Source of the DNA: Ornithinimicrobium cerasi
GTDB lineage: Bacteria > Actinomycetota > Actinomycetes > Actinomycetales > Dermatophilaceae
Length of the DNA: 64,000 bases
Reading direction: 5' to 3'
Assembly: GCF_003702705.1 (NCBI RefSeq)
Contig: NZ_QZMN01000007.1
Location: 62,001 to 126,000 of the forward strand
The translations under genes were made by a program, and so were the position numbers. Under the pieces are notes generated by a model that was given only the letters and a program-made list of their open reading frames with translations, was not told the DNA's origin and did not search any database. Below, piece by piece: positions 1-64,000 of this stretch. The stretch's first letter is position 1. Each line of letters opens with the position of its first letter.

Positions 1-159
1 CACGCGGCGCACCTGCTGGGCGTCTCCCGGGTGGCGGTGTGGCAGCGCGCGGCCCGCGAGGGTTGGCGGCGCACGGGGACACGCCGTGAGGTGCGGTACC
101 ACCGGGAGGACGTGCTGGGTGCTACCGTGTCAGCCATGCAGGGGACAGGTGTCTCCTGA
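1..159 (+). CDS. Helix-turn-helix DNA-binding protein, C-terminal part
   Basis: The frame is open from the window edge and ends with TGA at 157-159, leaving 52 residues. The visible part begins with AAHLLGVSRVAVWQRA, a recognisable helix-turn-helix, followed by a basic stretch and a short beta-wing-like segment ending in REDVL. This resembles the small DNA-binding domain of excisionases, MerR-type regulators or Nu1-like terminase small subunits. It lies directly upstream of the terminase genes but is separated from them by a strong terminator, so it probably belongs to the preceding (early or regulatory) transcript. The N-terminus is outside the window, and the exact role cannot be decided. 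Confidence 0.6.
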   Translation, partial: HAAHLLGVSRVAVWQRAAREGWRRTGTRREVRYHREDVLGATVSAMQGTGVS

Positions 160-162
160 CCC

Positions 163-198
163 AGCCCCGACCGCGTGAGCGTCGGGGCTCCTTCTTTC
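163..198 (+). terminator. Intrinsic terminator after the HTH gene
   Basis: A perfect 9-bp stem (163-171 with 181-189) with a 9-nt loop is followed by a T-rich run (CCTTCTTT). It sits 4 bases after the stop codon of the HTH gene and separates it from the late operon. The next 150 bases up to the terminase small subunit presumably hold the late promoter, but I see no convincing -35/-10 pair there. Confidence 0.8.
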
Positions 199-351
199 CC
201 CCCCCGGATCTGCCCGCCGGTGCCGCCCGAGGCGTCACCCCCTGCCGCGCGAACCGGGATTGGACGCCCGCTGCATCGTGCGGACACCGACCCGGAGCCG
301 AGCACCGGCGGGCACAACCCCCCCACCCACCCACGCGAGGCGGTGAGGACG

Positions 352-864
352 ATGGCCGCTCCCCGCCGCTGGACCCCCGCCGACGACGACACCCTGCGCG
401 CCCTGCACGCCCAGGGCAGGACCCTGCACGCCATCGCCGGCGAGATGGGCCGTGGCAAGGCCACGATCTCCGCCAAGGCCGCCGAGATGGACCCGCCGCT
501 GTCGTGGGCGCGCGACCAGGTCGCCAACGCCACCCAGGCGAAGGTGGTCGACGCCAAGGCCCGCCGCGCCGACGTCAAGCTGCGCCTCCTGTCCCGCGCC
601 GAGCACCTCCTGTCCCGCCTCGAGGCGACCGAGTTCACCACCCTCGTCCCCGACGGCCCCGGCGTCCAGGCGTCGAAGACGCTGCCGTTCGTGCCGCCCG
701 ACGACGAGAAGGCACTCTCCGGTGCGCTCGCGTCCTACCTCGCCTCCTACGACCGCCTCGAGAAGCTCGACGGCGACAACGGGGTGGCCGACGCCGTCGG
801 GATGCTCGACAAGATCGCCGACGCGATCAAGGCCGCCGCCGCGACCATGCCCGACCCGGCATGA
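352..864 (+). CDS. Terminase small subunit (probable)
   Basis: This 170-residue protein should recognise phage DNA and load the packaging motor. The N-terminal 40 residues (RRWTPADDDTLRALHAQGRT) form a Myb/SANT-like or homeodomain-like helix-turn-helix with the second helix around ATISAKAAEM. The rest is helical and basic, then acidic, as in other actinophage small terminases. I chose the ATG at 352 because it follows GTGAGGAC and removes an implausible proline-rich extension. Its stop overlaps the large-subunit start (ATGA at 861). Identification rests mainly on position and HTH content, since small terminases are poorly conserved. Confidence 0.75.
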   Translation: MAAPRRWTPADDDTLRALHAQGRTLHAIAGEMGRGKATISAKAAEMDPPLSWARDQVANATQAKVVDAKARRADVKLRLLSRAEHLLSRLEATEFTTLVPDGPGVQASKTLPFVPPDDEKALSGALASYLASYDRLEKLDGDNGVADAVGMLDKIADAIKAAAATMPDPA

Positions 865-2183
865 CCGCCCTCGTCACCGCCACCGCGGTCCTGTCGGCCG
901 TCCTGGCCGGCCTGTCCCCCAAGCAGGTCTGGTCGATCGCCCGGGCCGTCGCCCGGGTCAATCTCTGGACGGGCAGCATCCGCTCCGGCAAGACCATCGC
1001 GTCCCTGCTCGCCTGGCTCATCTTCGTCTCCCACGCCCCCCGCGGCGGCGAGCTCGTCGTCGTCGGCCGCACCCGCGAGTCCATCGCCCGCAACGTCTTC
1101 GGACCCCTCACCGACCCGACCCTCTTCGGGGTCCTGTCCCGGCAGGTGTCCTACACCGCCGGCGCCCCCACCGGGAAGATCCTGGGCCGCACCGTGCACG
1201 TCCTGGGCGCCTCCGACACCCGCGCCGAGATGGTCCTGCGAGGCCTCACCGTCGCCGGGGCCTACGTCGACGAGGCCACACTCGTCTCCGAGGCGTTCTG
1301 GACCCAGCTCCTGGGCCGCATGTCCGTCCCCGGGGCCCGGCTGTTCGCCACCACGAACCCCGACGGGCCTGCGCACTGGCTGAAGCGGCAGGTGGTCGAC
1401 CGCGCGACCGAGCTCGGCTACCAGGTGTTCCGGTTCCGCCTGGCGGACAACGCCCACCTGGCCGCCGAGTACGTCGCCCAGATCAGTCGCGAGTTCGTCG
1501 GGCTGTGGTACCGCCGGTTCATCCTCGGCGAGTGGGTGCAGGCCGAGGGTGCCGTCTACGACACCTGGGACCCGGCCCGGCACGTCGTCACCGTCGACCA
1601 GCTCCCCGTCATGGACCAGGTCCTGCTCGCCGGCGTCGACTACGGCGACGTCCACCCCACCCGCGGCTACCTGCTGGGCCTGGGCCCGGACCCCGTCAAC
1701 GGCGGCTACCGGCTCTACGTCCTGTCCGAGTGGGCGCCCGGGCGCATGACCATCGGCCAGCACTCCACCGACCTGCGCCGCTGGCTCGCCGAGCAGCCGC
1801 AGGCGTGGCGGGACCCGGCCTGGGTCGCCGTCGACAGCGCGGCCGCGTCCTTCAAGCACCAGCTCTTCCACGACGGCATGACGAACGTGCGCAACGCCCA
1901 CAAGAACGTCCTGGCCGGGATCCGCACCGTCTCCGCAGCCCTGGCCGTGGACAAGCTGGTCGTGGCCGACACGTGCACCCACCTGATCGAGCGTCTGCCC
2001 GGGTACGTGTGGAGTGACAAGGCGGCGGCGCGTGGGGTGACGGAGCCGGTGAAGGCGGCTGACGACGAGGTCGACGCGCTTAGGTACTGCGTATACACCT
2101 CTCGCCATGACTGGCGTGACCTGATCCCGTTGACGCCGGCCGACGACGCCGACCAGGACACCGAGGACGGCGCGGCAGCCTGA
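861..2183 (+). CDS. Terminase large subunit
   Basis: This is a 440-residue packaging ATPase and nuclease that drives DNA into the prohead. Walker A is GSIRSGKT at residues 38-45. The Walker B and catalytic pair is AYVDEA (D137, E138), and the coupling segment TTNPDGPAH follows. The RNase H-like nuclease domain shows GVDYGD (D260, D263), VAVDSAAA and a final DDEVDALRY (about 401-409), giving the acidic metal-binding set. Length and motif order match PBSX/Terminase_3-6 type large subunits. The start codon overlaps the small-subunit stop, so the two are translationally coupled. Confidence 0.93.
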   Translation: MTALVTATAVLSAVLAGLSPKQVWSIARAVARVNLWTGSIRSGKTIASLLAWLIFVSHAPRGGELVVVGRTRESIARNVFGPLTDPTLFGVLSRQVSYTAGAPTGKILGRTVHVLGASDTRAEMVLRGLTVAGAYVDEATLVSEAFWTQLLGRMSVPGARLFATTNPDGPAHWLKRQVVDRATELGYQVFRFRLADNAHLAAEYVAQISREFVGLWYRRFILGEWVQAEGAVYDTWDPARHVVTVDQLPVMDQVLLAGVDYGDVHPTRGYLLGLGPDPVNGGYRLYVLSEWAPGRMTIGQHSTDLRRWLAEQPQAWRDPAWVAVDSAAASFKHQLFHDGMTNVRNAHKNVLAGIRTVSAALAVDKLVVADTCTHLIERLPGYVWSDKAAARGVTEPVKAADDEVDALRYCVYTSRHDWRDLIPLTPADDADQDTEDGAAA

Positions 2184-2220
2184 CGGGGGCAGTCCTGACG
2201 TGCGAGAATGGACGGAAGGA

Positions 2221-2249
2221 CCCCCGCGAGTGCGTCAACACTCCGGGGG
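2221..2249 (+). other. Bulged stem-loop in the HNH gene leader
   Basis: Bases 2221-2226 pair with 2244-2249 and 2228-2232 with 2239-2243, leaving one bulged C (2227) and a six-base loop (CGTCAA). It sits between the terminase stop and the HNH start (2277) and carries no T-run, so it is not an obvious terminator. It could be a translational control hairpin or processing site for the endonuclease mRNA. That function is inference. Confidence 0.55.
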
Positions 2250-2276
2250 CGTGGCCAACCTGGATGAGAGGCTGAC

Positions 2277-2741
2277 ATGGCCCAGCGTAGTACGTGGCTC
2301 GACCGTCTGAACGCCAAGACGCGCATCGACCCCCCTCCTGCCCACGCACCCCGTCTCGGTGAGTGCTGGACCTACACCGGCTCGTCCGTCCCTGGCGGGT
2401 ACGGCACGTTCTGGAAGGACGAGGCCAAGGGTTACGTCCACCGGATCGCCTACACCGAGTTCGTCGGTCCCATCCCTGCCGGGCTGACGATCGACCACCT
2501 GTGCCGCAACCGTGCGTGCTGGCGGCCGACGCACCTGGAGGCGGTGACGCAGCGGGTGAACAACCTGCGCGCGCCGACGTCGCGGGCGACGTTGAAGGCG
2601 GCGCAGACCGAGTGCGTCAACGGGCACGAGTTCGACGCGGCCAACACCTACGTCGCGCCGAACGGCACCCGCAAGTGCCGGGCGTGCCGGGCGGCGACCA
2701 AGGCACGCGCCTACGCGCGCAAGACCGGGAAGGCAGCATGA
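2277..2741 (+). CDS. HNH endonuclease
   Basis: This 154-residue protein carries an HNH nuclease core: H at the start of the beta-beta-alpha unit (YVHRIAYTEF), D73-H74 in TIDHLCRN, and a closing WRPTHLEAV (H86) with two structural cysteines (C76, C81). The C-terminal 50 residues hold a second Cys pair (CVNGHEF and CRACR) that looks like a small zinc-binding DNA-contact module, which is common in actinophage HNH proteins. Position between terminase and portal fits either a packaging-associated HNH nuclease or a free-standing homing endonuclease. The small separate intergenic leader and its hairpin favour an inserted gene. The expected asparagine before the last motif is replaced by arginine (WRP), so activity should be tested rather than assumed. 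Confidence 0.85.
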   Translation: MAQRSTWLDRLNAKTRIDPPPAHAPRLGECWTYTGSSVPGGYGTFWKDEAKGYVHRIAYTEFVGPIPAGLTIDHLCRNRACWRPTHLEAVTQRVNNLRAPTSRATLKAAQTECVNGHEFDAANTYVAPNGTRKCRACRAATKARAYARKTGKAA

Positions 2742-3103
2742 GATTCCCCTTCATCACCCGAGCCCGAGCAGAGCGTGCGTTCGACCGCGCCCGGGATGCC
2801 GTCGCGGCGGCCGATGACAAGTTGCAGCGCCAGGAGAAGACGCTCGGCAACGTGCGTGGCCTCGTCCGTGAGATGCACGAGCAGCACAAGCCATACCCCG
2901 GCCAATGGGCAGACATCGGCAACGGCGGCTCAGGCAGCGAGTGGTGGTGCACGTCTTGCCGCACCCACTGGCCGTGCAAGCCGTGGCGCGAACTGCGACG
3001 GCTCTACCTGGCGACCTACGGCCCGGATAAGCCCGAGCCGCTGCCGGAGATGGAGATCACCGTGCGCCCCAAGCGCGTCCCGAACATCCCGCTCGTTGCG
3101 TGA
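2738..3103 (+). CDS. Hypothetical phage protein with coiled coil
   Basis: This is a 121-residue protein of unknown function. Residues 8-48 are strongly helical with heptad-like spacing (RAERAFDRARDAVAAADDKL and onward), followed by a Cys-containing centre (WWCTSCRTHWPCKPW) and a proline-rich tail. The ATG at 2738 overlaps the HNH stop (ATGA), and its own stop overlaps a GTG for the next small gene, so it is part of a tightly coupled run. Three closely spaced cysteines could bind zinc. No family is recognised. Confidence 0.7.
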   Translation: MRFPFITRARAERAFDRARDAVAAADDKLQRQEKTLGNVRGLVREMHEQHKPYPGQWADIGNGGSGSEWWCTSCRTHWPCKPWRELRRLYLATYGPDKPEPLPEMEITVRPKRVPNIPLVA

Positions 3104-3216
3104 CCGACCCGTGGCGGTGCGCCACCTGCACCACCGCCTACCCCGTCCCCTCGCTGGCCCGCCGTTGCGAGGCCAAGCACCGAGCACAGGAGGAGGACCA
3201 CCGTGCCGCTTCCTGA
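3100..3216 (+). CDS. Small zinc-finger-like protein (38 aa)
   Basis: A GTG overlapping the previous stop (GTGA) opens a 38-residue frame that runs 14 bases into the portal gene. It encodes a C-x2-C pair (WRCATC) and a later Cys/His (RRCEAKH), the pattern of a minimal zinc knuckle. Tiny Cys-rich proteins of this kind are common between terminase and portal in actinophages. Support comes from start-stop coupling and the metal-ligand pattern only; the frame is too short for statistics. Confidence 0.5.
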   Translation: MTDPWRCATCTTAYPVPSLARRCEAKHRAQEEDHRAAS

Positions 3217-4732
3217 CCGTGGGACCGCCTGGCCGCCGAAGGGCCACGAGGACCAGTTCGCCGCGATGGCCCGCTGGGACGCTTGGTACGTCGGCACCCC
3301 CGACGGCCTCAACCGCGCCTACACCAGCACCACCCGCACCCGCCCAGCCCAGCACTCCGGCGGCGTCGTCGGCGCTGTGGCCAGGTGGTTCTGGGGAAAG
3401 CCCGCCATCAACGGCCGGCGCCCCGCCCAGCTGCACGTGCCGTTGGCCGCGGACCTCGCACAGGCGTCCTCCGACCTGCTGTACGCCGACCCGCCCACCG
3501 TCACCAGCGACGACGAGACGACGGCGGCCGCGCTGCAGGACATCATCGACGACACCGCCATCCAGGTCCTCGCCGAGGGCGCGGAGATCGGCGCGGCGCT
3601 GGGCGGCCGATACCACCGGGTGACCTGGGACCGCGAGCTCTCGCCGCGCCCGTTCATCTCCACCGTCCACTACGACGCCGCGCTGCCGGAGTTCCGCTTC
3701 GGCCGCCTCGTCGCAGCCACGTTCTGGACGGTCGTGCACCGCGACAACCAGCTCGTCGTGCGCCACCTCGAGCGGCACGAGCTGGCCGGCGGGGACGGGA
3801 TCGTCCTGCACGGCCTCTACCAGGGCTCTGCGACCGACCTGGGCCGCCCCGTCCCGCTGACCGACCACGCCTCGACGGCGCACCTGGCCACGCAGGTCGG
3901 TGCGGACGGTGCGCTCCTGGAGGGCCGCACGCCTGGCCTGTCCGTGGTGCACGTGCCGAACATGACACCGAACCGGGCATGGCGGACCGACCCGGTGGGG
4001 CAGTACCTGGGCCGGTCTGACTTCGACGGCGTCGAGGGCCTCATGGACGCCCTGGACGAGACCTACACGTCGTGGATGCGTGACGTGCGCCTGGCCAAGG
4101 CTCGACTCATCGTGCCGCAGGCGTACCTCAAGACCCAGGGGCCTGGCCGGGGGTCGCACTTCGACCTGGACGACGAGATCGTGACGCCGCTGGACATCCC
4201 GCTGCCGGAGGACGGGCAGTCGCAGATCACCCCGCAGCAGTTCGACATCCGCGTCGAGGAGCACCAGAAGACCGCGCAGGACCTCGTCGAACAGATCCTG
4301 CGTTCGGCCGGCTACTCCGCCGCCACCTTCGGCGAGGACGAGGAGGGCGCCGCGGCGACCGCGACGGAGACGATGGCCCGCAAGGGCCGCTCCCTGCTCA
4401 CCCGGGGCCGCAAGATTCGGTTGGAGCGTCCGGCCCTGCAGGATCTCTTCACGAAGATGCTGCTGACCGACCAGTCCGTCTTCAACCGGTCCGGGATCGA
4501 CCCGGGCAGTGTCACGGTCGACTTCGGCGACACCGTCCACGACTCTCCGTTGCAGCTGGCGCAGACCGTCGAGGCGCTGGAGCGGGCCAAGGCCGTGTCG
4601 GTGGAGACGAAGGTGCGCATGGTCCACCCGGACTGGGCCGATGACGAGGTCACCAGGGAGACCGACCGGGTCATGGCCGAGCACTCCATGGGGCCGGTGT
4701 CGGACCCGGCCGACCCCGCCCTGTTCGGCTAG
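3203..4732 (+). CDS. Portal protein
   Basis: This 509-residue protein would form the dodecameric ring at the capsid vertex through which DNA passes. Length, position directly after terminase and the overall sequence (aromatic N-terminus, long central helical region, acidic loop near GEDEEGAAATATETMARKGR, C-terminal clamp) match SPP1 gp6-like/actinophage portal proteins. The GTG start at 3203 is preceded by a strong AGGAGGAGGA ribosome site, which lies inside the small upstream gene. The rest of the head cassette follows in order. Confidence 0.88.
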   Translation: MPLPDRGTAWPPKGHEDQFAAMARWDAWYVGTPDGLNRAYTSTTRTRPAQHSGGVVGAVARWFWGKPAINGRRPAQLHVPLAADLAQASSDLLYADPPTVTSDDETTAAALQDIIDDTAIQVLAEGAEIGAALGGRYHRVTWDRELSPRPFISTVHYDAALPEFRFGRLVAATFWTVVHRDNQLVVRHLERHELAGGDGIVLHGLYQGSATDLGRPVPLTDHASTAHLATQVGADGALLEGRTPGLSVVHVPNMTPNRAWRTDPVGQYLGRSDFDGVEGLMDALDETYTSWMRDVRLAKARLIVPQAYLKTQGPGRGSHFDLDDEIVTPLDIPLPEDGQSQITPQQFDIRVEEHQKTAQDLVEQILRSAGYSAATFGEDEEGAAATATETMARKGRSLLTRGRKIRLERPALQDLFTKMLLTDQSVFNRSGIDPGSVTVDFGDTVHDSPLQLAQTVEALERAKAVSVETKVRMVHPDWADDEVTRETDRVMAEHSMGPVSDPADPALFG

Positions 4733-4758
4733 CCTGAGACGATGAGAGGCCCCCGGCC

Positions 4759-5862
4759 ATGCCCGTCGACCCCGGCTACGGCGAACGCCTAGCCCGCACC
4801 GTCTCCCAGCTCTACGCCGACGCCGAGCTGACCCTCCTCCGCCGCATCGCCGCCGCCCTCACCCACGGCATCGACGCCCCCACCTGGGCGGTCGAGAAGC
4901 TCGCCCAGCTCGACCTGCTCCGCGCCCGCATGGGCCAGGACGTGGGCGCCCTGTCCGAGCAGGCCGTCGGCCAGATCCGAACCGTCATCGCCGGCGCGTG
5001 GACCACCGGGCAGGCCCTGGCCGTCGCCGACCTGGACGACCTCGACCTCGACGTGCGTCTCCCCCCGGCCCGGGCGGCCGCGATCGAACGCCTCGCCGCC
5101 GAGACCATCCGTGTCGTCGCCCCCGTCGGCGCCCGGCTCCTACGGGCCAGCCTGGACGTCTACACCCAGGTGGTCGCCGAGGCGTCCTCGCAGGTGCTCC
5201 TCGGTGCCGGGACCCGCCGCGACGCCGCGCAGACCACCCTGGACCGGCTCACCTCCCACGGGATCCGGTCCTTCACGGACACGGCGGGGCGGCGGTGGAC
5301 GTCGGAGTCCTACGTCGAGATGGCCGTGCGCACCGGGGCCGGTCGTGCCGCGGTGCAGGGCCACGTCGACCAGCTGCAGGCCGTCGGGCTGGACCTGGTC
5401 ATGGTGTCGGACCACCCGCGCGAGTGCGACCTGTGCCGGCCGTGGGAGGGCAAGATCCTCTCCATCGGCGGGGCGGTGGCGGGCACGATCGAGACGCCGT
5501 CCGCGACGTCCGGGAACACGGTCAGGGTCCGGGTGGCCGCGACGCTGGACCAGGCCCGTGCGGACGGGTTTCAGCACCCGAACTGCCGTCACTCGATCTC
5601 CGCCTACGTCCCCGGGGCATCACGGCCCGCCCGGGACACCGCCGACACCCAGGACCGGTACGAGCAGGGCCAGCAGCAGCGCTACCTCGAGCGGGGCGTG
5701 CGCGCGTGGAAGACCCGCGAGGCGGCTGCGCTCACCCCGGAGGCCAAGGCGGCCGCGGCGGCCAAGGTGCGGGTGTGGCAGGCACGGTTGCGTGAGCACG
5801 TCGCCGCGCACGAGGGTCTGTCCCGGCAGCGTGCGCGCGAGCAGGTCGGTCGGGCGCGCTAG
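4759..5862 (+). CDS. MuF-like minor capsid protein
   Basis: This 367-residue head protein is encoded immediately after portal, the usual place of SPP1 gp7/Mu gpF-like proteins, which enter the prohead with portal. The diagnostic C-terminal region has HPRECDLCRPWEGKILSIGG (about 216-236) and the metal-binding-like FQHPNCRHSISAYVPG (about 272-287), as in the minor capsid 2/MuF family. The tail (residues 300-367) is Arg/Ala-rich and helical. In some phages this domain carries toxins; no extra domain is visible here. Confidence 0.82.
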   Translation: MPVDPGYGERLARTVSQLYADAELTLLRRIAAALTHGIDAPTWAVEKLAQLDLLRARMGQDVGALSEQAVGQIRTVIAGAWTTGQALAVADLDDLDLDVRLPPARAAAIERLAAETIRVVAPVGARLLRASLDVYTQVVAEASSQVLLGAGTRRDAAQTTLDRLTSHGIRSFTDTAGRRWTSESYVEMAVRTGAGRAAVQGHVDQLQAVGLDLVMVSDHPRECDLCRPWEGKILSIGGAVAGTIETPSATSGNTVRVRVAATLDQARADGFQHPNCRHSISAYVPGASRPARDTADTQDRYEQGQQQRYLERGVRAWKTREAAALTPEAKAAAAAKVRVWQARLREHVAAHEGLSRQRAREQVGRAR

Positions 5863-5999
5863 ACCCGGTCGTCGACGTCTGCGGCCTGCAGCTCGATCAG
5901 GGTCTGCAGCTGGGCGCTGATCCGCCACAGGAAGAGCACGACCGCCGGGGTGGCCGCGATGAGGATGCACGCGGCTGCGATGACGAACCACCAGACCAT
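5859..5999 (-). CDS. Small single-span membrane protein, antisense to the head operon
   Basis: A leftward ATG at 5999 opens 46 codons ending in TAG at 5859-5861, overlapping the minor capsid stop tail to tail. Residues 2-25 (MVWWFVIAAACILIAATPAV and a few more) form one strong transmembrane helix, followed by an acidic cytoplasmic tail (QLQTLIELQAADVDDRV). A GGGTAGGGTG stretch upstream could act as a ribosome site. It fills exactly the otherwise empty gap between minor capsid and scaffold genes. It may be a lysogen-expressed exclusion protein or a chance frame. Confidence 0.4.
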   Translation of the reverse strand: MVWWFVIAAACILIAATPAVVLFLWRISAQLQTLIELQAADVDDRV

Positions 6000-6051
6000 G
6001 CAGTCACCCTACCCGCCAGGCGCGGGCCATCACCATGCCCAGGAGGCAACT

Positions 6052-6804
6052 ATGCACGACGCACGCATCACCCCCGGCCTGATCGACTTCCGTTCCCCGG
6101 CCAACCCGCACGGGCTGCGCTTCTTCGAGGGTGGCGAGGGTGCACCAGCCGCCACCGGGGATGGCGCACCGGCTGGCCAGGGCGGCCAGGAGGGAGCCGC
6201 GAACGGCACCACCGGGGGCCAGGGAGCCGCAGCCACGCAGGGCAGCGCCCAGGCGGGCGCACAATCCGCCGCAGGGGAGTGGGACGGCAAGGTCGAGTCC
6301 CTCCCCGACCCGGTGCAGAAGATGATCCGCGACCTGCGCGCCGAGTCCGCCGACCGCCGCACCAAGCTCACCGCCGCCGAGCAGGCCCAGCAGGACGCCA
6401 TCCGCGCCCTCGCCAAGGCCGCCGGCATCGAGCTGCCCGGCGAGACCGCCCCCGACCCCGCCCAGCTCACCGAGCAGCTCACCGCCACCCAGGCCCAGGC
6501 CCGGCAGGCAGCCATCGAGCTCGCCGTCTTCAAGGCCGCACCCACCCACCAGGGCGACCCCAACGCCCTCCTCGACTCCCGCTCCTTCCTGGCGAAGGTC
6601 GCGGACCTGGACCCCGCCTCGGCGGAGTTCACCACCACGGTCGACGCCGCCATCAAGGACGCCGTCACCACCAACCCGAAGCTCAAGGCGGCCCCGGCGG
6701 TCGGCGCGAGCGCAGCAGACCACGCCGGCGGGTCCGGCGAGGGAAGCAACCGCACCCCCCGCCCTCTCCACGAGGCCGTCGCCAGCGCATACGGCACGGC
6801 CTAG
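6052..6804 (+). CDS. Capsid scaffolding protein
   Basis: This 250-residue protein is encoded immediately before the major capsid gene. It has a Gly/Ala/Gln-rich disordered N-terminal third (residues 25-85), a long coiled-coil region (about 90-180, with KMIRDLRAESADRR and EQLTATQAQARQ) and a short basic C-terminus. This low-complexity plus coiled-coil design is typical of scaffolds, which shape the prohead and then leave or are degraded. I chose ATG 6052 because AGGAGGCAACT precedes it; earlier in-frame ATGs lack a ribosome site. No protease gene is visible nearby. Confidence 0.8.
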   Translation: MHDARITPGLIDFRSPANPHGLRFFEGGEGAPAATGDGAPAGQGGQEGAANGTTGGQGAAATQGSAQAGAQSAAGEWDGKVESLPDPVQKMIRDLRAESADRRTKLTAAEQAQQDAIRALAKAAGIELPGETAPDPAQLTEQLTATQAQARQAAIELAVFKAAPTHQGDPNALLDSRSFLAKVADLDPASAEFTTTVDAAIKDAVTTNPKLKAAPAVGASAADHAGGSGEGSNRTPRPLHEAVASAYGTA

Positions 6805-6826
6805 AACCTGACCCCAGGAGGTCACC

Positions 6827-7777
6827 ATGCCCGTCACCCTCGCCCAGGCCCAGCAGAACGCCGCCGACGACGTCGACGTCTCCGTCATCGACGAGTTCCG
6901 CACCAACCAGATCATGGACCTGATCACCTTCGACGACGTCGTCAACCCCGTCGGCGGAGGCGGGACCCTCACCTACGGCTACCGCCGTCTCGCCACCCTC
7001 GGCACCGCCGCGTTCCGCGCGATCAACGCCGAGTACGTGCCGACCGAGGTCACCACGACCAAGCACTCCGTGGACCTCAAGCCCCTCGGTGGCGCCTTCC
7101 AGATCGACCGCGTCCTCGGCCGCGTCGGTCCCGCCGCCTCCGGCGAGGTCGCCCTGCAGATGGGCGAGAAGATCCGCGCCACCCAGGCCGAGTTCGGCTA
7201 CGCCGTCATCCACGGCGACACCAGCGCCGACGGGGACTCCTTCGACGGCCTGTCCAAGGCCCTCGCCGGGTCCACCACCGAGGTCACCACGGCCATCGAC
7301 TGGTCGGCCACGATGAACGAGGACAACTCCTTCGCCGTGCTCGACGCGCTCGACGAGGTCCTCGCCCTCCTGGACGGCCAGCCCGGCGCGATCCTGACGA
7401 ACGCCAAGGCGATCGCCAAGGTCCGTTCCGCCGCCCGCCGCACCTCGATGTACACCCGCACCCCCGGGCCGCGGGACACCTACGTCGAGTCCTACGGGCC
7501 CGCCCGTCTCATCGACGCGGGCAAGCGCGCCGGCTCCAACGCCGACGTCATCCCGGTGACCGCCGGCGTCACCGAGCTGTACGCCGTCCGGTTCGGGCTC
7601 GACGCCTTCCACGGCGTCTCGATGGCCGGCGCCCCGCTGGTGCAGACCTGGCTGCCGGACTTCACCAGGGCCGGCGCCGTGAAGACCGGCGAGGTCGAGA
7701 TGGGGCCGGTCGCGGTCGCGCTCAAGAAGACCAAGGCCGCCGCGGTCGCGCGCAACGTCCGCGTCGCCGCGGCCTGA
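6827..7777 (+). CDS. Major capsid protein
   Basis: This 316-residue protein forms the icosahedral shell (HK97 fold expected). Position after scaffold, the strong AGGAGGTCACC ribosome site, and the sequence (VSVIDEFRTNQIMDLITFDD at the N-terminus, VVNPVGGGGTLTYGYRR as the E-loop region, and a final VARNVRVAAA strand) match actinophage capsid proteins. A terminator-like hairpin follows directly, which is common after capsid genes and may set its expression relative to downstream genes. Confidence 0.9.
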   Translation: MPVTLAQAQQNAADDVDVSVIDEFRTNQIMDLITFDDVVNPVGGGGTLTYGYRRLATLGTAAFRAINAEYVPTEVTTTKHSVDLKPLGGAFQIDRVLGRVGPAASGEVALQMGEKIRATQAEFGYAVIHGDTSADGDSFDGLSKALAGSTTEVTTAIDWSATMNEDNSFAVLDALDEVLALLDGQPGAILTNAKAIAKVRSAARRTSMYTRTPGPRDTYVESYGPARLIDAGKRAGSNADVIPVTAGVTELYAVRFGLDAFHGVSMAGAPLVQTWLPDFTRAGAVKTGEVEMGPVAVALKKTKAAAVARNVRVAAA

Positions 7778-7790
7778 CCCGACCCCCAGC

Positions 7791-7825
7791 GGGCGGGGCG
7801 TGGGGTTGATCCTCGCGCCCCGCCC
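7791..7825 (+). terminator. Hairpin after the major capsid gene
   Basis: A perfect 10-bp GC stem (7791-7800 with 7816-7825) with a 15-base loop lies 13 bases after the capsid stop. There is no T-run, as is usual for actinobacterial I-shaped terminators. It probably attenuates read-through or protects the abundant capsid mRNA. Confidence 0.7.
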
Positions 7826-7846
7826 CTGACGGCCAGGAGGCCTGAC

Positions 7847-8032
7847 GTGTCCGTCCACGGCATGAACGAGCCCGGCACCTATGTCATCACGACGGACCGG
7901 GACGACGAGACCACCGTCGAGGCCGACAGCCTCGACTACAACAGCCCGGACGGGTCCCTGCAGGTGTGGAAGGACGGCGCCGTCGTGGCGTCCTTCCGCT
8001 GGTGGCAGAGCATCGTCCGCAAGTCCGACTGA
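7847..8032 (+). CDS. Small hypothetical phage protein (61 aa)
   Basis: This 61-residue acidic protein begins at GTG 7847 (AGGAGGCCTGAC upstream). It is predicted to be mostly beta strands (TYVITTD, SLQVWKDGAVVASFRWW) and lies just after the capsid gene, where decoration or small head proteins are often found. No family is recognised. ATG 7862 is an alternative start but is further from the ribosome site. Confidence 0.65.
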   Translation: MSVHGMNEPGTYVITTDRDDETTVEADSLDYNSPDGSLQVWKDGAVVASFRWWQSIVRKSD

Positions 8033-8050
8033 GCCCTAGGAGGGCACACC

Positions 8051-8461
8051 ATGGCAACCACGATCACCAGCCCCATCAAGAAGTTCACCGGCCGGACCCA
8101 CTTCGGCCCGTTCGCGCTCGACTTCAAGGACGGCACCGCGCAGGTGCCCGAGGGAGAGAGCCTGCCTGCGGGCGCGCGCGCCTACCTCGAGCGCACCGGC
8201 TACACCGTGGCCGAGGAGGACGAGGGTCCGTTCGACCCGTCCAAGCACAACCAGGACCAGGTCATCGAGCACCTGGAGCGTGAGGACGTCGACGACGAGG
8301 AACGCGCCCGCGTGCTCGCCGCCGAAGCCGAGCGTGAGAACGGTCCCCGGCAGAAGGTGGCCAAGTGGGTCGAGACCCGCGAGGCTGTCGCCAGGGAGGC
8401 CGCGGAGCGCGAGGCCGCCAAGAAGGCCGCACGGGAGCAGGGCGGAGGTGACGCAGCGTGA
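8051..8461 (+). CDS. Head-region protein, paralogue of the 10504 gene
   Basis: This 136-residue protein has a small N-terminal beta domain (PFALDFKDGTAQVPEG, then ARAYLERTGYTV) and a long, highly charged helical C-terminus (about residues 70-136, EREDVDDEERARVLAAEAER and onward). The same architecture and spaced identities occur in the protein from 10504: LDF-DG-A, P-G, R-x5-GY-V, E-V/I-x2-HL and ER-RV-AAEA. The ribosome site is TAGGAGGGCACACC. The function is unknown; similar proteins in actinophage head regions are usually left as hypothetical. Confidence 0.7.
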   Translation: MATTITSPIKKFTGRTHFGPFALDFKDGTAQVPEGESLPAGARAYLERTGYTVAEEDEGPFDPSKHNQDQVIEHLEREDVDDEERARVLAAEAERENGPRQKVAKWVETREAVAREAAEREAAKKAAREQGGGDAA

Positions 8462-8748
8462 GCGTCATGGACCCCCGCGACGTCACCGACACCCAGGTCG
8501 GCACCAAGCTGCGTGACGCCGCGGTCGACCCCAGCGCCGGCGACTTCCTCGCCCCCACCAACGCGGGGGAGGTCGGTGAGCTGGGCAACCCGCACGGCCC
8601 GTCCGTGGTCTCCCCCGAGATCCACGGCTCCGAGGGCGTGCGCCCGATCCGTCCGGGCGACGTCTCCGGCGTCGCCGCCACCCAGGACGCGGCCGAGCAC
8701 GAGCACCTGGCCACCTGGCAGCCCGAGACCGTCCCGCCGGAGGTCTGA
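8458..8748 (+). CDS. Hypothetical phage protein (96 aa)
   Basis: This 96-residue, Asp/Glu/Pro-rich protein begins at GTG 8458 in a GTGA overlap with the preceding gene, so the two are translationally coupled. It contains no recognisable domain and appears largely disordered (DPRDVTDTQVGTKLRDAAVD, then NPHGPSVVSPEIHG). It is followed by a strong hairpin, so it closes the capsid transcript block. Confidence 0.6.
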   Translation: MSVMDPRDVTDTQVGTKLRDAAVDPSAGDFLAPTNAGEVGELGNPHGPSVVSPEIHGSEGVRPIRPGDVSGVAATQDAAEHEHLATWQPETVPPEV

Positions 8749-8755
8749 CCCAAGC

Positions 8756-8798
8756 CCACCCCGCCCGACCCGGCTGTGCTGCTGGCCGGGCGGGGTGG
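8756..8798 (+). terminator. Strong hairpin closing the capsid block
   Basis: A perfect 12-bp stem (8756-8767 with 8787-8798) lies 8 bases after the previous stop. No T-run follows. The 169 bases from 8799 to the connector gene at 8968 contain no gene I can support; a promoter or other regulatory function is possible, but no clear hexamers are visible. Confidence 0.72.
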
Positions 8799-8967
8799 CA
8801 CCCCAAGAACCCGTGGGGCCGGGGCGTCAACGCGCGCCGGGCACGGAACCTGCACCCCCGATCCACGCACGAAGGTCCGTCGGGACGGTCTCACGCCCGG
8901 TCCTTTCGCCGTCTGTCATCGACCCTCCTGCGCCCCGCCCCACGAACCCCCTCTGGAGGTGTGACCG

Positions 8968-9399
8968 GTGCCCCTGACCTACGCCACCGAGGCCGACGTC
9001 GAAGCACAGACCCCCACCGACGAGGACGTCCCGGCCAACGTCGCCCGGCGCCTGGTCGTCGCGTCCCGCTGGGTCCGCCACGCCACCCGCACCGCCGTCT
9101 ACGACACCGACCCCACCGGCCTGCCCACCGACGAGACCCTCCTCGAGGCCTTGCGGGACGCGACCGTGGAACAGGTGCTGTGCTGGCACCGCACCGGCAT
9201 CGACCCTGACGAGGGGTCCACCGGTGCCGCGTCCGGCGTCGTCGCGTCGAAGAGCCTGCGGTCGGCCACGATCCAGTACGCCGTCTACGCGGAGTCCGCC
9301 AAGGACCGCGCCCGGGTGGCCACCACCCTGTGCGCGGAGGCACGGCTGGTCCTGGCGGACGCGGGCCTGCTCGGCGGGCCCGTCACGGTCTACGGGTGA
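8968..9399 (+). CDS. Head-tail connector (adaptor) protein
   Basis: This 143-residue all-helical protein occupies the position of HK97 gp6/SPP1 gp15-type adaptors, which attach beneath the portal. The pattern LTYATEADVEAQ at the N-terminus, followed by helices (NVARRLVVASRWVRHATRT, EALRDATVEQVLCWHRTG) and a basic SLRSATIQYA segment, is typical. The GTG start at 8968 follows GGAGGTGTGACCG. The next gene starts in its stop codon (GTGA). Confidence 0.78.
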   Translation: MPLTYATEADVEAQTPTDEDVPANVARRLVVASRWVRHATRTAVYDTDPTGLPTDETLLEALRDATVEQVLCWHRTGIDPDEGSTGAASGVVASKSLRSATIQYAVYAESAKDRARVATTLCAEARLVLADAGLLGGPVTVYG

Positions 9400-9635
9400 G
9401 CATGGACGACGACCAGGTCCGCGAGCGGGTCACCGACCTGCTCCGCGAGATGGAGTTCGAGGACGGCATGGTCGCCACCCGCTGGGTCCTCGCCTACGAG
9501 ACGGCGGGCATCACCGACAACGGGGAGAGCGGCGGCAACTGGGGATACATCGCCCAGGCACCCGTCCCCACCATCGTCGGGCTCTGCACGCTCACCGCCA
9601 CCCACGCCCCATCCCACTCCGACGACGAGGACTGA
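9396..9635 (+). CDS. Hypothetical connector-region protein (79 aa)
   Basis: This 79-residue protein starts at GTG 9396 within the previous stop; ATG 9402 is also possible. It reads MSMDDDQVRERVTDLLREME at the N-terminus, then a beta-rich half with DNGESGGNWGYIAQAPVPT. The same GTGAGCATGGACGA start arrangement recurs at 9789, which supports GTG initiation. Position between adaptor and closure proteins suggests a small neck component, but no family is recognised. Confidence 0.6.
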   Translation: MSMDDDQVRERVTDLLREMEFEDGMVATRWVLAYETAGITDNGESGGNWGYIAQAPVPTIVGLCTLTATHAPSHSDDED

Positions 9636-9639
9636 CCCC

Positions 9640-9792
9640 ATGCACACCTGCACCGCCTGCGACACCCTGACCCGCACCGAGCGGCTCTGGCACGGCCTCT
9701 ACCTCCGCTGGTACGACGCCGACCGGGCGGGCCGCAAGGTCCGTGCCGCTGTCTACGGCTGGCTCGCGGACGCCGTCATCGCCAGGTCGTGA
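9640..9792 (+). CDS. Small Cys-pair protein (50 aa)
   Basis: ATG at 9640 opens 50 codons whose TGA overlaps the GTG of the head-closure gene. The N-terminus holds CTACDT, a zinc-ribbon-like half, and the rest is an amphipathic basic helix (LYLRWYDADRAGRKVRAAVY). It fills an otherwise empty gap in a fully packed operon and shares the start-stop overlap style of its neighbours. No function is assigned. Confidence 0.5.
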   Translation: MHTCTACDTLTRTERLWHGLYLRWYDADRAGRKVRAAVYGWLADAVIARS

Positions 9793-10136
9793 GCATGGAC
9801 GAGTTGGCCGACTTCCTCGCCCACACGATCACCGTCGAGCCCCTGCTGGGCACCGGCTCCTACGGCAAGGTCTACGGCGACCCGCTCACGCTCTCCCCCG
9901 AGGACGGCACTGGCGTCATGGTCGACGAGACCACCCGCCTCGTCCGCACCGCCACCGGGTCCGAAGCCACCTCCACCACCACCATCGTCGCCCGGGTCGC
10001 CCAGGCACCCTCCCTGGTCGTCGGCACCCGCGTCACCCTCCCCACCGGCGACACCACCACCGTCCTGTCGTCCTCCGTGCAGACCATGCCCGGCCTCGAC
10101 GGGATGCCCGAGCACGTCGAAGCAGCCTGCGAATAG
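9789..10136 (+). CDS. Head closure (stopper) protein
   Basis: This 115-residue beta-rich protein sits where SPP1 gp16-like closure proteins are encoded. It begins MSMDELADFLAHTITVEPLLG and continues with alternating strands such as TTTIVARVAQAPSLVVGTRV, consistent with the small beta-barrel that plugs the connector. The start overlaps the preceding stop (GTGA). Confidence 0.7.
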   Translation: MSMDELADFLAHTITVEPLLGTGSYGKVYGDPLTLSPEDGTGVMVDETTRLVRTATGSEATSTTTIVARVAQAPSLVVGTRVTLPTGDTTTVLSSSVQTMPGLDGMPEHVEAACE

Positions 10137-10151
10137 GTCGCGAATAGGAAT

Positions 10152-10499
10152 ATGGGCACTTTTAAGCGCATCCGCGCAGCCACCGGCGACCCCCGCCAAG
10201 CGGTCCGCGAGGGCGGAGAACGCGGCATCGTCCTGGCCACCGAGCACATCGCCGGCGTCGCCACCCAGAAAGCCCCCATCGAGGAAGGCATCCTGCGCGG
10301 CACCGGCGCCGCGTCCCAGGACGGCCTCGTCGGCGCCGTCTCCTTCGACACCCCCTACGCGGCACGCCAGCACGAGGAGCTCGACTGGAACCACCCGCGC
10401 GGGGGCGAGGCCAAGTACCTCGAGAACGCCATGAACCAGGAGGCGGGCACCGCGCGCGCCCTCATCGCCCAGGCCATCCGCGACCGAATGGAGCAGTAA
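10152..10499 (+). CDS. Tail completion protein, HK97 gp10-like
   Basis: This 115-residue protein shows the gp10-family signature: APIEEGILRGTGAASQ (alternating strand and turn) and DTPYAARQHEELDWNHPRGG followed by AKYLENAM, the conserved YA-x2-H-E ... K-x-L motif. It is thought to help join tail to head. The ribosome site is weak (GAATAGGAATATG), and the preceding 16 bases contain a near-perfect direct repeat of GCGAATAGG. Confidence 0.8.
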   Translation: MGTFKRIRAATGDPRQAVREGGERGIVLATEHIAGVATQKAPIEEGILRGTGAASQDGLVGAVSFDTPYAARQHEELDWNHPRGGEAKYLENAMNQEAGTARALIAQAIRDRMEQ

Positions 10500-10503
10500 C
10501 CCC

Positions 10504-10824
10504 ATGCGCGTCCACCACCCCACCCCCGGCTACACCGGCCCCGCGTCCCTGCACGGGATCCGCCTCGACTTCGTCGACGGCGTCGCCACCTCCCCCGACG
10601 GCATCGGCGTCACCCCCTTCCGCCGCAACGGCTACCGGGTCGAGCCCGACTACGACCCCGGCGCGCACACCGTCGAGGAGGTCCTCGACCACCTGGGACG
10701 CGCGTCCGCGACCGAGCGGGGGCGGGTGCAGGCGGCCGAGGCCGCGGGCAAGGACCGCAAGGGCATCGCCGCGTTCACCCCCACCACCGCCGACCAGGAC
10801 GAGCCCGGTGGCGACGACGACTGA
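10504..10824 (+). CDS. Connector-region protein, paralogue of the 8051 gene
   Basis: This 106-residue protein has a short beta domain (IRLDFVDGVATSPDGIG, then FRRNGYRVEPDYD) and a charged helix (VEEVLDHLGRASATERGRVQ). The order and spacing of conserved positions match the 136-residue protein at 8051. A duplicated small gene on both sides of the connector cassette suggests a shared interaction partner, but the role is unknown. Its last 17 bases overlap the tail terminator gene. Confidence 0.65.
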   Translation: MRVHHPTPGYTGPASLHGIRLDFVDGVATSPDGIGVTPFRRNGYRVEPDYDPGAHTVEEVLDHLGRASATERGRVQAAEAAGKDRKGIAAFTPTTADQDEPGGDDD

Positions 10825-11299
10825 CCTGCTCGTCGGGTTCGCCACCCTCCTGCACGACGCCGGCGTCGGGCACTGGGCACCCACCGGCGTCTTCCCCCCC
10901 GGCGCCACCGCCATCACCACCAAGGTCATGCCGCACGCACCCGCCCGCGCCATCGTCCTCACCGCCTACACCGTCTCCGACACCCCCGAGGGCCACTCCG
11001 TGCAGGGCCTGCAGGTCCGCACGCGCGCCGACGGCCTGCCCACCGACGTCGACGACCTCGACGACGCCATCTACCAGGTGCTGCACTCCGCCCAGTCCCT
11101 CACCCTGCCCGGGCTCGGCGACTCCCCACCGATGGGCGAGGGCACGCCCCTGGGCGAGGGCACCACCCTGGCCGCCGTGAAGGTCAAGAAGATCTGGCGC
11201 CAGTCGCACGCCTCCCTGGGCCGCGACGACAACGACCGGTGGCTGGCCACGGCCAACTACTACCTGTTGATTGACAAGCCCACCCCCCACACCCGCTGA
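10808..11299 (+). CDS. Tail terminator protein (probable)
   Basis: This 163-residue protein starts at GTG 10808 inside the previous gene. It sits directly before the tail tube gene, where tail terminator proteins (lambda gpU/minor capsid 3 family) are encoded. The pattern LLVGFATLLHDAGVGHWAP, a central IVLTAYTVSD strand, QGLQVRTRADGLPTDVDDLD and a C-terminal RWLATANYYLLID strand matches that family. The terminator caps the finished tail and binds the head connector. Confidence 0.72.
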   Translation: MATTTDLLVGFATLLHDAGVGHWAPTGVFPPGATAITTKVMPHAPARAIVLTAYTVSDTPEGHSVQGLQVRTRADGLPTDVDDLDDAIYQVLHSAQSLTLPGLGDSPPMGEGTPLGEGTTLAAVKVKKIWRQSHASLGRDDNDRWLATANYYLLIDKPTPHTR

Positions 11300-11314
11300 G
11301 CGGGCCCACCATCC

Positions 11315-11338
11315 CCGGACAGGAAGCCTCCTGGCCGG
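11315..11338 (+). terminator. Hairpin before the tail tube gene
   Basis: Arms CCGG (11315-11318) and CAGGA (11320-11324) pair with TCCTG (11329-11333) and CCGG (11335-11338), with one mismatch and a four-base loop. No T-run follows. It may be a weak terminator or a 5' stabilising hairpin for the abundant tail tube mRNA. Confidence 0.4.
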
Positions 11339-11366
11339 TCGTCTCCACGTCCACCAGGAGGACACC

Positions 11367-11822
11367 ATGAGCATCACCGCCACCGAGGCTGTCTTCAACA
11401 GCTCCTACCGCCTCGACGTCTCCGACGACGACGGGACCACGTGGACCCCGATCGCCGGCCTCAACTCCTTCTCCCCCACCACGGCCACCACCACCGCCGA
11501 CAACTCCGACTTCAACTCCGGCCAGTACGGCTCCGACGTGCCCACGCAGAAGAAGGTCGCCGTCACCGCGACCGTCATCCGCCGCCACGACGGCACCGCC
11601 TACGACGCCGGGCAGGAGCTCGTGCGGGTCTCCGCCGAGGACGGGTCGCTGCTGCGCTACCGGTGGTACGACTCCGGCTTCGTCGGCGGCGAGTCCAAGG
11701 AGGCCGACGCCTACGCGCAGTGGGCCCCCCAGGGCGGCAACCAGACCACCCTGCAGAACATCAACATCACCCTCAACGTGCAGGGCAAGCCGGAGAGCGT
11801 GGCGCACCCCGACGCCCCGTGA
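11367..11822 (+). CDS. Major tail tube protein
   Basis: This 151-residue beta-rich protein is preceded by a strong CAGGAGGACACC site at ATG 11367. Sequence features (SITATEAVFNSSYRLDVSDD, then FNSGQYGSDVPTQKKVAVTA and a final ITLNVQGKPESVA strand) fit the TP901-1-like/actinophage tube family, and it stands between terminator and chaperone genes as expected. It polymerises around the tape measure to form the tail. Confidence 0.85.
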   Translation: MSITATEAVFNSSYRLDVSDDDGTTWTPIAGLNSFSPTTATTTADNSDFNSGQYGSDVPTQKKVAVTATVIRRHDGTAYDAGQELVRVSAEDGSLLRYRWYDSGFVGGESKEADAYAQWAPQGGNQTTLQNINITLNVQGKPESVAHPDAP

Positions 11823-11860
11823 CCGAGCCCACCCCCTGACCTGAGAGAAGGACCCCTGCA

Positions 11861-12307
11861 GTGAGCGACACCTTCGACCTGCCGGTGGCGGGGCGCACCT
11901 ACACCATCGCCTCGCCACCGGCCCGGGTCGGCCTCGCGCAGGCCGCGGCGTTCACCATCGCCGCGGCCAAGCGCAAGGGCACCCCCCCACCCCCCTACGC
12001 CGTGGACCGCTACACCGCCCGCTACGGCACCGGTCAGCACGAGATGGACCAGGACGCCCTCGGCGACGCCTGGGAGGCCATGCAGGACGACCTGACCCTG
12101 CCCGACCTGAAGCGGGCCGCGGCGGCCGCGCACATCTGGATCGTCACCGGCTCCGAACGTGCCGCCCTCGCCGTCCTCGGCCTCGACCTCGAGGAGGGCG
12201 GGTCGGGCCCAAAAGCCTCGACGACTACGGACGAGGCACCTACGACCCCGCCACCGGCCTCTACCAGTGGTACGACATCCCCCCGTCCCGCGTCGACTCC
12301 GAGGTAG
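11861..12307 (+). CDS. Tail assembly chaperone G (zero-frame product)
   Basis: This 148-residue protein begins at GTG 11861 after GAGAGAAGGACCCCTGCA. The first about 100 residues form a helical chaperone domain (SDTFDLPVAGRTYTIASPPA, then LKRAAAAAHIWIVTGSERAA). After the slip site at residues 116-118 (G-P-K) the zero-frame tail is a low-complexity Thr/Pro/Ser stretch of 30 residues, the usual fate of the short product. It sits between the tail tube and tape measure genes and keeps tape measure and tube subunits assembly-ready. Confidence 0.85.
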   Translation: MSDTFDLPVAGRTYTIASPPARVGLAQAAAFTIAAAKRKGTPPPPYAVDRYTARYGTGQHEMDQDALGDAWEAMQDDLTLPDLKRAAAAAHIWIVTGSERAALAVLGLDLEEGGSGPKASTTTDEAPTTPPPASTSGTTSPRPASTPR

Positions 12308-12516
12308 CACGCCTCTCCGGTGAGGGCCCACCCCCCGCCACGTGGGGCACCCTGTTCGACCTGTTCGAGCTCATCGAGGCCGACCTGCACCAGCTGTACG
12401 GGATCGACCTCGACGGCCTGCCCGACCGCACCTGGCGGTGGTTGCGGGCCCGCATCCGCGGCCTGCTCACCGACCCCTCCACCCGCACCTGGCGGGCGAC
12501 CAACCGGAAGAGGTGA
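11861..12516 (+). CDS. Tail assembly chaperone GT (-1 frameshift product)
   Basis: Reading through the slippery heptamer C CCA AAA (12208-12214), correctly phased as X-XXY-YYZ in the gpG frame, moves ribosomes to the -1 frame. That frame stays open from 12214 to TGA 12514-12516, adding 100 residues (SLDDYGRGTYDPATGLYQWY at the start, WGTLFDLFELIEADLHQLYG and TWRWLRARIRGLL inside). The fused product is about 218 residues. Lambda gpG/gpGT and most siphoviruses use the same arrangement, and the -1 frame has no start codon or ribosome site of its own. A downstream stimulator structure is likely but not resolved by eye. Confidence 0.85.
12208..12214 (+). other. Programmed -1 ribosomal frameshift site
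   Basis: The heptamer CCCAAAA is positioned so that the zero frame reads C-CCA-AAA. Both tRNAs can re-pair after slipping back one base (CCC and AAA). It lies near the end of the gpG domain and opens the T extension, the expected place. Confidence 0.85.
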
Positions 12517-12519
12517 CCC

Positions 12520-15500
12520 GTGACCCTGGACCTCGGCACCCTCTCCGGCAAGGTCGAGCTCGACATCGCCGAGTTCGACCGCAAGTACGCCACCGTCGAC
12601 CAGGCGCTGGCCAAGCTCGAGGGCCGCCAGGTCAAGGACGTCCAGGTCGGCGCCGACACCGAGGCGGCCACCCGCGACCTGGGTGCGCTGGAGACGTTCC
12701 TGACCGGCACCCTGGACGGGATGCGCGCCGAGGTCGCCGTCCAGGGCGACACCGGCCAGGCCGACGCCGCGATCGGCGCGGTGGAGTCGATGCTGCGCCG
12801 CCTCGACGGCGACGCCGTCCAGGTCAAGGTCGACGCCGACGTCTCCCCCGCGGAGTCCGCCATCGACGGCCTCGGTGACGAGGGTGAGGCTGCCGGGGAC
12901 GAGGCCGGGCAGGGCATGTCCGCCGGCATCATGGCCGGGCTCGCCGCCATCCCCATCGCCGGTGGTGTCGCCATCCTCGGCGCCACCATCGCGCGCGGCC
13001 TCTTCGACGCCATCAGCGACGGCCTGCAGCAGGAGGCGGGCCGCGACCTCTTCTCCGCACGCACCGGCCTCGACGCCGCGACCGCAGCCAAGTTCGGACA
13101 GGCCGCCGGCAACGCCTACGGCTCCGCGTGGGGCGACTCCGTCGAGGCCAACCTCGACACCGCCCGCCAGGCGCTGCAGGGCGGCCTCATCGACGCCGAC
13201 GCCACCACCGCCGAGGTCGAGGAGATCATCTCCTCCCTCTCGGCCGTCTCCGACATCCTCGGCGAGGACATCCCCCGCCTGTCCCGCTCCGCCGGCGTCA
13301 TGCTCAAGACCGGCCTGGCCGACTCCGCCCAGGACGCCTTCGACATCCTCGTCGCCGGCACCCAGGCCGGCGCCAACGTCTCCGAGGACCTCCTCGACAC
13401 CTTCACCGAGTACCCGGCCGTGTTCGAACGGCTCGGCCTCGACGGCGAGACCGCCATGGGCCTCATCTCCCAGGCGATGCAGGCCGGCGCCCGCGACACC
13501 GACTACGCCGCGGACGCGCTCAAGGAGTTCCAGATCCGCGCCACGGACGGCTCCAAGCTGTCCGGTGAGGCGTTCGAGCTGCTCGGCCTCGACGCGGAGG
13601 AGATGACGGCCAAGATCGCCCGCGGGGGCGAGCACGCCTCCGGCGGCCTGGGCACCGTCCTGGACCGGCTCCGGGACATGGAGGACCCGGTCAAGCGCAA
13701 CGAGGCCGCGGTCGGCCTGTTCGGCACCAAGGCCGAGGACCTCGGCGACGCGCTCTACGCCATGGACACCGCCTCCGCGGTGTCCGAGCTGGAGGAGCTG
13801 GGCGACGTCGCCGGCCGCGCCGGCGAGGCCATGACCACCCTGTCCGACAACGCCGCCTCCCAGATGGAGTCGGCGCGCCGCTCGATCGAGCTGGCCGGCG
13901 AGGGCATCAAGGGTGCCCTCGCGTCCGCCTTCTCCGACGACATCGGCAACCTCGCCGACTTCGTCACCAAGAACCGGGCCGGGGTGCTGGAGTTCCTCGG
14001 CGACATCGCCAACGGGTTCTTCGACATGGGCGCCGCCGGCGTCGAGGTCGTCGCCGGCCTCATGACGTCCTTCGGCGACTTCGTCTCCACCGTCGGCCCG
14101 CAGATGGTCGGCATGGTCATCTCGATCATCGAGGCCATCGACGAGATCCCCGGCATCGACATCGACGACTCCGCCGTGGAGAACCTGCGCGGGATGCAGC
14201 AGGGGATGCACACCTTCGGCCTGGAGTCCGCGATCGCCGCCGACGCCCTGCGCGAGAACCTCATCACCAACGGCATCGACGTCCTGCAGGAACGCTTCAA
14301 CGAGGGCCTCGGGGTGGAGATCCTCAACGCCCAGGTCCACGACATGACCACCCGCCTCGTCTCCGACATCGGCGCCGTCGGCGAGGCCGTCGAGGGACTG
14401 GCCGGCATCGGCATGGACGGCCTCTTCGACACCGCCACCACCTCCGGCGCCATGCTCGACGAGCAGCTGCGCGCCGCCATCGCCTCCCTCGGCGACGTGC
14501 AGGGCGCCGCCCAGGCCGCCGGCGAGGGACAGGAGTCCCTCGCGCAGCGCTTCACCGACGGCCGCGACGCCATCGTCGCCCAGCTGGAGGCCATGGGCTA
14601 CTCCCGCGAGGAGGCGCTCGCCCTGGCCGAGGCCTACGGCGCGGTCCCCACCATGATCGAGACGTCGGTGGCGCTGGAGACGGCACCGGCCCGCATGGAC
14701 CTCAACGACCTCGTCGTCGAGGTCGACGCAGCGTCCGGCACCGTCACCATCAACGGGGACAAGGTGCCCGCGTCCTCCACCCTGGGCGACCTCATCGGCA
14801 ACGTCAACGCCTCCGACGGCACGGTCACCATCAACGGCAACAAGGTCCCGGCTGACATGACGCTGGAGCAGCTGCTCGGCGTCATCGGCGGTTCGGCCGA
14901 GACCGTCACCATCAACGGCAACGACTACCCGGCCGAGTCCGTCCTGGGCGGTCTGGTGAACCAGATCAACAACTCCTCCGGCACCGTCAGCGTCTACGCC
15001 GACACCTCCGGCGCGTCCTACAACCTCAACCGTTGGATCCAGGACAACTCCGGGCGCACCGTCACCGTCTACCAGGCGCTGCGCTACCAGGACGTGGCCG
15101 TGGCCACCGGTGGCGACGTGGACGTCCTGGCGGCCGGGGCGATGCAGACCCGCTTCGCTGGTGGCGGGTCCGTCGTCGGCCCGGGCACGGGCACGTCCGA
15201 CGACGTGCCCGCCTCTCACCCGTCCGGTATCCAGTTCCAGCTCTCCAACGGTGAGCACGTCCTCACCGCCGACGACGTCCTGGACGTGGGCGGGCAGGCC
15301 GAGGTGTTCGCGCTGCGCTCCCTCATCCAGTCCGGCGCGGTCCGCGACTGGATGGGCGGCACTGGTGCGGTCCGCATGGCCGACGGTGGGCCGGTCGGGC
15401 CCGCCCAGGCACCCACCGGGACCGCCGTGGCGACCCTTCCCGAGCGGATCGAGCTGCACTCCACCATCCAGGTCGACTCCCGCGAGATCGGCCGCGCAGC

Positions 15501-15573
15501 AGCACTCGGCACCGCGCTCCTGGGTGGTCGCATCACCACGTCGGACAGGACGAGGATCGGGAGGCGCGGATGA
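12520..15573 (+). CDS. Tape measure protein
   Basis: This 1,017-residue protein sets tail length and is ejected with the DNA. It begins at GTG 12520, four bases after the GT stop. Residues 1-115 are helical with repeated ADTEAATRDLGALE-like segments, then a hydrophobic segment (about 140-175, GIMAGLAAIPIAGGVAILGA), long helical stretches, and a TMP central domain. Residues 740-830 contain four copies of an exact 27-residue unit (GTVTINGxxVPA-type). The C-terminus (about 870-940, FAGGGSVVGPGTGTSDDVPA, SNGEHVLTADDVLDVGG) is the processing and ejection tail common to these proteins. No peptidase or muramidase motif is evident. Confidence 0.92.
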   Translation: MTLDLGTLSGKVELDIAEFDRKYATVDQALAKLEGRQVKDVQVGADTEAATRDLGALETFLTGTLDGMRAEVAVQGDTGQADAAIGAVESMLRRLDGDAVQVKVDADVSPAESAIDGLGDEGEAAGDEAGQGMSAGIMAGLAAIPIAGGVAILGATIARGLFDAISDGLQQEAGRDLFSARTGLDAATAAKFGQAAGNAYGSAWGDSVEANLDTARQALQGGLIDADATTAEVEEIISSLSAVSDILGEDIPRLSRSAGVMLKTGLADSAQDAFDILVAGTQAGANVSEDLLDTFTEYPAVFERLGLDGETAMGLISQAMQAGARDTDYAADALKEFQIRATDGSKLSGEAFELLGLDAEEMTAKIARGGEHASGGLGTVLDRLRDMEDPVKRNEAAVGLFGTKAEDLGDALYAMDTASAVSELEELGDVAGRAGEAMTTLSDNAASQMESARRSIELAGEGIKGALASAFSDDIGNLADFVTKNRAGVLEFLGDIANGFFDMGAAGVEVVAGLMTSFGDFVSTVGPQMVGMVISIIEAIDEIPGIDIDDSAVENLRGMQQGMHTFGLESAIAADALRENLITNGIDVLQERFNEGLGVEILNAQVHDMTTRLVSDIGAVGEAVEGLAGIGMDGLFDTATTSGAMLDEQLRAAIASLGDVQGAAQAAGEGQESLAQRFTDGRDAIVAQLEAMGYSREEALALAEAYGAVPTMIETSVALETAPARMDLNDLVVEVDAASGTVTINGDKVPASSTLGDLIGNVNASDGTVTINGNKVPADMTLEQLLGVIGGSAETVTINGNDYPAESVLGGLVNQINNSSGTVSVYADTSGASYNLNRWIQDNSGRTVTVYQALRYQDVAVATGGDVDVLAAGAMQTRFAGGGSVVGPGTGTSDDVPASHPSGIQFQLSNGEHVLTADDVLDVGGQAEVFALRSLIQSGAVRDWMGGTGAVRMADGGPVGPAQAPTGTAVATLPERIELHSTIQVDSREIGRAAALGTALLGGRITTSDRTRIGRRG
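14737..15006 (+). repeat. 81-bp (27-codon) repeats inside the tape measure gene
   Basis: Units start at 14737, 14818, 14899 and 14980, exactly 81 bases apart. Each unit encodes a strand of the type [GE]TVTINGNxxPA (last copy TVSVYAD) followed by a short helix (TLGDLIGNVNASD and variants). The preceding sequence DLNDLVVEVDAAS looks like a degenerate helix of an earlier unit. Confidence 0.85.
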
Positions 15574-16460
15574 GCGTGTGGATCGGCACCATCGGCGCCA
15601 TGGTGGAGACCGCGTGCCTGTCCGGGCTGCAGGTGTCCCGCCCCGACCGGACCGTCCACGGCGGTGGGCCCGGCACGCTGACCCAGCCGCGCGCGGTCGC
15701 GCAGGGCCCGTCCTCCCGGGTCTGGTCGTGCACGATCGGGGTCAAGCCCCCCGGCGAGCTCGCAGCGCTGGAGACCCTGGTCTACCGCCAGGCCGTCCAC
15801 GGCGGCACCTACCGGATGCTGGCGTGCGAGGCGCACCACACCAACGCTCTCACCCCCGCGGCCTCGCTCGACCTCACCGGGTGGACCGGCGACCGCACGA
15901 TCTCGACGCTCTACACCGCCTCCGCCGAGGACGTCGGCGGAGGCACCGTCCTGCTGGAGAGCACGCCGCTGGACGCGCGCACCCCGATCGAGGGTGGCCC
16001 GCCCGTCGTGACCGTCGACTCCGTCGCCGCCATCACCGTCACCCCCGCCACGACCGGGACCGTTCTGTCCTCGCCCGTGGTGCCCGTGCGTCCCGGCTAC
16101 CCCGTCACCGTCGCCATCTTCGCCCAGGGCACCGTGACCCTGTCCGTGCAGTGGGTCGACGCGGCCGGCGCCAACCTCGGAGCGGCCGTCACGCTCGTCA
16201 CCACCACCAACGCGGCCCTGGCCCGCACCAACATGTCCACGATCGCCCCGGCCGGCGCCTACGGGGCCAGGATCGTCGTCTCCGGCGGCACCCGCTACGC
16301 CTGGCCGTCGATCACCTGGACGCCCGGCCCGCGCCGGTTCGCCGTCGGCCGCGGTGCCGAGTCTGTCGTCCTCTCCCCGGTGGACGAGTCCCTGCTCGTC
16401 GCGCACGCCACCGCCCAGCTGTCCGGGTTCCGCTACGTCGTCAGGGAGGTGCCCGCGTGA
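15570..16460 (+). CDS. Distal tail protein (minor tail protein)
   Basis: This 296-residue protein follows the tape measure with an ATGA overlap, the usual position of Dit-like proteins that begin the tail tip. The N-terminal region (SVWIGTIGAMVETACLSGLQ, VWSCTIGVKPPGELAALETL) fits the Dit core. An inserted beta-sandwich (about residues 110-235) resembles carbohydrate-binding modules. The C-terminus returns to a core strand (AQLSGFRYVVREVPA). A role in adsorption is likely; family assignment is by position and fold pattern. Confidence 0.7.
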   Translation: MSVWIGTIGAMVETACLSGLQVSRPDRTVHGGGPGTLTQPRAVAQGPSSRVWSCTIGVKPPGELAALETLVYRQAVHGGTYRMLACEAHHTNALTPAASLDLTGWTGDRTISTLYTASAEDVGGGTVLLESTPLDARTPIEGGPPVVTVDSVAAITVTPATTGTVLSSPVVPVRPGYPVTVAIFAQGTVTLSVQWVDAAGANLGAAVTLVTTTNAALARTNMSTIAPAGAYGARIVVSGGTRYAWPSITWTPGPRRFAVGRGAESVVLSPVDESLLVAHATAQLSGFRYVVREVPA

Positions 16461-18811
16461 CCGCTCCCGTGCGCGCCCAGTCGGTCGACATCAAGGTCGG
16501 CGGTGTCTCGACCCCGGTCGAGGGCGTGTCGTGGGATCACGGGGTGAACCTGCGCGCCGGCGACGTCGTCGGTTCCGACGCCTCCGTCGACTGGGCCGAG
16601 GGCGCAGGGGTGGTCCCGGCCTCGCAGGTGGCGCACCCGATGCGCCCGGGCTGGACCCGCACCAACGGGGCGCCGGTCACCGTCGACGTCACGGACGGTC
16701 CCACCACGCATCGCGTCTTCACGGGCCGTATCGACTCGACCGGCGGCGGCCTGCTCGACGGGTCGTCCTCGGCGCTCGTCGACTGGGCGTCGCGCCTCTC
16801 GACCAAGGTAAAGCTGCCGCCGGTCGCGTTCACCATGCCCTCGAACCCGCGCGTCCCCGGTGCGGGCCTGCGCCGGGTCGGGCTGTGGGGGACGTGGCTG
16901 ACGCACCTGGCGATGCAGGGCGCGGCGTTCCAGGCGGCGCAGGGCAGGCAGACGTCGAGCATCTACTACCAGTCGATGGCCGGGTCGACGTGGCTGGCGC
17001 CGCACCCCGACCACGTCACCGACACTCTCGGCTCGCTGACGACGTCGCACCGGATCGGGAACCCGAACGCCGCCCCGGGAGTGTTCCAGGGCACCAACGT
17101 CCCCTGCATGGAGGACGTGTTCACCGTCGCCTCCACCACCACCCGCCGCAACTCCGGGTTCACGTCGTGGCAGCTGACCGTGGACATGGCCTCGGACGCG
17201 CCAACCGTCTTCCACACGGGGCGGGTGGACCTGCGCCCCACCCCGGTCGCCTCGGGCACGGGCGTGCGGCTCGACTGGACTCAGACCCTGATCCGCGTCT
17301 ACCGGGTCAACGCGGACGGCTCGACGGCGCTCCTCGGATCGGTCGCCCGCGCTGACGCTGGCGGCGTCTACACGATGCGCTGGTCGGTCGTGGTCCGCGA
17401 GGACGGCACGGCCACCCTGCACGGCTCAGGTGGCCGCACGGCCGCGCTGGCACTGACCGGGACGGGCATCGCCATGCCGACCACCGCAGCGGCCGGCACG
17501 GTCATCGTGACCTCCGAGGGGCCGGTGTCGGCGGTGCAGGTGACCCGCTCCGACTCGACGTTCCTCACCACCCAGGCCGTGTCCGCCCGAATCCTGCGGT
17601 CCACGTTCTCCGAGCGGTCCCTGCCCGGGTTCGACTTCGTCCCCGACACTCCCGCACTGACCGTCCTGCAGGACCAGGCCGACGCCGAACGGTCCCTCAT
17701 GGGGATGCCGCTGTGGGTGTGGATCGACACGGCCGGACGCCTCGTGCAGGCAGACCCGGCGTATCTGGCCGCCCAACCGGTGACGGGCCACTTCTCCACG
17801 ACGTCGACCGGGACCGCGCTGGACGACGTGCGCTGGGCGGTGCCCCCGTCCGGCCCGTACTCCCGCGTGGACGTCCGGTGCCGCTTCGGTGTCACCAAGG
17901 TCCGCACCTCACCCACGCTGCTGCTGGCGGTCGGCGGGCAGAAGAACCACGACCACGGCGACACCCTCGAGGAGTTCTTCCACCCCGAGCAGGACCAGAC
18001 GTGGCTGTCCCCGGACGTGTGGCCCTACCTCGCCGGCCGCCCCTACCCGGCCCCGCCCTACCCCGCCGCGGCCCAGCACGAGTTCAACAAGGGCGTCGGG
18101 TCGTGGGTCGGCGGGATGCGCGTCACCGAGTCCGACGGCGACCGGGTCGGGTGGATCGAGGAGGCGCACGTCAACGGGTGGACCGTAGACGTCGACTCCG
18201 GGCAGGTCGTGGGCGCGTTCGAGGTGCTCGACCACGCCACGATCCTCTACAAGGGCATCGTCAACGTCGGCGCGTCCTACGGCATGTCGTCCATGCCGGA
18301 CCAGGGGTCGGTGGGGGTGTGGGCGCACCGCAAGTCCCAGCCGCTCCCGCAGATCCGGGGCCGGGGCCGGATCGACTGGACCGACCGGGTGACGTCGGTC
18401 GAGGTCAGCGGCGACTCCTCCCACCCCGTCCTCGAGCACGACGGCGGCATGTGGACGCAGAACTCGGTGTGGCGCTCGCAGATCGCGGACGCTCTCGCGC
18501 AGGCGTCCGTCACCCCCGCCCCGGAGCTGGCGCTGACCGTGGCCGTGGACCCGGCCCGGTTCGTGGGCGAGCACGTCACGGCCGACGTCACCTACCCCGA
18601 CGGGTCCACGCTGGAGGTCGACGGGCTGGTCGCGGGGATCTCGGGGCGGCTGCCGTCCGACCGGGACCAGATGGGTGTGCGCCTGGTGGTCCTGTCCTCG
18701 GAGTGGACGAGCGCCGGTGCCGCCCCGGTGGGGACCGACTTCGACGCGCCGCCCGTGGTGCGTCCGGTCCTGCCGCCGCCGGGCACCGACCCGCCCCTGT
18801 GGACGATCTGA
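16457..18811 (+). CDS. Tail hub / baseplate protein
   Basis: This 784-residue protein is coupled to the preceding gene (GTGA). It contains beta-rich hub segments (VDIKVGGVSTPVEGVSWDHG, TTHRVFTGRIDSTGGG), a large inserted sandwich domain with jelly-roll-like strands (about 150-360), then DFVPDTPALTVLQDQADAER and LPSDRDQMGVRLVVLSSEW, typical of actinophage tail-associated hub proteins (Tal/gp27-like). No peptidase motif is visible. The Trp/Tyr-rich centre suggests glycan contact. Confidence 0.7.
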   Translation: MTAPVRAQSVDIKVGGVSTPVEGVSWDHGVNLRAGDVVGSDASVDWAEGAGVVPASQVAHPMRPGWTRTNGAPVTVDVTDGPTTHRVFTGRIDSTGGGLLDGSSSALVDWASRLSTKVKLPPVAFTMPSNPRVPGAGLRRVGLWGTWLTHLAMQGAAFQAAQGRQTSSIYYQSMAGSTWLAPHPDHVTDTLGSLTTSHRIGNPNAAPGVFQGTNVPCMEDVFTVASTTTRRNSGFTSWQLTVDMASDAPTVFHTGRVDLRPTPVASGTGVRLDWTQTLIRVYRVNADGSTALLGSVARADAGGVYTMRWSVVVREDGTATLHGSGGRTAALALTGTGIAMPTTAAAGTVIVTSEGPVSAVQVTRSDSTFLTTQAVSARILRSTFSERSLPGFDFVPDTPALTVLQDQADAERSLMGMPLWVWIDTAGRLVQADPAYLAAQPVTGHFSTTSTGTALDDVRWAVPPSGPYSRVDVRCRFGVTKVRTSPTLLLAVGGQKNHDHGDTLEEFFHPEQDQTWLSPDVWPYLAGRPYPAPPYPAAAQHEFNKGVGSWVGGMRVTESDGDRVGWIEEAHVNGWTVDVDSGQVVGAFEVLDHATILYKGIVNVGASYGMSSMPDQGSVGVWAHRKSQPLPQIRGRGRIDWTDRVTSVEVSGDSSHPVLEHDGGMWTQNSVWRSQIADALAQASVTPAPELALTVAVDPARFVGEHVTADVTYPDGSTLEVDGLVAGISGRLPSDRDQMGVRLVVLSSEWTSAGAAPVGTDFDAPPVVRPVLPPPGTDPPLWTI

Positions 18812-18865
18812 GCCCTTACTTCCAACGACCTGACCACCGCCCGCCCCCTCTCCCGCAGGAACGTG

Positions 18866-19570
18866 ATGCAACTCCTCGCCGTCCCGACCAGCGCGAGCAC
18901 GCAGCCGACCAACGTGTTCGTCGTCGCCCACCAGGACGACGAGCTCCTCACCTTCGGTTCGGCGATCCGTCAGCACGCCGAGACGGGGCGCGTCGTCGTC
19001 GTCCTGGTCACCGACGGTTCTGCGACCGCGGCCCGCAGCAAGATCGAGGACCGCCTCGGCCGACCGGTGACCCCGGCCGAGATCACCACCCACCGCGACA
19101 CCGAGTTCACCTGGACGTGCCGGGCGCTCGGCGCTGACGAGTGCGTCATGGCACCGCAGCGGGCGGTCGACGGCACCCTGACCCCCGAGGCGGCCGACGA
19201 GGTCATGACCTGGGTCGCGGCCACCTGGCCCGGCGCACGGGTCAAGTCGCACACCTGGCTCGGCTGGCACAACGACCACGTCAACCTCGGTCACGCGCTC
19301 GCCCGGGCGCACGAGGCGGGCACCATCACCGACGCCCGGTTCTACATCTCCCCCTCCGAGCTGCGCTGGGCCGGTGGTGAGTCCGCGCTGCCGGTGCCGC
19401 TGGGCCGGGTCCGCCGCGACGTCGCCGGCGCCCAGGGTGCCTACCGGTTGTGGGCGCCGCACGTCGGGGCCAACCGGTACTGGTCGGTCGGCTACACCTC
19501 CACCCGGGCCAGCTTCCACGCGCACGCGCAGGACACCGTCTCCTACCACCACGCACCCCTGGAGGGCTAG
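18866..19570 (+). CDS. PIG-L/LmbE-family N-acetylglucosaminyl deacetylase
   Basis: This 234-residue zinc hydrolase lies in the tail-tip cassette. The metal site is intact: VVAHQDDE (about residues 19-26, the family's AHxDDE motif) and the second ligand region WHNDHVN (HxDH). FVVAHQDDELLTFGSAIR and VVVVLVTDGSATAA form the Rossmann-like core. Family members remove N-acetyl groups from GlcNAc-containing molecules (phosphatidylinositol-GlcNAc, mycothiol precursor, bacillithiol). Here it more likely acts on host surface glycan or peptidoglycan during adsorption, or on a small-molecule thiol precursor. ATG 18866 is preferred over the adjacent GTG because CAGGA is then 5 bases away. Confidence 0.85.
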   Translation: MQLLAVPTSASTQPTNVFVVAHQDDELLTFGSAIRQHAETGRVVVVLVTDGSATAARSKIEDRLGRPVTPAEITTHRDTEFTWTCRALGADECVMAPQRAVDGTLTPEAADEVMTWVAATWPGARVKSHTWLGWHNDHVNLGHALARAHEAGTITDARFYISPSELRWAGGESALPVPLGRVRRDVAGAQGAYRLWAPHVGANRYWSVGYTSTRASFHAHAQDTVSYHHAPLEG

Positions 19571-21618
19571 TGAGCACGAACATCCCCACCGGTCCCACGA
19601 CCTGGGGCGCCGCCCGGACGGTGCTCGAGCAGCGCCTGGACGACGTCGAGGCAGGCATCGCCGCCCTGCCCGATAGCGGCACTTCTGTGACGGTCAACGG
19701 GATCGCCGCGGACGAGTCCGGCGCGATCACCCTCGACGCCGCCACGGTCGGTGCCGCGCCCGCGTCGATCATCGGACCGGGGAAGAACCTCTACAACCCC
19801 GCCGACCCTGACGTCGTCACCGGCAAGTACCTCGACTGGACCACCGGCGCCGTCGCCACGTCCGCCCCCTACTTCATCACCGGGTACATCCCCGTCACCC
19901 CCGGCCAGGCGTACACCATCTCCAACCCGCGCTCGGCGGTGTTCTACGACGCCACCAAGACGATCATCCCCGGCAGCGTCGTCGACAACCCCTCCTATGC
20001 CGCCGTGACCCGCACCGCCCCGGCAGGCGCGGCCTACCTGCGTGCGTCGTCGTACACGTCGATCTACGGCGCCACGTTCCAGGTCGAGAAGGGCACAGCA
20101 GCCACCGCTTTCGAGTCCTACGCGGTCGTGCTGCAGGAGTCGCTGTCCGCGCCGATCCGCGAGGCGCTGACCGAGAAGATCGACGCCGCCCCAGGGTTCC
20201 TCCACGCACGCGGCGAGGCCGAGCGGGTCGGGAGCCTGGACTACACCGTCGCCACCTTCCACGGGTACGGCCTGCCGGTGCTGGTCACGCAGACCACGAA
20301 GTTCGACCGGGTCACCTTCCCCATCGCCACCACCGGCACGGGGAACCACCGGGTGCGGGTCTACTCCCTGCCCACCTTCGGCTCCAGCAAGCTCGTCCCG
20401 GCAGGGTCGCCCACGTCCACGCTCCTCGCCGACGTCACGGTGCCCGCCGCCAACCTGCCAGCCGGGACGGCCCCCCAGGACACCACCATCGCCCTGGGGC
20501 AGACCGTCCTGGTCGCGGCGGGCCTGTACGTGGTGGTGCTCATCACGTCCGCGTCTGCCGGTGCGCTCACGATCCGCCGCTGGACGACGAACCCCACCGG
20601 CGACCGCCTCGGGTTCTACATGGCGACGGACAGCCCCAACACGATCGCCGGGCCTGGGTCCCTGCCCAACTTCGGCGCGACTCCGCCCCGCCTCGACTTC
20701 GGCGGCCCACCCGTCGCCTCCATCGTCGAGCGGATCGACGCCGTCGAGGAGGCGGTCGCACCCCCCGACCCGGCGACCCTGCCGCTACCCGCGCACAAGT
20801 ACATCGACCTGTGGACCTCGCACATCTTCGACGGTGGCCGCAACGTCTACGTCACCGGGCAGGGCACGGCAGCCACCACCGCAGCATCGGCAGCGGCGGG
20901 TGCGACCACGCTCGACGTCGCCAGCGCGGCAGGCTACACCGCAGGCGTGTCCATCGTCACCGGCGCGGGCACGGCGACGCAGCAGGTCGCCCGTATCGCC
21001 TCCGTCGCCGGGAACACGTTTACCCTCGTCAAGCCCCTGCAGCACCCCGTGACCTCCGGGCAGGGCATCCGCCCGCTGTGGTTCAACGCCTCCCACCTCA
21101 CAGGCGCGTCGGAATCGGCGGCAGGCTACCTGGCGATGGCCCGCCACGTCGCGTTCCACACCGGCCTCGACGGCTACCGCACCATCCCGACCGACACGGG
21201 CAAGGTCACGATCCTGGGCAACTCGTGGATCTCCCAGGGCGCCGCGGCGTGGACGGCGCAGCTGCAGGCGGCGATCCCTGGCGTGACCGTCGTCAACGCC
21301 GGGGTGGGCGGCAACAACACGGCCGCCCTGCTGGCCCGGTTCGACACGGACGTCCCCGCTGACTCCGACGTCATCATCCTGTTCGAGTGGGTGAACGACG
21401 CCTACGGCAACGTGTCCCGCACCCAGCAGGCGACCAACTGGAAGGCGCTGGTCGACAAGGCCCGCGCCATCACCCCGAACGGTGTCGTCATCGTCGGCCC
21501 GGCCCCGCTCAACGAGTACCCCGACCGGGCCGCCACTCAGCAGGCGGACGCGGTCGCACGCTCCGGGCACACCATCGAAGGGCTGACGATCGCCCGTCGC
21601 CTCGCCGAACTCAGTTGA
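19570..21618 (+). CDS. Tail protein with C-terminal SGNH-hydrolase domain
   Basis: This 682-residue protein starts at GTG 19570, overlapping the deacetylase stop (TAGTG). The N-terminus is a short coiled coil and beta-prism-like attachment region. The centre has two beta-sandwich modules. The last 180 residues show SGNH blocks: I (ILGNSWIS, nucleophile Ser), III (GVGGNNT and FEWVNDAYGN). The canonical block V D-x2-H-P is missing; only SGHTIEGL near the end offers a histidine. It is likely a tail spike esterase or deacylase acting on O-acetylated surface polymer. The truncated C-terminus overlaps the convergent SGNH gene by 8 bases. Confidence 0.7.
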   Translation: MSTNIPTGPTTWGAARTVLEQRLDDVEAGIAALPDSGTSVTVNGIAADESGAITLDAATVGAAPASIIGPGKNLYNPADPDVVTGKYLDWTTGAVATSAPYFITGYIPVTPGQAYTISNPRSAVFYDATKTIIPGSVVDNPSYAAVTRTAPAGAAYLRASSYTSIYGATFQVEKGTAATAFESYAVVLQESLSAPIREALTEKIDAAPGFLHARGEAERVGSLDYTVATFHGYGLPVLVTQTTKFDRVTFPIATTGTGNHRVRVYSLPTFGSSKLVPAGSPTSTLLADVTVPAANLPAGTAPQDTTIALGQTVLVAAGLYVVVLITSASAGALTIRRWTTNPTGDRLGFYMATDSPNTIAGPGSLPNFGATPPRLDFGGPPVASIVERIDAVEEAVAPPDPATLPLPAHKYIDLWTSHIFDGGRNVYVTGQGTAATTAASAAAGATTLDVASAAGYTAGVSIVTGAGTATQQVARIASVAGNTFTLVKPLQHPVTSGQGIRPLWFNASHLTGASESAAGYLAMARHVAFHTGLDGYRTIPTDTGKVTILGNSWISQGAAAWTAQLQAAIPGVTVVNAGVGGNNTAALLARFDTDVPADSDVIILFEWVNDAYGNVSRTQQATNWKALVDKARAITPNGVVIVGPAPLNEYPDRAATQQADAVARSGHTIEGLTIARRLAELS

Positions 21619-22417
21619 GCGCGTCGATGGTGACGTCGGCCCACAACCGGTAACCGTCGTCGTTGGGATGCACCCCGTCGTCCTCCAGGAGCGCATCGAC
21701 GTCGTCGGTGGCCAGGAACGCGCCGGCCACGTCGAGCGTCGGCACCCCATGGTCGAGCGCGGCCCCCTCGATGGCCTCGCGGACCTCCCGGTTCGCGTCC
21801 TCGGACTGCGGCTGCTGCAGCACGGTCACCACGACGGCGTCCGGCGCGGCGGTGATGACCGCGTCGAACAGTTCGGTCATCTGCGTCGCCGCGTACTCCC
21901 CGCTCTCGCCGTAGTTGTGGCCGAAGTTCAGCAGCACCAGGTCAGGCTCCTCCACGATCAGGTCGTCAAGGTGGTCGACGGCATCCTCTGCGATGGTGCC
22001 GCCCCTGCCGCCGCTGTAGATCATGAGAGGCGACCCGGCCTCGGAGTATGTGACCTCCGGCAGGTAGGTGGGCGGGTCCGACCCCGGTTCGCGCGGCGCG
22101 AACGTGACGCTGCGCTCGTCCGCGAGCTGCTGAGCCCACTCCTGCGCCCAGGCCCACGTCGTGGAGTCTCCGAGGACCAGCACCGTGGCGTCGTCCTGGT
22201 CGAGCGTGGCCCGGGCGTCGTCGAGCGTCCACCGCGGCTCCACGGTCTCGGCCGGCTCCGCGGTGACGGTGTTGGCCGCGTTCATCTCGGCCACGGACGG
22301 CGGGGTGTAGTCGCCGCTGACGGGCGGTGGCTGGTTCACGGTCACGAACGCGAACGCTGAGGCCCCCACCGCGACCGCTGCCAGCACACCAAGACCGACG
22401 TTCCCCGCTCTGCTCAT
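21611..22417 (-). CDS. Exported SGNH/GDSL hydrolase on the opposite strand (candidate moron)
   Basis: This 268-residue protein has a Sec signal or anchor (VGLGVLAAVAVGASAFAFVT, residues 7-26) and a complete SGNH set: block I LVLGDSTTW, block II GGRGGT, block III LLNFGHNYGE and block V DGVHPNDDGYRLW with catalytic Asp/His. It is transcribed against the whole late operon, so it can be expressed in the lysogen. A TAGACT -10 hexamer lies 8 bases before the ATG, consistent with leaderless expression. An exported esterase could remodel O-acyl groups on the host envelope. Surface alteration that blocks further infection is an inference. Confidence 0.82.
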   Translation of the reverse strand: MSRAGNVGLGVLAAVAVGASAFAFVTVNQPPPVSGDYTPPSVAEMNAANTVTAEPAETVEPRWTLDDARATLDQDDATVLVLGDSTTWAWAQEWAQQLADERSVTFAPREPGSDPPTYLPEVTYSEAGSPLMIYSGGRGGTIAEDAVDHLDDLIVEEPDLVLLNFGHNYGESGEYAATQMTELFDAVITAAPDAVVVTVLQQPQSEDANREVREAIEGAALDHGVPTLDVAGAFLATDDVDALLEDDGVHPNDDGYRLWADVTIDALN

Positions 22418-22509
22418 AAGGGTCGAGTCTACCGACGCGGCCGAGCACCCCCTGACCTGTCCCAGAACGTCCGGCTATGTGACACCCCCACCAGCTCGAG
22501 GAGGACCCC
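22418..22509. promoter_or_regulatory. Divergent promoter region for the SGNH moron
   Basis: On the minus strand TAGACT (22426-22431) stands 8 bases before the moron ATG. No good -35 is visible; spacing options give only weak matches. On the plus strand the membrane protein gene starts at 22510 after GAGGAGGACCCC. Confidence 0.4.
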
Positions 22510-22962
22510 GTGCCCGACGCCCAGACCTGGTACCCGCGCCTGGGCAGGCGCGGCGGGATGCTGCTGCTCATGGCCGGCCTGTGGGCCTACGTCGGGACCG
22601 GGATCGTCATCGGCCCCGTCGTCGAGGTCCCCGGCCTGATCCACACCCAGTGGCCCACGTGGGTCCGGGTCGGCGAGTGGTACGTCGCCGCGGTGTTCGG
22701 GATCGTCCACGCGTGGCGCCTGCGGGACACGGCCGCCTGGGCGCTCCTGCTCCTGCCGCCGCTCATCCGCGCCGTGTCCTTCCTGTGGGGCTGGGTCGTG
22801 TGGCTGGTCCCCGGCGGCGAGGCCGGTTACCCCCGGGGGTTGTGGGCCGCGGTCCTCTACCTCTTCATGTGCGGGACCGTGCTCCTCTGCGCCGGCTGGC
22901 CCGACCACCCGCCCCGCCCGGCCGTGGCGCGTGAGGGTGAGGCGCGAGGGGGCAGGGGGTGA
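22510..22962 (+). CDS. Integral membrane protein (about four helices)
   Basis: This 150-residue protein has hydrophobic helices at about 17-38 (MLLLMAGLWAYVGTGIVIGP), 58-68, 76-100 (AWALLLLPPLIRAVSFLWGW) and 112-130 (GLWAAVLYLFMCGTVLLCAG), ending in an Arg/Gly-rich cytoplasmic tail. It begins at GTG 22510 with a strong ribosome site. It is the first gene of the lysis block and is coupled to the next gene (GTGA). Actinophages often encode such a protein beside tail fibres; the function is unknown, and a holin role is possible but not shown. Confidence 0.65.
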   Translation: MPDAQTWYPRLGRRGGMLLLMAGLWAYVGTGIVIGPVVEVPGLIHTQWPTWVRVGEWYVAAVFGIVHAWRLRDTAAWALLLLPPLIRAVSFLWGWVVWLVPGGEAGYPRGLWAAVLYLFMCGTVLLCAGWPDHPPRPAVAREGEARGGRG

Positions 22963-23489
22963 GCCCGTGGCTGGCCATCCTCGGGACCGCCATCACCGCT
23001 ATCGCCGGCGTGATCGGGGTCATGTACACGGCCCGCTCCTCACGTCAGGCCCAGGCCGAGGCTGCACGCGCCACAGCCGAGGCCGCCGCCCAGACCGCCG
23101 CCGAGACCGCGCGCGCGACCGCTGAGGCCGCCCGCACCGCGCCCTACGCCGAGATGTACGCCGAGCTGCGGGACGCGCGCGAGCGGATGGACCGCCAGGA
23201 CGAGACGATCCGGGCCCTGCGCGAGGAGGTCGCCGAGGTCCGCAGCACCGCCCGCGACGCCCACCACGTGGCAGAGCAGGCGATCGCCGAGAACGCCGAG
23301 CTGGTCGACTACACCCTCGCCACCGCCCGTGGTGTCGCGGCGGGCACAGTCCCGCCGTGGCTGCCGATCCCCTACACGCTGCGGCACCGCCTCACCGAGG
23401 CCGACCTCCCGCTCGTCCCCCCCGCCCCCACCGACGCAGTGCCCGACCCGGCCGACGACGGCCAGGACCGCGACCACACCACCGACTGA
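22959..23489 (+). CDS. Membrane-anchored coiled-coil protein
   Basis: This 176-residue protein has an N-terminal membrane helix (SPWLAILGTAITAIAGVIGV), then a long coiled coil built from Ala/Glu/Arg heptads with a repeated AARATAEAA-like unit (about residues 30-60) and a second segment to about 115. The C-terminus is proline- and aspartate-rich. Similar proteins in phage lysis modules resemble Rz-like spanins or holin partners, but spanins are not required in Gram-positive hosts. No function is assigned. Confidence 0.6.
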   Translation: MSPWLAILGTAITAIAGVIGVMYTARSSRQAQAEAARATAEAAAQTAAETARATAEAARTAPYAEMYAELRDARERMDRQDETIRALREEVAEVRSTARDAHHVAEQAIAENAELVDYTLATARGVAAGTVPPWLPIPYTLRHRLTEADLPLVPPAPTDAVPDPADDGQDRDHTTD

Positions 23490-23547
23490 CCGGCGACCGC
23501 CGGTCACCGCCGCCCCACCCGACCCGCCCTGGAAGGGGTGATCCGTC

Positions 23548-24837
23548 ATGCCCACCACCCGCACCATGCACGGCATCCGCACGCTGTCCTACAGCCTGCA
23601 GGAGACCCGCGCCACCGACCTCGGGGAAATCGACTACTACCCCGGCCTCGAGCGGCCCCGCATGGGCTACCCCGCGGTCTACGAGAACAACCGGTACGGC
23701 GCCGCGTGGGGCGACGCCCCCCAGATCGGCGGCGTCCAGCACATCGCCGTCACCGCCGAGTTCCTGGCCGAGAACACCGCCGACCAGTCGGCCGAGAACG
23801 TCACCGCGTGGGGCCTCAACCCCGCCAACCGCGGCGCGTCCTGGCCCGACTGCGTCGACCGCGACTCCTGGGTGCCGCTGCTGCCCACGTGGAAGCGCAC
23901 CTGGACCCACGGCGTCTCCGACGCACCCGCCGACCCCAACTCCCTCCTGATCGGCCAGGAGATGGGCATCATGGGCACCGACTGGCGCACCAAGCCGGAC
24001 TGGTTCGTCCTCGCCCAGCTGCGCATGGGCGCGGCCGTCTGGGCCATGTACGTCGCCAAGCTCGGCTGGCCCCTGCAGGTGATCCTCAACCGCGCCCAGG
24101 TGTTCGAGCACCTCCGCACCCGTCGGCCGATGGGCTTCACCGAGCACTGGGTCCTCGACAACGCCAACCGCAACGACGCCGGCCAGGTCGGCACCGCGCT
24201 CGCCACCACCTTCCCCTGGGAGAAGCGCCACTGGGGCGGCCCCGGGATGCTCCCCCTCATCCGCGAGGAGCTTGCCATCCGCACCCGCGGCGAGGTCGTC
24301 ACCCCCGGCCTGCCCACGCCCGACCCCAAGGTCAAGGACCTGCAGACCCTGCTCAACGAGTTCGGCCACACCCTCGACGTCGACGGCTCCGCGGGGCCGC
24401 TGACCACCGCCGCCGCCACGCAGACGGCAGCAGACACCGGATACACCGGCGACGTCAAGGACGCCGCCGCCCTTACCGCACACCTGGAGGTCATCATGAC
24501 CAAGCTGCTCACCGCCCTCGACGCCCTGTCCACCAAGGTCGACGGCCTGCCCGCCCGCGTGTGGGACGCCACCATCGTCAACCCGGCCACGCAGGTCAGG
24601 TCCGACGCCCGCACCTACCTCGCCATGAACGGCCAGCGCGGGTCCGAGACGAACGCCCGCCTCCGTCAGGTCGAGGCCAGCGTCGAGGGCTACAAGGTCG
24701 CCCTCGAGGCGCTCGCCTCGAAGCAGGGCCTGGACCCGGCCGCCATCTCCGCCACCGTCGAGGCGGCCGTCGCGTCCGCGCTCGGCAGGATCGAGGCCGA
24801 CGTGCGCCTCACCATCGGCACCGAGGCCAAGCCGTGA
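23548..24837 (+). CDS. Endolysin, amidase-like with peptidoglycan-binding domain
   Basis: This 429-residue protein is the best lysin candidate. The N-terminal 240 residues follow an Amidase_2 (N-acetylmuramoyl-L-alanine amidase) pattern: GGVQHIAVTAEFL with the first His, DSWVPLLP, TKPDWF, a second His in GFTEHWVLDNANRNDAG, and a closing FPWEKRHW. Residues about 253-296 (DPKVKDLQTLLNEFGHTLDV) form a PG_binding_1-type domain. The last about 110 residues are helical (ALDALSTKVDGLPARVWDAT). The amidase is divergent, so substrate and exact metal ligands are uncertain. The ribosome site is GGAAGGGGTGATCCGTC at ATG 23548. Confidence 0.68.
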   Translation: MPTTRTMHGIRTLSYSLQETRATDLGEIDYYPGLERPRMGYPAVYENNRYGAAWGDAPQIGGVQHIAVTAEFLAENTADQSAENVTAWGLNPANRGASWPDCVDRDSWVPLLPTWKRTWTHGVSDAPADPNSLLIGQEMGIMGTDWRTKPDWFVLAQLRMGAAVWAMYVAKLGWPLQVILNRAQVFEHLRTRRPMGFTEHWVLDNANRNDAGQVGTALATTFPWEKRHWGGPGMLPLIREELAIRTRGEVVTPGLPTPDPKVKDLQTLLNEFGHTLDVDGSAGPLTTAAATQTAADTGYTGDVKDAAALTAHLEVIMTKLLTALDALSTKVDGLPARVWDATIVNPATQVRSDARTYLAMNGQRGSETNARLRQVEASVEGYKVALEALASKQGLDPAAISATVEAAVASALGRIEADVRLTIGTEAKP

Positions 24838-24905
24838 CCGTCGGGTCCACGACCGTCCTCACCACCGCCGCATACCACGCCGCACGCACCGCGGCCGGAC
24901 TCTAG
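24834..24905 (+). CDS. Micro-ORF resembling the end of the next protein
   Basis: A GTG overlapping the endolysin stop (GTGA) opens 23 codons. Its product aligns along nearly its whole length with the C-terminus of the following 89-residue protein: VG-x-T-x-[LV]-T, then AA and a final AAG. It may be a leftover of a duplicated cell-wall-binding repeat. Expression by coupling is plausible, but function is unknown. Confidence 0.35.
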   Translation: MTVGSTTVLTTAAYHAARTAAGL

Positions 24906-24915
24906 GAGCACTGCC

Positions 24916-25185
24916 ATGTTCAAGATCGTGTCCGCACTCATCGCCTTCACCCCGACCGGGACGGCCGTGTACATCACTGCGGGAGACGGGATCGACGCCC
25001 TCGCGCTCGGCTCGCACGACCTCAACGGCCCCGTCCTCCTCGTGCCCCGCGGCGGGTCCGGAGTCACCGCCGCCGTCCTCGCCGAGATCGACCGCCTCGC
25101 GCCCGACTACGTCGTAGCGGTCGGAGGCGTCACCGCCGTCACCGACACCCAGCTGAACGCCGCCGCAGTCGCGGCCGGACAGTAG
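24916..25185 (+). CDS. Single cell-wall-binding repeat 2 protein (89 aa)
   Basis: This 89-residue protein matches one and a half units of the CW_binding_2 repeat known from clostridial and actinobacterial surface proteins: AVYITAGDGIDALALGSHDL (family A-x-G-x-N-x-x-D-AL), GPVLLVPRGGSG, then PDYVVAVGGVTAVTDTQLN. It has no signal peptide or enzyme domain. Sitting between endolysin and holin-like genes, it may act in trans as a wall-targeting subunit of the lysin or as a virion component. The ribosome site is TAGGAGCACTGCC. Confidence 0.72.
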   Translation: MFKIVSALIAFTPTGTAVYITAGDGIDALALGSHDLNGPVLLVPRGGSGVTAAVLAEIDRLAPDYVVAVGGVTAVTDTQLNAAAVAAGQ

Positions 25186-25193
25186 GAGAAGCC

Positions 25194-25523
25194 ATGACCA
25201 CGCTCGCCATGCCCGCCAAGGTCCGCGTCTACGTCTACGCCGTGCTCGGCGTGCTCTCGCTCGCCGTCGGCGCCACCCAGGTCGGATACGCCGCGATCAA
25301 CGCACCCGCCCCCGAGTGGCTCACCGTCGCGCTCGCCGTCGTGCCGTTCCTCGCGGCCGGCCTCGGCTACACCGCCGCGACGCACACCCCGTCCCAGGAC
25401 GCCATCATCGAGCCGGGCGAAGGCGACGTCATCGAGGTCACCCCCGGTGGCGACCACCGTGACGACGACGGCGACGGCATCGCCGACGGTGCGGTGCACT
25501 ACCCGGGCGAGCCGCGGGGATGA
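25194..25523 (+). CDS. Holin-like protein
   Basis: This 109-residue protein has two transmembrane helices (about 8-31, VRVYVYAVLGVLSLAVGATQ, and 42-62, LTVALAVVPFLAAGLGYTAA) and a long acidic, Asp/Gly-rich C-terminal tail (DHRDDDGDGIADGAV). The two-span plus charged tail arrangement and position after the lysin fit a class II holin that times lysis. The ribosome site TAGGAGAAGCC precedes ATG 25194. The DDDGDG stretch could bind calcium. Confidence 0.72.
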   Translation: MTTLAMPAKVRVYVYAVLGVLSLAVGATQVGYAAINAPAPEWLTVALAVVPFLAAGLGYTAATHTPSQDAIIEPGEGDVIEVTPGGDHRDDDGDGIADGAVHYPGEPRG

Positions 25524-25527
25524 CCCC

Positions 25528-25614
25528 GTGCTCGGCGACGTCGCACGCTTCCTGGCCTGGGCGGCGTGCGGCCTCGTCCTGCTCTGGACCCTCATGGGAG
25601 TGATCGCACGATGA
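25528..25614 (+). CDS. Small single-span membrane protein (28 aa)
   Basis: GTG 25528 opens 28 codons (MLGDVARFLAWAACGLVLLW, then TLMGVIAR), almost entirely one transmembrane helix, with TGA overlapping the next ATG (ATGA at 25611). It is typical of the tiny membrane proteins found after actinophage holins. A competing ATG at 25520 in another frame gives a non-hydrophobic peptide and is less likely. Confidence 0.5.
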   Translation: MLGDVARFLAWAACGLVLLWTLMGVIAR

Positions 25615-25778
25615 CCGAACCGACCGACACCGACCTGGGCCTGACCAGCGTGCAGCACGGGTCCGCCCAGCTGGCGCTCTTCCTCGCCGCCACCGTGGCC
25701 GGGCTGCTCCTCGCTCCCGCGCGCGGTCTCGCCCGCGTCGCCTGGCACGCGCTGCATCACCCCGGCTGCGTCCACTAG
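25611..25778 (+). CDS. Small membrane protein, end of lysis cassette (55 aa)
   Basis: This 55-residue protein starts at ATG 25611 within the previous stop. Residues 20-36 (LALFLAATVAGLLLAPA) form one membrane helix, and the C-terminus is basic with three His residues (RVAWHALHHPGCVH). As the third consecutive small membrane protein after the holin-like gene, it may be a holin partner or antiholin; this is positional inference. Confidence 0.55.
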   Translation: MTEPTDTDLGLTSVQHGSAQLALFLAATVAGLLLAPARGLARVAWHALHHPGCVH

Positions 25779-25840
25779 ACCGGCGGCGGGCATCGGCTGG
25801 CCGCGCAGTGAGCGTGAGGGCCACCCCCGCCGCCCCTCCT

Positions 25841-25877
25841 GCCCCCGTCCTTCCTCCGGGAAGGGCGGGGGCAATTC
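25841..25877 (+). terminator. Bidirectional terminator at the end of the late operon
   Basis: A 14-bp stem (25841-25854 with 25859-25872, one G-T pair) with a four-base loop is followed by AATTCTT. It separates the rightward lysis genes from the leftward HTH gene and can serve both. Confidence 0.85.
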
Positions 25878-25889
25878 TTCGTCTCCACG

Positions 25890-26108
25890 TCAGCCCCGAG
25901 CGTGCGGCGCCCGGTCCGTCAGCCACAACCGCAGCGTGCGCACCCCGACCCCAGCGGACTCCGCCACGGCCGCCTCGTCGGCGCCGGCCGCCAGAGCCAC
26001 CTTGGCGCGCGCGACGAGCAGGGCCCGAGCCCTCTCAAGCTCAAGTCCGGCCTCGGTCACCTTCGCCAGGGCAGGCCACGTGCGATCTGGGTCATCCTCG
26101 GGCGCCAT
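25890..26108 (-). CDS. Small helix-turn-helix protein beside attR
   Basis: This 72-residue protein has a helix-turn-helix near its C-terminus (ALAAGADEAAVAESAGVGVRTLRLWL, residues about 36-62). The order AAVAESAGVGVRTLRLW matches the HTH of many actinobacterial regulators. It is the last gene before the attachment site and reads leftward. TACGCT lies 7 bases before its ATG, so it probably has its own leaderless promoter and is expressed in the lysogen. It could be a regulator of the late genes, an excision control factor or a host-gene modulator; nothing distinguishes these. Confidence 0.6.
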   Translation of the reverse strand: MAPEDDPDRTWPALAKVTEAGLELERARALLVARAKVALAAGADEAAVAESAGVGVRTLRLWLTDRAPHARG

Positions 26109-26152
26109 GGCTCAGAGCGTAGCGACAGGTGCAACCGGACCCATATCCTTGA

Positions 26153-26185
26153 CGGACGTTTGTCGGGAGCAACGTGGCGATGATC
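26153..26185. mobile_element. attR: prophage-comEC junction
   Basis: The comEC frame becomes recognisable at GGG-AGC-AAC-GTG-GCG (from 26165), which encodes the conserved G-[SA]-N-V-A of the ComEC channel. The frame is closed just upstream by TGA at 26150-26152, within prophage DNA. The crossover core probably lies at or just after 26160. Without attL it cannot be delimited. Confidence 0.6.
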
Positions 26186-27739
26186 TGCGGCGCCCTGGCC
26201 CTGCTCGTGGCCCGGCTGGGGGTTCCGAGGCGATGGCGCACCCCCCTCGTGCTGCTCGGCCTGGTGGCGTTCGTGCTGCTCTGCCGGCCCGAGCCGTCCG
26301 TGCTCCGGGCAGGCGTCATGGGGTCGGTCGGCCTCCTCGCCCTCTCCTCCGGACGCCGCCGGGTCAGCCTGCCGGCCCTGGCGGTGGCGGTCGTGGGGCT
26401 GCTGTGCGTCGACCCGTGGCTGGCCCGGTCCTACGGCTTCGCGCTGTCCACCCTCGCCACGCTCGGCCTGGTGCTCTGGTCACGCCCGTGGGGCGACGCG
26501 ATCGCCGCCCGGCTGCCACGCCGGATCAGCCTCCTCGGGGACGCAGTCGCCGTGCCGCTCGCGGCTCAGGTGGCGTGCGCCCCCGTCATCGTCCTGCTCC
26601 AGGGCAGCGTCACCACGGTGGCGGTCGTGGCCAACCTGCTGGCCGCACCCCTCGTCGCACCCACGACCGTCCTCGGCGTCTTGGCCGCGGTGGTCTCCCC
26701 CTTCTCCGTCCCGCTCGCACGGCTCGTGGCCTGGGCGGCAGCGCTGCCGGCCTGGCTGATCGGCCGGGTCGCCAGGGCCTGCGCCGAGCTGCCGTGGGGC
26801 ACCCTCGACTGGGTCGACGGGGTGGCCGGCGCGTGGCTCCTCACCGGCGTGACCCTGGTGGTGCTGCTCACCGGACCCTGGTGGCGCCACCAGCTGGGCC
26901 GTCGACCCTGGGCGGGCTGGGGGATGCTGGCCGGGGCGCTGGCGCTGCTGTGGCCCGACCCACGGCTGACCGCGTGGCCGCCGCCCGGGTGGGTGGTCAT
27001 CGGGTGCGACGTCGGCCAGGGGGACGCCGTCCTCCTCCGCTCCGGTCCGTCGTCAGCGGTCCTCGTGGACACCGGACCCGACCCGGACCCGGTGCGCCGC
27101 TGCCTGCGCGACGCCGGGGTGGACAGGTTGGACGCCCTCCTGCTCAGCCACTTCCACGCCGACCACGTCACCGGCCTGCCAGGTCTGGACGGTCTGCCCG
27201 TCGCCGTCGCCTACGTGAGCCCGGTCCGGGACCCTGCCGCGTCGGCGACCGACACCCTGCGCCACCTCTCGGACGTCGGGGTGCCCGTCGTCGAGCTGCG
27301 CACCGGGGCGCGCGTCGTGGCCGGCGGGGCACGTCTGGAGACCCTCTCCCCCGGTCCGCGACCGGTCGTCGGGGAGTCGGCGGCCAACAACGGCAGCCTG
27401 GTTGTGGACGCGAGGGTCGGAGGTCTGGCCGTCCTGCTCACCGGGGACCTCGAGCCGGAGGGGGCACGGCCGGTCCGCCCGGTCGTCGAGGCCCGCGACT
27501 ACGACGTGCTCAAGGTGGCCCACCACGGCTCCGCCCGTCAGGACGACGACCTGGTGGTCGGTACCGACGCGGAGGTGGCGCTGATCGGCGTGGGGGTGGA
27601 GAACGACTTCGGACACCCGGCGCCGCGGACGCTCGACCTCCTCCGCGACGCCGGCATGGTCGTGCTGCGGACCGATCTCGACGGTGACGTCGCGATCATC
27701 ACCGACGGCGAGCACCTCGTGGTGCACCGACGCCGGTGA
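26174..27739 (+). pseudogene. comEC: comEC/rec2, 3' part, interrupted by the prophage
   Basis: ComEC forms the inner-membrane channel for DNA uptake during natural transformation. This fragment begins in the middle of the Competence domain (VGSNVAMICGAL...), keeps about seven membrane helices, then the complete metallo-beta-lactamase-like domain: GCDVGQGDAVLL, the metal motif LLSHFHADHVTG, TGDLEPEG and VAHHGSARQDD. The N-terminal OB-like domain and first helices are absent, displaced to the other side of the prophage. GTG 26174 could start a truncated protein, with GGGAG a few bases upstream, but its function in uptake would be lost. Precise excision would restore the gene. Confidence 0.88.
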
Positions 27740-27876
27740 GCGGGGCTGACGCAGCAGACCGGCGTAGCCAGGCCCACGCAGCGGGCCGGTGACCAGGGCG
27801 GGCCGGTGACCCGGGGGCCACGGCAGCGGGCCCACGCACCGCGCCGACGCACCGGCGGGCGACGTCGCCGCGGCCC
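27740..27876. repeat. Intergenic region with short tandem repeat, comEC-LysR
   Basis: This convergent gap contains GGGCCGGTGACC twice (27783-27794 and 27800-27811), and shorter echoes of CAGCGGGCC and GGGCCCACGCA. It has potential for several overlapping GC hairpins that could stop transcription from both sides. No gene is seen. Confidence 0.45.
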
Positions 27877-28803
27877 TCAGTCGTAGGTCCGGGCGTCCAG
27901 CTCCCGCGCGCTCGCGCAGAGCGCCCCGAGGGTCGCGGCCACGGCGGGCACCCGCTTGAGGTCGGGAGTGGTGACGACCTGGACCACCCGCCGCGAGGGC
28001 GGCGAGACCGGACGCACCACGACCTCGGGGTGGGAGACCGTGTGCAGGATGAGCTGGGGCACCAGCGCGACGCCCAGGCCGGCGGCCACCAGGCCCAGCA
28101 CCGCCACGTAGTCCTCGGTCTCGAAGGTGACGTCAGGCTCGAAACCCGCCTGCCTGGACAGGGTGAGCAGGTGGCCGCGGCACCGGGGGCACCCGGCGAT
28201 CCAGGTGTCGGCGGCCAGGTCGGCGAGCTCCACCTCGTCCTGACCGGCCAGCGGGTGGTCCTGGGGCAGCACGAGCATCACCGGGTCGGTCAGCACGTCG
28301 ATCACCTCCAGGCCCGCGAGGTCGTCCTCGCCCCGACCGGCGTCGGTGCCCTCGTAGGAGAAGGCGACGGCGAGGTCGACGCTGCCGGCCCGGATGGCGG
28401 CCAGCGACTCCGGAGGCTCCGCCTCGGTGAACTGCACGGTGACGTGGGGGTGGTCGCGCCGGAGCGCGGCCAGCGCCTGCGGCACCAGCGTGGCCGAGGA
28501 CGACGGGAAGGCCATCAGCCGCACCCGGCCGCTCTGCAGGCCGGCGATCGAGGAGATCTCCGCCTCCGCCCGCTCCAGCGCCCCGAGGATCTCGGTGGCG
28601 TGCCGGGCCAGCAGCTCACCCGCCTCGGTGAGCCGGACCACCCGGCCCGAGCGCTCGACGAGCACCGTCCCGGTCCGCTCCTCGAGGCGACGCACCATCT
28701 GCGACACGGCCGGCTGGGTGTACCCGAGCGACTGGGCGGCGGCCGTGAAGGTCCCCGCCTCGGCGATGGCTCTCATGACCCGCAGGCCCGCGGCATCCAG
28801 CAT
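27877..28803 (-). CDS. LysR-family transcriptional regulator
   Basis: This 308-residue regulator has an N-terminal winged HTH (residues about 3-62: AIAEAGTFTAAAQSLGYTQP, AVSQMVRRLEERTG) followed by a periplasmic-binding-protein-like effector domain (from about 90). A CPRC-like pair (GCPRCRGH) lies in the second lobe. Start ATG 28803 is preceded by TATGAT at exactly 6 bases, so the mRNA is probably leaderless. The regulated genes are unknown, since LysR targets are usually divergent and here the neighbour upstream is codirectional. Confidence 0.9.
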   Translation of the reverse strand: MLDAAGLRVMRAIAEAGTFTAAAQSLGYTQPAVSQMVRRLEERTGTVLVERSGRVVRLTEAGELLARHATEILGALERAEAEISSIAGLQSGRVRLMAFPSSSATLVPQALAALRRDHPHVTVQFTEAEPPESLAAIRAGSVDLAVAFSYEGTDAGRGEDDLAGLEVIDVLTDPVMLVLPQDHPLAGQDEVELADLAADTWIAGCPRCRGHLLTLSRQAGFEPDVTFETEDYVAVLGLVAAGLGVALVPQLILHTVSHPEVVVRPVSPPSRRVVQVVTTPDLKRVPAVAATLGALCASARELDARTYD

Positions 28804-28838
28804 GCCCCGATCATAAGCCCCGCTAATGGCACCGCCGC

Positions 28839-29957
28839 TCAGGCGAGCTCGAGGTACGGACCCTCGTGGATGGCGAGGTACACCTGGTTGCGCAGGTCGT
28901 CGGCCTCGGCGCCGGTGAGCGTCCGCCCGAGCGGCCGGAGCGTGAGCCGGACGAGCGCGTTGGTCTGGTCCGGGCGGAGCCCGAGCCGCCGCCGCGCGGG
29001 CTCGGGGAGCTGCTCCCAGCCGGTCCGGGTGAGCACCTCCACGCTCTCCACGTCCTGCACCCGGTCCCCGACGGCGGCGCGCACCCGGTCACCGAGGATC
29101 TCGTCCGGGAGGTCCGCACCGACCACCACCGACAGGTCCCGCGACACCGGCGGCAGTGACGACACCTCCCGCCACGGCTCCAGATCACCCATCTGCGCGC
29201 TGATCCGCGGCTCTCCCGAGCGCAGGTAGCGGATGTCCGGGATCTCCTTGCGGAGCATCAGCGCGCGCTCCAGGCCCATGCCCAGCGCCAGCCCGGACCA
29301 CCGCTCCGGGTCCAGCCCGCTCCGCCGCAGCACGTCCGGGTGGATCAGCCCGCACTCGGCCAGCTCGAGCCAGTCGCCGTGGTGCAGCACGTCCACCTGC
29401 CGCCCGTGGCGCGTGTACGGGTGGACCGCCGGCGTGGACCGCCACCGGGCGCCCGGCAGCACCGCCCCGACGAGGACGCCGAGCATCTCGCTGAGCTCAT
29501 CCTCGCCCGTCCCGGACGCCGAGCGCAGCCGCCAGAGATCGACCTGGTGCGGCTCACCGACGTGCGTCCGGTCCACCACGTCGCGGCGGTAGACCAGCCC
29601 GGGGACGGCGATCAGCTCGTCGACCTCCCCGTCGCCGGTGCGATAACCCTCCAGGGTGGCCGGCAGGTCGGCGCTGGTGTGGCTGCGCAGCATCGTGGTC
29701 GGGCTCGCGTAGCGGCTGTAGCGGGCCTCCCTGGTGATGTCCCGGTCCGCGTAGCCGAGACGGTCGTAGTTGTCGCGCACCGACACCAGCGGCGGGGTGC
29801 GGACGACGCGGACGGTGCTGCCCCACCGCCCCGCCAGGGCCTGGAGGACCTCCTCCAGCAGCACCTGTATGGCGTGCCGCCCGTGGGCGGGGTCGCTGAG
29901 GTCGCGCAGGGTGAGGGCGTGGTGGAGCTCGTCGGGGGTCAGGTAGGTCGTGGTCAT
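28839..29957 (-). CDS. Single-chain PheS-like ligase with FDX-ACB domain
   Basis: This 372-residue protein combines a class II synthetase core related to PheS with a C-terminal ferredoxin-fold anticodon-binding domain, the layout of mitochondrial monomeric PheRS. Visible motifs: TMLRSHTSADLPATL (motif 2 region), LVYRRDVVDRTHVGEPHQVD (family V-Y-R-R-D ... THxxxFHQ) and LALGMGLERALMLRKEIPDI (motif 3). The last 95 residues (PPVSRDLSVVVGADLPDEIL, VRLTLRPLGRTLTGAEADDL) form FDX-ACB. It lacks the N-terminal coiled coil of bacterial PheS. I believe such standalone proteins are catalogued as PheS-related ligases of unknown substrate (SrmL-like). ATG 29957 follows GAAGGACC. Confidence 0.85.
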   Translation of the reverse strand: MTTTYLTPDELHHALTLRDLSDPAHGRHAIQVLLEEVLQALAGRWGSTVRVVRTPPLVSVRDNYDRLGYADRDITREARYSRYASPTTMLRSHTSADLPATLEGYRTGDGEVDELIAVPGLVYRRDVVDRTHVGEPHQVDLWRLRSASGTGEDELSEMLGVLVGAVLPGARWRSTPAVHPYTRHGRQVDVLHHGDWLELAECGLIHPDVLRRSGLDPERWSGLALGMGLERALMLRKEIPDIRYLRSGEPRISAQMGDLEPWREVSSLPPVSRDLSVVVGADLPDEILGDRVRAAVGDRVQDVESVEVLTRTGWEQLPEPARRRLGLRPDQTNALVRLTLRPLGRTLTGAEADDLRNQVYLAIHEGPYLELA

Positions 29958-30113
29958 GGCTGGTCCTTCGGGAGCGGCTGCGGGAGGGGGAGGGTCCACC
30001 CCCGACCGGGCGCTACCGAGGCTCGTCAGCCGGCTGCGGGCACGCAGCGGACCCCTCGGCCGTCACCCGGCCGGGGGCCCAGAAATCGCTGACCATGCAT
30101 ACCGCTGACGGTA
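29958..30113 (-). promoter_or_regulatory. Structured leader of the PheS-like gene
   Basis: A -10 hexamer TACCGT (30108-30113) gives a start near 30100, leaving a 143-base leader. The RNA can form GCUGCG-UGCC-CGCAGC, a GGGGG/CCCCC hairpin just before the ribosome site, and a larger GC stem around GGCCCC/GGGGUC. No T-run is present. A role in translation control is possible. Confidence 0.45.
30026..30100 (-). CDS. Candidate leader peptide upstream of the PheS-like gene (24 aa)
   Basis: ATG 30100 lies 7 bases after the -10, suggesting leaderless translation of 24 codons (MHGQRFLGPRPGDGRGVRCV plus PAAG). It contains single Phe, Leu and Cys codons and no run of any amino acid codon, so classical attenuation for one amino acid is not supported. 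Its stop lies in the structured region. Confidence 0.35.
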   Translation of the reverse strand: MHGQRFLGPRPGDGRGVRCVPAAG

Positions 30114-30159
30114 GCAGCGCTCCCGCCCCCGCACACCCCGCTCGGCTGGGGGGCGCCGC

Positions 30160-31023
30160 TCAGACGACGGGGGCGACGACGATCCCCACCGTGCCGGGCC
30201 CCGCGTGCACGCTCACCACCGGGTCGAGCTCGGTGAGGTCCGGGACCAGGCCGGTGCGCTTCTCGACCTCGCCGGCCAGCCGGGCGGCGGTCTCCTCCGC
30301 CGCGAGCTGCAGCACGGCCACCTGCACCTCGTGCCCCTCCGCCCGGGCCTCCTCGACGGCCTCGACGGCCCGCTCGACGAGCCGGGCGTGGGCCTTGGCC
30401 CGGGTCCGCACCTTCTCCACCGGGTGGACCTCGCCGTCCCGGATCGTCAGCAGCGGCTTGATGGCCAGCGCCGACCCGAGCAGGGCCTGGGCCAGGCCGA
30501 TCCGACCGCCCCGGCGCAGGTGCTCGAGCGTGTCGACGCAGAACCAGGTCCGGCTGGCCTCCGCCCGCCGGCGCACCACCGCGGCGACCTCGCCCGCCGT
30601 CGCCCCGGCGGCGGCCGCCTGCGCGCCGGCGCACACGGCATACCCCATCGCCATCCCGAGCACCCCGGAGTCCACCACCTCGACCTCCACCTCGCCGACG
30701 AGCTCGTCGCGGGCCAGCTCGGCCGCCTCGACGGTGCCGCTGACCTTGCCGGACAGGTGCACGGACACGACCGCCGACGCACCCGTGCGCGCCACGGCGT
30801 CGCGGTAGGCCGCGACGAGCTCCCCCGGCGAGGGCCGGGACGTCGACGCCCGGTCCTTGCCGCGCGACAGGATCTCGGCGACCTCGGAGGGGGTGATCTC
30901 CCGGGCCTGCACCGTGCCGCGCCCGGCGACCGTGACGTGCAGCGGGACGACGGTCACGCCCGCCTCCCGCGCCCTGGCGGGAGGCAGGCAGGCCGTGGTG
31001 TCCGTGACGACGTGGACGGTCAT
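30160..31023 (-). CDS. DegV-family fatty-acid-binding protein
   Basis: This 287-residue protein has the DegV fold: MTVHVVTDTTACLPPARARE at the N-terminus (family D-S-x2-D/C-L), TSRPSPGELVAAYRDAV (T-S-Q-P-[ST]-P motif) and VVDSGVLGMAMGYAVCAG in the middle (S-x2-x-G-x-G). Members bind fatty acids and, as FakB, deliver them to FakA for phosphorylation. No fakA gene is in the window. It lies 8 bases downstream of leuS and is likely transcribed with it. Confidence 0.9.
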   Translation of the reverse strand: MTVHVVTDTTACLPPARAREAGVTVVPLHVTVAGRGTVQAREITPSEVAEILSRGKDRASTSRPSPGELVAAYRDAVARTGASAVVSVHLSGKVSGTVEAAELARDELVGEVEVEVVDSGVLGMAMGYAVCAGAQAAAAGATAGEVAAVVRRRAEASRTWFCVDTLEHLRRGGRIGLAQALLGSALAIKPLLTIRDGEVHPVEKVRTRAKAHARLVERAVEAVEEARAEGHEVQVAVLQLAAEETAARLAGEVEKRTGLVPDLTELDPVVSVHAGPGTVGIVVAPVV

Positions 31024-31030
31024 CGCCGGG

Positions 31031-33967
<2,937 letters not shown>

Positions 33968-34021
33968 CATCTCGTCCTCGTCCTTCGTCTGCTCGTGCTC
34001 GTCGTGGGTGCCTCGGTGCAC

Positions 34022-34045
34022 AAAAAAGCCCCTCGGGCAGAGGGG
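34022..34045 (-). terminator. Intrinsic terminator of the leuS attenuator
   Basis: On the RNA, CCCCUC pairs with GAGGGG around a five-base loop, then C and six U (34022-34027). It lies 55 bases before the leuS start. It is the only U-rich intrinsic terminator of this classical type in the host part. Confidence 0.9.
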
Positions 34046-34069
34046 TCAGCCGCGCTGGGTGGTGCGTGG

Positions 34070-34108
34070 TCAGCGCGGCTGGACAAGGAGGAGCACGCAA
34101 CGGGTCAT
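34070..34108 (-). CDS. leuS leader peptide
   Basis: Twelve codons read MTRCVLLLVQPR, with CTC CTC CTT at positions 6-8 flanked by valines. TGA (34070-34072) falls within the first hairpin arm, as in classical amino-acid attenuators. The start is 9 bases from the -10 hexamer, so initiation is nearly leaderless. Confidence 0.75.
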   Translation of the reverse strand: MTRCVLLLVQPR

Positions 34109-34176
34109 GATCACCCGATGGTAGCGCACAGGGCGCCCGCCCCGGCCGGGGTGAGCGCCCTGTCGGCACTGCTGGT

Positions 34177-34195
34177 CCGGGACCCGAGGTCCCGG
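34177..34195 (-). terminator. Terminator downstream of rpsT
   Basis: A perfect 8-bp stem CCGGGACC/GGTCCCGG with a three-base loop begins 8 bases after the rpsT stop. No U-run follows, as usual in this genome. Confidence 0.65.
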
Positions 34196-34203
34196 CGATC
34201 GGC

Positions 34204-34470
34204 TCAGGCGCCGATCGAGTTGAGCTTCCTGGCCATCGCCGACTTCTTGTTGGCGGCCTGGTTTGCGTGGATGACGCCCTTGGTCACGGCCTTGTCCAGC
34301 TTCCTGGACGCGACCTGGAGGGCGTCGCCCGCCTTCGCGGTGTCACCGGTGTCCGCGGCCTCGCGGAACTTGCGGATCCAGGTGCGCAGCTCGGACTTGT
34401 AGGCGCGGTTGCGCTCGGTGCGCTTGGCGTTGGTCTTGACGCGCTTGATCTGGGACTTGATGTTTGCCAC
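34204..34470 (-). CDS. rpsT: 30S ribosomal protein S20
   Basis: This 88-residue protein binds 16S rRNA early in 30S assembly. It begins [20 protein letters not shown] and ends [15 protein letters not shown], the full family pattern of basic helices. GTG 34470 with GGAAGAACACTTC upstream is the normal start; a longer frame to 34524 adds an unsupported extension. Monocistronic, with its own promoter and terminator. Confidence 0.97.
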
Positions 34471-34622
34471 GAAGTGTTCTTCCTGCGTGATGGTGGTCTG
34501 ATGTCGTGAGGGCGACGGCCGCACGGTCCAGGTCTGAGGCGTGGGGATGCCCTGGCGGCTGAGCCGTGCGCGGTGGTGCTCCGTGCGCGCACGACCAGGC
34601 GCGCCCGCAAGGGTCTACGGTA
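34471..34622 (-). promoter_or_regulatory. rpsT promoter and long 5' leader
   Basis: TACCGT (34617-34622) in the context GCTGCTACCGTAGAC matches the -10 seen at 30108. It implies a leader of about 140 bases, long for a small gene, with GC-rich hairpin potential. Autogenous control by S20 is known in E. coli; here it is only a possibility. Confidence 0.5.
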
Positions 34623-34689
34623 GCAGCGCCCCGGCCCCCCGCCCAAGTCGGCACCGGGCCGGCCGAGGCGCCGGCCCCGGGCACCGTCC

Positions 34690-35964
34690 TCACACGACGA
34701 CGCGCCTCAGCCCCAGACCCGACTCCCCGTCCGCCGAGGTGCGCACGGCGAGCACCTGGTGCAGCTGCATACCGTTGCGCTCGAAGTTCAGGCTCGAGCC
34801 GGCGAGGTAGAGGCCCCAGACCCGCGCCCGGCCGCGACCGGCCTCCGCGGCGCAGGCGTCCCAGTTGGCCGCGAGGTTCGCCGACCACGCGGCGCAGGTG
34901 CGGGCGTAGTGCTCCCGGAGGTTCTCGTGGTGACGCACCTCCAGCCCCGCGCGCTCGACCTGGGTGACGATCGTGCCGGACGCGCCGAGCTCGCCGTCGG
35001 GGAAGACGTAGTGATCCACGAACGCCCGCCGCGACATCCCGTCCTTGGTGCTCGTCGGCCAGGTGATGCAGTGGTTGAGCAGCATCCCGCCGTCGCGCAG
35101 GCGGTCGTGCAGGAAGCGGAAGTAGGCGGGGAAGTGCCGGACGCCGATGTGCTCGGTCAGACCGATCGAGGAGACGGCGTCGAAGCCGCGCTCGGTCACG
35201 TCCCGGTAGTCGCTGTGGCGGATCTCCGCCCGTCCGGCCAGGCCGGCCCGCTCGACCATCTCCTGCCCCCACGTCGCCTGCTGCCGCGACAGGGTGACCC
35301 CCAGCGCGGTGACGCCGTAGTGCTCGACGGCGTGCCGCACCATCCCGCCCCACCCGCAGCCGACGTCCAGCAGGCGCATACCCGGCCGGAGGCCCAGCTT
35401 GCGGCAGACCAGGTCGTGCTTGTGCGCCTGGGCCTCCTCGAGGCTGGCGCCGGGGTCGGGGTATGCCGCGCACGTGTAGGTCATCGAGGGACCCAGGACC
35501 ATCTCGTAGAACCGGTTGGACACGTCGTAGTGGTGGGCGATGGCGACGGCGTCGCGGCGCCGGCCGTGCCGTACCCCGTTGGCCAGGCGCCGCGTCCGCG
35601 AGGGGATCTCCTCCGGCGGCAGCTCGGGCAGGGAGGGCCGAAGCTGGCGCACGGCGGCGGCCACCCGGAGCGCGTCCTGGCCCCGCAGCCGGGTGGGTCG
35701 CACCTTGTCCCGCAGCAGGACCAGCTCGGGGTAGGGGTTGGCCTCCTCCATCCCGACGATCTCCAGGTCGTCCATGAGGTAGGCGCGGGCGAAGCCGAGC
35801 TCGCTGCTGGGAGAGGTGAGGAGGTGGTGCAGCGCCCGGGGGCTGCGCAGGCGCAGCACCCGGCCCGCAGGATCACCCGACGTCGACCCGTCGTAGGCCT
35901 CCACCCGCAGCCCGTCGACCGGCCCGGCGAGCGTCTCGAAGATCTCTGCCGCCGTCATCGTCAT
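34690..35964 (-). CDS. tmsB: Cyclopropane-fatty-acid-synthase-like methyltransferase (TmsB/BfaB-like)
   Basis: This 424-residue SAM-dependent methyltransferase belongs to the CFA synthase family. SAM motif: MRLLDVGCGWGGMVRHAVEH. Family motifs: HYDVSNRFYEMVLGPSMTYT (acyl-chain site), GVTLSRQQATWGQ and SSIGLTEHIGVRHFPAYF. Paired with an FAD protein by an ATGA overlap, it fits the actinobacterial 10-methylstearate (tuberculostearic acid) pathway, where it methylates oleoyl chains at C10 in phospholipids. The symbol is by pair context. Confidence 0.82.
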   Translation of the reverse strand: MTMTAAEIFETLAGPVDGLRVEAYDGSTSGDPAGRVLRLRSPRALHHLLTSPSSELGFARAYLMDDLEIVGMEEANPYPELVLLRDKVRPTRLRGQDALRVAAAVRQLRPSLPELPPEEIPSRTRRLANGVRHGRRRDAVAIAHHYDVSNRFYEMVLGPSMTYTCAAYPDPGASLEEAQAHKHDLVCRKLGLRPGMRLLDVGCGWGGMVRHAVEHYGVTALGVTLSRQQATWGQEMVERAGLAGRAEIRHSDYRDVTERGFDAVSSIGLTEHIGVRHFPAYFRFLHDRLRDGGMLLNHCITWPTSTKDGMSRRAFVDHYVFPDGELGASGTIVTQVERAGLEVRHHENLREHYARTCAAWSANLAANWDACAAEAGRGRARVWGLYLAGSSLNFERNGMQLHQVLAVRTSADGESGLGLRRVVV

Positions 35965-37385
35965 CGTCCTCGAACCGCCTTGTCGTAGAGGGTGGGCAGC
36001 CGGGCGCCGGGGTCGTAGGCGGCCTTGACCCGCGCGTAGACGTCGCCGCCGTAGAGCCGGTCGAAGGTGTCGCGGTCGTAGGTCGCCGTCGAGTACAGAC
36101 CCTTGTGCCCGCCGAGCTCGGTGACCTTGTCCTCGATCATCCGGTTGACGTCGCCGTCGCGGCCACCGGGCGCGATGTCCACGGCGGACCAGAAGCCCAC
36201 GTTGACGTAGTCCTCCCCCGGCCGCATCGGGTAGAGCGGCCAGACCCGGTCGTCGCGCAGCCGCACCGGGCACAGCCACAGCGGCTCGATCGGGACGGTC
36301 GCCAGGAACCAGCGCACGAACTCGGCCGTGCGCGCCAGCGGGATCTCGACGTCCTGGACGACCCGCTCCTGGTCCGGGCGACCGCGCCGGCGCCGGAGCT
36401 GACGCTGCACGTGGTAGCGCTGCTCGAGGGCCATGACCCTCCAGTAGACGTCGCTGCGCCGCCACCGCCGGGGCCATACCCGCCGCAGCCGTGGGTCCTG
36501 GGCGCCGAACGCTCGCGAGCACCAGAACCAGTCGGTGTCCCACCGCCACAGGTAGTCCTCGGCGGTGAGCAGGTCGGAGCGCCGGTGCTGGAGCGACCGG
36601 TAGTAGATCTGCTGACCGGTGTAGTCCGACGGGGTGCGCCCGCCCGCGTCCTCGGTCCACCACCCCAGGGTCAGGTAGGTCTCGGTCGCACCGAAGACCA
36701 CCCCGTCGAGGAAGTCGACCCGCTGCCCCTCGTGCTCGCCGGAGCCCATCACCGCGGCCACGACCGCGCAGGCCTCGTCGAGGTCGGCGAGCCGCACGTG
36801 GCGCAGCTCGACGAGGGGCGCGGTCCGCTCGAGCTCCACGACGAGCCCGAGGCAGTAGCCCAGGGTGCCGTAGGAGTTGGGCAGGGCGCGGAACAGGTCG
36901 GCGTGCTCGCCGTCCGGACGGGCGGTCACCACCCTGCCGTCACCGGTCAGCACGTCGGCCTCCAGGACCGACTCGTGCGGCAGCCCGCTGCGGAAGGACG
37001 TCGACTCGATGCCCAGGCCCACGACCGCGCCACCGAGGGTGATCGTGCGCAGCTGCGGCACGACGAGCGGCATCCGGCCGCGCGGGAGCAGCTCCTCGAC
37101 CAGCCGCTCGTAGGTGGACAGCCCGCCCACGAGCGCCGTCCCGGGACCTCCGCCCTCCCCCTCCGTCAGGTCGAGGACCCCCACCATCTCGGACAGGTCG
37201 AGCCGAGAGACGTCTCCCGCCCGGGCGCGGAAGAGGTTGCTCGTGCGCTTGGCCAACCGCACGGGCCGGTCGGCCGGCAGCGCGGCATACCTCGCCGCCA
37301 CCCGGTCCACGGCGTCCAGGTATGCCGCGGGCCGGCCGGCCCGTCCCTCACCGCTCTCGGGGTGCACGCGCCCCATCCTGCCCAC
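35961..37385 (-). CDS. tmsA: FAD-binding oxidoreductase (TmsA/BfaA-like)
   Basis: This 474-residue protein has a PCMH-type FAD-binding domain (VPQLRTITLGGAVVGLGIES, SVLEADVLTGDGRVVTARPD) and a long C-terminal domain rich in Trp/Tyr. It precedes the CFA-like methyltransferase with overlapping codons. In mycobacteria and related genera this enzyme reduces the 10-methylene intermediate to 10-methyl fatty acid. The fit of both proteins and their coupling make that role likely, though not proven by sequence alone. Confidence 0.8.
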   Translation of the reverse strand: MGRMGRVHPESGEGRAGRPAAYLDAVDRVAARYAALPADRPVRLAKRTSNLFRARAGDVSRLDLSEMVGVLDLTEGEGGGPGTALVGGLSTYERLVEELLPRGRMPLVVPQLRTITLGGAVVGLGIESTSFRSGLPHESVLEADVLTGDGRVVTARPDGEHADLFRALPNSYGTLGYCLGLVVELERTAPLVELRHVRLADLDEACAVVAAVMGSGEHEGQRVDFLDGVVFGATETYLTLGWWTEDAGGRTPSDYTGQQIYYRSLQHRRSDLLTAEDYLWRWDTDWFWCSRAFGAQDPRLRRVWPRRWRRSDVYWRVMALEQRYHVQRQLRRRRGRPDQERVVQDVEIPLARTAEFVRWFLATVPIEPLWLCPVRLRDDRVWPLYPMRPGEDYVNVGFWSAVDIAPGGRDGDVNRMIEDKVTELGGHKGLYSTATYDRDTFDRLYGGDVYARVKAAYDPGARLPTLYDKAVRGR

Positions 37386-37427
37386 GACGACCTCCCCGCG
37401 CCACCGTCCTCGGGGTCGTGTCGTCCC

Positions 37428-38402
37428 TCAGCCGCTGCGCAGGCGGCAGATCTCCAGGACCGCCCGCTCCACGGCATGCTCCGGGCTGCGCACGGTGGCC
37501 CCGGTCCGCAGCCCTCCCTTGACGTCCACGTCGGCGCGCGCGACGACCTCGATCGCCCGCCCCAGACGGGGCCCGTCCCAGCCCGAGGCCACCCGGCGGG
37601 CCTGGTCGACCTGCCAGGGGGCCATCCCGAGGTCACGGGCCAGCTGCGCGGAGCTGCCCCGTCCGGCAGCCGCGACCTTGCCGACCTGGCGCAGCTGCAT
37701 GGCCAGCACCGCGACGATCGGCACCGGGTCCAGGCCTCCGTTCATGGCGTGGCGCAGCAGGCTCGCCGCGGTGCGCTCGTCCCCGGCGAGCGCGGCCTCG
37801 GCCACCTTGAAGCCGGTGGTCTCGACCCGCTCCCCGTAGTAGGTGTGGACGTCCTCCACCTCGACGGTGCCCGAGACGTCGCGCATGAGCTGGGCGCAGG
37901 CGACGGCGAGCTCCCGGACGTCCTTGCCCACCGCGAGGACCAGTGCGGCCGTGGCCTCCTCGGCGATCCGGCGTCGCCCCTCGCGGAACTCGTGACGCAC
38001 GAACTCGGTCTTGTCCCTCTCCGACTTGATGGCCTTCGCCTCGATGACGCGGGCCCCGGAGGAGCGCATGGTGTCGAGGACCTTCTTGCCGCGGTTGCCG
38101 ACCTTGTGGCGCAGGACCAGGGTCACGCCGTCCTCGGGGCGGGCGAGGTAGCGCAGGAGGTCGTCGACGAGCGGGTCGTCGGCCTCGTCGACGTCGTGCA
38201 CGTCGATGACCGTCCACCCGCCGAAGAGGCTGGGGCTGGCGTGGACGAGCAGCTCACCCGGCTCGTAGGTGGCCGCCTGCAGGCGCACCACCTCGGCCTC
38301 CGGCTCGGACGTGCGCACGGCCTCCACGACCGAGGCGACCCCGCGCTCGGCGAGGATCTCCTCCGGGCCGGTGACGAGGGCGAGCGTGGGTGGGGAGGTC
38401 AC
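37428..38402 (-). CDS. holA: DNA polymerase III subunit delta
   Basis: This 324-residue protein is the clamp-loader subunit that opens the sliding clamp. It starts MTSPPTLALVTGPEEILAER (family L-x-G-P-E-x-L), has TVIDVHDVDEADDPLVDDLL and a C-terminal region (GLDPVPIVAVLAMQLRQVGK, MAPWQVDQARRV) typical of HolA. In many actinobacteria holA follows comEA-comEC; here comEC lies about 10 kb away in the opposite orientation. Confidence 0.93.
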   Translation of the reverse strand: MTSPPTLALVTGPEEILAERGVASVVEAVRTSEPEAEVVRLQAATYEPGELLVHASPSLFGGWTVIDVHDVDEADDPLVDDLLRYLARPEDGVTLVLRHKVGNRGKKVLDTMRSSGARVIEAKAIKSERDKTEFVRHEFREGRRRIAEEATAALVLAVGKDVRELAVACAQLMRDVSGTVEVEDVHTYYGERVETTGFKVAEAALAGDERTAASLLRHAMNGGLDPVPIVAVLAMQLRQVGKVAAAGRGSSAQLARDLGMAPWQVDQARRVASGWDGPRLGRAIEVVARADVDVKGGLRTGATVRSPEHAVERAVLEICRLRSG

Positions 38403-38533
38403 GGCGACAGCCTGCCACGCGTCACCGACATGCTCCCGTGCGCGTCCACAGCGGGCCTGACTACGACGACGCGTAGGAGTAGGATGGGGACAGGTCCGGT
38501 ACCCCCCGAGCCCCTCGTCGGAGGAGGTACGGC

Positions 38534-38891
38534 ATGGCCGCCACCACCACTCTCAGCACCACCGCTCACGACCGGCCGAAGGACGTCCGCAACGCCTGGC
38601 TGTGCCTGCTGCTCCTGCCCGTGGCCACCGTGGGGGCCTTCGTCGTCGGGGGAGTGGTTGGCCTCCGTCCTCGGCGATCCTGCCGTCGACGGACGGCCGG
38701 CGCTGTGGGTCGTGGTCGCCTCCGCCGGACCGGCGCTCGCCCTGAACGCGGTGCCGGCGGCGCTGGCCTCGTGGTTCGCCCACCGGGCGGGCCGCCGGGG
38801 CGACGCCCGCGGCTGGGTGCCCGCCGGTCTGCTCATCGCCGTGATGGTCGGCGTCGTCGTGCTGAACGCCGCCGCCTACGTCCTCGGCTGA
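38534..38891 (+). pseudogene. Three-helix membrane protein, frameshifted
   Basis: From ATG 38534 (AGGAGGTACGGC upstream) the frame reads NAWLCLLLLPVATVGAFVVG and then derails. A second frame continues the same design (GEWLASVLGDPAVDG, ALWVVVASAGPALALNAVPA, GLLIAVMVGVVVLNAAAYVL). The switch falls at a run of five G (38648-38652); one G fewer would restore a 118-residue protein with three helices. The cause may be a true mutation, a sequencing error in a homopolymer or, less likely, programmed +1 shifting. The 3' end overlaps the convergent DUF952 gene by 16 bases. Confidence 0.7.
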
Positions 38892-39286
38892 CGGGTGGCC
38901 TCCCACGGCCCCAGCTCCAGCCAGCCGCGGTCCACGGCGGCCGGCCGGGTGCGGGTGACCGCCGACACGGGCACCGGACCGTACAGGTGGGGGAAGCGTT
39001 CCGAGCCCGGGTCGTCGGGGTCCCCCGGCTCGAGCCGGACCTGCACGCCCGCCTGATCGAGCAGCTGCGGGTCGACCTCGAGGACGACGAGCGGCTCGGC
39101 CACCCGGGCGTAGTGCGCCCTGACCACCCCGGGCAGCTGCTCCGGGAAGGAGGCGTGGACGAAGCCCACCTCCTGCAGCGTCGCACCGAGGGTCGAGCGC
39201 TCGTAGCTGCCCGACGCCAGGGCGGCCTCCCAGTGCCGCTGCTCGGCGAGGTGCCAGACCGACCGGGCGGGCTCCCCGGCACTCAT
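38876..39286 (-). CDS. DUF952-family protein
   Basis: This 136-residue protein shows the DUF952 pattern: VWHLAEQRHWEAALASGSYE, GFVHASFPEQLPGVVRAHY (F-I/V-H-x-S), LVVLEVDPQLL and FPHLYGPVPVSAV (F-P-H-[LI]-Y-G). The function is unknown; the fold is related to ADP-ribosyltransferase-like enzymes of small size. The start overlaps the helicase stop (ATGA-like, 39283-39286), so it is cotranscribed. Confidence 0.88.
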   Translation of the reverse strand: MSAGEPARSVWHLAEQRHWEAALASGSYERSTLGATLQEVGFVHASFPEQLPGVVRAHYARVAEPLVVLEVDPQLLDQAGVQVRLEPGDPDDPGSERFPHLYGPVPVSAVTRTRPAAVDRGWLELGPWEATRQPRT

Positions 39287-41487
39287 ACCGGCACCTCCAG
39301 GCCCAGCTGGTTGATGCGTGCGGTGACGAGGTCCGGCGCCAGCTCGAGGTGCTCCGCGAGCTCCTCGACCGCGACACCGGCGTCCAGCCCGTCGCGCAGC
39401 TCCTCGTCCTGCTCGTCGGTCCAGGCGTGGCCCCCGGTCACTGCCGTGCGCGGGGAGCGCGCGACCGGGACGGTGGCCGCCGGGCCCTGGAGCGGCGCGC
39501 CGCCGATCCCCCGGGCCCCGGGCGCGGAGACGGGCACCACCTCCGGGGCCGTCGCGTCCAGACGCCGCAGCGCCTCCAGCACGAGGTCGCGGTCCGTGGT
39601 CGGCCAGAAGGGTGGGAGCGAGCGTTGCAGGAAGCCGGCGTAGCGGGCGCTGATCATCCGCGAGTCGAGGAACGCGACCACACCACGGTCGTCCGAGCGC
39701 CGCACCAGCCGGCCCGCCCCCTGGGCCAGCCGGAGCGCAGCGTGCGTCGCCGACACCGCCATGAACCCGTTGCCCCCCATCCGGGAGATCGCCTCGGTCC
39801 GGGCCGAGGAGAGCGGGTCATCGGGTCGGGGGAAGGGGATGCGGTCGACGATCACCAGCTGGCAGGCAGGTCCGGGCACGTCGACCCCCTGCCACAGCGA
39901 GAGGGTGCCGAAGAGGCAGGTGCGGGCGTCGGAGGCGAAGTCGCGCACGAGTGTGGGCGTCTGGTCGTCCCCCTGGCAGAGGACCCGGATGCCGTCGCCC
40001 GCCAGCCGCCGCCTCATCTCCTCAGCGGCGGCCTCGGCGGCCCGCCGCGAGCTGAACAGGCCGAGCGTGCGCCCCCCGGCCGCCCGCACCAACGCCTCGA
40101 TCTCCTCGAACACCACCGGGGCCGCCCCGTCCCGGCCCGGCGGCGGGAGGTGCCGCGCGACATACGCGATGGCCTGCTGCGGGTAGTCGAAGGGTGAGCC
40201 GACGTCCAGCCCCTCCCACGCCGGCGACCCCGCTCCCCGCAAGCCGATGGTGCCGGCGACGGAGTCGAAGGTGCCGCCCAGCTCGAGGGTGGCCGAGGTC
40301 AGGACGACCGTCCGCTCGCTGAAAATCTTCTCGCGCACCAGCATCGCCACGCTCATGGGTGCCACCCGCAGCACGGCGCCACGTCGCTGGTCGTGGGTGA
40401 CCCACGCGACGTCCAGCTCACGCTCCTCGAGCACCCGGGCTGCGGTGTCGTGCACCTCGTCCACGGCGGCCAGCGCGAGCTGCTTGCCCCCGTCGACCTC
40501 CGCGCCCTTGTCCGGCCTGATCTCCGACAGCGTGTCCCGGGCGGCGTCGCGCACGAGCTGCAGCGTGGTGACGAGACGCTCGGGCAGGGCGGTCAGCTTG
40601 CCCTCGGGCAGGTCGGCGAGGGCGTCGGCCACGAGGTCGACCGTCTCCCCGAGCCGGGCCGAGGCCTCCCCCTTGCCCGCGCGGCGCGCCGCGACCGACA
40701 CGGAGCCGGAGGTCAGCTCGTCGGTGATGGTCGAGGTGATCCGGTCCGTGAGCTCGTGCGCCTCGTCGACGACCAGCAGGTCGTGCTCGGGCAGCATGAA
40801 CCGGCCCTCGAAGGCGTCGATCGCCATGAAGGAGTGGTTGGTGACGATGACGTCGACCTCCTTCGCCGCCTCTCGCGAGCGCTCCACGAAGCACTCGGCG
40901 ACCACCGGGCAGCGGCTCCCCAGACACTCGTGCGCCGAGACCGACACCTGCCGCCACGCCCGGTTGCCCACCCCCTTCACGAGCTCGTCGCGGTCGCCGG
41001 ACTCGGTGAGGTCGGCCCACGCGCGCAGGCGGACCACCTCGTCCCCCAGCCGCGAGCGCTCGCGGTCGACCGATCCGACGGACAGCAGCGTCTCCTCGTC
41101 GTCCTCCGGGAAGCCACCCACGAGCTTGTGCTGGCACAGGTAGTTGGACCGCCCCTTGACGAGCGCGAACGTCGGCCGCCGCCCCACGAGCGGTTCCAGC
41201 GCGTCCGCGATGCGGGGCAGGTCCCGGTCGACGATCTGGGCCTGCAGCGCCAGGGTCGCCGTCGCGACGACGGCGGGCTTCCCGGTGCGCATGGCGTGGG
41301 CGATGGCCGGGACGAGGTAGGCGAGCGACTTCCCCGTGCCCGTCCCCGCCTGCACGAGCAGGTGCTCCTCCCGCTCGACCGCCCGTTCGACGGCCTGCGC
41401 CATCTGCACCTGGCCGGGGCGCTCCACCCCGCCGACCGCGGTCACGGCGGCCTGCAGCAGCGTGGGGAGGTCCGGCACCGAGGGCAT
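39283..41487 (-). CDS. ATP-dependent helicase, DinG/XPD type
   Basis: This 734-residue superfamily 2 helicase has Walker A AGTGTGKS (residues 47-54) and DEAH in LLVVDEAHELTD. Four cysteines between motifs Ia and II (YLCQHK, HECLGS, RCPV, ECFV) fit an XPD/DinG-type 4Fe-4S cluster. Motif VI appears as QGAGRLVRRSDDRG. The C-terminal 70 residues ([20 protein letters not shown]) add an HTH-like tail (SANT/Myb-like repeat) not present in E. coli DinG. ATG 41487 is leaderless: TACGCT lies exactly 6 bases upstream. Likely role in R-loop or damaged-fork processing. Confidence 0.88.
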   Translation of the reverse strand: MPSVPDLPTLLQAAVTAVGGVERPGQVQMAQAVERAVEREEHLLVQAGTGTGKSLAYLVPAIAHAMRTGKPAVVATATLALQAQIVDRDLPRIADALEPLVGRRPTFALVKGRSNYLCQHKLVGGFPEDDEETLLSVGSVDRERSRLGDEVVRLRAWADLTESGDRDELVKGVGNRAWRQVSVSAHECLGSRCPVVAECFVERSREAAKEVDVIVTNHSFMAIDAFEGRFMLPEHDLLVVDEAHELTDRITSTITDELTSGSVSVAARRAGKGEASARLGETVDLVADALADLPEGKLTALPERLVTTLQLVRDAARDTLSEIRPDKGAEVDGGKQLALAAVDEVHDTAARVLEERELDVAWVTHDQRRGAVLRVAPMSVAMLVREKIFSERTVVLTSATLELGGTFDSVAGTIGLRGAGSPAWEGLDVGSPFDYPQQAIAYVARHLPPPGRDGAAPVVFEEIEALVRAAGGRTLGLFSSRRAAEAAAEEMRRRLAGDGIRVLCQGDDQTPTLVRDFASDARTCLFGTLSLWQGVDVPGPACQLVIVDRIPFPRPDDPLSSARTEAISRMGGNGFMAVSATHAALRLAQGAGRLVRRSDDRGVVAFLDSRMISARYAGFLQRSLPPFWPTTDRDLVLEALRRLDATAPEVVPVSAPGARGIGGAPLQGPAATVPVARSPRTAVTGGHAWTDEQDEELRDGLDAGVAVEELAEHLELAPDLVTARINQLGLEVPV

Positions 41488-41538
41488 GGGTTCAGCGTAG
41501 GCGCTGCTACCCACAGCCCCGACTGTCGTCCACAGCCG

Positions 41539-41970
41539 TCAGTCGTCGACCACCTCGACCGCGGTGACGTCCTGGAAGGAGTGGGCCACCAGCTCACGCA
41601 GCACGTCGAGGTCGAGGTGCTCCAACCGGGTCGCGTAGACGCAGCCCACGCCCAGCGTGTGCTTCCCCACCCGCGCGAGCAGCTCCTCGCTGCGCGGGTG
41701 ACCCAGCAGCCCGTACAGCGTGATCCTGGCCTTGCGCGGCGAGAAGCCGACCCGGAACCACGTGCCCTCAGCCCCGCCGCTCGGCGAGCGGTAGTGGAAC
41801 GACCCGTAGCCGACCATCGACGGTCCCCACATCACCCCCTCGCTGCCCGTGGCCCCTGCCATCAGCGCGAGCAGGACGCGCCCCTCCGCGGCCCGTCGCT
41901 CGTCCAGGGTGTCCAGGAATGCCGTGGGCAGCACGTCGGTGGGCGCGGTCGTCGGTGCTCTGCCAGCCAT
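41539..41970 (-). CDS. DUF1801-family protein
   Basis: This 143-residue protein matches DUF1801 (frataxin-like/YdhG fold): EGVMWGPSMVGYGSFHYRSP, GTWFRVGFSPRKARITLYGL and VGKHTLGVGCVYATRLEHLD. The function is unknown. Directly upstream is a frameshifted GNAT gene whose read-through frame runs into this gene. Confidence 0.85.
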   Translation of the reverse strand: MAGRAPTTAPTDVLPTAFLDTLDERRAAEGRVLLALMAGATGSEGVMWGPSMVGYGSFHYRSPSGGAEGTWFRVGFSPRKARITLYGLLGHPRSEELLARVGKHTLGVGCVYATRLEHLDLDVLRELVAHSFQDVTAVEVVDD

Positions 41971-41989
41971 GGCCCCATCGTGGCACCAC

Positions 41990-42630
41990 GAACCGACACG
42001 TCTGCGCCGTCATGCGGTGTGAGAGCTTGCGCCGCACCAGCCAGCGCCTCAGCCGGGCGCTCGTCGCCTCCGTCTGAAGCACCCTCTCGAAGTCGGCGTC
42101 CTCGAACCACGACGTCAGGCCGACGTAGGCGAGCGTCTGGTCGACCTTCCCGCCCTCGGGGTCGACCGGGTAGGCCTCGACCGCGTCCGCACCGGACCGC
42201 GCGGCCTCCGCGACGACCGCCTCGATGAGCAGCCTGGTCAGACCGCGCCGGCGGAACTCGGCCGGATCCGCAGGCAGATGACCACCCAGACGTCGTCGTC
42301 GTGGGCCCTGACCAGTCTGGACGAGCTCTCGACGTAGCTCATCGACGAGCGTGGGGCCGCCCCCACCCAGCCGGCGAGCTCACCGTCGACGTACGCGAGG
42401 AGCCCGGGCGGCACCGGCCCCTCGCACAGCTCCCTCATGACCTCCTCCCGGCGCTCGGTCCCACCGTCCTTGAGCTGGGCCGTGAGGAGCCGGTGCGAGA
42501 GGCACCAGCACGCCTGGCCCCCCGACACGGAGGGACCGACCATCCGCGCCACGTCCGCGAAGCGCCCCGTGGCCGGGACCACCTCGACCTCGGCGGGCGC
42601 GAGGGGGGCTCGTGGCCCGCGCGGACTCAT
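41990..42630 (-). pseudogene. GNAT N-acetyltransferase, frameshifted
   Basis: From ATG 42630 (overlapping the fdhD stop) the first frame gives a GNAT N-terminus: GRFADVARMVGPSVSGGQAC, LAYVDGELAGWVGAAPRSSM and DDDVWVVICLRIRPSSAGAV, then stops at 42238. In the next frame the acetyl-CoA site continues as EFRRRGLTRLLIEAVVAEAA, with VDQTLAYVGLTSWFEDADFE to about 42000. One missing base around 42258-42263 explains the break. The acetyltransferase is probably inactive unless the base is a sequencing error. The C-terminal limit is uncertain. Confidence 0.75.
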
Positions 42631-43475
42631 GCCTCACCGTCCGGGACCACGCGGTACCGGCCGGTGTAGACGTTGAGGCTGCTCCCCCGGTTGAACCCCA
42701 CCAGGGTCATCCCGACCTCCTCCGCGAGCCGCGCCGCGAGCGAGGAGGGGGCCGACACGGCGGAGAGCACCGGGACCCCGGCCATCGCCGCCTTCTGCAC
42801 CAGCTCGAACGACGCCCGCCCGGACACCTGGAGCACGGCCCCGCGCAACGGCATACCGTGCTCGCGCAGCGCCCACCCCACCACCTTGTCCACGGCGTTG
42901 TGGCGCCCGACGTCCTCGCGCACGCAGGCCAGGTCCAGCCCGCCGTCGGTCGGGAGGAACAGCCCCGCGGCGTGGACCCCCCCGGTCCGGTCGAAGACCA
43001 GCTGCCTCTCGCGCAGCCGGTCAGGCAACGAGAGCAGCTGCGCCACAGGGTATGTCGTGGCGTCGACCCCAAGGTCATGCACGCCCTCGCGCCGCACGGC
43101 GTCGATGGACGCGGTCCCGCACACCCCGCACGAGCTCGACGTGTAGACGTGCCGTTCCAGGGACGGGTCCGGCGGGGTGACGCCGTCGGCGAGCGTGAGG
43201 TCGACGACGTTGTAGTCGCGCAGCCCGTCGGCCCCGATGCCCGAGCGGTAGTCGATCTGCGCGACGTCCGCCCAGCCCGCGAGCATCCCCTCCCCGTGGA
43301 GGAACCCGACGACGAGGTCGAAGTCGTCGCCGGGCGTGCGCATCGTGACCGACAGCGCCCGGCCGTTGACCCGCACCTCCAGCGGCTCCTCGCCGGCCAG
43401 GACGTCGGCGCGCTCGCGCACGTCGCCGCCGGCGGTGAGGCGGGTGACGCGTCGGCGTTGGGTGACCCGGACCAT
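42627..43475 (-). CDS. fdhD: Formate dehydrogenase accessory sulfurtransferase
   Basis: This 282-residue protein transfers sulfur from IscS-like donors to the molybdenum cofactor of formate dehydrogenase. The catalytic C-x2-C is SSSCGVCGT (C116, C119), and the family blocks DFDLVVGFLHGEG, VREDVGRHNAVDKVVG and VSGRASFELVQKAAM are all present. TACGCT lies 6 bases upstream of ATG 43475, so it is leaderless. No formate dehydrogenase structural gene lies in the window. Confidence 0.94.
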   Translation of the reverse strand: MVRVTQRRRVTRLTAGGDVRERADVLAGEEPLEVRVNGRALSVTMRTPGDDFDLVVGFLHGEGMLAGWADVAQIDYRSGIGADGLRDYNVVDLTLADGVTPPDPSLERHVYTSSSCGVCGTASIDAVRREGVHDLGVDATTYPVAQLLSLPDRLRERQLVFDRTGGVHAAGLFLPTDGGLDLACVREDVGRHNAVDKVVGWALREHGMPLRGAVLQVSGRASFELVQKAAMAGVPVLSAVSAPSSLAARLAEEVGMTLVGFNRGSSLNVYTGRYRVVPDGEA

Positions 43476-43505
43476 GCGGTCAGCGTAGGCGCGCCGCAGT
43501 CCCCC

Positions 43506-46193
43506 TCAGCGGTTGGGTATGCCGTCGGGGGCGCAGATGAAGTGCGCCACCAGGGCGGTCCAACCGGTCTGGTGCGAGGCACCGAGTCCGACGCCGGAGT
43601 CGCCGTCGAAGAACTCGCTGAAGGTCGGGTGGGCGTCCCAGAGCGGGCCGGAGGGGTGGTGCTGCGGTGTCGAGGGGCGCCGACCGTCCGGGCCCGGACG
43701 GAAGAGTCCGACCAGCCGCTGCTCCACCCGGCTCGCGACCTCCTCGATCGCGACCTCCTCACCCGAGCCGGTGGGGTACTCCACCGGCCGACCCACCCCG
43801 GCGCCGCGACCGTAGGTGCGCAGGGCGTCGGTGAGCAGGGCGTTGACCGGCAGCCACACCGGGCCGCGCCAGTTGGAGTTGCCCCCGAACATCCCCGAGT
43901 CGGACTCGCCCGGCACGTAGGCCAGGGACAGCTCCGATCCACCGATCCGCACCTGCACCCCGTCGCGGTGGGCGGCCGACAGCGAGCGCAGGCCGCCTGG
44001 CGAGAGGAACTCGGCCTCGTCGAGCATCCGCCGCACCACCGCCCGCCACTGGCGGCGATCCACCATGGACAGGGTCCGCAGGGAGTACCCGTCGTGGTTG
44101 GTGTGCAGCAGGGCGTCCCCCAGCTCGGGACGACGCCTGGTCCAGCCGTCGAAGAAGTCGGTGAGGTCGGGCAGCTCGTGGACCACCCAGTCCGGGACGA
44201 TAGCCACCGCCGACAGGGGAAGCAGGCCGACCATCGAGCGCACCGGCATGCGGTGCACGCCACAGTCCTCCGTGGTGAGGACGTCGTGGAAGAACTCGTC
44301 CTCCTCGTCCCACAGCCGGGCGTGGCCGCGGCCGAGGTCGTCCATCGCCTGCGCGATGGAGAGGAAGTGCACGAGGAACTTCGTGGCGATCTCGTCCCAG
44401 GCCGGGTCCCTGCGCGCCAGCTCCATGGCCATCCGCAGCATCTTCAGGCAGAACAGACCCATCCAGGCGGTGGCGTCGGCCTGCTCGAGCCGCTGCCCGT
44501 CCGGCAGGGGGTCGGACCGGTCGAAGAGGCCGATGTTGTCCAGCCCGAGGAAGCCCCCCTCGAAGACGTGGCTGCCGTCGGCGTCCTTGCGGTTGACCCA
44601 CCACGGGAAGTTCAGCAGCATCTTGAGCACGACCCGCTCCAGGAAGACCCGGTCGCGGGACCCGTCGATGCAGTAGACCTGCCAGGCGGCCCAGGGGTGC
44701 ACCGGCGGGTTGACGTCGGAGAAGTTCCACTCGTAGGCGGGCAGCTGGCCGTTGGGGTGCATCGACCACTCGCGGCACATGAGGAGCAGCTGCCACTTGG
44801 CGAAGGAGGGGTCCACGTGCGCGTAGGCCACGCAGTGGAAGGCCAGGTCCCAGGTGGCGAACCAGGGGTACTCCCACTCGTCCGGCATCGAGATGACCTC
44901 GGCGAAGTTGACGTGTCCCCAGTCGCTGTTGCGCTCGGTCCGCTCCGGGGGCGGCGGCGGCTGGCCCGGGTCGCCCGCCAGCCACCGGGTGACGTCGTAG
45001 AGGTAGAGCTGCTTGCACCACTGCAGCCCGGCGAAGGCCCGACGGGCGACGAGGGCGTCCTCCGCATCGGTGCCCTCGGGCAGGACGGCGGCGTAGAACT
45101 CGTCGGCCTCGGCCCGCCGCAGGGCGAGCAGCTCGTCGGCGTCGGGGGCGTCGGGCGCCGGCGCCTCCCCTTCGGTCAGGCGCAGCCGCACGGTGACGCT
45201 CTCCCCCGGGGGGACCGCGTCGAAGACCCACCAGAACGCCATCTTCGTCCCCCGCTCCTCGGGGTTGCAGGCGTCGGGCTGCCCGTGCACCACCGCGCGT
45301 CCCACCGAGTCCTTCGGGTATGACGTGTGCTCGGGGGGCACCGCGTCCTCGCCGTAGAGGGCTGCCAGGTTGGTGTCGTTCTCGCAGAACAGGGTTCGCG
45401 GTGATCCGTCGGCCGTCACGGTGACCGGGCCCAGCGTGGCGTGCTCGGCCCGGACCACGACGGTGCCGTCCGCGGCCGCCGTGTCGTCGCGCCACAGCAC
45501 AGGGCGTGAGTCGTCCAGCCCCCAGGACCAGGTGTTGCGGAACCACACCTGCGGCAGCAGGTGCAGCGGCGCCGCCTCCGGCCCGTGGTTGGTCGCGGTG
45601 ATCTCGACGACAAGGTCCCCCGGCGCGGCCTTGGCGTGGGTGACGACGACGTCGAAGAAGCGGTCCTCGGCGAGCACCCCGGTGTCGGCCAGCTCGTGCT
45701 CGGGGTCGCGCACGCCTCGCTCGCCGTTGACGCGCAGCAGCTCCTCGTAGGGGTAGGCAGCCTGCGGGTAGCGGTAGAGCGCGGAGGCGTAGGAGTGGGT
45801 GGGCAGCCCCTCCAGGTGCCACCAGTACTCCTTGACGTCCTCACCGTGGTTGCCCTGAGGGTTGGTCAGCCCGAACAACCGCTCCTTGAGCCGGTCGTCC
45901 TGCCCGTTCCACATGGCCACGGCGACGTTGAGGTGCCCCTCGAGGTCGCAGAGACCGGCGATCCCGTCCTCGCCCCAGCGGTAGGCGCGCAGGTGCGCGT
46001 GGTCGAAGGGGAGGTGTTCCCAGGCGTTGCCGTCGGCGGAGTAGTCCTCGCGGACCGTCCCCCACTGCCGCGCCGAGACGTACGGGCCCCACCGCCGCCA
46101 GGGTGCCCTCGAGTCGTCAGCGTCGGCGAGGCGGCCGTGCTCGGCGGTCGTCGGGCCGGGGGGCGCGGGGGTATGGGGATCCACGCGCCTCAC
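43506..46193 (-). CDS. GH63-like glucosidase (mannosylglycerate hydrolase-like family)
   Basis: This 895-residue protein belongs to the large (alpha/alpha)6 glycosidase group (GH63, MGH1-like). Conserved stretches: [20 protein letters not shown] and [20 protein letters not shown] at the N-terminal beta domain, [40 protein letters not shown] and [20 protein letters not shown] in the catalytic domain, and [20 protein letters not shown] near the C-terminus. Substrate is likely an alpha-glucoside such as glucosylglycerate or mannosylglycerate, unproven. No signal peptide, so cytoplasmic. Confidence 0.88.
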
Positions 46194-46216
46194 CCTGCCA
46201 CAGCGGTCGGCGAGGC

Positions 46217-47758
46217 TCAGACCGCGTAGCCGCCCAGGTGCCCGTGCAGGTCCTCGTCGACCTTGGCGCTCATCCGGGTCCCGTCACCGGTGTGCTCCTC
46301 GGACAGGACGTCACCCTCCTCGTGCAGGCGGGCGACGAGGTCGCCCCGCGAGTAGGGCACGAGAACGTCGACGAGGATCTGCGGTCGCGGCAGCGCGTCC
46401 TCGATCGCGACGAGCAGGTCCCCGATCCCCTCCCCCGTCCGCGCGGACACGACGACCACACGCGGGTAGGCGCGGCGCAACCGGTCCAGCACCTCCTCGT
46501 CGGCCAGGTCGGCCTTGTTGACCGCGACGATCTCCGGCACCGCCGGGGCGCCCGCGCGCTTCTCGAACACCTCGGACAGCACCTGGTGAACGGCGTCGAC
46601 CTGCCCCTCGGGGTCCGGGTGGGACCCGTCGACGACGTGCAGCAGCACGTCCGCGTCGGCCGCCTCCTCCAGGGTCGAGCGGAACGCCTCGACGAGCTGG
46701 TGGGGCAGCGAGCGCACGAAGCCGACGGTGTCGGTCAGGGTGTAGACGCGCCCCTCGGCGGACTCGGTCCGCCGCACCGTGGGGTCCAGGGTCGCGAACA
46801 GCTGGTTCTGCACGAGCACGCCCGCACCGGTGAGCCGGTTGAGGATCGAGGACTTGCCCGCGTTGGTGTAGCCGACGATGGCCACGCTGGGCACCTTGTT
46901 GTCCTTGCGCGAGGACCGCTTGGTGTCGCGGACGGTCTTCATCGCCTTGATGTCGCGGCGCAGCTTGGCGATGCGGGTGTTGATGCGCCGCCGGTCGAGC
47001 TCGATCTTGGTCTCACCGGGGCCGCGCGAGCCGATGCCCTCACCGCCGGCCACCCGTCCACCGGCCTGCCGGGACATGGACTCGCCCCAGCCGCGCAGCC
47101 GCGGGAGGAGGTACTGCAGCTGGGCCAGCTCGACCTGGGCCCGTCCCTCGCGGCTCTTGGCGTGCTGGGCGAAGATGTCGAGGATGAGCGCGGTCCGGTC
47201 GATCACCTTGACCTTGACGATGTCCTCCAGCGCGCGGCGCTGGGACGGCCCGAGCTCACCGTCGCAGACGACGGTGTCCGCGCCCTCGGCGGCGACGATG
47301 TCGCGCAGCTCCTTGGCCTTGCCCGAACCGAGCCAGGTGGCCGGGTCCGGCTTGAGGCGCCGCTGCATCACGCCCTCGAGCACCGTCGAGCCGGCCGTCT
47401 CGGCCAGCGCGGCCAGCTCGCGGAGCGAGTTCTCGGCGTCCTCGGCGGTGGTACGACCGTTGTCCTCCCAGACGGAGGCGAGCACGACCCGTTCCAGCCG
47501 CAGCTGGCGGTACTCGACCTCGGTGACGTCCTCGAGCTCGGTCGAGAGGCCCTGCACACGGCGCAGCGCCGCGCGCTCCTCGCGGTCGAGCTGGTCACCG
47601 TCGTAGCCCTCGTCCCCGTCCTCCCCCCAGCTGCCCCAGTCGTCGCCCCGCAGCTCGATGTCGCGGTCGTCGACGAGGGCCTCGGCCCGGCGCTCCAGCA
47701 CGGACGCCCGGCGGGCGCGCTCGGCGGTGGTGGGGTTCTCCTGCGGCGTGGCGGTCAT
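46217..47758 (-). CDS. hflX: GTPase HflX
   Basis: This 513-residue ribosome-splitting GTPase has the HflX N-terminal domain (TWLGSGKAKELRDIVAAEGA, LILDIFAQHAKSREGRAQVE, GETKIELDRRRINTRI) and the G domain: P-loop GYTNAGKSS, DTVGFVRSLPHQLVEAFRST (G3) and NKADLAD (G4). An acidic 75-residue N-terminal extension rich in Asp/Glu precedes the core. It rescues stalled or heat-damaged ribosomes. Confidence 0.95.
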   Translation of the reverse strand: MTATPQENPTTAERARRASVLERRAEALVDDRDIELRGDDWGSWGEDGDEGYDGDQLDREERAALRRVQGLSTELEDVTEVEYRQLRLERVVLASVWEDNGRTTAEDAENSLRELAALAETAGSTVLEGVMQRRLKPDPATWLGSGKAKELRDIVAAEGADTVVCDGELGPSQRRALEDIVKVKVIDRTALILDIFAQHAKSREGRAQVELAQLQYLLPRLRGWGESMSRQAGGRVAGGEGIGSRGPGETKIELDRRRINTRIAKLRRDIKAMKTVRDTKRSSRKDNKVPSVAIVGYTNAGKSSILNRLTGAGVLVQNQLFATLDPTVRRTESAEGRVYTLTDTVGFVRSLPHQLVEAFRSTLEEAADADVLLHVVDGSHPDPEGQVDAVHQVLSEVFEKRAGAPAVPEIVAVNKADLADEEVLDRLRRAYPRVVVVSARTGEGIGDLLVAIEDALPRPQILVDVLVPYSRGDLVARLHEEGDVLSEEHTGDGTRMSAKVDEDLHGHLGGYAV

Positions 47759-47987
47759 GCAGTCCTTCGGTCGGTGGGTCCCGGGGTATGCCGTCCCCGG
47801 CGTCTCCCCAGGGTCTCACCCTTCAACGCGCGGGGCGAGTGATTTCTGCCCCACGCCCGTCCCCGTGCCGCTCGCACTCCTGTCCTGTGAGCGCCACCTC
47901 TCGACCTCTACAGAACGACGGGGGTGACGAGAGGGCGACAGCAGTCGCCCAGCAGAGACGCAGGGGACCCGGGTCCCCTCCAGGTGG
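47759..47987. promoter_or_regulatory. hflX upstream region with 18-bp palindrome
   Basis: No gene is visible. A perfect palindrome AGGGGACCC-GGGTCCCCT occupies 47962-47979, 8 bases downstream of the AbiEi/DUF559-type gene, and could be a terminator or an operator. One GGTATGCCG word lies at 47785-47793, close to the hflX start. Confidence 0.4.
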
Positions 47988-48980
47988 TCACCGAGCGGCC
48001 CGGGTCGCGGCTGACCGGATCCGTTGGCGCACAGCCTCCGGGTTGCTGAGGTCGTGCTGCTCCACTCGCACGACGGGGTGGCCCAGAGCCTCGATCGCCT
48101 GGTGACGGCGCCTCTCGGAACGGACGGCCGCGTGGTCCGCAGAACCGTCGACCCGCACGTACTTCACGGCACCGTCGGCCTCGACCACGACGCCGAGGTC
48201 GGGGAGCCAGAAGTCGACCCGCGCGACGAACTCCCCCGCCCTGGTGCGCAGGACGTGCTGCGCGACGACCCGGTAGCCCAGCCCCAGGAGCAGCAGCCTG
48301 ACCTGCGACTCCAGCGGCGACTCGCACAAGGGGTCCGCCGCGTCCACCACCCGCCTGAGCAGACGCAGCCTCGGTCGGCGGGGCAGCCGCTCCAGCCATC
48401 CGCGCGCCTCGTCCACGGTGGTGAGGCGTCGGTGCAGCGCGGCGTCCAGCGCCGTCACGCCGGCCACCCAACCGTGCAGCTCCGCCACCCCGAGCGCGGC
48501 CAGCACCGGCAGCACCGCCCAGGCCATGCCAGCGGCAGATCGAGAACCGTCCTCTCGCGGTTCGACGTGCTCGGCGCCCTCGCCGTACGTCTCGTGCACG
48601 ACGAAGCCCCTACCGGATCGACCCTGCCCTTCCTGCCGACGTGCCAGGTGCACGCGCTCCGGTGGCGGCGCGAGCAGCGGCAGGCCGTGGAAGGCCGCCG
48701 CGGTGGTGTGACTGACCACCGACCGACCCTCCAGGGCGACCACGTGGGCAGCTCCCCGCAGGACGTGCCTCGCCTCGGAGGACGCGGCGTCCCAGACCTC
48801 GGTGAGGACGTACGTGCCCCGGAACACGCGGACCAGCACCCCTGACCGCACCCACCTCGCCATCTCCTCGGCCGCGATGCCCGCACCGTCCGCGGCCGCC
48901 AGAGTCATGATCCCGTGCGGCTGGCGTCCGGCCAGCACCCGCAGCTCGTCCGGCACCGTCCGTCGCGACGTCCCCACCAT
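47988..48980 (-). CDS. AbiEi-antitoxin-N-terminal / DUF559-like nuclease-fold protein
   Basis: This protein of about 330 residues has an N-terminal winged-helix region typical of type IV antitoxin AbiEi-like proteins (DELRVLAGRQPHGIMTLAAA, VRVFRGTYVLTEVW) and a C-terminal PD-(D/E)xK-like, Vsr/DUF559 domain (ARVDFWLPDLGVVVEADGAV, then H-x-AIEALGHPVVRV). Such two-domain proteins are abundant, often multicopy, in actinobacteria and have no established role. No toxin gene is next to it. The start is uncertain: ATG 48980 (MVGTSRRTV) is preferred, but no clear ribosome site is present. Confidence 0.75.
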   Translation of the reverse strand: MVGTSRRTVPDELRVLAGRQPHGIMTLAAADGAGIAAEEMARWVRSGVLVRVFRGTYVLTEVWDAASSEARHVLRGAAHVVALEGRSVVSHTTAAAFHGLPLLAPPPERVHLARRQEGQGRSGRGFVVHETYGEGAEHVEPREDGSRSAAGMAWAVLPVLAALGVAELHGWVAGVTALDAALHRRLTTVDEARGWLERLPRRPRLRLLRRVVDAADPLCESPLESQVRLLLLGLGYRVVAQHVLRTRAGEFVARVDFWLPDLGVVVEADGAVKYVRVDGSADHAAVRSERRRHQAIEALGHPVVRVEQHDLSNPEAVRQRIRSAATRAAR

Positions 48981-49210
48981 GGTCGCCAACTGTGCCCGTC
49001 GGCGGCCGGTCGGCGCCGTCGCCGGGGCTCGCCCCTGTGGATGACGGAGGGGACCGTCCACCGCTGTCGCTCTCCGACCGCTCCTGTCCTGCTGCGGACG
49101 CACAGGACCATCGCGAACACGACAGGAGTGGGAGGTGGCAGCGCGGAGCGCGGGCCACGGCCGGACGAGCCTGGCTCAGTCACGGCGCACCGCCCTACAC
49201 TGGCCGCGCC

Positions 49211-49843
49211 ATGGCACAGAGCCCGGAGGACCACTACTTCAGCGCGCAGCCCGCCTCGGACGGCGAGCTGCGCACCCTCGACGTCCGGCTGGCCGGGCGC
49301 GACGTCGAGGTCGTCACAGCGGGCGGCATCTTCTCCCCCGACGGCGTCGACAAGGGCACGCGAGTCCTGCTCGAGGAGGCACCGCAGCCGCCCCCGGCCG
49401 GCACCTTCCTCGACCTCGGCTGCGGGTGGGGGCCGCTGGCGCTGACGCTGGCCCTCGGCTCGCCGGCCGCGACGGTGCACGCGGTGGACGTCAACCAGCG
49501 CGCCCTCGACCTGTGCCGCCGCAACGCCGCGTCGCTCGGCTGCGACAACGTCCGGGTGTCCGTCCCGAAGGAGGTGGCGGACGGCACCCGGTTCGACCTG
49601 ATCTGGTCGAACCCGCCGATCCGGGTCGGCAAGGCGGTCCTCCACGGGATGCTGACCACCTGGCTGCCCCGGCTGGCGCCCGGCCCGGACAGCGCCGCCC
49701 ACCTCGTCGTGCAGAAGAACCTCGGCTCCGACTCCCTCCAGACCTGGCTCGCCCGCACCCTGCCCGACCTCATGGGGCCGGTCGTGGTCACCCGGGCCGC
49801 CAGCAGCAAGGGCTTCCGGGTGCTCCGTGTCACGCGCGGCTGA
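49211..49843 (+). CDS. RsmC-like class I methyltransferase
   Basis: This 210-residue SAM methyltransferase of the MTS domain family has SAM motif FLDLGCGWGPLALTLALGSP, ATVHAVDVNQRALDLCRRNA and the catalytic FDLIWSNPPIRVGKAVLHGM (N-P-P-x). It resembles the C-terminal half of RsmC, which makes m2G1207 in 16S rRNA. TACACT lies 9 bases upstream of ATG 49211, so transcript and start nearly coincide. Convergent with miaA. Confidence 0.86.
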   Translation: MAQSPEDHYFSAQPASDGELRTLDVRLAGRDVEVVTAGGIFSPDGVDKGTRVLLEEAPQPPPAGTFLDLGCGWGPLALTLALGSPAATVHAVDVNQRALDLCRRNAASLGCDNVRVSVPKEVADGTRFDLIWSNPPIRVGKAVLHGMLTTWLPRLAPGPDSAAHLVVQKNLGSDSLQTWLARTLPDLMGPVVVTRAASSKGFRVLRVTRG

Positions 49844-49858
49844 CCGGGCGCCTGCCGT

Positions 49859-50797
49859 TCACCCCGCCGCGTCGGCCACCACCGCGAGGGCCCGCTCGAC
49901 CAGGTCGGAGGCGTCGTGCTCCAGCCAGACCACCCGCGGGTCGGGGCCGAACCACCGCTCCTGCCGCCGGGCGAGGCGCCTCGTCGCCACCACGGTGTCG
50001 GCCACCGCTTCTTCCTGGGTCAGCCCGCCGTCGAGCTGGCGCAGGGCCTGGGCGTAGCCCACCGCGCGCGAGGCCGTCCGCCCCTCGCGCAGCCCCTCAG
50101 CCTCCAGCCCGCGCACCTCGTCCAGCAACCCGTCGCGCCACATGCCCTCCGTCCGGGCCGCGATCCTGGCGTCCAGCACCGTCCGGTCGGCGCGCAGCCC
50201 CACCGTCACCGTCGGGACCACGTGCTCGCGGGTCGGCAGGGTGGCGCTGAACGGTCTCCCGGTCAGCTCGATGACCTCCAGCGCCCGCACCACCCGGCGT
50301 CCGTTGCGCGGCTCGATCCCCGCCGCGGCGACGGGGTCGCGCTCCTGCAGCTGGGCATACAGGCGTTCCACCCCCGCCCGGGCCAGCTCGGCCTCCCAGG
50401 CCGCCCGCACGCCCGGGTCGGTCGGCGGGATCTCCAGCCGGTCCAGCAGCGCCCGGACGTACAGCCCCGACCCGCCCACCACCACCGGCACCGCCCCCCG
50501 GGCGCGGACCGCGGCCAGGTCGGCACGCGCCGACGCCTGGTATGCCGCGACGCTCGCCTCCTCGCGCACCGTCAGGACGTCCAGCTGGTGGTGCCGCACC
50601 CCCTGCCGCTCGTCGGGGGTGAGCTTGGCGGTGCCGACGTCCATCCCGCGGTACAGCTGGGACGCGTCGGCGTTGACGACCTCCCCGCCGAGGCGCAGGG
50701 CCAGGGCGACGCCCAGGTCGGACTTCCCGGTGGCCGTCGCCCCGACCACCGCGACGACCGCGGGCAGCCCGTCCCCGGTTGGCAGGTCGGCGCGCAC
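49859..50797 (-). CDS. miaA: tRNA dimethylallyltransferase
   Basis: This 312-residue enzyme adds the dimethylallyl group to A37 of tRNAs reading U-codons. P-loop GATATGKS at residues 19-26, then DASQLYRGMDVGTAKLTPDE, VPVVVGGSGLYVRALLDRLE and a C-terminal RRLARRQERWFGPDPRVVWL. GTG 50797 is supported because upstream sequence is the divergent promoter region and CACACT lies 6 bases away. A longer frame overlapping the divergent gene is not credible. Confidence 0.95.
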   Translation of the reverse strand: MRADLPTGDGLPAVVAVVGATATGKSDLGVALALRLGGEVVNADASQLYRGMDVGTAKLTPDERQGVRHHQLDVLTVREEASVAAYQASARADLAAVRARGAVPVVVGGSGLYVRALLDRLEIPPTDPGVRAAWEAELARAGVERLYAQLQERDPVAAAGIEPRNGRRVVRALEVIELTGRPFSATLPTREHVVPTVTVGLRADRTVLDARIAARTEGMWRDGLLDEVRGLEAEGLREGRTASRAVGYAQALRQLDGGLTQEEAVADTVVATRRLARRQERWFGPDPRVVWLEHDASDLVERALAVVADAAG

Positions 50798-50815
50798 TCG
50801 GGCAGTGTGGCAGCC

Positions 50816-51019
50816 ATGAGCGAGACGACCAACACCCCCGAGCCCGACGACGAGCAGGGCACCTTCGTGGGCGGGAGCTTCGGGCCGCCCGACACCGAGG
50901 ACCCGGCCACCACCGCCGCAGCCCCCGAGGCCCAGGAGCAGACCGGGATGGAGCTGGCCGGCGGCGTCGAGGACGCGTCCGGCGAGCCCGCGCCCGGGGA
51001 GCGCAACGAGCCCGTCTGA
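50816..51019 (+). CDS. Small acidic hypothetical protein (67 aa)
   Basis: This 67-residue, Glu/Asp/Pro-rich protein without Cys or membrane helix is encoded divergently from miaA, starts 18 bases from it, and is followed by ppsR. The N-terminus MSETTNTPEPDDEQGTFVGG is disordered, and GSFGPPDTEDP and EQTGMELAGGVEDASGEP are the only patterned parts. No family is recognised. It may be translated nearly leaderless. Support is the open frame with typical host codon usage and no competing frame. Confidence 0.6.
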   Translation: MSETTNTPEPDDEQGTFVGGSFGPPDTEDPATTAAAPEAQEQTGMELAGGVEDASGEPAPGERNEPV

Positions 51020-51063
51020 TCGGAGCCCCGCACGCGGTGCCGGGCACGGCATACCCTGACCGC

Positions 51064-51903
51064 ATGCCGGACACCCCCATCGAGGTCCACATCATCGCGG
51101 ACTCGACCGGCGACACCGCCGCACGCGTCGCCCGCGCCGCCGCCGCCCAGTACGTCGGGTACGACGTCCGGATCATCCGTCACCCCCGGCAGAGCACCCC
51201 GGACGGGCTGCACGACGCGTTCGCGCGCATGCACCCCGACCGGGCCCGCACCGTGGTCTTCTCGACCGTCGTCGACGAGGGCCTGCGACACCTCGTCGCG
51301 CAGCTGTGCCTGGAGCGCGGCCTGCCCCACGCCGACCTGCTCGACCCGGCGGTCAACGCGCTGCGCGAGGCGACCGGGCAGGACCCCTCCCGCGTGGTCA
51401 CCCCGGTCGGCGTCAGCGAGGACTACTTCAAGCGGGTGCAGGCGATGGAGTTCTCGATCGCCAACGACGACGGCAACCTCTCCAACCACCTGCGGGAGGC
51501 GGACATCGTGCTCATCGGGGTGAGCCGGTCCGGCAAGACGCCGCTGGCGATGTACCTCGGCTACCTGGGGTACAAGACCGCCAACATCCCGCTGGTCCCG
51601 GGCGTCCCCGTGACCCCCGAGCTGCGCGACGTGCAGCGGTGGAAGATCGTGGGGCTGACGATCGACCCGGAGCGGCTGGTGCAGATCCGCACCCGCCGCG
51701 TGCGCGCCATGGGCTCCCGAGCCGTCCAGCGCGACGGTTACACCGACATCGTCACGATCTTCGACGAGCTGGACCAGGTCTCGGGGATCCAGCGCAGCCT
51801 CGGCTGCCCCGTCATCGACACCACGGAGCTGGCCCTCGAGGAGGCCGCCGGACGGGTCATCGAGGTGGTCCAACGGCGCCGGGAGGCGGCCTCGGGGCGC
51901 TGA
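51064..51903 (+). CDS. ppsR: Pyruvate,phosphate dikinase regulatory protein
   Basis: This 279-residue bifunctional kinase/pyrophosphorylase controls PPDK by ADP-dependent phosphorylation of its active-site Thr and phosphate-dependent removal. The DUF299 pattern is present: EVHIIADSTGDTAARVARAA, RTVVFSTVVDEGLRHLVAQL, the P-loop GVSRSGKT (residues 152-159) and GYKTANIPLVPGVPVTPEL. It lies immediately upstream of ppdK. TACCCT lies exactly 6 bases before ATG 51064 (leaderless). That hexamer partly overlaps a CGGCATACC word (51047-51055). Confidence 0.95.
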   Translation: MPDTPIEVHIIADSTGDTAARVARAAAAQYVGYDVRIIRHPRQSTPDGLHDAFARMHPDRARTVVFSTVVDEGLRHLVAQLCLERGLPHADLLDPAVNALREATGQDPSRVVTPVGVSEDYFKRVQAMEFSIANDDGNLSNHLREADIVLIGVSRSGKTPLAMYLGYLGYKTANIPLVPGVPVTPELRDVQRWKIVGLTIDPERLVQIRTRRVRAMGSRAVQRDGYTDIVTIFDELDQVSGIQRSLGCPVIDTTELALEEAAGRVIEVVQRRREAASGR

Positions 51904-51927
51904 CCGGCAGGCGCTAGGGTCAGGACC

Positions 51928-51975
51928 ATGGCGCGGCGCCGGGGCCGCGAGGAGACTCTGAGGAGCGCAGCATGA
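51928..51975 (+). CDS. Arginine-rich leader peptide upstream of ppdK (15 aa)
   Basis: TAGGGT (51915-51920) is followed 7 bases later by an ATG that opens 15 codons, MARRRGREETLRSAA. Its TGA overlaps the ppdK ATG (ATGA). Five of the 15 residues are Arg. The geometry suggests a leaderless short ORF coupled to ppdK translation; expression is unproven. Confidence 0.5.
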   Translation: MARRRGREETLRSAA

Positions 51976-54632
51976 GCGAGAGCACCACGGTGAGATACCT
52001 CTACGACATGTCGGAGGGTGACGCCAGCATGCGCACCGTCCTGGGCGGCAAGGGCGCCAACCTCGCGGAGATGAAGCGCCTCGGCATCCCCGTCCCGGAC
52101 GGCTTCACGGTGAGCACCGCGGCCTGCGTCGCGACGATGGGCAACCACGGCGAGTGGCCCGCCTCGCTCTGGGACGACACGCTCGAGGCCCTGGCCCGCC
52201 TGGAGGAGCGCACCGGTCGCACCCTCGGCGGGGCCACCAGGCCGCTGCTCCTGTCCGTGCGCTCCGGCGCCGTGCACTCGATGCCCGGCATGATGGACAC
52301 CATCCTCAACCTCGGTATCGGGGACGAGACCGTCGAGTCGCTCGGGGCCGAGTCCGAGAACCCGCGCTTCGCCTGGGACTCCTACCGCCGCTTCCTGCAG
52401 ATGTACGGCGACGTCGTGGAGGGGGTGCCGCCGCACGTCTACGAGGACGAGCTGACCAGCCTCAAGAAGCGCCGCGGGGTGGAGCAGGACACCGACCTGA
52501 CGACCGAGGACCTCAAGGAGCTGGTGGCGACCTTCAAGGAGGTCTCGCGCCGCGAGCTGGGGCGTGACCTGCCCAGCGATCCCCGCGAGCAGCTGCGCGG
52601 GGCGATCGACGCCGTGTTCAAGTCGTGGGACACCCCCCGCGCCCGGGTCTACCGCAAGGCCAACGGCATACCCGACGACCTGGGGACGGCCGTCAACGTC
52701 ATGCAGATGGTGTTCGGCAACCGTGGCGAGACCTCCGCCACCGGCGTGTGCTTCACCCGCAACCCCTCGACCGGCGGCAAGGAGCTCTACGGCGAGTTCC
52801 TCGTCAACGCCCAGGGCGAGGACGTCGTCGCCGGGATCCGCACGCCGCGGGAGCTCTCGGAGATGGAGGAGGTGCTCCCGCAGGCCTACGGCGAGCTCAT
52901 CCGCACGATGCACGAGCTCGAGGCGCACTACAAGGACATGCAGGACATCGAGTTCACCGTCGAGGAGGGCACCCTCTACCTCCTGCAGACGCGCAGCGGC
53001 AAGCGCACCGCGGCGGCCGCGCTGAAGGTCGCCCGCGACATGGTCGAGGAGGGGGTGCTCACGCGGGAGGAGGCCCTGCGTCGCGTCGAGCCCGCGCAGC
53101 TGGACCAGCTGCTCCACCCGGCCATCGACCCCGACCACGACCGGACCCCGCTGACCAGGGGCCTGCCCGCCTCCCCCGGGGCTGCGGTCGGCGCCGTCGT
53201 CTTCGACGCGGACACCGCCGCCGAGCGCGGACAGACCGAGCCGGTCGTCCTGGTCCGCTACGAGACGACGCCCGACGACATCCACGGCGTGATCGTGGCC
53301 AAGGGCGTGCTGACCGCGCACGGCGGGATGACCTCCCACGCGGCCGTCGTCGCCCGCGGCATGGGCCGCCCGTGCGTGGCCGGGGCCCAGGGCATCCGTA
53401 TCAACACGGCCGAGAAGACGCTGACCATCGGCGCCAGGGTGTTCGGCGAGGGCGACGTCATCACCCTCGACGGGACGACCGGCGACGTCTACGGCGAGGC
53501 CCTCGAGCTGGTGCCGCCGCAGGTCAACGAGGACTTCGGCGCCATCGTGGGCTGGGCGGACGAGATCCGCCGCCTGGGCGTGCGCGCCAACGCCGACACC
53601 GGCGAGGACGCCGCGAAGGCGCGTGAGCTCGGCGCCGAGGGCATCGGGCTGTGCCGCACGGAGCACATGTTCATGGCGGCCGACCGGCTGCCGGCCGTCC
53701 GGGAGATGATCCTGGCCGGATCCGACGAGGAGCGCGCGGAGGCCCTGGAGAAGATCCTGCCCATGCAGCAGGAGGACTTCGAGGGGATCTTCTCGGCGAT
53801 GAAGGGGCTCCCGGTCACGGTGCGTCTCCTCGACCCCCCGTTGCACGAGTTTCTCCCGGACCTCGTGGAGCAGTCGCTGCTGGTCCAGCGTCTCGACCTG
53901 ACCGGTGGGGACGCCGACGAGCTGTCCGAGGCCCGCACCCTGCTGTCCCAGGTCAAGCGCCTGCACGAGCAGAACCCGATGCTGGGCACGCGCGGCTGCC
54001 GGCTGGCCATGCTCTACCCCGAGATCCCCGAGATGCAGACGCGAGCCATCGTCCGGGCGGCGCTGGCGGTCAAGGAGCGCGAGGGCGAGACCGCGACCGT
54101 GGAGATCATGATCCCGCTCGTCGCCTACGCCAGGGAGCTGCAGGTGCAGCGGCAGATCGTCGAGCAGACGGTCGCGGACGAGCTCGAGGCCGCGGGTGAG
54201 CAGATGGAGGTCCACGTCGGCACGATGATCGAGCTGCCGCGCGCGGCCATCGTCGCCGACCAGATCGCCGAGCACGCCGACTTCTTCTCCTTCGGCACCA
54301 ACGACCTGACGCAGACCGGGATCGGCATCAGCCGCGACGACGCCGAGGGCGGGTTCCTCTCCGCCTACGTCTCCGACGAGGTCATCCCCCACAACCCGTT
54401 CGAGTCGATCGACAAGGACGGGGTCGGTGGCCTGGTGCAGATCGGCGCCGAGCGGGGCCGTTCCGCCAAGCCCGGTCTGAAGCTGGGTGTCTGCGGCGAG
54501 CACGGCGGCGACCCGGCCTCGATCGAGCTGTTCGACGCGCTGGGGCTCGACTACGTCTCCTGCTCCCCGTTCCGGGTGCCGATCGCCCGCTTCGCCGCGG
54601 CCCGGTCCGTCCTGGACGCCCAGGGGTCGTGA
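51972..54632 (+). CDS. ppdK: Pyruvate, phosphate dikinase
   Basis: This 886-residue enzyme interconverts pyruvate, ATP and phosphate with PEP, AMP and pyrophosphate. The ATP-grasp N-terminus starts RYLYDMSEGDASMRTVLGGK and holds GGKGANLAEM. The phosphohistidine is H456 in GGMTSHAAVV, where T454 is the PpsR target. The PEP-binding TIM barrel includes GLCRTEHMF and the catalytic Cys841 in GVCGEHGG. The GAGGAG-rich upstream region serves as ribosome site, within a short leader ORF. With ppsR it gives reversible control of the PEP-pyruvate node. Confidence 0.97.
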   Translation: MSESTTVRYLYDMSEGDASMRTVLGGKGANLAEMKRLGIPVPDGFTVSTAACVATMGNHGEWPASLWDDTLEALARLEERTGRTLGGATRPLLLSVRSGAVHSMPGMMDTILNLGIGDETVESLGAESENPRFAWDSYRRFLQMYGDVVEGVPPHVYEDELTSLKKRRGVEQDTDLTTEDLKELVATFKEVSRRELGRDLPSDPREQLRGAIDAVFKSWDTPRARVYRKANGIPDDLGTAVNVMQMVFGNRGETSATGVCFTRNPSTGGKELYGEFLVNAQGEDVVAGIRTPRELSEMEEVLPQAYGELIRTMHELEAHYKDMQDIEFTVEEGTLYLLQTRSGKRTAAAALKVARDMVEEGVLTREEALRRVEPAQLDQLLHPAIDPDHDRTPLTRGLPASPGAAVGAVVFDADTAAERGQTEPVVLVRYETTPDDIHGVIVAKGVLTAHGGMTSHAAVVARGMGRPCVAGAQGIRINTAEKTLTIGARVFGEGDVITLDGTTGDVYGEALELVPPQVNEDFGAIVGWADEIRRLGVRANADTGEDAAKARELGAEGIGLCRTEHMFMAADRLPAVREMILAGSDEERAEALEKILPMQQEDFEGIFSAMKGLPVTVRLLDPPLHEFLPDLVEQSLLVQRLDLTGGDADELSEARTLLSQVKRLHEQNPMLGTRGCRLAMLYPEIPEMQTRAIVRAALAVKEREGETATVEIMIPLVAYARELQVQRQIVEQTVADELEAAGEQMEVHVGTMIELPRAAIVADQIAEHADFFSFGTNDLTQTGIGISRDDAEGGFLSAYVSDEVIPHNPFESIDKDGVGGLVQIGAERGRSAKPGLKLGVCGEHGGDPASIELFDALGLDYVSCSPFRVPIARFAAARSVLDAQGS

Positions 54633-55441
54633 CGCAGGCGCTCCCGGCCGGGGGTCCGAAGGCGCTCTACGCGGACCTCGCCTCCCTCGGCGGCTTCTTC
54701 GTGCTCGCAGCACCGCCGCCGCCGGCCTCGGACGCGGTGCCCTGGGCCGAGGTGCTCTCCCCCGCCGCGCTCACGGCGCGGTTCGCCGCCGTCCGCACCG
54801 CGCTGGCCGGGAGCACCGGGTTGGCCGAGGATGCCGTCGACCTCAAGGTCGCGGTCTCGGCGACCCAGGTGGGCCTCGCCTCACGGCTGTGGTCGGTGGC
54901 GCTGGCCGCGGCGGTCCTGCACCGCTGGGTCCCCGACCTGTCGGCCTCCTCGGTCGTCGCCAGCCCGGTCCACCGGGGCGGCGTGCCGCTGGGGCTGGCC
55001 CGTCCCGGGGCGGGGTATGCCGTCGCCGACCTCGGTCATGCCGTCACCGTCCTCGCGCACACGGTCGTGGACAGCTCGCTGGCCGGGCTGCACCTGGCCT
55101 GCGCCGCCGTGGGCCGCACGCCGACGCGCGTGCTCGTGAGCAACAGCACATCCGCCCTGGTCGGGGCGGCCAGGGTGCTGTCGGGGCACCGTCCCGACGC
55201 CGCCGCGGACGCCTGGACCCTGGTGCGGCTCCTGCTCGACCACCCTGCCGTCGCGTCCGGCGGCAGCATGGTGCCGAGGTCCGACCTCGACGAGCGGGTG
55301 GGTGGTGCGATGGAGCACGCCGACGAGGCCTTCCTGCGCACCGGGTGCTGCGTGTTCTACCGGCTCCCGGGGCACGGCCTGTGCCCCGACTGCGTCCTCG
55401 CGCCGGACCGGCCCCAGGACGTCACCGGCCCCGACCACTGA
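54629..55441 (+). CDS. FhuF-like (2Fe-2S) protein
   Basis: This 270-residue protein has an N-terminal domain of unknown fold and a C-terminal C-C-x10-C-x2-C site (GCCVFYRLPGHGLCPDCVL), the 2Fe-2S ligand arrangement of FhuF-type ferric siderophore reductases. HRGGVPLGLARPGAGYAVAD and CAAVGRTPTRVLVSNSTSAL lie in the middle. It starts at GTG 54629 within the ppdK stop (GTGA), so translation is coupled to ppdK, an unusual metabolic pairing. No siderophore transport genes are near. Confidence 0.8.
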   Translation: MTQALPAGGPKALYADLASLGGFFVLAAPPPPASDAVPWAEVLSPAALTARFAAVRTALAGSTGLAEDAVDLKVAVSATQVGLASRLWSVALAAAVLHRWVPDLSASSVVASPVHRGGVPLGLARPGAGYAVADLGHAVTVLAHTVVDSSLAGLHLACAAVGRTPTRVLVSNSTSALVGAARVLSGHRPDAAADAWTLVRLLLDHPAVASGGSMVPRSDLDERVGGAMEHADEAFLRTGCCVFYRLPGHGLCPDCVLAPDRPQDVTGPDH

Positions 55442-55465
55442 CCCTCTCGGGTCACCTGGGCCTCC

Positions 55466-55487
55466 CCCCGGGACCGACGGTCCGGGT
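55466..55487. terminator. Bidirectional hairpin between fhuF-like and GT2 genes
   Basis: Arms around GGACC (55471-55475) and GGTCC (55479-55483) with loop GAC extend with one mismatch through CC/GG pairs. It lies between convergent genes. Confidence 0.5.
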
Positions 55488-55498
55488 CCGGAGCCTCC

Positions 55499-56341
55499 TC
55501 AGGCGGGAGGCTGGGTCGGGGGCCGCTGCTCACCCGGGTCCACGGCACGCGCGTGCCCGCGCCGGCGCAGCGCCTCGTCGAGGGTGGTGCGGTCGGTGGC
55601 GAAGCGGACGAGCTGCTCCCGCCCGCCGATGCTGCGCCGGTGGCGCAGCGCGAACGCGACCCGGGCCGGGGCGGCCCAGGGACTGAAGACGTGGTTGAGC
55701 ACCACGGCGCGGGCGTGCAGGTCGGCGCCGCCCCACCGGCTCCCGGAGCTGGTCGGCGGGTGCACCCCGAAGACGTAGGGGACGGCATACCCTCGGAGTC
55801 CCGCGCGGAGCAGCTCGGCGATGAAGAGGTACTCGTCACCGAGGTAGGTCTCCACCCCGGCCCCGAAGCGCTCGTCGAAGCGCAGCCCCGTCTGCCGCAC
55901 CTGCGCGACGTCGACGAGCATCTCGTAGGTCGCCGCCTTGGCGGAGTTGGTCCGGGTGAGACGGGTGGGCCGGTCGGAGCGGTACCGCTTGCGGAGGCGC
56001 CCCTCCGGGTCGACGGCCCGGCCCAGCGCGAGGGCGGCACCGCTCCGGCGGAGGTGGTCGACCGCTGCCAGCACCCCGTCGGTGCGGATCTCGACGTCGT
56101 CGTCGCAGAAGAGCAGGTAGCGACGACGGCTGTTCTCGATCGCCGCGTTGCGGCTGCGGGCGACCCCCCGCCCGGGGACCGGGACCACCCGGTCGACCCC
56201 CTCGGGCACCTGCAGGCCCGCCGTGGGCCCCTGCACGCAGACGAGGACCTCGATCCGCCGCTCCGCGGGCGGGCGGATGTCGGCGACCCGCTCCGCGAGG
56301 CTGGAGTAGGCGACGGTGAGCTCGGCGGCCAGCGCCCTCAC
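55499..56341 (-). CDS. Family 2 glycosyltransferase
   Basis: This 280-residue GT-A enzyme has the nucleotide-sugar site in YLLFCDDDVEIRTDGVLAAV (DDD metal motif) and a second acidic motif in FGAGVETYLGDEYLFIAELL (ED-like). GVARSRNAAIENSRRRYL is typical of rhamnosyl- or galactofuranosyl-like GT2. GTG 56341 overlaps the stop of the membrane protein gene (GTGA), so it is coupled. No signal peptide; likely works at the inner membrane face in surface polysaccharide synthesis. Confidence 0.86.
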   Translation of the reverse strand: MRALAAELTVAYSSLAERVADIRPPAERRIEVLVCVQGPTAGLQVPEGVDRVVPVPGRGVARSRNAAIENSRRRYLLFCDDDVEIRTDGVLAAVDHLRRSGAALALGRAVDPEGRLRKRYRSDRPTRLTRTNSAKAATYEMLVDVAQVRQTGLRFDERFGAGVETYLGDEYLFIAELLRAGLRGYAVPYVFGVHPPTSSGSRWGGADLHARAVVLNHVFSPWAAPARVAFALRHRRSIGGREQLVRFATDRTTLDEALRRRGHARAVDPGEQRPPTQPPA

Positions 56342-57123
56342 CTCACCTCCACGAGGTCGGTGCGGGCGGCCGCCCGGGCGAAGCGCATGATGCCCGCGGA
56401 GAAGGTGCCGAGCTGGCCGTAGAGGAGGCGCAGGCCGAGGAAGAAGACGATGGCGTCGGTGCTGGCGACCTGTCCGCCGAGGGCCCGGACCAGGACCACG
56501 ACGAGCACGATCGCCATCCCGACACTCCCCAGCAGCGCACCGAGCTCGGCCACCCGGATCCGACCCCCGACCCGGTCGTTGATCGGCGTCGACCCGGGCT
56601 TCGAGCCCATGGCGACGTAGGACTGCTGGCGCACCAGCTCCCTGGCGTAGAGGCTCCCCTGCCAGGCGAGCACGACCACGACGACCAGGGCGTTGACGCC
56701 GGCCACCCACGGGTCCAGGAAGGGGAAGAGCAGGCTGAAGGCCAGCACCTGCACGATCGAGACGAGCACCCCGGACAGCTCCAGGGCCAGCGCCCAGTCC
56801 CAGCTCTGGCGGCTGGGGCTGCGCGTGGACTCCAGCTGCTCGAAGCGTCGTCGGAAGACCGCGACACGGACGATCCGCACCAGGTGGTGCATGCCCCGGG
56901 CGGCCCCGAGCAGCACGAAGAACAGCACGACCAGCCAGGTCAGCGAGTCGTCCCCCTCGCGGAACCGGTCAGGCCCGTCGATGACGAGGTCCGAGAACAT
57001 CCGGATGACGAGCATCTCGACCACCGGGACGGCAGCCATGACGAGGACCAGCCCGACGACCTCGGCCCGGGCGGCACGCGAGGGGAAGAGGCGGCGCAGG
57101 GCGCGGGCCAGGTGACCCAGCAC
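56338..57123 (-). CDS. Polytopic membrane protein of the polysaccharide operon
   Basis: This 261-residue protein has about five transmembrane helices: 23-42 (VGLVLVMAAVPVVEMLVIRM), 63-80 (WLVVLFFVLLGAARGMHHLV), 115-160 (two helices around LSGVLVSIVQVLAFSLLFPF), 198-215 and 228-242. Topology resembles the membrane half of ABC exporters without a nucleotide-binding domain. No ATPase gene is adjacent. The function is unknown; context between glycosyltransferases suggests glycan or lipid-linked sugar transport. Confidence 0.75.
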   Translation of the reverse strand: MLGHLARALRRLFPSRAARAEVVGLVLVMAAVPVVEMLVIRMFSDLVIDGPDRFREGDDSLTWLVVLFFVLLGAARGMHHLVRIVRVAVFRRRFEQLESTRSPSRQSWDWALALELSGVLVSIVQVLAFSLLFPFLDPWVAGVNALVVVVVLAWQGSLYARELVRQQSYVAMGSKPGSTPINDRVGGRIRVAELGALLGSVGMAIVLVVVLVRALGGQVASTDAIVFFLGLRLLYGQLGTFSAGIMRFARAAARTDLVEVR

Positions 57124-57132
57124 CGTCGTCCC

Positions 57133-59019
57133 TCAGACGTCCTCGAGGAAGGCCGCGACGCCCTCGCGCACGGCCAGCTCGATGTCGTCGAGGACCGCCG
57201 GGGAGATCTGCTCGGTGGCGGTCAGGCTGTCGAGATCCACGCGGCGCAGGTCGAACCCGACGAGCGTGGGCTCGTGCACGGTGGCCAGCCCCACGCCGCG
57301 GGAGTAGTCACCGTACTTCACGCCGGTGCCGTGGACGGCGCCCTCCAGACCCTCGAAGCCGATGAGCGCGCACGGTATGCCGTAGCTGTGGCAGGCGATC
57401 ATCACGTGCATCGCGCTGGTCACGACCGAGTCGTACTGGTTGAGCCTGCGCACGAAGTCCTCGATGTCACCGGGGTGCGACATCTGCACCCCGGTCTCGT
57501 CCATGTCCTCGGGCAGGGCCAGCGGGACGTTGGCGTGCTTGAAGTGACGCACCAGCAGACGGCGGCCGTTGGTCGCGCCGCGCTCGACGGGCAGGATCCG
57601 CGACAGGAGGGCGCCCGGGTCGCCGAAGGACTCGACGTCCGGACCGCCGCTGTCGCGGAGAAGCTGGGCGGTGACGGGCCCACGGACGGAGATGTAGCGG
57701 GCCTTGGGGTCGAGCTCGATGTCGGTGCTGCTCACCCCGGTTCCGACGACGATGGAGCGGGGCATGACGAAGCGGCCGATCGACCCGACGGAGACCAGGT
57801 GGGTGGACTGCGTCGGCGCCGTCGGCGGCACGTAGGTCACCGAGCGCCCGGACACCTGGCTCACGACGAGGGGGCTGAGCCAGTCGCCGAAGTTGCCGGG
57901 GAACGGGCGGGCCCACCAGGTCAGCCGGACCGGGTCGTGGCTGGTCCCGGGCGCCAGCGTCGCGTAGTGGCCGAACGCGTCGGCGGCCTGCTTGGCCGCG
58001 TTCTCCCCCGGGGTCAGGACCCCGCTGGACTGGAGCCGGTCGTAGGCGGCGTAGACGGCCGTGAGGTCACCACGCTGCGAGGCCCCGATCATGTGACGCA
58101 CGAGCCGGGCGCGCTGGGCGGTGGGGCTGCCGCCCTGACCCACCGCGCCGCCACGGGTCAGCACGTGGGTGAGCCCGAGCTGGTCGGCGATCCGCCGGGC
58201 CGGGCGGCGGACGGTGGGGGGCAGGACCCGCTCCACGTTCTTGGCCCCGCGCAGGGCCGCCCGCAGCGGCGTGCGGGGCGCGACGGACGTGGTGCTGCTG
58301 CGACCGTCGATGCTCTTGTGCTGCACGACCTTGTGCTTGAACTCCTCGACGTTCCCGCTCGAACCGAAGGAGAAGAAGGGCACCACACCGGACTCGACGT
58401 TGGCCTTGCTCAGCACAGCGGCGCTGGGGAGCACCTGGAAGGAGAGTCGTTCCGCGTTGGCCCGCCAGGACTCCTCGAAGAAGTAGTCGTCGGTGGCCTT
58501 GATCGTCGCGTCCTGCTCGAAGCGGTGGGCGTCGGCGATGAAACGGCGCGCTGCCGCCGTGATGGCGATGCCGAAGAAGCACGGCTCCCAGAAGCGGGTG
58601 CGGTTGGCGTAACCGATCGTCAACGGGCTGCTGAAGCCCCGCTGGAAGCCCACGATGTCAGCCGTGAAGTCGGCCACCGAGGCCGGCAGCGACAGGAGCG
58701 AGCAGTCGACGTCGATCCAGAAGACCTTCTTGTCGGGGTGCCGGTCGCAGGCCTCGGCCAGGATGCCGATCTTGCGGCGCGTCATGTCGGCCCAGTCCGC
58801 GCCCTCCGGCTTGTGGATCTCCTCGAGCTCGTGGGCGACCCCGAGGCGGTCCAGGGTCGTCCGCAGGGTGGCGGCGTGCCCACGGTAGTAGTCGTCGTCG
58901 GTGTAGAAGGAGCACACCACGATGTCGTCGCGCCCGGGGGCGGGAGCGCCGTCGGTCTCGGCCGTCCCGACGACGACCCCGGGGGCCGTGGTCAGGTCAC
59001 TGTCGGGAGAAGAGGTCAT
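57133..59019 (-). CDS. GT-A glycosyltransferase fused to polysaccharide pyruvyltransferase
   Basis: This 628-residue two-domain protein has an N-terminal half (to about 290) with a GT-A/GT8-like core: VVCSFYTDDDYYRGHAATLR, then VFWIDVDCSLLSLPASVADF (DVD metal site). The C-terminal half (about 330-628) is polysaccharide pyruvyltransferase-like: FGDWLSPLVVSQVSGRSVTY, IVVGTGVSSTDIELD, ISVRGPVTAQLLRDSG, DPGALLSRILP and YDSVVTSAMHVMIACHSYGI. It could add a sugar and then a pyruvate ketal to the same chain. The start is uncertain (59019 or 59034); TACAGT at 59128 implies a leader of about 90 bases. Confidence 0.82.
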   Translation of the reverse strand: MTSSPDSDLTTAPGVVVGTAETDGAPAPGRDDIVVCSFYTDDDYYRGHAATLRTTLDRLGVAHELEEIHKPEGADWADMTRRKIGILAEACDRHPDKKVFWIDVDCSLLSLPASVADFTADIVGFQRGFSSPLTIGYANRTRFWEPCFFGIAITAAARRFIADAHRFEQDATIKATDDYFFEESWRANAERLSFQVLPSAAVLSKANVESGVVPFFSFGSSGNVEEFKHKVVQHKSIDGRSSTTSVAPRTPLRAALRGAKNVERVLPPTVRRPARRIADQLGLTHVLTRGGAVGQGGSPTAQRARLVRHMIGASQRGDLTAVYAAYDRLQSSGVLTPGENAAKQAADAFGHYATLAPGTSHDPVRLTWWARPFPGNFGDWLSPLVVSQVSGRSVTYVPPTAPTQSTHLVSVGSIGRFVMPRSIVVGTGVSSTDIELDPKARYISVRGPVTAQLLRDSGGPDVESFGDPGALLSRILPVERGATNGRRLLVRHFKHANVPLALPEDMDETGVQMSHPGDIEDFVRRLNQYDSVVTSAMHVMIACHSYGIPCALIGFEGLEGAVHGTGVKYGDYSRGVGLATVHEPTLVGFDLRRVDLDSLTATEQISPAVLDDIELAVREGVAAFLEDV

Positions 59020-59127
59020 CGGTCTCGAACGCATCCTGGTGGGGGTCGGGGGTGCCCGGTCGGGACGGGACCGGAGGTCGGTTCTCGGCGGGAACCGGGT
59101 GAGCGGCGCCCGCCGGGCCGACGACAC

Positions 59128-59133
59128 ACTGTA
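59128..59133 (-). promoter_or_regulatory. -10 box of the polysaccharide operon
   Basis: TACAGT on the minus strand lies about 90-100 bases upstream of the GT-pyruvyltransferase start. It is the only good hexamer in the gap to the amidohydrolase gene. Confidence 0.4.
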
Positions 59134-59175
59134 GCGTCACCGCCTCGGACCGGCCGTGACGTCGGCGGCCTGACC

Positions 59176-60384
59176 TCAGGTCCGCGGTCGCACCGATCCT
59201 GTGCCGGAGCCGGTGTCGTAGCTGTAGACCTCCACCCCGTTGATCCAGACGCGGAGCGCGCGGGACCGCAGGTCGAGCGGGTCCCCGGACCACAGCACGA
59301 CGTCGGCGTCCTTGCCGGGTGTCAGGGACCCCACGCGCCCGTCGACGCCGAGCACCCTGGCGGGGTTGAGGGTCACCGCCCGCAGGGCGGCCTCGCGGTC
59401 CATGCCCTCCCGCACCGCGAGGGCCACCTGGGTGATGAGGTACTCGATCGGCACCACCGGGTGGTCCGTGATGATCGACACCGGGACACCGGCGCGGTCG
59501 AGGATCCCCGGCGCACGCAGCGAGCGGTCGCGCACCTCGACCTTGGATCGGCTGACGATGAGCGGGCCGTAGAGCACGGGGACGCCGCGCTCGCCCAGGA
59601 CGTCGGCCAGCAGGTAGCTCTCGGTGCCGTGGTCCAGGACCAGCTCGTAGCCGAACTCGTCGGCCAGTCGCAGCGCGGTGGCGATGTCGTCGGCGCGGTG
59701 GCAGTGCTGGCGCCACGGGATCTCGCGGTCCAGCACCTTGCCGAGGATCTCGCTGACCAGGTCTCTGTCCACGGGCGCACCGTCGGCGGCCGCCACCTTG
59801 GCCTGGTAGGAGCGGGCCGCGGCGAAGGCGCGCCGCAGGACGAGGGCCACGCCCAGCCGGGTGGACGGCGTCTTCTTCTGGTCGCCGTAGACACGCTTGG
59901 GGTTCTCCCCCAGGGCGGCCTTGACCCCCGACGGGTTGCGCAGGACCATCTCGTCGACGTAGCGCCCGTAGGTCTTGAGGGCGACGGCCTGTCCGCCGAT
60001 CGGGTTGCCCGAGCCGGGGTTGACGTTCACCGTCGTGATGCCGCCCATGAGGGCGTCGTCGAAGCCCTTCTCCCGCGGGTTGATGCCGTCGATGGCGCGG
60101 GCCGCCGCCATCACCGGGTCGGTCATCTCGTTGGTGTCCTGACCGGCCCAGCCCTCCCCCTCCTCCCAGACGCCGAGGTGGACGTGGGCGTCGATGAGCC
60201 CGGGGAGCACCCACATCCCCGAGGCGTCCACGCGCTCGACGTCGTCGCCGAGGGTGATCTCGTCCGCCGGCCCGACGGCCTCGATCCGTCCGTCGCGCAG
60301 CACGACCGTCCCACGCTCCAGCGGGGCTCCGTCGACGGGCACGACGTAGGCGTCGGTGAGGGCAAGAGGAGTGTCCTGGGTCAT
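59176..60384 (-). CDS. Amidohydrolase (imidazolonepropionase-like)
   Basis: This 402-residue metal-dependent hydrolase has the first metal motif VLPGLIDAHVHLGVWEEGEG (HxH), later ligands in IPWRQHCHRADDIATALRLA and VLDHGTESYLLADVLGERGV, and the closing ISIITDHPVVPIEYLITQ (Asp ligand). The C-terminus VGSLTPGKDADVVLWSGDPL is the hallmark of the amidohydrolase/urease beta domain. Substrate unknown. TAGGCT lies exactly 6 bases before ATG 60384 (leaderless). Confidence 0.9.
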   Translation of the reverse strand: MTQDTPLALTDAYVVPVDGAPLERGTVVLRDGRIEAVGPADEITLGDDVERVDASGMWVLPGLIDAHVHLGVWEEGEGWAGQDTNEMTDPVMAAARAIDGINPREKGFDDALMGGITTVNVNPGSGNPIGGQAVALKTYGRYVDEMVLRNPSGVKAALGENPKRVYGDQKKTPSTRLGVALVLRRAFAAARSYQAKVAAADGAPVDRDLVSEILGKVLDREIPWRQHCHRADDIATALRLADEFGYELVLDHGTESYLLADVLGERGVPVLYGPLIVSRSKVEVRDRSLRAPGILDRAGVPVSIITDHPVVPIEYLITQVALAVREGMDREAALRAVTLNPARVLGVDGRVGSLTPGKDADVVLWSGDPLDLRSRALRVWINGVEVYSYDTGSGTGSVRPRT

Positions 60385-60725
60385 GCCGCGAGCCTACGCG
60401 GGGGCGCGACTGTGACTGACGCCTCACCCCGTGACTGGGACGGTCCGTCGGAGACCCTTGTGCCTCCCGGCTCGCTCTGCGAGCATGGGAACACTGTGCC
60501 AGCCCCTCGCGTTGGCACAGGGACGAGTTGTGACGCGCAGACGCGACGCGCCTGGACCAGCGCCGCTGGGACGGACCCAGCCGGGTGGCGCGTCACGGGG
60601 CTGTGCGACGCACCTCGGGCATTCTCGGCGACACGACCTGTCGTCACCGCACCGGAGGTTGACTGGCCCCCGGGGACGACGACCACTCTAACCGCCCCGG
60701 CGGAGACACTGAGGAGCACCGACTG
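60385..60725. promoter_or_regulatory. Divergent control region, amidohydrolase-whiB1
   Basis: No gene in 341 bases. On the left is the amidohydrolase -10 (60391-60396). A 27-bp inverted repeat lies at 60494-60520. TTGACT at 60658-60663 could be a whiB1 -35 with a CTCTAAC region 20-25 bases on, but spacing is poor. Near-CRP half sites (TGTGACTGACGCCTCAC, 60410-60426) have the wrong spacer. The GAGGAGCACC ribosome site precedes whiB1. Mycobacterial whiB1 is regulated by a CRP-like protein, so a regulator site is expected here. Confidence 0.5.
60494..60520. promoter_or_regulatory. Operator-like inverted repeat upstream of whiB1
   Basis: CTGTGCCA (60494-60501) and TGGCACAG (60513-60520) are perfect inverted arms separated by 11 bases. 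The 19-bp centre-to-centre spacing, about two helical turns, suits a dimeric regulator. It lies about 205 bases from the whiB1 start. Identity of the binding protein is unknown. Confidence 0.5.
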
Positions 60726-60974
60726 ATGGACTGGCGCGACCGCGCAGCCTGCCTGGACGAGGACCCGGAGCTCTTCTTCCCCATCGGCAACACCGGACCG
60801 GCTCTGCAGCAGATCGAGGAGGCCAAGGCCGTCTGCCGCACCTGCCCGGTGATCGACACCTGCCTGAAGTGGGCGCTGGAGACCGGCCAGGACGCCGGGG
60901 TCTGGGGAGGGCTGTCCGAGGACGAGCGCCGTGCCCTCAAGCGCCGCAAGGCACGGGCCCGGCGCGCCGGCTAG
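60726..60974 (+). CDS. whiB1: WhiB1 iron-sulfur transcription factor
   Basis: This 82-residue protein matches WhiB1 across its full length. The 4Fe-4S ligands are C9, C37, C40 and C46 (KAVCRTCPVIDTC), the turn motif is GVWGG, and the C-terminal DNA-binding tail is basic (RRALKRRKARARRAG). WhiB1 binds SigA region 4 and responds to nitric oxide. It is convergent with the PdtaS-like kinase gene, the same neighbourhood as mycobacterial Rv3219-Rv3220c. Confidence 0.96.
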   Translation: MDWRDRAACLDEDPELFFPIGNTGPALQQIEEAKAVCRTCPVIDTCLKWALETGQDAGVWGGLSEDERRALKRRKARARRAG

Positions 60975-60989
60975 CGCGACCCCTGGGGC

Positions 60990-62495
60990 TCAGCTCGACG
61001 ACCGGAGCCGCACGGTGAACCGCACGACGGTCCCGTGCGGCTCACGTGTCTCCCAGCCGATCTGGCCCCGGAGATCTGAGATGAGGGCCTCGACGATCTG
61101 CATACCCAGCCCCGAGCGGTCGGGTCCGCCCGGGTCCGGCAGCCCGGCACCGTTGTCACCGACCGTCACCTCGAGCCGCTCCTCGGCCCCGCTCCGCAGC
61201 CGCCTGGCCCCGACGAGGACCCGAGGGGGATCGACCGAGGCCACCTCCAGCGGCGGCCCCTCCTCGAAACCGTGCTCCACCGCGTTGTGCACGAGCTCGG
61301 CAAGGATCATCGCGAGGTGGGTCGCGTCCTCCGCGCGGAGCTCGCCGAAGGTGCCGCGAAGCTCGGTCGCCACGACTGTGCGGGTCGCGGCCACCTCCAC
61401 CGTCGCCCGGAGGATGCGGGTCGCGACCTCGTCGAAGTCCACCTGCTCGGTCAGGCCGTGGCTCAGGGTGTCGTGGACCAGGGCCACGGTGGACAACCGT
61501 CGTCCGGCCTCGGCGAGCGCCGCACGGGCGGCAGGGTCGTCGAGCCGGCGGGACTGCAGCCGTAGCAGCGCGGCGACCGTCTGCAGGTTGTTCTTGACGC
61601 GGTGGTGGATCTCCCGGATCGTCGCGTCCTTGCTCAGCAGCTCTCGTTCGCGACGCCGGATCTCGCTGACGTCCCGGAGCAGCAGGAGCGCCCCCACCCG
61701 GCCCCCGGCCTGGACCAGCGGGACCGAGCGGAGCGTGAGGTTGATGCCACCCGTCTCCAGCTCGGTCCCCCAGGGTGCCCTCCCGGTGAGCACGAGGGGG
61801 ACGGTCTCGTCCAGGGTCGTGCCCTCGACCAGCCGACCGGTGACGATCTCCGACAGGTCCGCCCCGTTGACCTGGTCCGTGTGGCCCAGCCGGCGCAGGG
61901 CGGAGACGGCGTTGGGGCTGGCGTAGTCGATCTTGCCCTCGGCGGTGAGGCGGATCACCCCGTCACCCACCCGCGGGGTGCCGCGTCCGACACCGACGGC
62001 CGCTCCCTCCACGGGGAAGGCGCCCTCGGCGATCATCGAGAACAGCTGCTGGCTGATCTGCAGGTAGTTCACCTCCAGACCGCCCTGCTGACGCATGTTC
62101 TGCAGGTCCGTGTGCCGGATGAGGACGGCGATGGCACGGCCCTTGCGCACCACCGGGACGTACTGCTCCCGCACGTAGCCCAGGCCGTCGGGGGTCACGG
62201 CGCGACCCGTCTCGAAGACCTGGGTCAGCCACCCCTGGCGGGCCGGTTCCGGCGGGCGCCCGACGACGTCGTCGTGGTAGAAGTTGGGCCCGGTCGTCGG
62301 GCGTGCGTGGGCGGCGAGGAACCACGGCGAGAGGTCCGGGTCGTCGGTGTCGTCCAGCTGCACGGGCAGCCACAGGGTGAGGTCGGCGAAGGACAGGTCG
62401 GCGACCATCTGCCAGTCACCGACCAGCCGGTGCAGCCAGTCGACGTCCGCGGGCGACAACGTGCTCCGCGACAGGGTCTCGCGCAAGGTCGGCAC
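60990..62495 (-). CDS. pdtaS: PdtaS-type sensor histidine kinase
   Basis: This 501-residue soluble kinase has an N-terminal GAF-like H_kinase_N domain, a PAS-like domain (about 185-300, RLTAEGKIDYASPNAVSALR), a HisKA_2 dimerisation helix with phospho-acceptor EIHHRVKNNLQTVAALLRLQ, and a HATPase (AELVHNAVEHGFEEGPP, DNGAGLPDPGG, GLGMQIVEALISDLRG). Its partner in mycobacteria is the antiterminator PdtaR, which is not in the window. GTG 62495 is preceded by TAGAGT at exactly 6 bases (leaderless). Gene pair with whiB1 is conserved in actinobacteria. Confidence 0.93.
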   Translation of the reverse strand: MPTLRETLSRSTLSPADVDWLHRLVGDWQMVADLSFADLTLWLPVQLDDTDDPDLSPWFLAAHARPTTGPNFYHDDVVGRPPEPARQGWLTQVFETGRAVTPDGLGYVREQYVPVVRKGRAIAVLIRHTDLQNMRQQGGLEVNYLQISQQLFSMIAEGAFPVEGAAVGVGRGTPRVGDGVIRLTAEGKIDYASPNAVSALRRLGHTDQVNGADLSEIVTGRLVEGTTLDETVPLVLTGRAPWGTELETGGINLTLRSVPLVQAGGRVGALLLLRDVSEIRRRERELLSKDATIREIHHRVKNNLQTVAALLRLQSRRLDDPAARAALAEAGRRLSTVALVHDTLSHGLTEQVDFDEVATRILRATVEVAATRTVVATELRGTFGELRAEDATHLAMILAELVHNAVEHGFEEGPPLEVASVDPPRVLVGARRLRSGAEERLEVTVGDNGAGLPDPGGPDRSGLGMQIVEALISDLRGQIGWETREPHGTVVRFTVRLRSSS

Positions 62496-62529
62496 GAGCG
62501 CACTCTAACCCTGCCGAGGGGCCCCGCCG

Positions 62530-64000
62530 TCAGTCGCCGGCGGCCCCCTGGCGCACCAGGCCGCGCAGCGTGCGCAGCGCGACGGAGATAGGCGCAAGAC
62601 CCGGGTCCTCGAGCTCACCCACCGACCCCAGCAGCTGGCTGGTGCGGTTGATGGCGGCCCGGTTCTCCACCATCCACTCCCGCACCCGCTCCACCGAGTC
62701 CGAGCCGGGGGTGGTGCGTTCGGCCACCGTCCTCGCGAGGCCCCGCATCACGCCGTAGATGTCGTCACGGAGCGCGCCGCGGGCGAGCGAGGACCACCGG
62801 TCCGTGCGCGGCAGGGCGGAGACGTGGGTGAGGAGCTGGTCGAGGCGGAATGCCTCGGACACCCCGAAGTAGACCTCGGCGATCTCCTCGGTGTCCCGGT
62901 CCATCGCCATCGCCAGCTCGACGACGTCGAGCAGCGAGAAGCTGTCCAGCAGCGCGGCGTAGCGCCGGGCGAGCGGGGCAGGCACGCCCTGCTCCTCCGC
63001 CCAGTCGACCCGTTCCTGCCACCGTTCGCGCTCGGAGCCCTGCAGCATCTCCCCGAAGTGCGGCACGAGAGCCTGCACGCTGGGCGCGAACTGCGCGATC
63101 TCCTCGTCCATCCCGCTGCTGAGCGAGCGGTTGTTGAGGAACCAGCGCACAGCACGGTCGATGAGCCGCCGGAACTCGAGGTAGAGCTCGGTCTGGGTGT
63201 CGGTGTCCACGACGTTGTCCAGCGCCTCGACCTGGGCCATGTACCCGGGCAGGTCGAAGACGGCGCGCACGACGTGGAACGCCCTCGCGATCTGGGTCAG
63301 GGTGGCACCGGTCTCGTCCGCCGCCCGGTAGGCGAAGCTCACCCCACCCCGGTTGACCATCGCGTTCGCGATCTCGTTGACGATGATCTGCGTCCGGAGG
63401 GGGTGCCCGAGGATCTGGTCGTGGGCGCGTTCGCGCAGCGGCTCCGGGAAGTAGGTGAGCAGCGTCTCGGTCATCGCGGGGTCGTCGGCCAGCCCGCTGC
63501 CGTTCAGCGCCTCCTTGAGACCGAGCTTGGCGTAGGCGACGAGCACCGAGAACTCCGGGCTGGTCAGACCGGTGCCCTCCTTGGCACGCCGGTCCCACTC
63601 CCTGCGGTCCGGCAGGAACTCCAGGGCCGGGTCGAGGCCCGCGCTCTCGGCCAGGTAGGGGATGAGGCGCCGGTGCACCGGGGCCATCACCTCGCGCTGG
63701 ATGCGGCTGTTGCCGATGAGGACGTTCTGGTCGTAGTTGTGCCGCAGCACCTTGGCCGCGACCTCCTCCGTCATCGAGGACAGCAGCGCGTCCCGGTCCT
63801 CCATCGTCATGCGGCCCTCGGTGACCAGGGGGGTGAGGGCGATCTTGATGTTGACCTCGTGGTCGGAGCTGTCCACGCCCGCGGAGTTGTCGATCGCGTC
63901 GGTGTTGACGTGCACGCCGCGCAGGGCGGCCTCCACCCGGCCGAGCTGGCTCAGCCCGAGGTTGCCCCCCTCGCCGACGACCCGCACGCGCAGGTCCTGC
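62530..64000 (-). CDS. gdh: NAD-glutamate dehydrogenase (large class), C-terminal part
   Basis: The frame is open to the right window edge and the visible 489 residues are the C-terminal third of the about 1,600-residue NAD-dependent glutamate dehydrogenase. It contains the dinucleotide site region QDLRVRVVGEGGNLGLSQLG, DNSAGVDSSDHEVNIKIALT, then the helical tail (TETLLTYFPEPLRERAHDQI, WSSLARGALRDDIYGVMRGL). It oxidises glutamate to 2-oxoglutarate. The start lies beyond 64000. Confidence 0.93.
   Translation of the reverse strand, partial: QDLRVRVVGEGGNLGLSQLGRVEAALRGVHVNTDAIDNSAGVDSSDHEVNIKIALTPLVTEGRMTMEDRDALLSSMTEEVAAKVLRHNYDQNVLIGNSRIQREVMAPVHRRLIPYLAESAGLDPALEFLPDRREWDRRAKEGTGLTSPEFSVLVAYAKLGLKEALNGSGLADDPAMTETLLTYFPEPLRERAHDQILGHPLRTQIIVNEIANAMVNRGGVSFAYRAADETGATLTQIARAFHVVRAVFDLPGYMAQVEALDNVVDTDTQTELYLEFRRLIDRAVRWFLNNRSLSSGMDEEIAQFAPSVQALVPHFGEMLQGSERERWQERVDWAEEQGVPAPLARRYAALLDSFSLLDVVELAMAMDRDTEEIAEVYFGVSEAFRLDQLLTHVSALPRTDRWSSLARGALRDDIYGVMRGLARTVAERTTPGSDSVERVREWMVENRAAINRTSQLLGSVGELEDPGLAPISVALRTLRGLVRQGAAGD

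What the first reader, a model, noticed from the sequence alone, without database searches (positions are those of the whole stretch)
30636..57382. GGTATGCCG is a strongly over-represented word in the host DNA and absent from the prophage
I count 14 perfect copies of GGTATGCCG or its complement in about 38 kb of chromosome (8 forward, 6 reverse) and none in 26 kb of prophage. Assuming about 72% G+C (estimated, not counted), fewer than one copy would be expected. Every GGTATGCC octamer I found extends to the full 9-mer. Copies lie in leuS, tmsA, fdhD, miaA, ppdK and others, in different frames, and at 47785 and 51047 between genes, one overlapping the ppsR -10. Near-matches (TGCATACCG at 34771, GGGTATGTCG at 43050) suggest decay products. 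Such behaviour is known for DNA uptake sequences (Neisseria, Pasteurellaceae) and for HIP1 in cyanobacteria, often tied to methylation. Coincidence with a comEC gene makes an uptake-sequence role worth testing, but that link is inference.
Basis: partly seen in the sequence, partly recalled or inferred. Interest (0 to 1): 0.8.

Follow-up and report, generated by a model that had tools for sequence, protein, structure and literature searches.

The report
Uptake-like DNA words in actinobacteria
A nine-letter DNA word is scattered over a thousand times through this actinobacterium, and its core through many relatives, in a pattern that looks like a self-recognition tag for taking up DNA, a system so far known from two families of very different bacteria.

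Summary
In detail: 14 exact GGTATGCCG in the window (0.27 expected), none in the prophage part, and 1077 in the genome against 7 for the reversed word. The core GTATGCCG is over-represented in 113 of 187 family genomes, median 436/Mb, strands equal. It shows no replication polarity, lies in several frames, is enriched between genes and is scarce in inserted mobile DNA. Sampled genomes of two genera without it carry CGAAGGGGG instead; 8 of 12 Microbacterium loci carry GGATGCCG: dialects. A minor pilin of tad-1, a Flp-pilus locus required for transformation in Micrococcus luteus (PMC4322843), is missing or weak in 12 of 62 word-negative but 3 of 96 word-positive near-complete genomes (not corrected for phylogeny). 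Best reading: a DNA uptake sequence of a Tad-pilus competence system. Against it: 50 of those 62 word-negative genomes keep that pilin, three word-positive ones have lost tad-1, no receptor is identified, and uptake is unmeasured. The comEC beside the words is itself split by the 40-kb prophage. My paper searches found no earlier description.

The parts
30636..30644 (-). GGTATGCCG copy 1 (in a degV-family gene)
32818..32826 (+). GGTATGCCG copy 2 (in leuS)
35460..35468 (+). GGTATGCCG copy 3 (in a CMAS-family methyltransferase gene)
37283..37291 (-).
37319..37327 (+). GGTATGCCG copy 5 (same gene, inverted relative to copy 4)
42849..42857 (-). GGTATGCCG copy 6 (in fdhD)
43516..43524 (+). GGTATGCCG copy 7 (at the 3' end of predicted gene 43506-46193)
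47785..47793 (+). GGTATGCCG copy 8 (between predicted genes)
50539..50547 (+). GGTATGCCG copy 9 (in miaA)
51047..51055 (-). GGTATGCCG copy 10 (at the very start of, or just before, the ppsR-like gene predicted at 51037-51903)
52664..52672 (-). GGTATGCCG copy 11 (in ppdK)
55014..55022 (+). GGTATGCCG copy 12 (in predicted gene 54629-55441)
55783..55791 (-). GGTATGCCG copy 13 (in a glycosyltransferase gene)
57374..57382 (+). GGTATGCCG copy 14 (in a polysaccharide pyruvyl transferase gene)
26174..27739 (+). 3' part of comEC (Competence domain from HMM position about 30, plus metallo-beta-lactamase domain), cut off from its 5' part by the prophage
1..26165 (+). right-hand 26 kb of a 40-kb prophage inserted in comEC (terminase, minor tail protein and other phage genes); no copy of GTATGCCG

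Best explanation
GGTATGCCG(T), core GTATGCCG, is a DNA uptake sequence of this actinobacterial family. Inferred mechanism: a surface receptor of a competence machine built from the tad-1 and tad-2 Flp-pilus loci plus ComEA and ComEC binds DNA carrying the word better than other DNA. Imported fragments recombine with the chromosome, so copies that arise by mutation are preferentially spread and kept, wherever the reading frame or intergenic position tolerates them. Relatives have drifted to other words (GGATGCCG in Microbacterium) or replaced it (CGAAGGGGG in genera g52 and g61), and lineages that lost the machine lost the word by decay. Shown here: the words, their distribution, the dialects, the gene content and the association. 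Inferred: preferential binding or uptake, the receptor, and the spread by recombination.
For: (1) 1077 copies against 7 of the reversed word in the own genome; GTATGCCG or an 8-mer overlapping it ranks first among 8-mers in the 6 word-positive genomes so tested. (2) Word-positive in 113 of 187 family genomes, 6 intermediate, 68 negative; in the class-wide sample of 394 genomes no genome outside the family exceeds about 51 per Mb (from the counts). (3) Strands equal (102,534 vs 102,862), no polarity against GC skew (105 vs 120 in 400 kb of G011), 117 copies in coding and 39 intergenic against 18 expected, all three frames used on either strand of genes. (4) Scarce in mobile DNA: 0 in the 40.3-kb prophage against 18 in 50.7 kb of flank; 2 in 50.1 kb of inserted or replaced DNA in six tad-1 loci against 22 in 40.4 kb beside it, p = 2.5e-6 (one of the six loci was counted with CGAAGGGGG). 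(5) Dialects: flanking-base preferences differ between genera; GGATGCCG in 12 Microbacterium loci, 165 copies in 224 kb against 10 reversed, 123-125 distinct contexts, with the same tolerated one-off position (GTATG[T/A]CG, GGATG[T/A]CG); CGAAGGGGG, 72 copies in 140.8 kb of g52 and g61 genomes without GTATGCCG, also found away from tad. (6) The tad-1 minor pilin TadE2 is missing or weak in 12 of 62 word-negative but 3 of 96 word-positive genomes of at least 90% completeness, Fisher p = 0.0013. In Micrococcus luteus deletion of any tad-1 or tad-2 ORF but one, and of comEC, abolishes transformation, polar effects not excluded (PMC4322843, sections 7-8); a point mutation in the FtsK/SpoIIIE gene beside tad-1 also lowers it (PMC8467076, passages), and such a gene is beside tad-1 here. 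(7) The positive densities overlap the 200-800 per Mb given for Pasteurellaceae (PMC12616744, passage).
Against: No uptake or binding was measured. 50 of 62 near-complete word-negative genomes keep TadE2; comEC and a tad-2-like TadB are almost universal (181 of 187 each; weak TadB matches may be paralogues). Three near-complete word-positive genomes (G026, G130, G131) have lost tad-1, which needs recent loss, and three word-positive genomes have comEC split by prophages. The Fisher test is not corrected for phylogeny (the 12 absences fall in 8 genera), and both the word-density threshold and the cut between weak and present TadE2 were set after seeing the lists. Among loci fetched because they hold tad-1 genes, broken tad-1 is about as common in word-negative (4 of 25) as in word-positive (2 clear and 1 partial of 18). 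No tad-1 protein clearly tracks the word. Close inverted pairs are not enriched (6 close pairs, 3 inverted, against 5 expected).
Confidence: 0.77

Rival explanations
1. The word is the target of a chromosome-maintenance protein (a nucleoid-organising, segregation or Chi-like recombination factor) and is kept for that reason.
For: Whole-chromosome distribution and scarcity in newly arrived DNA would fit.
Against: No polarity relative to GC skew speaks against the usual Chi and KOPS behaviour (their polarity is recalled); the word is at background in single species of word-rich genera (G023 50, G066 37, G141 19 copies against hundreds to thousands in congeners), and an unrelated word takes its place in two genera, which is not expected for a housekeeping function.
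Confidence: 0.12
2. The word is a methylation mark or restriction-modification target kept at high number, as discussed for HIP1 in cyanobacteria.
For: HIP1 is linked to orphan methyltransferases (PMC4390886, start of abstract in the listing). Methylation could not be tested here.
Against: The three words are non-palindromic 8-9-mers; restriction targets are usually avoided, not enriched (general knowledge); the association seen here is with a pilus gene. Methyltransferase genes were not surveyed.
Confidence: 0.06
3. Codon or compositional bias, or dispersal as part of a repeat family, raises the count.
For: In coding DNA the commonest frames read Tyr-Ala or Ala-Tyr.
Against: Order-3 Markov expectation is about one sixteenth of the count (184 against 11.3); the reversed word is rare; frames and strands vary, and the flanks carry no longer conserved unit beyond a preference at two or three neighbouring bases.
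Confidence: 0.02

Closest known systems
DNA uptake sequence (DUS) of Neisseriaceae
   Same: Short word in thousands of copies with dialects among relatives (abstract of PMC3630211); its distribution marks mobile elements (PMC7371117, title and start of abstract).
   Different: Different phylum and cell envelope; word unrelated; competence machine of Flp/Tad type, with no convincing PilM in the 37 family genomes tested (two weak fragmentary matches); no enrichment of close inverted pairs; no counterpart of the receptor ComP identified; a complete change of word inside one family.
Uptake signal sequence (USS) of Pasteurellaceae
   Same: Short enriched motif, 200-800 per Mb, divergent dialect groups (PMC12616744, passages).
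   Different: No extended AT-rich flanks here (that Hin-USS has such flanks is recalled); Gram-positive host; unrelated word and machine.
HIP1 of cyanobacteria
   Same: A single over-represented 8-mer common across a large group of genomes (PMC4390886, start of abstract).
   Different: HIP1 is palindromic and linked to methyltransferases; the words here are not palindromic, come in dialects and associate with a competence-pilus gene.
Chi / KOPS / AIMS words
   Same: Over-represented short words (PMC8022716 and PMC5993296, starts of abstracts).
   Different: Those are polar with respect to replication (recalled); GTATGCCG is not.

Membership tests
DNA uptake sequence (DUS/USS type) | short word over-represented genome-wide | tested here: met
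   1077 against 7 reversed; first-ranked 8-mer, itself or an overlapping one, in the 6 genomes so tested
DNA uptake sequence (DUS/USS type) | both strands, no replication polarity | tested here: met
   102,534 vs 102,862 in 113 genomes; 105 vs 120 by GC-skew strand in 20 stretches of one genome
DNA uptake sequence (DUS/USS type) | dialects in related species | tested here: met
DNA uptake sequence (DUS/USS type) | scarce in recently acquired DNA | tested here: met
DNA uptake sequence (DUS/USS type) | host has competence machinery | tested here: met
   ComEA (SLBB or HHH_3 domains) beside comEC in three genomes checked; comEC 181 of 187; tad-1 and tad-2 loci; in the own genome comEC is at present split by a prophage
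DNA uptake sequence (DUS/USS type) | word lost where competence machinery is lost | tested here: inconclusive
   TadE2 missing or weak in 12 of 62 word-negative against 3 of 96 word-positive, p = 0.0013 uncorrected for phylogeny; 50 of 62 word-negative keep it
DNA uptake sequence (DUS/USS type) | word increases DNA binding, uptake and transformation | not testable with these tools
   needs an experiment
DNA uptake sequence (DUS/USS type) | sequence-specific receptor (minor pilin in Neisseria) | tested here: inconclusive
   TadE2 models with a pilin-like long N-terminal helix and small head (pLDDT 93) but has no Foldseek match at E <= 0.001; no tad-1 protein clearly tracks the word
DNA uptake sequence (Neisseria type) | frequent close inverted pairs acting as terminators (recalled) | tested here: not met
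   6 close pairs, 3 of them inverted, against 5 expected
HIP1 | palindromic word tied to a methyltransferase | tested here: not met
   the word is not palindromic; methylation not testable
Chi or KOPS | polarity with replication | tested here: not met

The most novel reading that the evidence does not exclude
Sequence-specific DNA uptake evolved in Gram-positive actinobacteria on a Tad/Flp competence pilus, across at least two families of one order, with drifting dialects (GTATGCCG, GGATGCCG) and at least one complete replacement (CGAAGGGGG), while prophages and other elements that insert into comEC and tadC switch the system off.
Probability: 0.65. Interest if true: 0.93.

Novelty: new variant of a known kind. 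Interest (0 to 1): 0.86.

Why it matters
[quoted passage not shown] A third, independent case in another phylum, on a different pilus and with clear dialects, would make the evolution of uptake specificity testable by comparison. It would also give a genomic sign of natural transformation for many actinobacteria in which, to my knowledge, it is unstudied, and a practical hint for making them genetically tractable.

Tried and rejected
comEC presence as the explanatory gene: rejected, it is nearly universal (181 of 187). Type IVa pilus (PilM): two weak fragmentary matches in 37 family genomes, so not taken as the machine. Tad secretion in general (T2SSF, 184 of 187) and tad-2 TadB (181 of 187): do not discriminate. 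A tad-1 protein that tracks the word beyond phylogeny: none clear; mean residuals for same-word or different-word pairs stay within about 0.4 standard deviations, and the largest class contrast (flp, GTATGCCG against CGAAGGGGG) is about 0.6; a C-terminal TadE2 motif differs between word classes, but so few lineages are involved that I do not count it. Fold comparison of the TadE2 model: no match at E <= 0.001. Replacement words in g2, g3, g74, g57, G023, G066 and G141: none convincing in 20-192 kb each. Candidate words in Demequina, Brevibacterium, Isoptericola and Promicromonospora rest on 2 to 5 orthologous loci each and are not claimed. Paper searches for the words and for uptake sequences in actinobacteria found no description (passages of PMC2843746). 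One search found 1,531 papers holding at least one of the four strings, of which only the 15 listed titles were seen, so a mention inside a paper could have been missed. Subscription journals and preprints are not held. One of my notebook entries says 9 of 12 Microbacterium loci have 11 or more copies; the answer gives 8 of 12, which the report uses.
Full report
The observation. One search finds exactly 14 GGTATGCCG in the window, 8 on + and 6 on -, all between 30636 and 57382; 100 dinucleotide shuffles give 0.27 on average and 1 at most. All 14 octamers GGTATGCC in the window extend to the 9-mer. The whole genome (3.83 Mb, 87 contigs) holds 556 + 521 copies, while the reversed word has 2 + 5. 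In 438 kb of sampled chromosome the 9-mer occurs 156 times against 4.5 expected, with T or C preferred next and then G; the core is GTATGCCG, and each one-off variant is much rarer than the exact word, 31 against 156 at most.

Where the word occurs. NCBI places Serinicoccus in Ornithinimicrobiaceae and Terrabacter in Intrasporangiaceae; the tool groups the genomes into one family. GTATGCCG was counted in the 187 held genomes of that family (53 genera). With a threshold chosen after seeing the counts (at least 80 per Mb and at least 2.3 times the reversed word) 113 are positive, 6 intermediate and 68 negative; 27 genera have positive and no negative members, 4 are mixed and 22 have no positive member; the median positive density is 436 per Mb and the highest 1356 per Mb. 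In the class-wide sample of 394 genomes, none outside the family exceeds about 51 per Mb by my arithmetic on the listed counts; the clearest hint at a count above 100 is G498 with 170 against 27. Of 80 named loci, 13 carry 5 to 19 copies in about 12-20 kb; the named ones are Serinicoccus, Ornithinimicrobium, Pedococcus, Knoellia and Terrabacter, the other three are metagenome-assembled genomes.

How it behaves. Pooled strands in positive genomes are 102,534 and 102,862. In 20 stretches spread along the single contig of G011 there are 105 copies on the G-rich strand and 120 on the other, so there is no Chi-like or KOPS-like polarity. Of 156 copies in the own genome sample, 117 lie in predicted genes and 39 between them (18 expected), on both strands of genes and in all frames, most often where the word reads Tyr-Ala or Ala-Tyr; close pairs are not enriched. 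My gene calls are crude (codon-position G+C), so the intergenic figure is approximate.

Mobile DNA lacks it. comEC (PF03772) matches in two pieces in the own genome, 40 kb apart. The prophage begins with a serine-recombinase gene directly after the 5' fragment (Resolvase and Recombinase domains) and splits ComEC near residue 279; upstream, comEA is whole. G002 and G018 have prophages at the same residue; the parts that align are 67-81% identical, and only part of the G018 element was compared. The own prophage holds 0 copies of GTATGCCG in 40.3 kb, the flanks 18 in 50.7 kb; sampled inner parts of the other two hold 2 in 30 kb and 2 in 24.9 kb. In six tad-1 loci with inserted or replaced DNA the foreign part holds 2 words in 50.1 kb and the rest 22 in 40.4 kb (boundaries set by me from gene matches; L173 was counted with CGAAGGGGG; two further loci, L169 and L298, have no word at all and were left out of that sum).

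Dialects and a switched word. Flanking-base preferences differ: G before the core in the own genus and Serinicoccus, C in Terrabacter and Knoellia. In word-negative genera g52 (6 of 16 genomes sampled) and g61 (3 of 3 sampled) CGAAGGGGG takes its place: 72 copies in nine loci totalling 140.8 kb, in coding and intergenic DNA and on both strands, and 16 in 32 kb of G114 and 5 in 12 kb of G150 away from tad; it is the top 9-mer of the g52 set and has 6 copies in 400 kb of the own genome. In 12 named Microbacterium loci GGATGCCG occurs 165 times in 224 kb, with the reversed word at 10, in 123-125 distinct contexts; 8 of 12 loci have 11 or more copies and 4 have 2 to 6. GGATGCCG differs from GTATGCCG at one base and both tolerate T or A at the same later position. 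No convincing replacement word was found in the other word-negative sets looked at.

Link with competence. ComEA (SLBB and helix-hairpin-helix domains) lies beside comEC in the own genome, G011 and word-negative G032. The 37 family genomes tested have no convincing PilM; a Tad secretion gene is near-universal (184 of 187). [quoted passage not shown] By gene order and neighbours I equate it with tad-1 of Micrococcus luteus (inference; M. luteus itself was not aligned). There, deletion of any ORF but one in tad-1 or tad-2 abolishes transformation, polar effects not excluded (PMC4322843, sections 7 and 8 read), and a point mutation in the adjacent FtsK/SpoIIIE gene lowers it (PMC8467076, passages). 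TadE2 has no match in 17 of 187 genomes and, by my cut at E = 1e-20, only weak ones in 6. Among genomes at least 90% complete it is missing or weak in 12 of 62 word-negative, 3 of 96 word-positive and 1 of 6 intermediate genomes (p = 0.0013 for the first two). comEC and the tad-2 TadB show no such pattern, with 181 of 187 each. The three word-positive exceptions keep only remnants of tad-1 (part of tadE3 in G026, parts of tadA and tadE3 in G130, part of tadA in G131) beside other genes, as expected of recent loss. Results against: 50 of 62 word-negative genomes keep TadE2; loci chosen for tad-1 genes are broken in 4 of 25 word-negative and in 2 clear and 1 partial of 18 word-positive cases; no tad-1 protein clearly tracks the word.

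What it most likely is. The pattern is that of a DNA uptake sequence. The steps shown are the words, their spread, their dialects and the gene content; that the word raises uptake, which protein reads it, and that recombination spreads it are inferred. TadE2 is modelled with a long N-terminal helix, a small head with three strands, and two cysteines invariant in 47 aligned sequences, but it has no solved relative by Foldseek and is only one receptor candidate among the tad-1 and tad-2 pilins and ComEA.

Compared with what is known. A 2025 paper (PMC12616744, passages read) says that only Neisseriaceae and Pasteurellaceae are known to select DNA by short enriched motifs. Neisseriaceae have eight dialects that act as barriers (PMC3630211, abstract). 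Insertions of mobile elements into competence genes, comEC included, are known from other bacteria and explained as intragenomic conflict (PMC4774983, passages). I file the present case as working like a DUS/USS, with membership open until uptake is measured.

Noticed in passing
window 1-26174 and contig C66 47.8-88.1 kb (L087, L088): The prophage is inserted inside comEC near residue 279, with a serine-recombinase gene at its left end; G002 and G018 carry prophages at the same residue. The bacterium is therefore probably not transformable as a lysogen, unless the phage excises precisely (inference).
   Followed up: partly
L169 10531-11886, L300 4909-6144, L182, L234, L173, L298 (tad-1 loci): The 3' end of tadC, just before flp, is a repeated insertion site of mobile elements; two of the elements carry a serine recombinase beside it. 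It looks like a second competence gene used as an attachment site.
   Followed up: partly
L173, L174, L288-L292, L295, L296, L329-L331: CGAAGGGGG is strongly over-represented in sampled genomes of two genera that lack GTATGCCG.
   Followed up: partly
L196, L198, L205, L227, L232, L238, L241, L246, L332: GGATGCCG is strongly over-represented in 8 of 12 Microbacterium loci and in G437, up to 25 copies in 20 kb, but not in L208, L233, L239 and L248.
   Followed up: partly
L057-L060 (genome G034): G034 shows, besides GTATGCCG, GTATGACG and GGATGCCG above their reversed controls, and a second enriched word CTGGCCGTA (16 against 0.6 expected) that I did not follow.
   Followed up: no
G023, G066, G141: Single word-negative species inside word-positive genera; G141 has an insert in tad-1, while G023 and G066 look intact there; comEC of G023 runs off a contig end.
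   Followed up: partly
G015: comEC matches only HMM positions 1-110 in a 679-residue frame, so it may be truncated or altered although the word is abundant; not examined.
   Followed up: no
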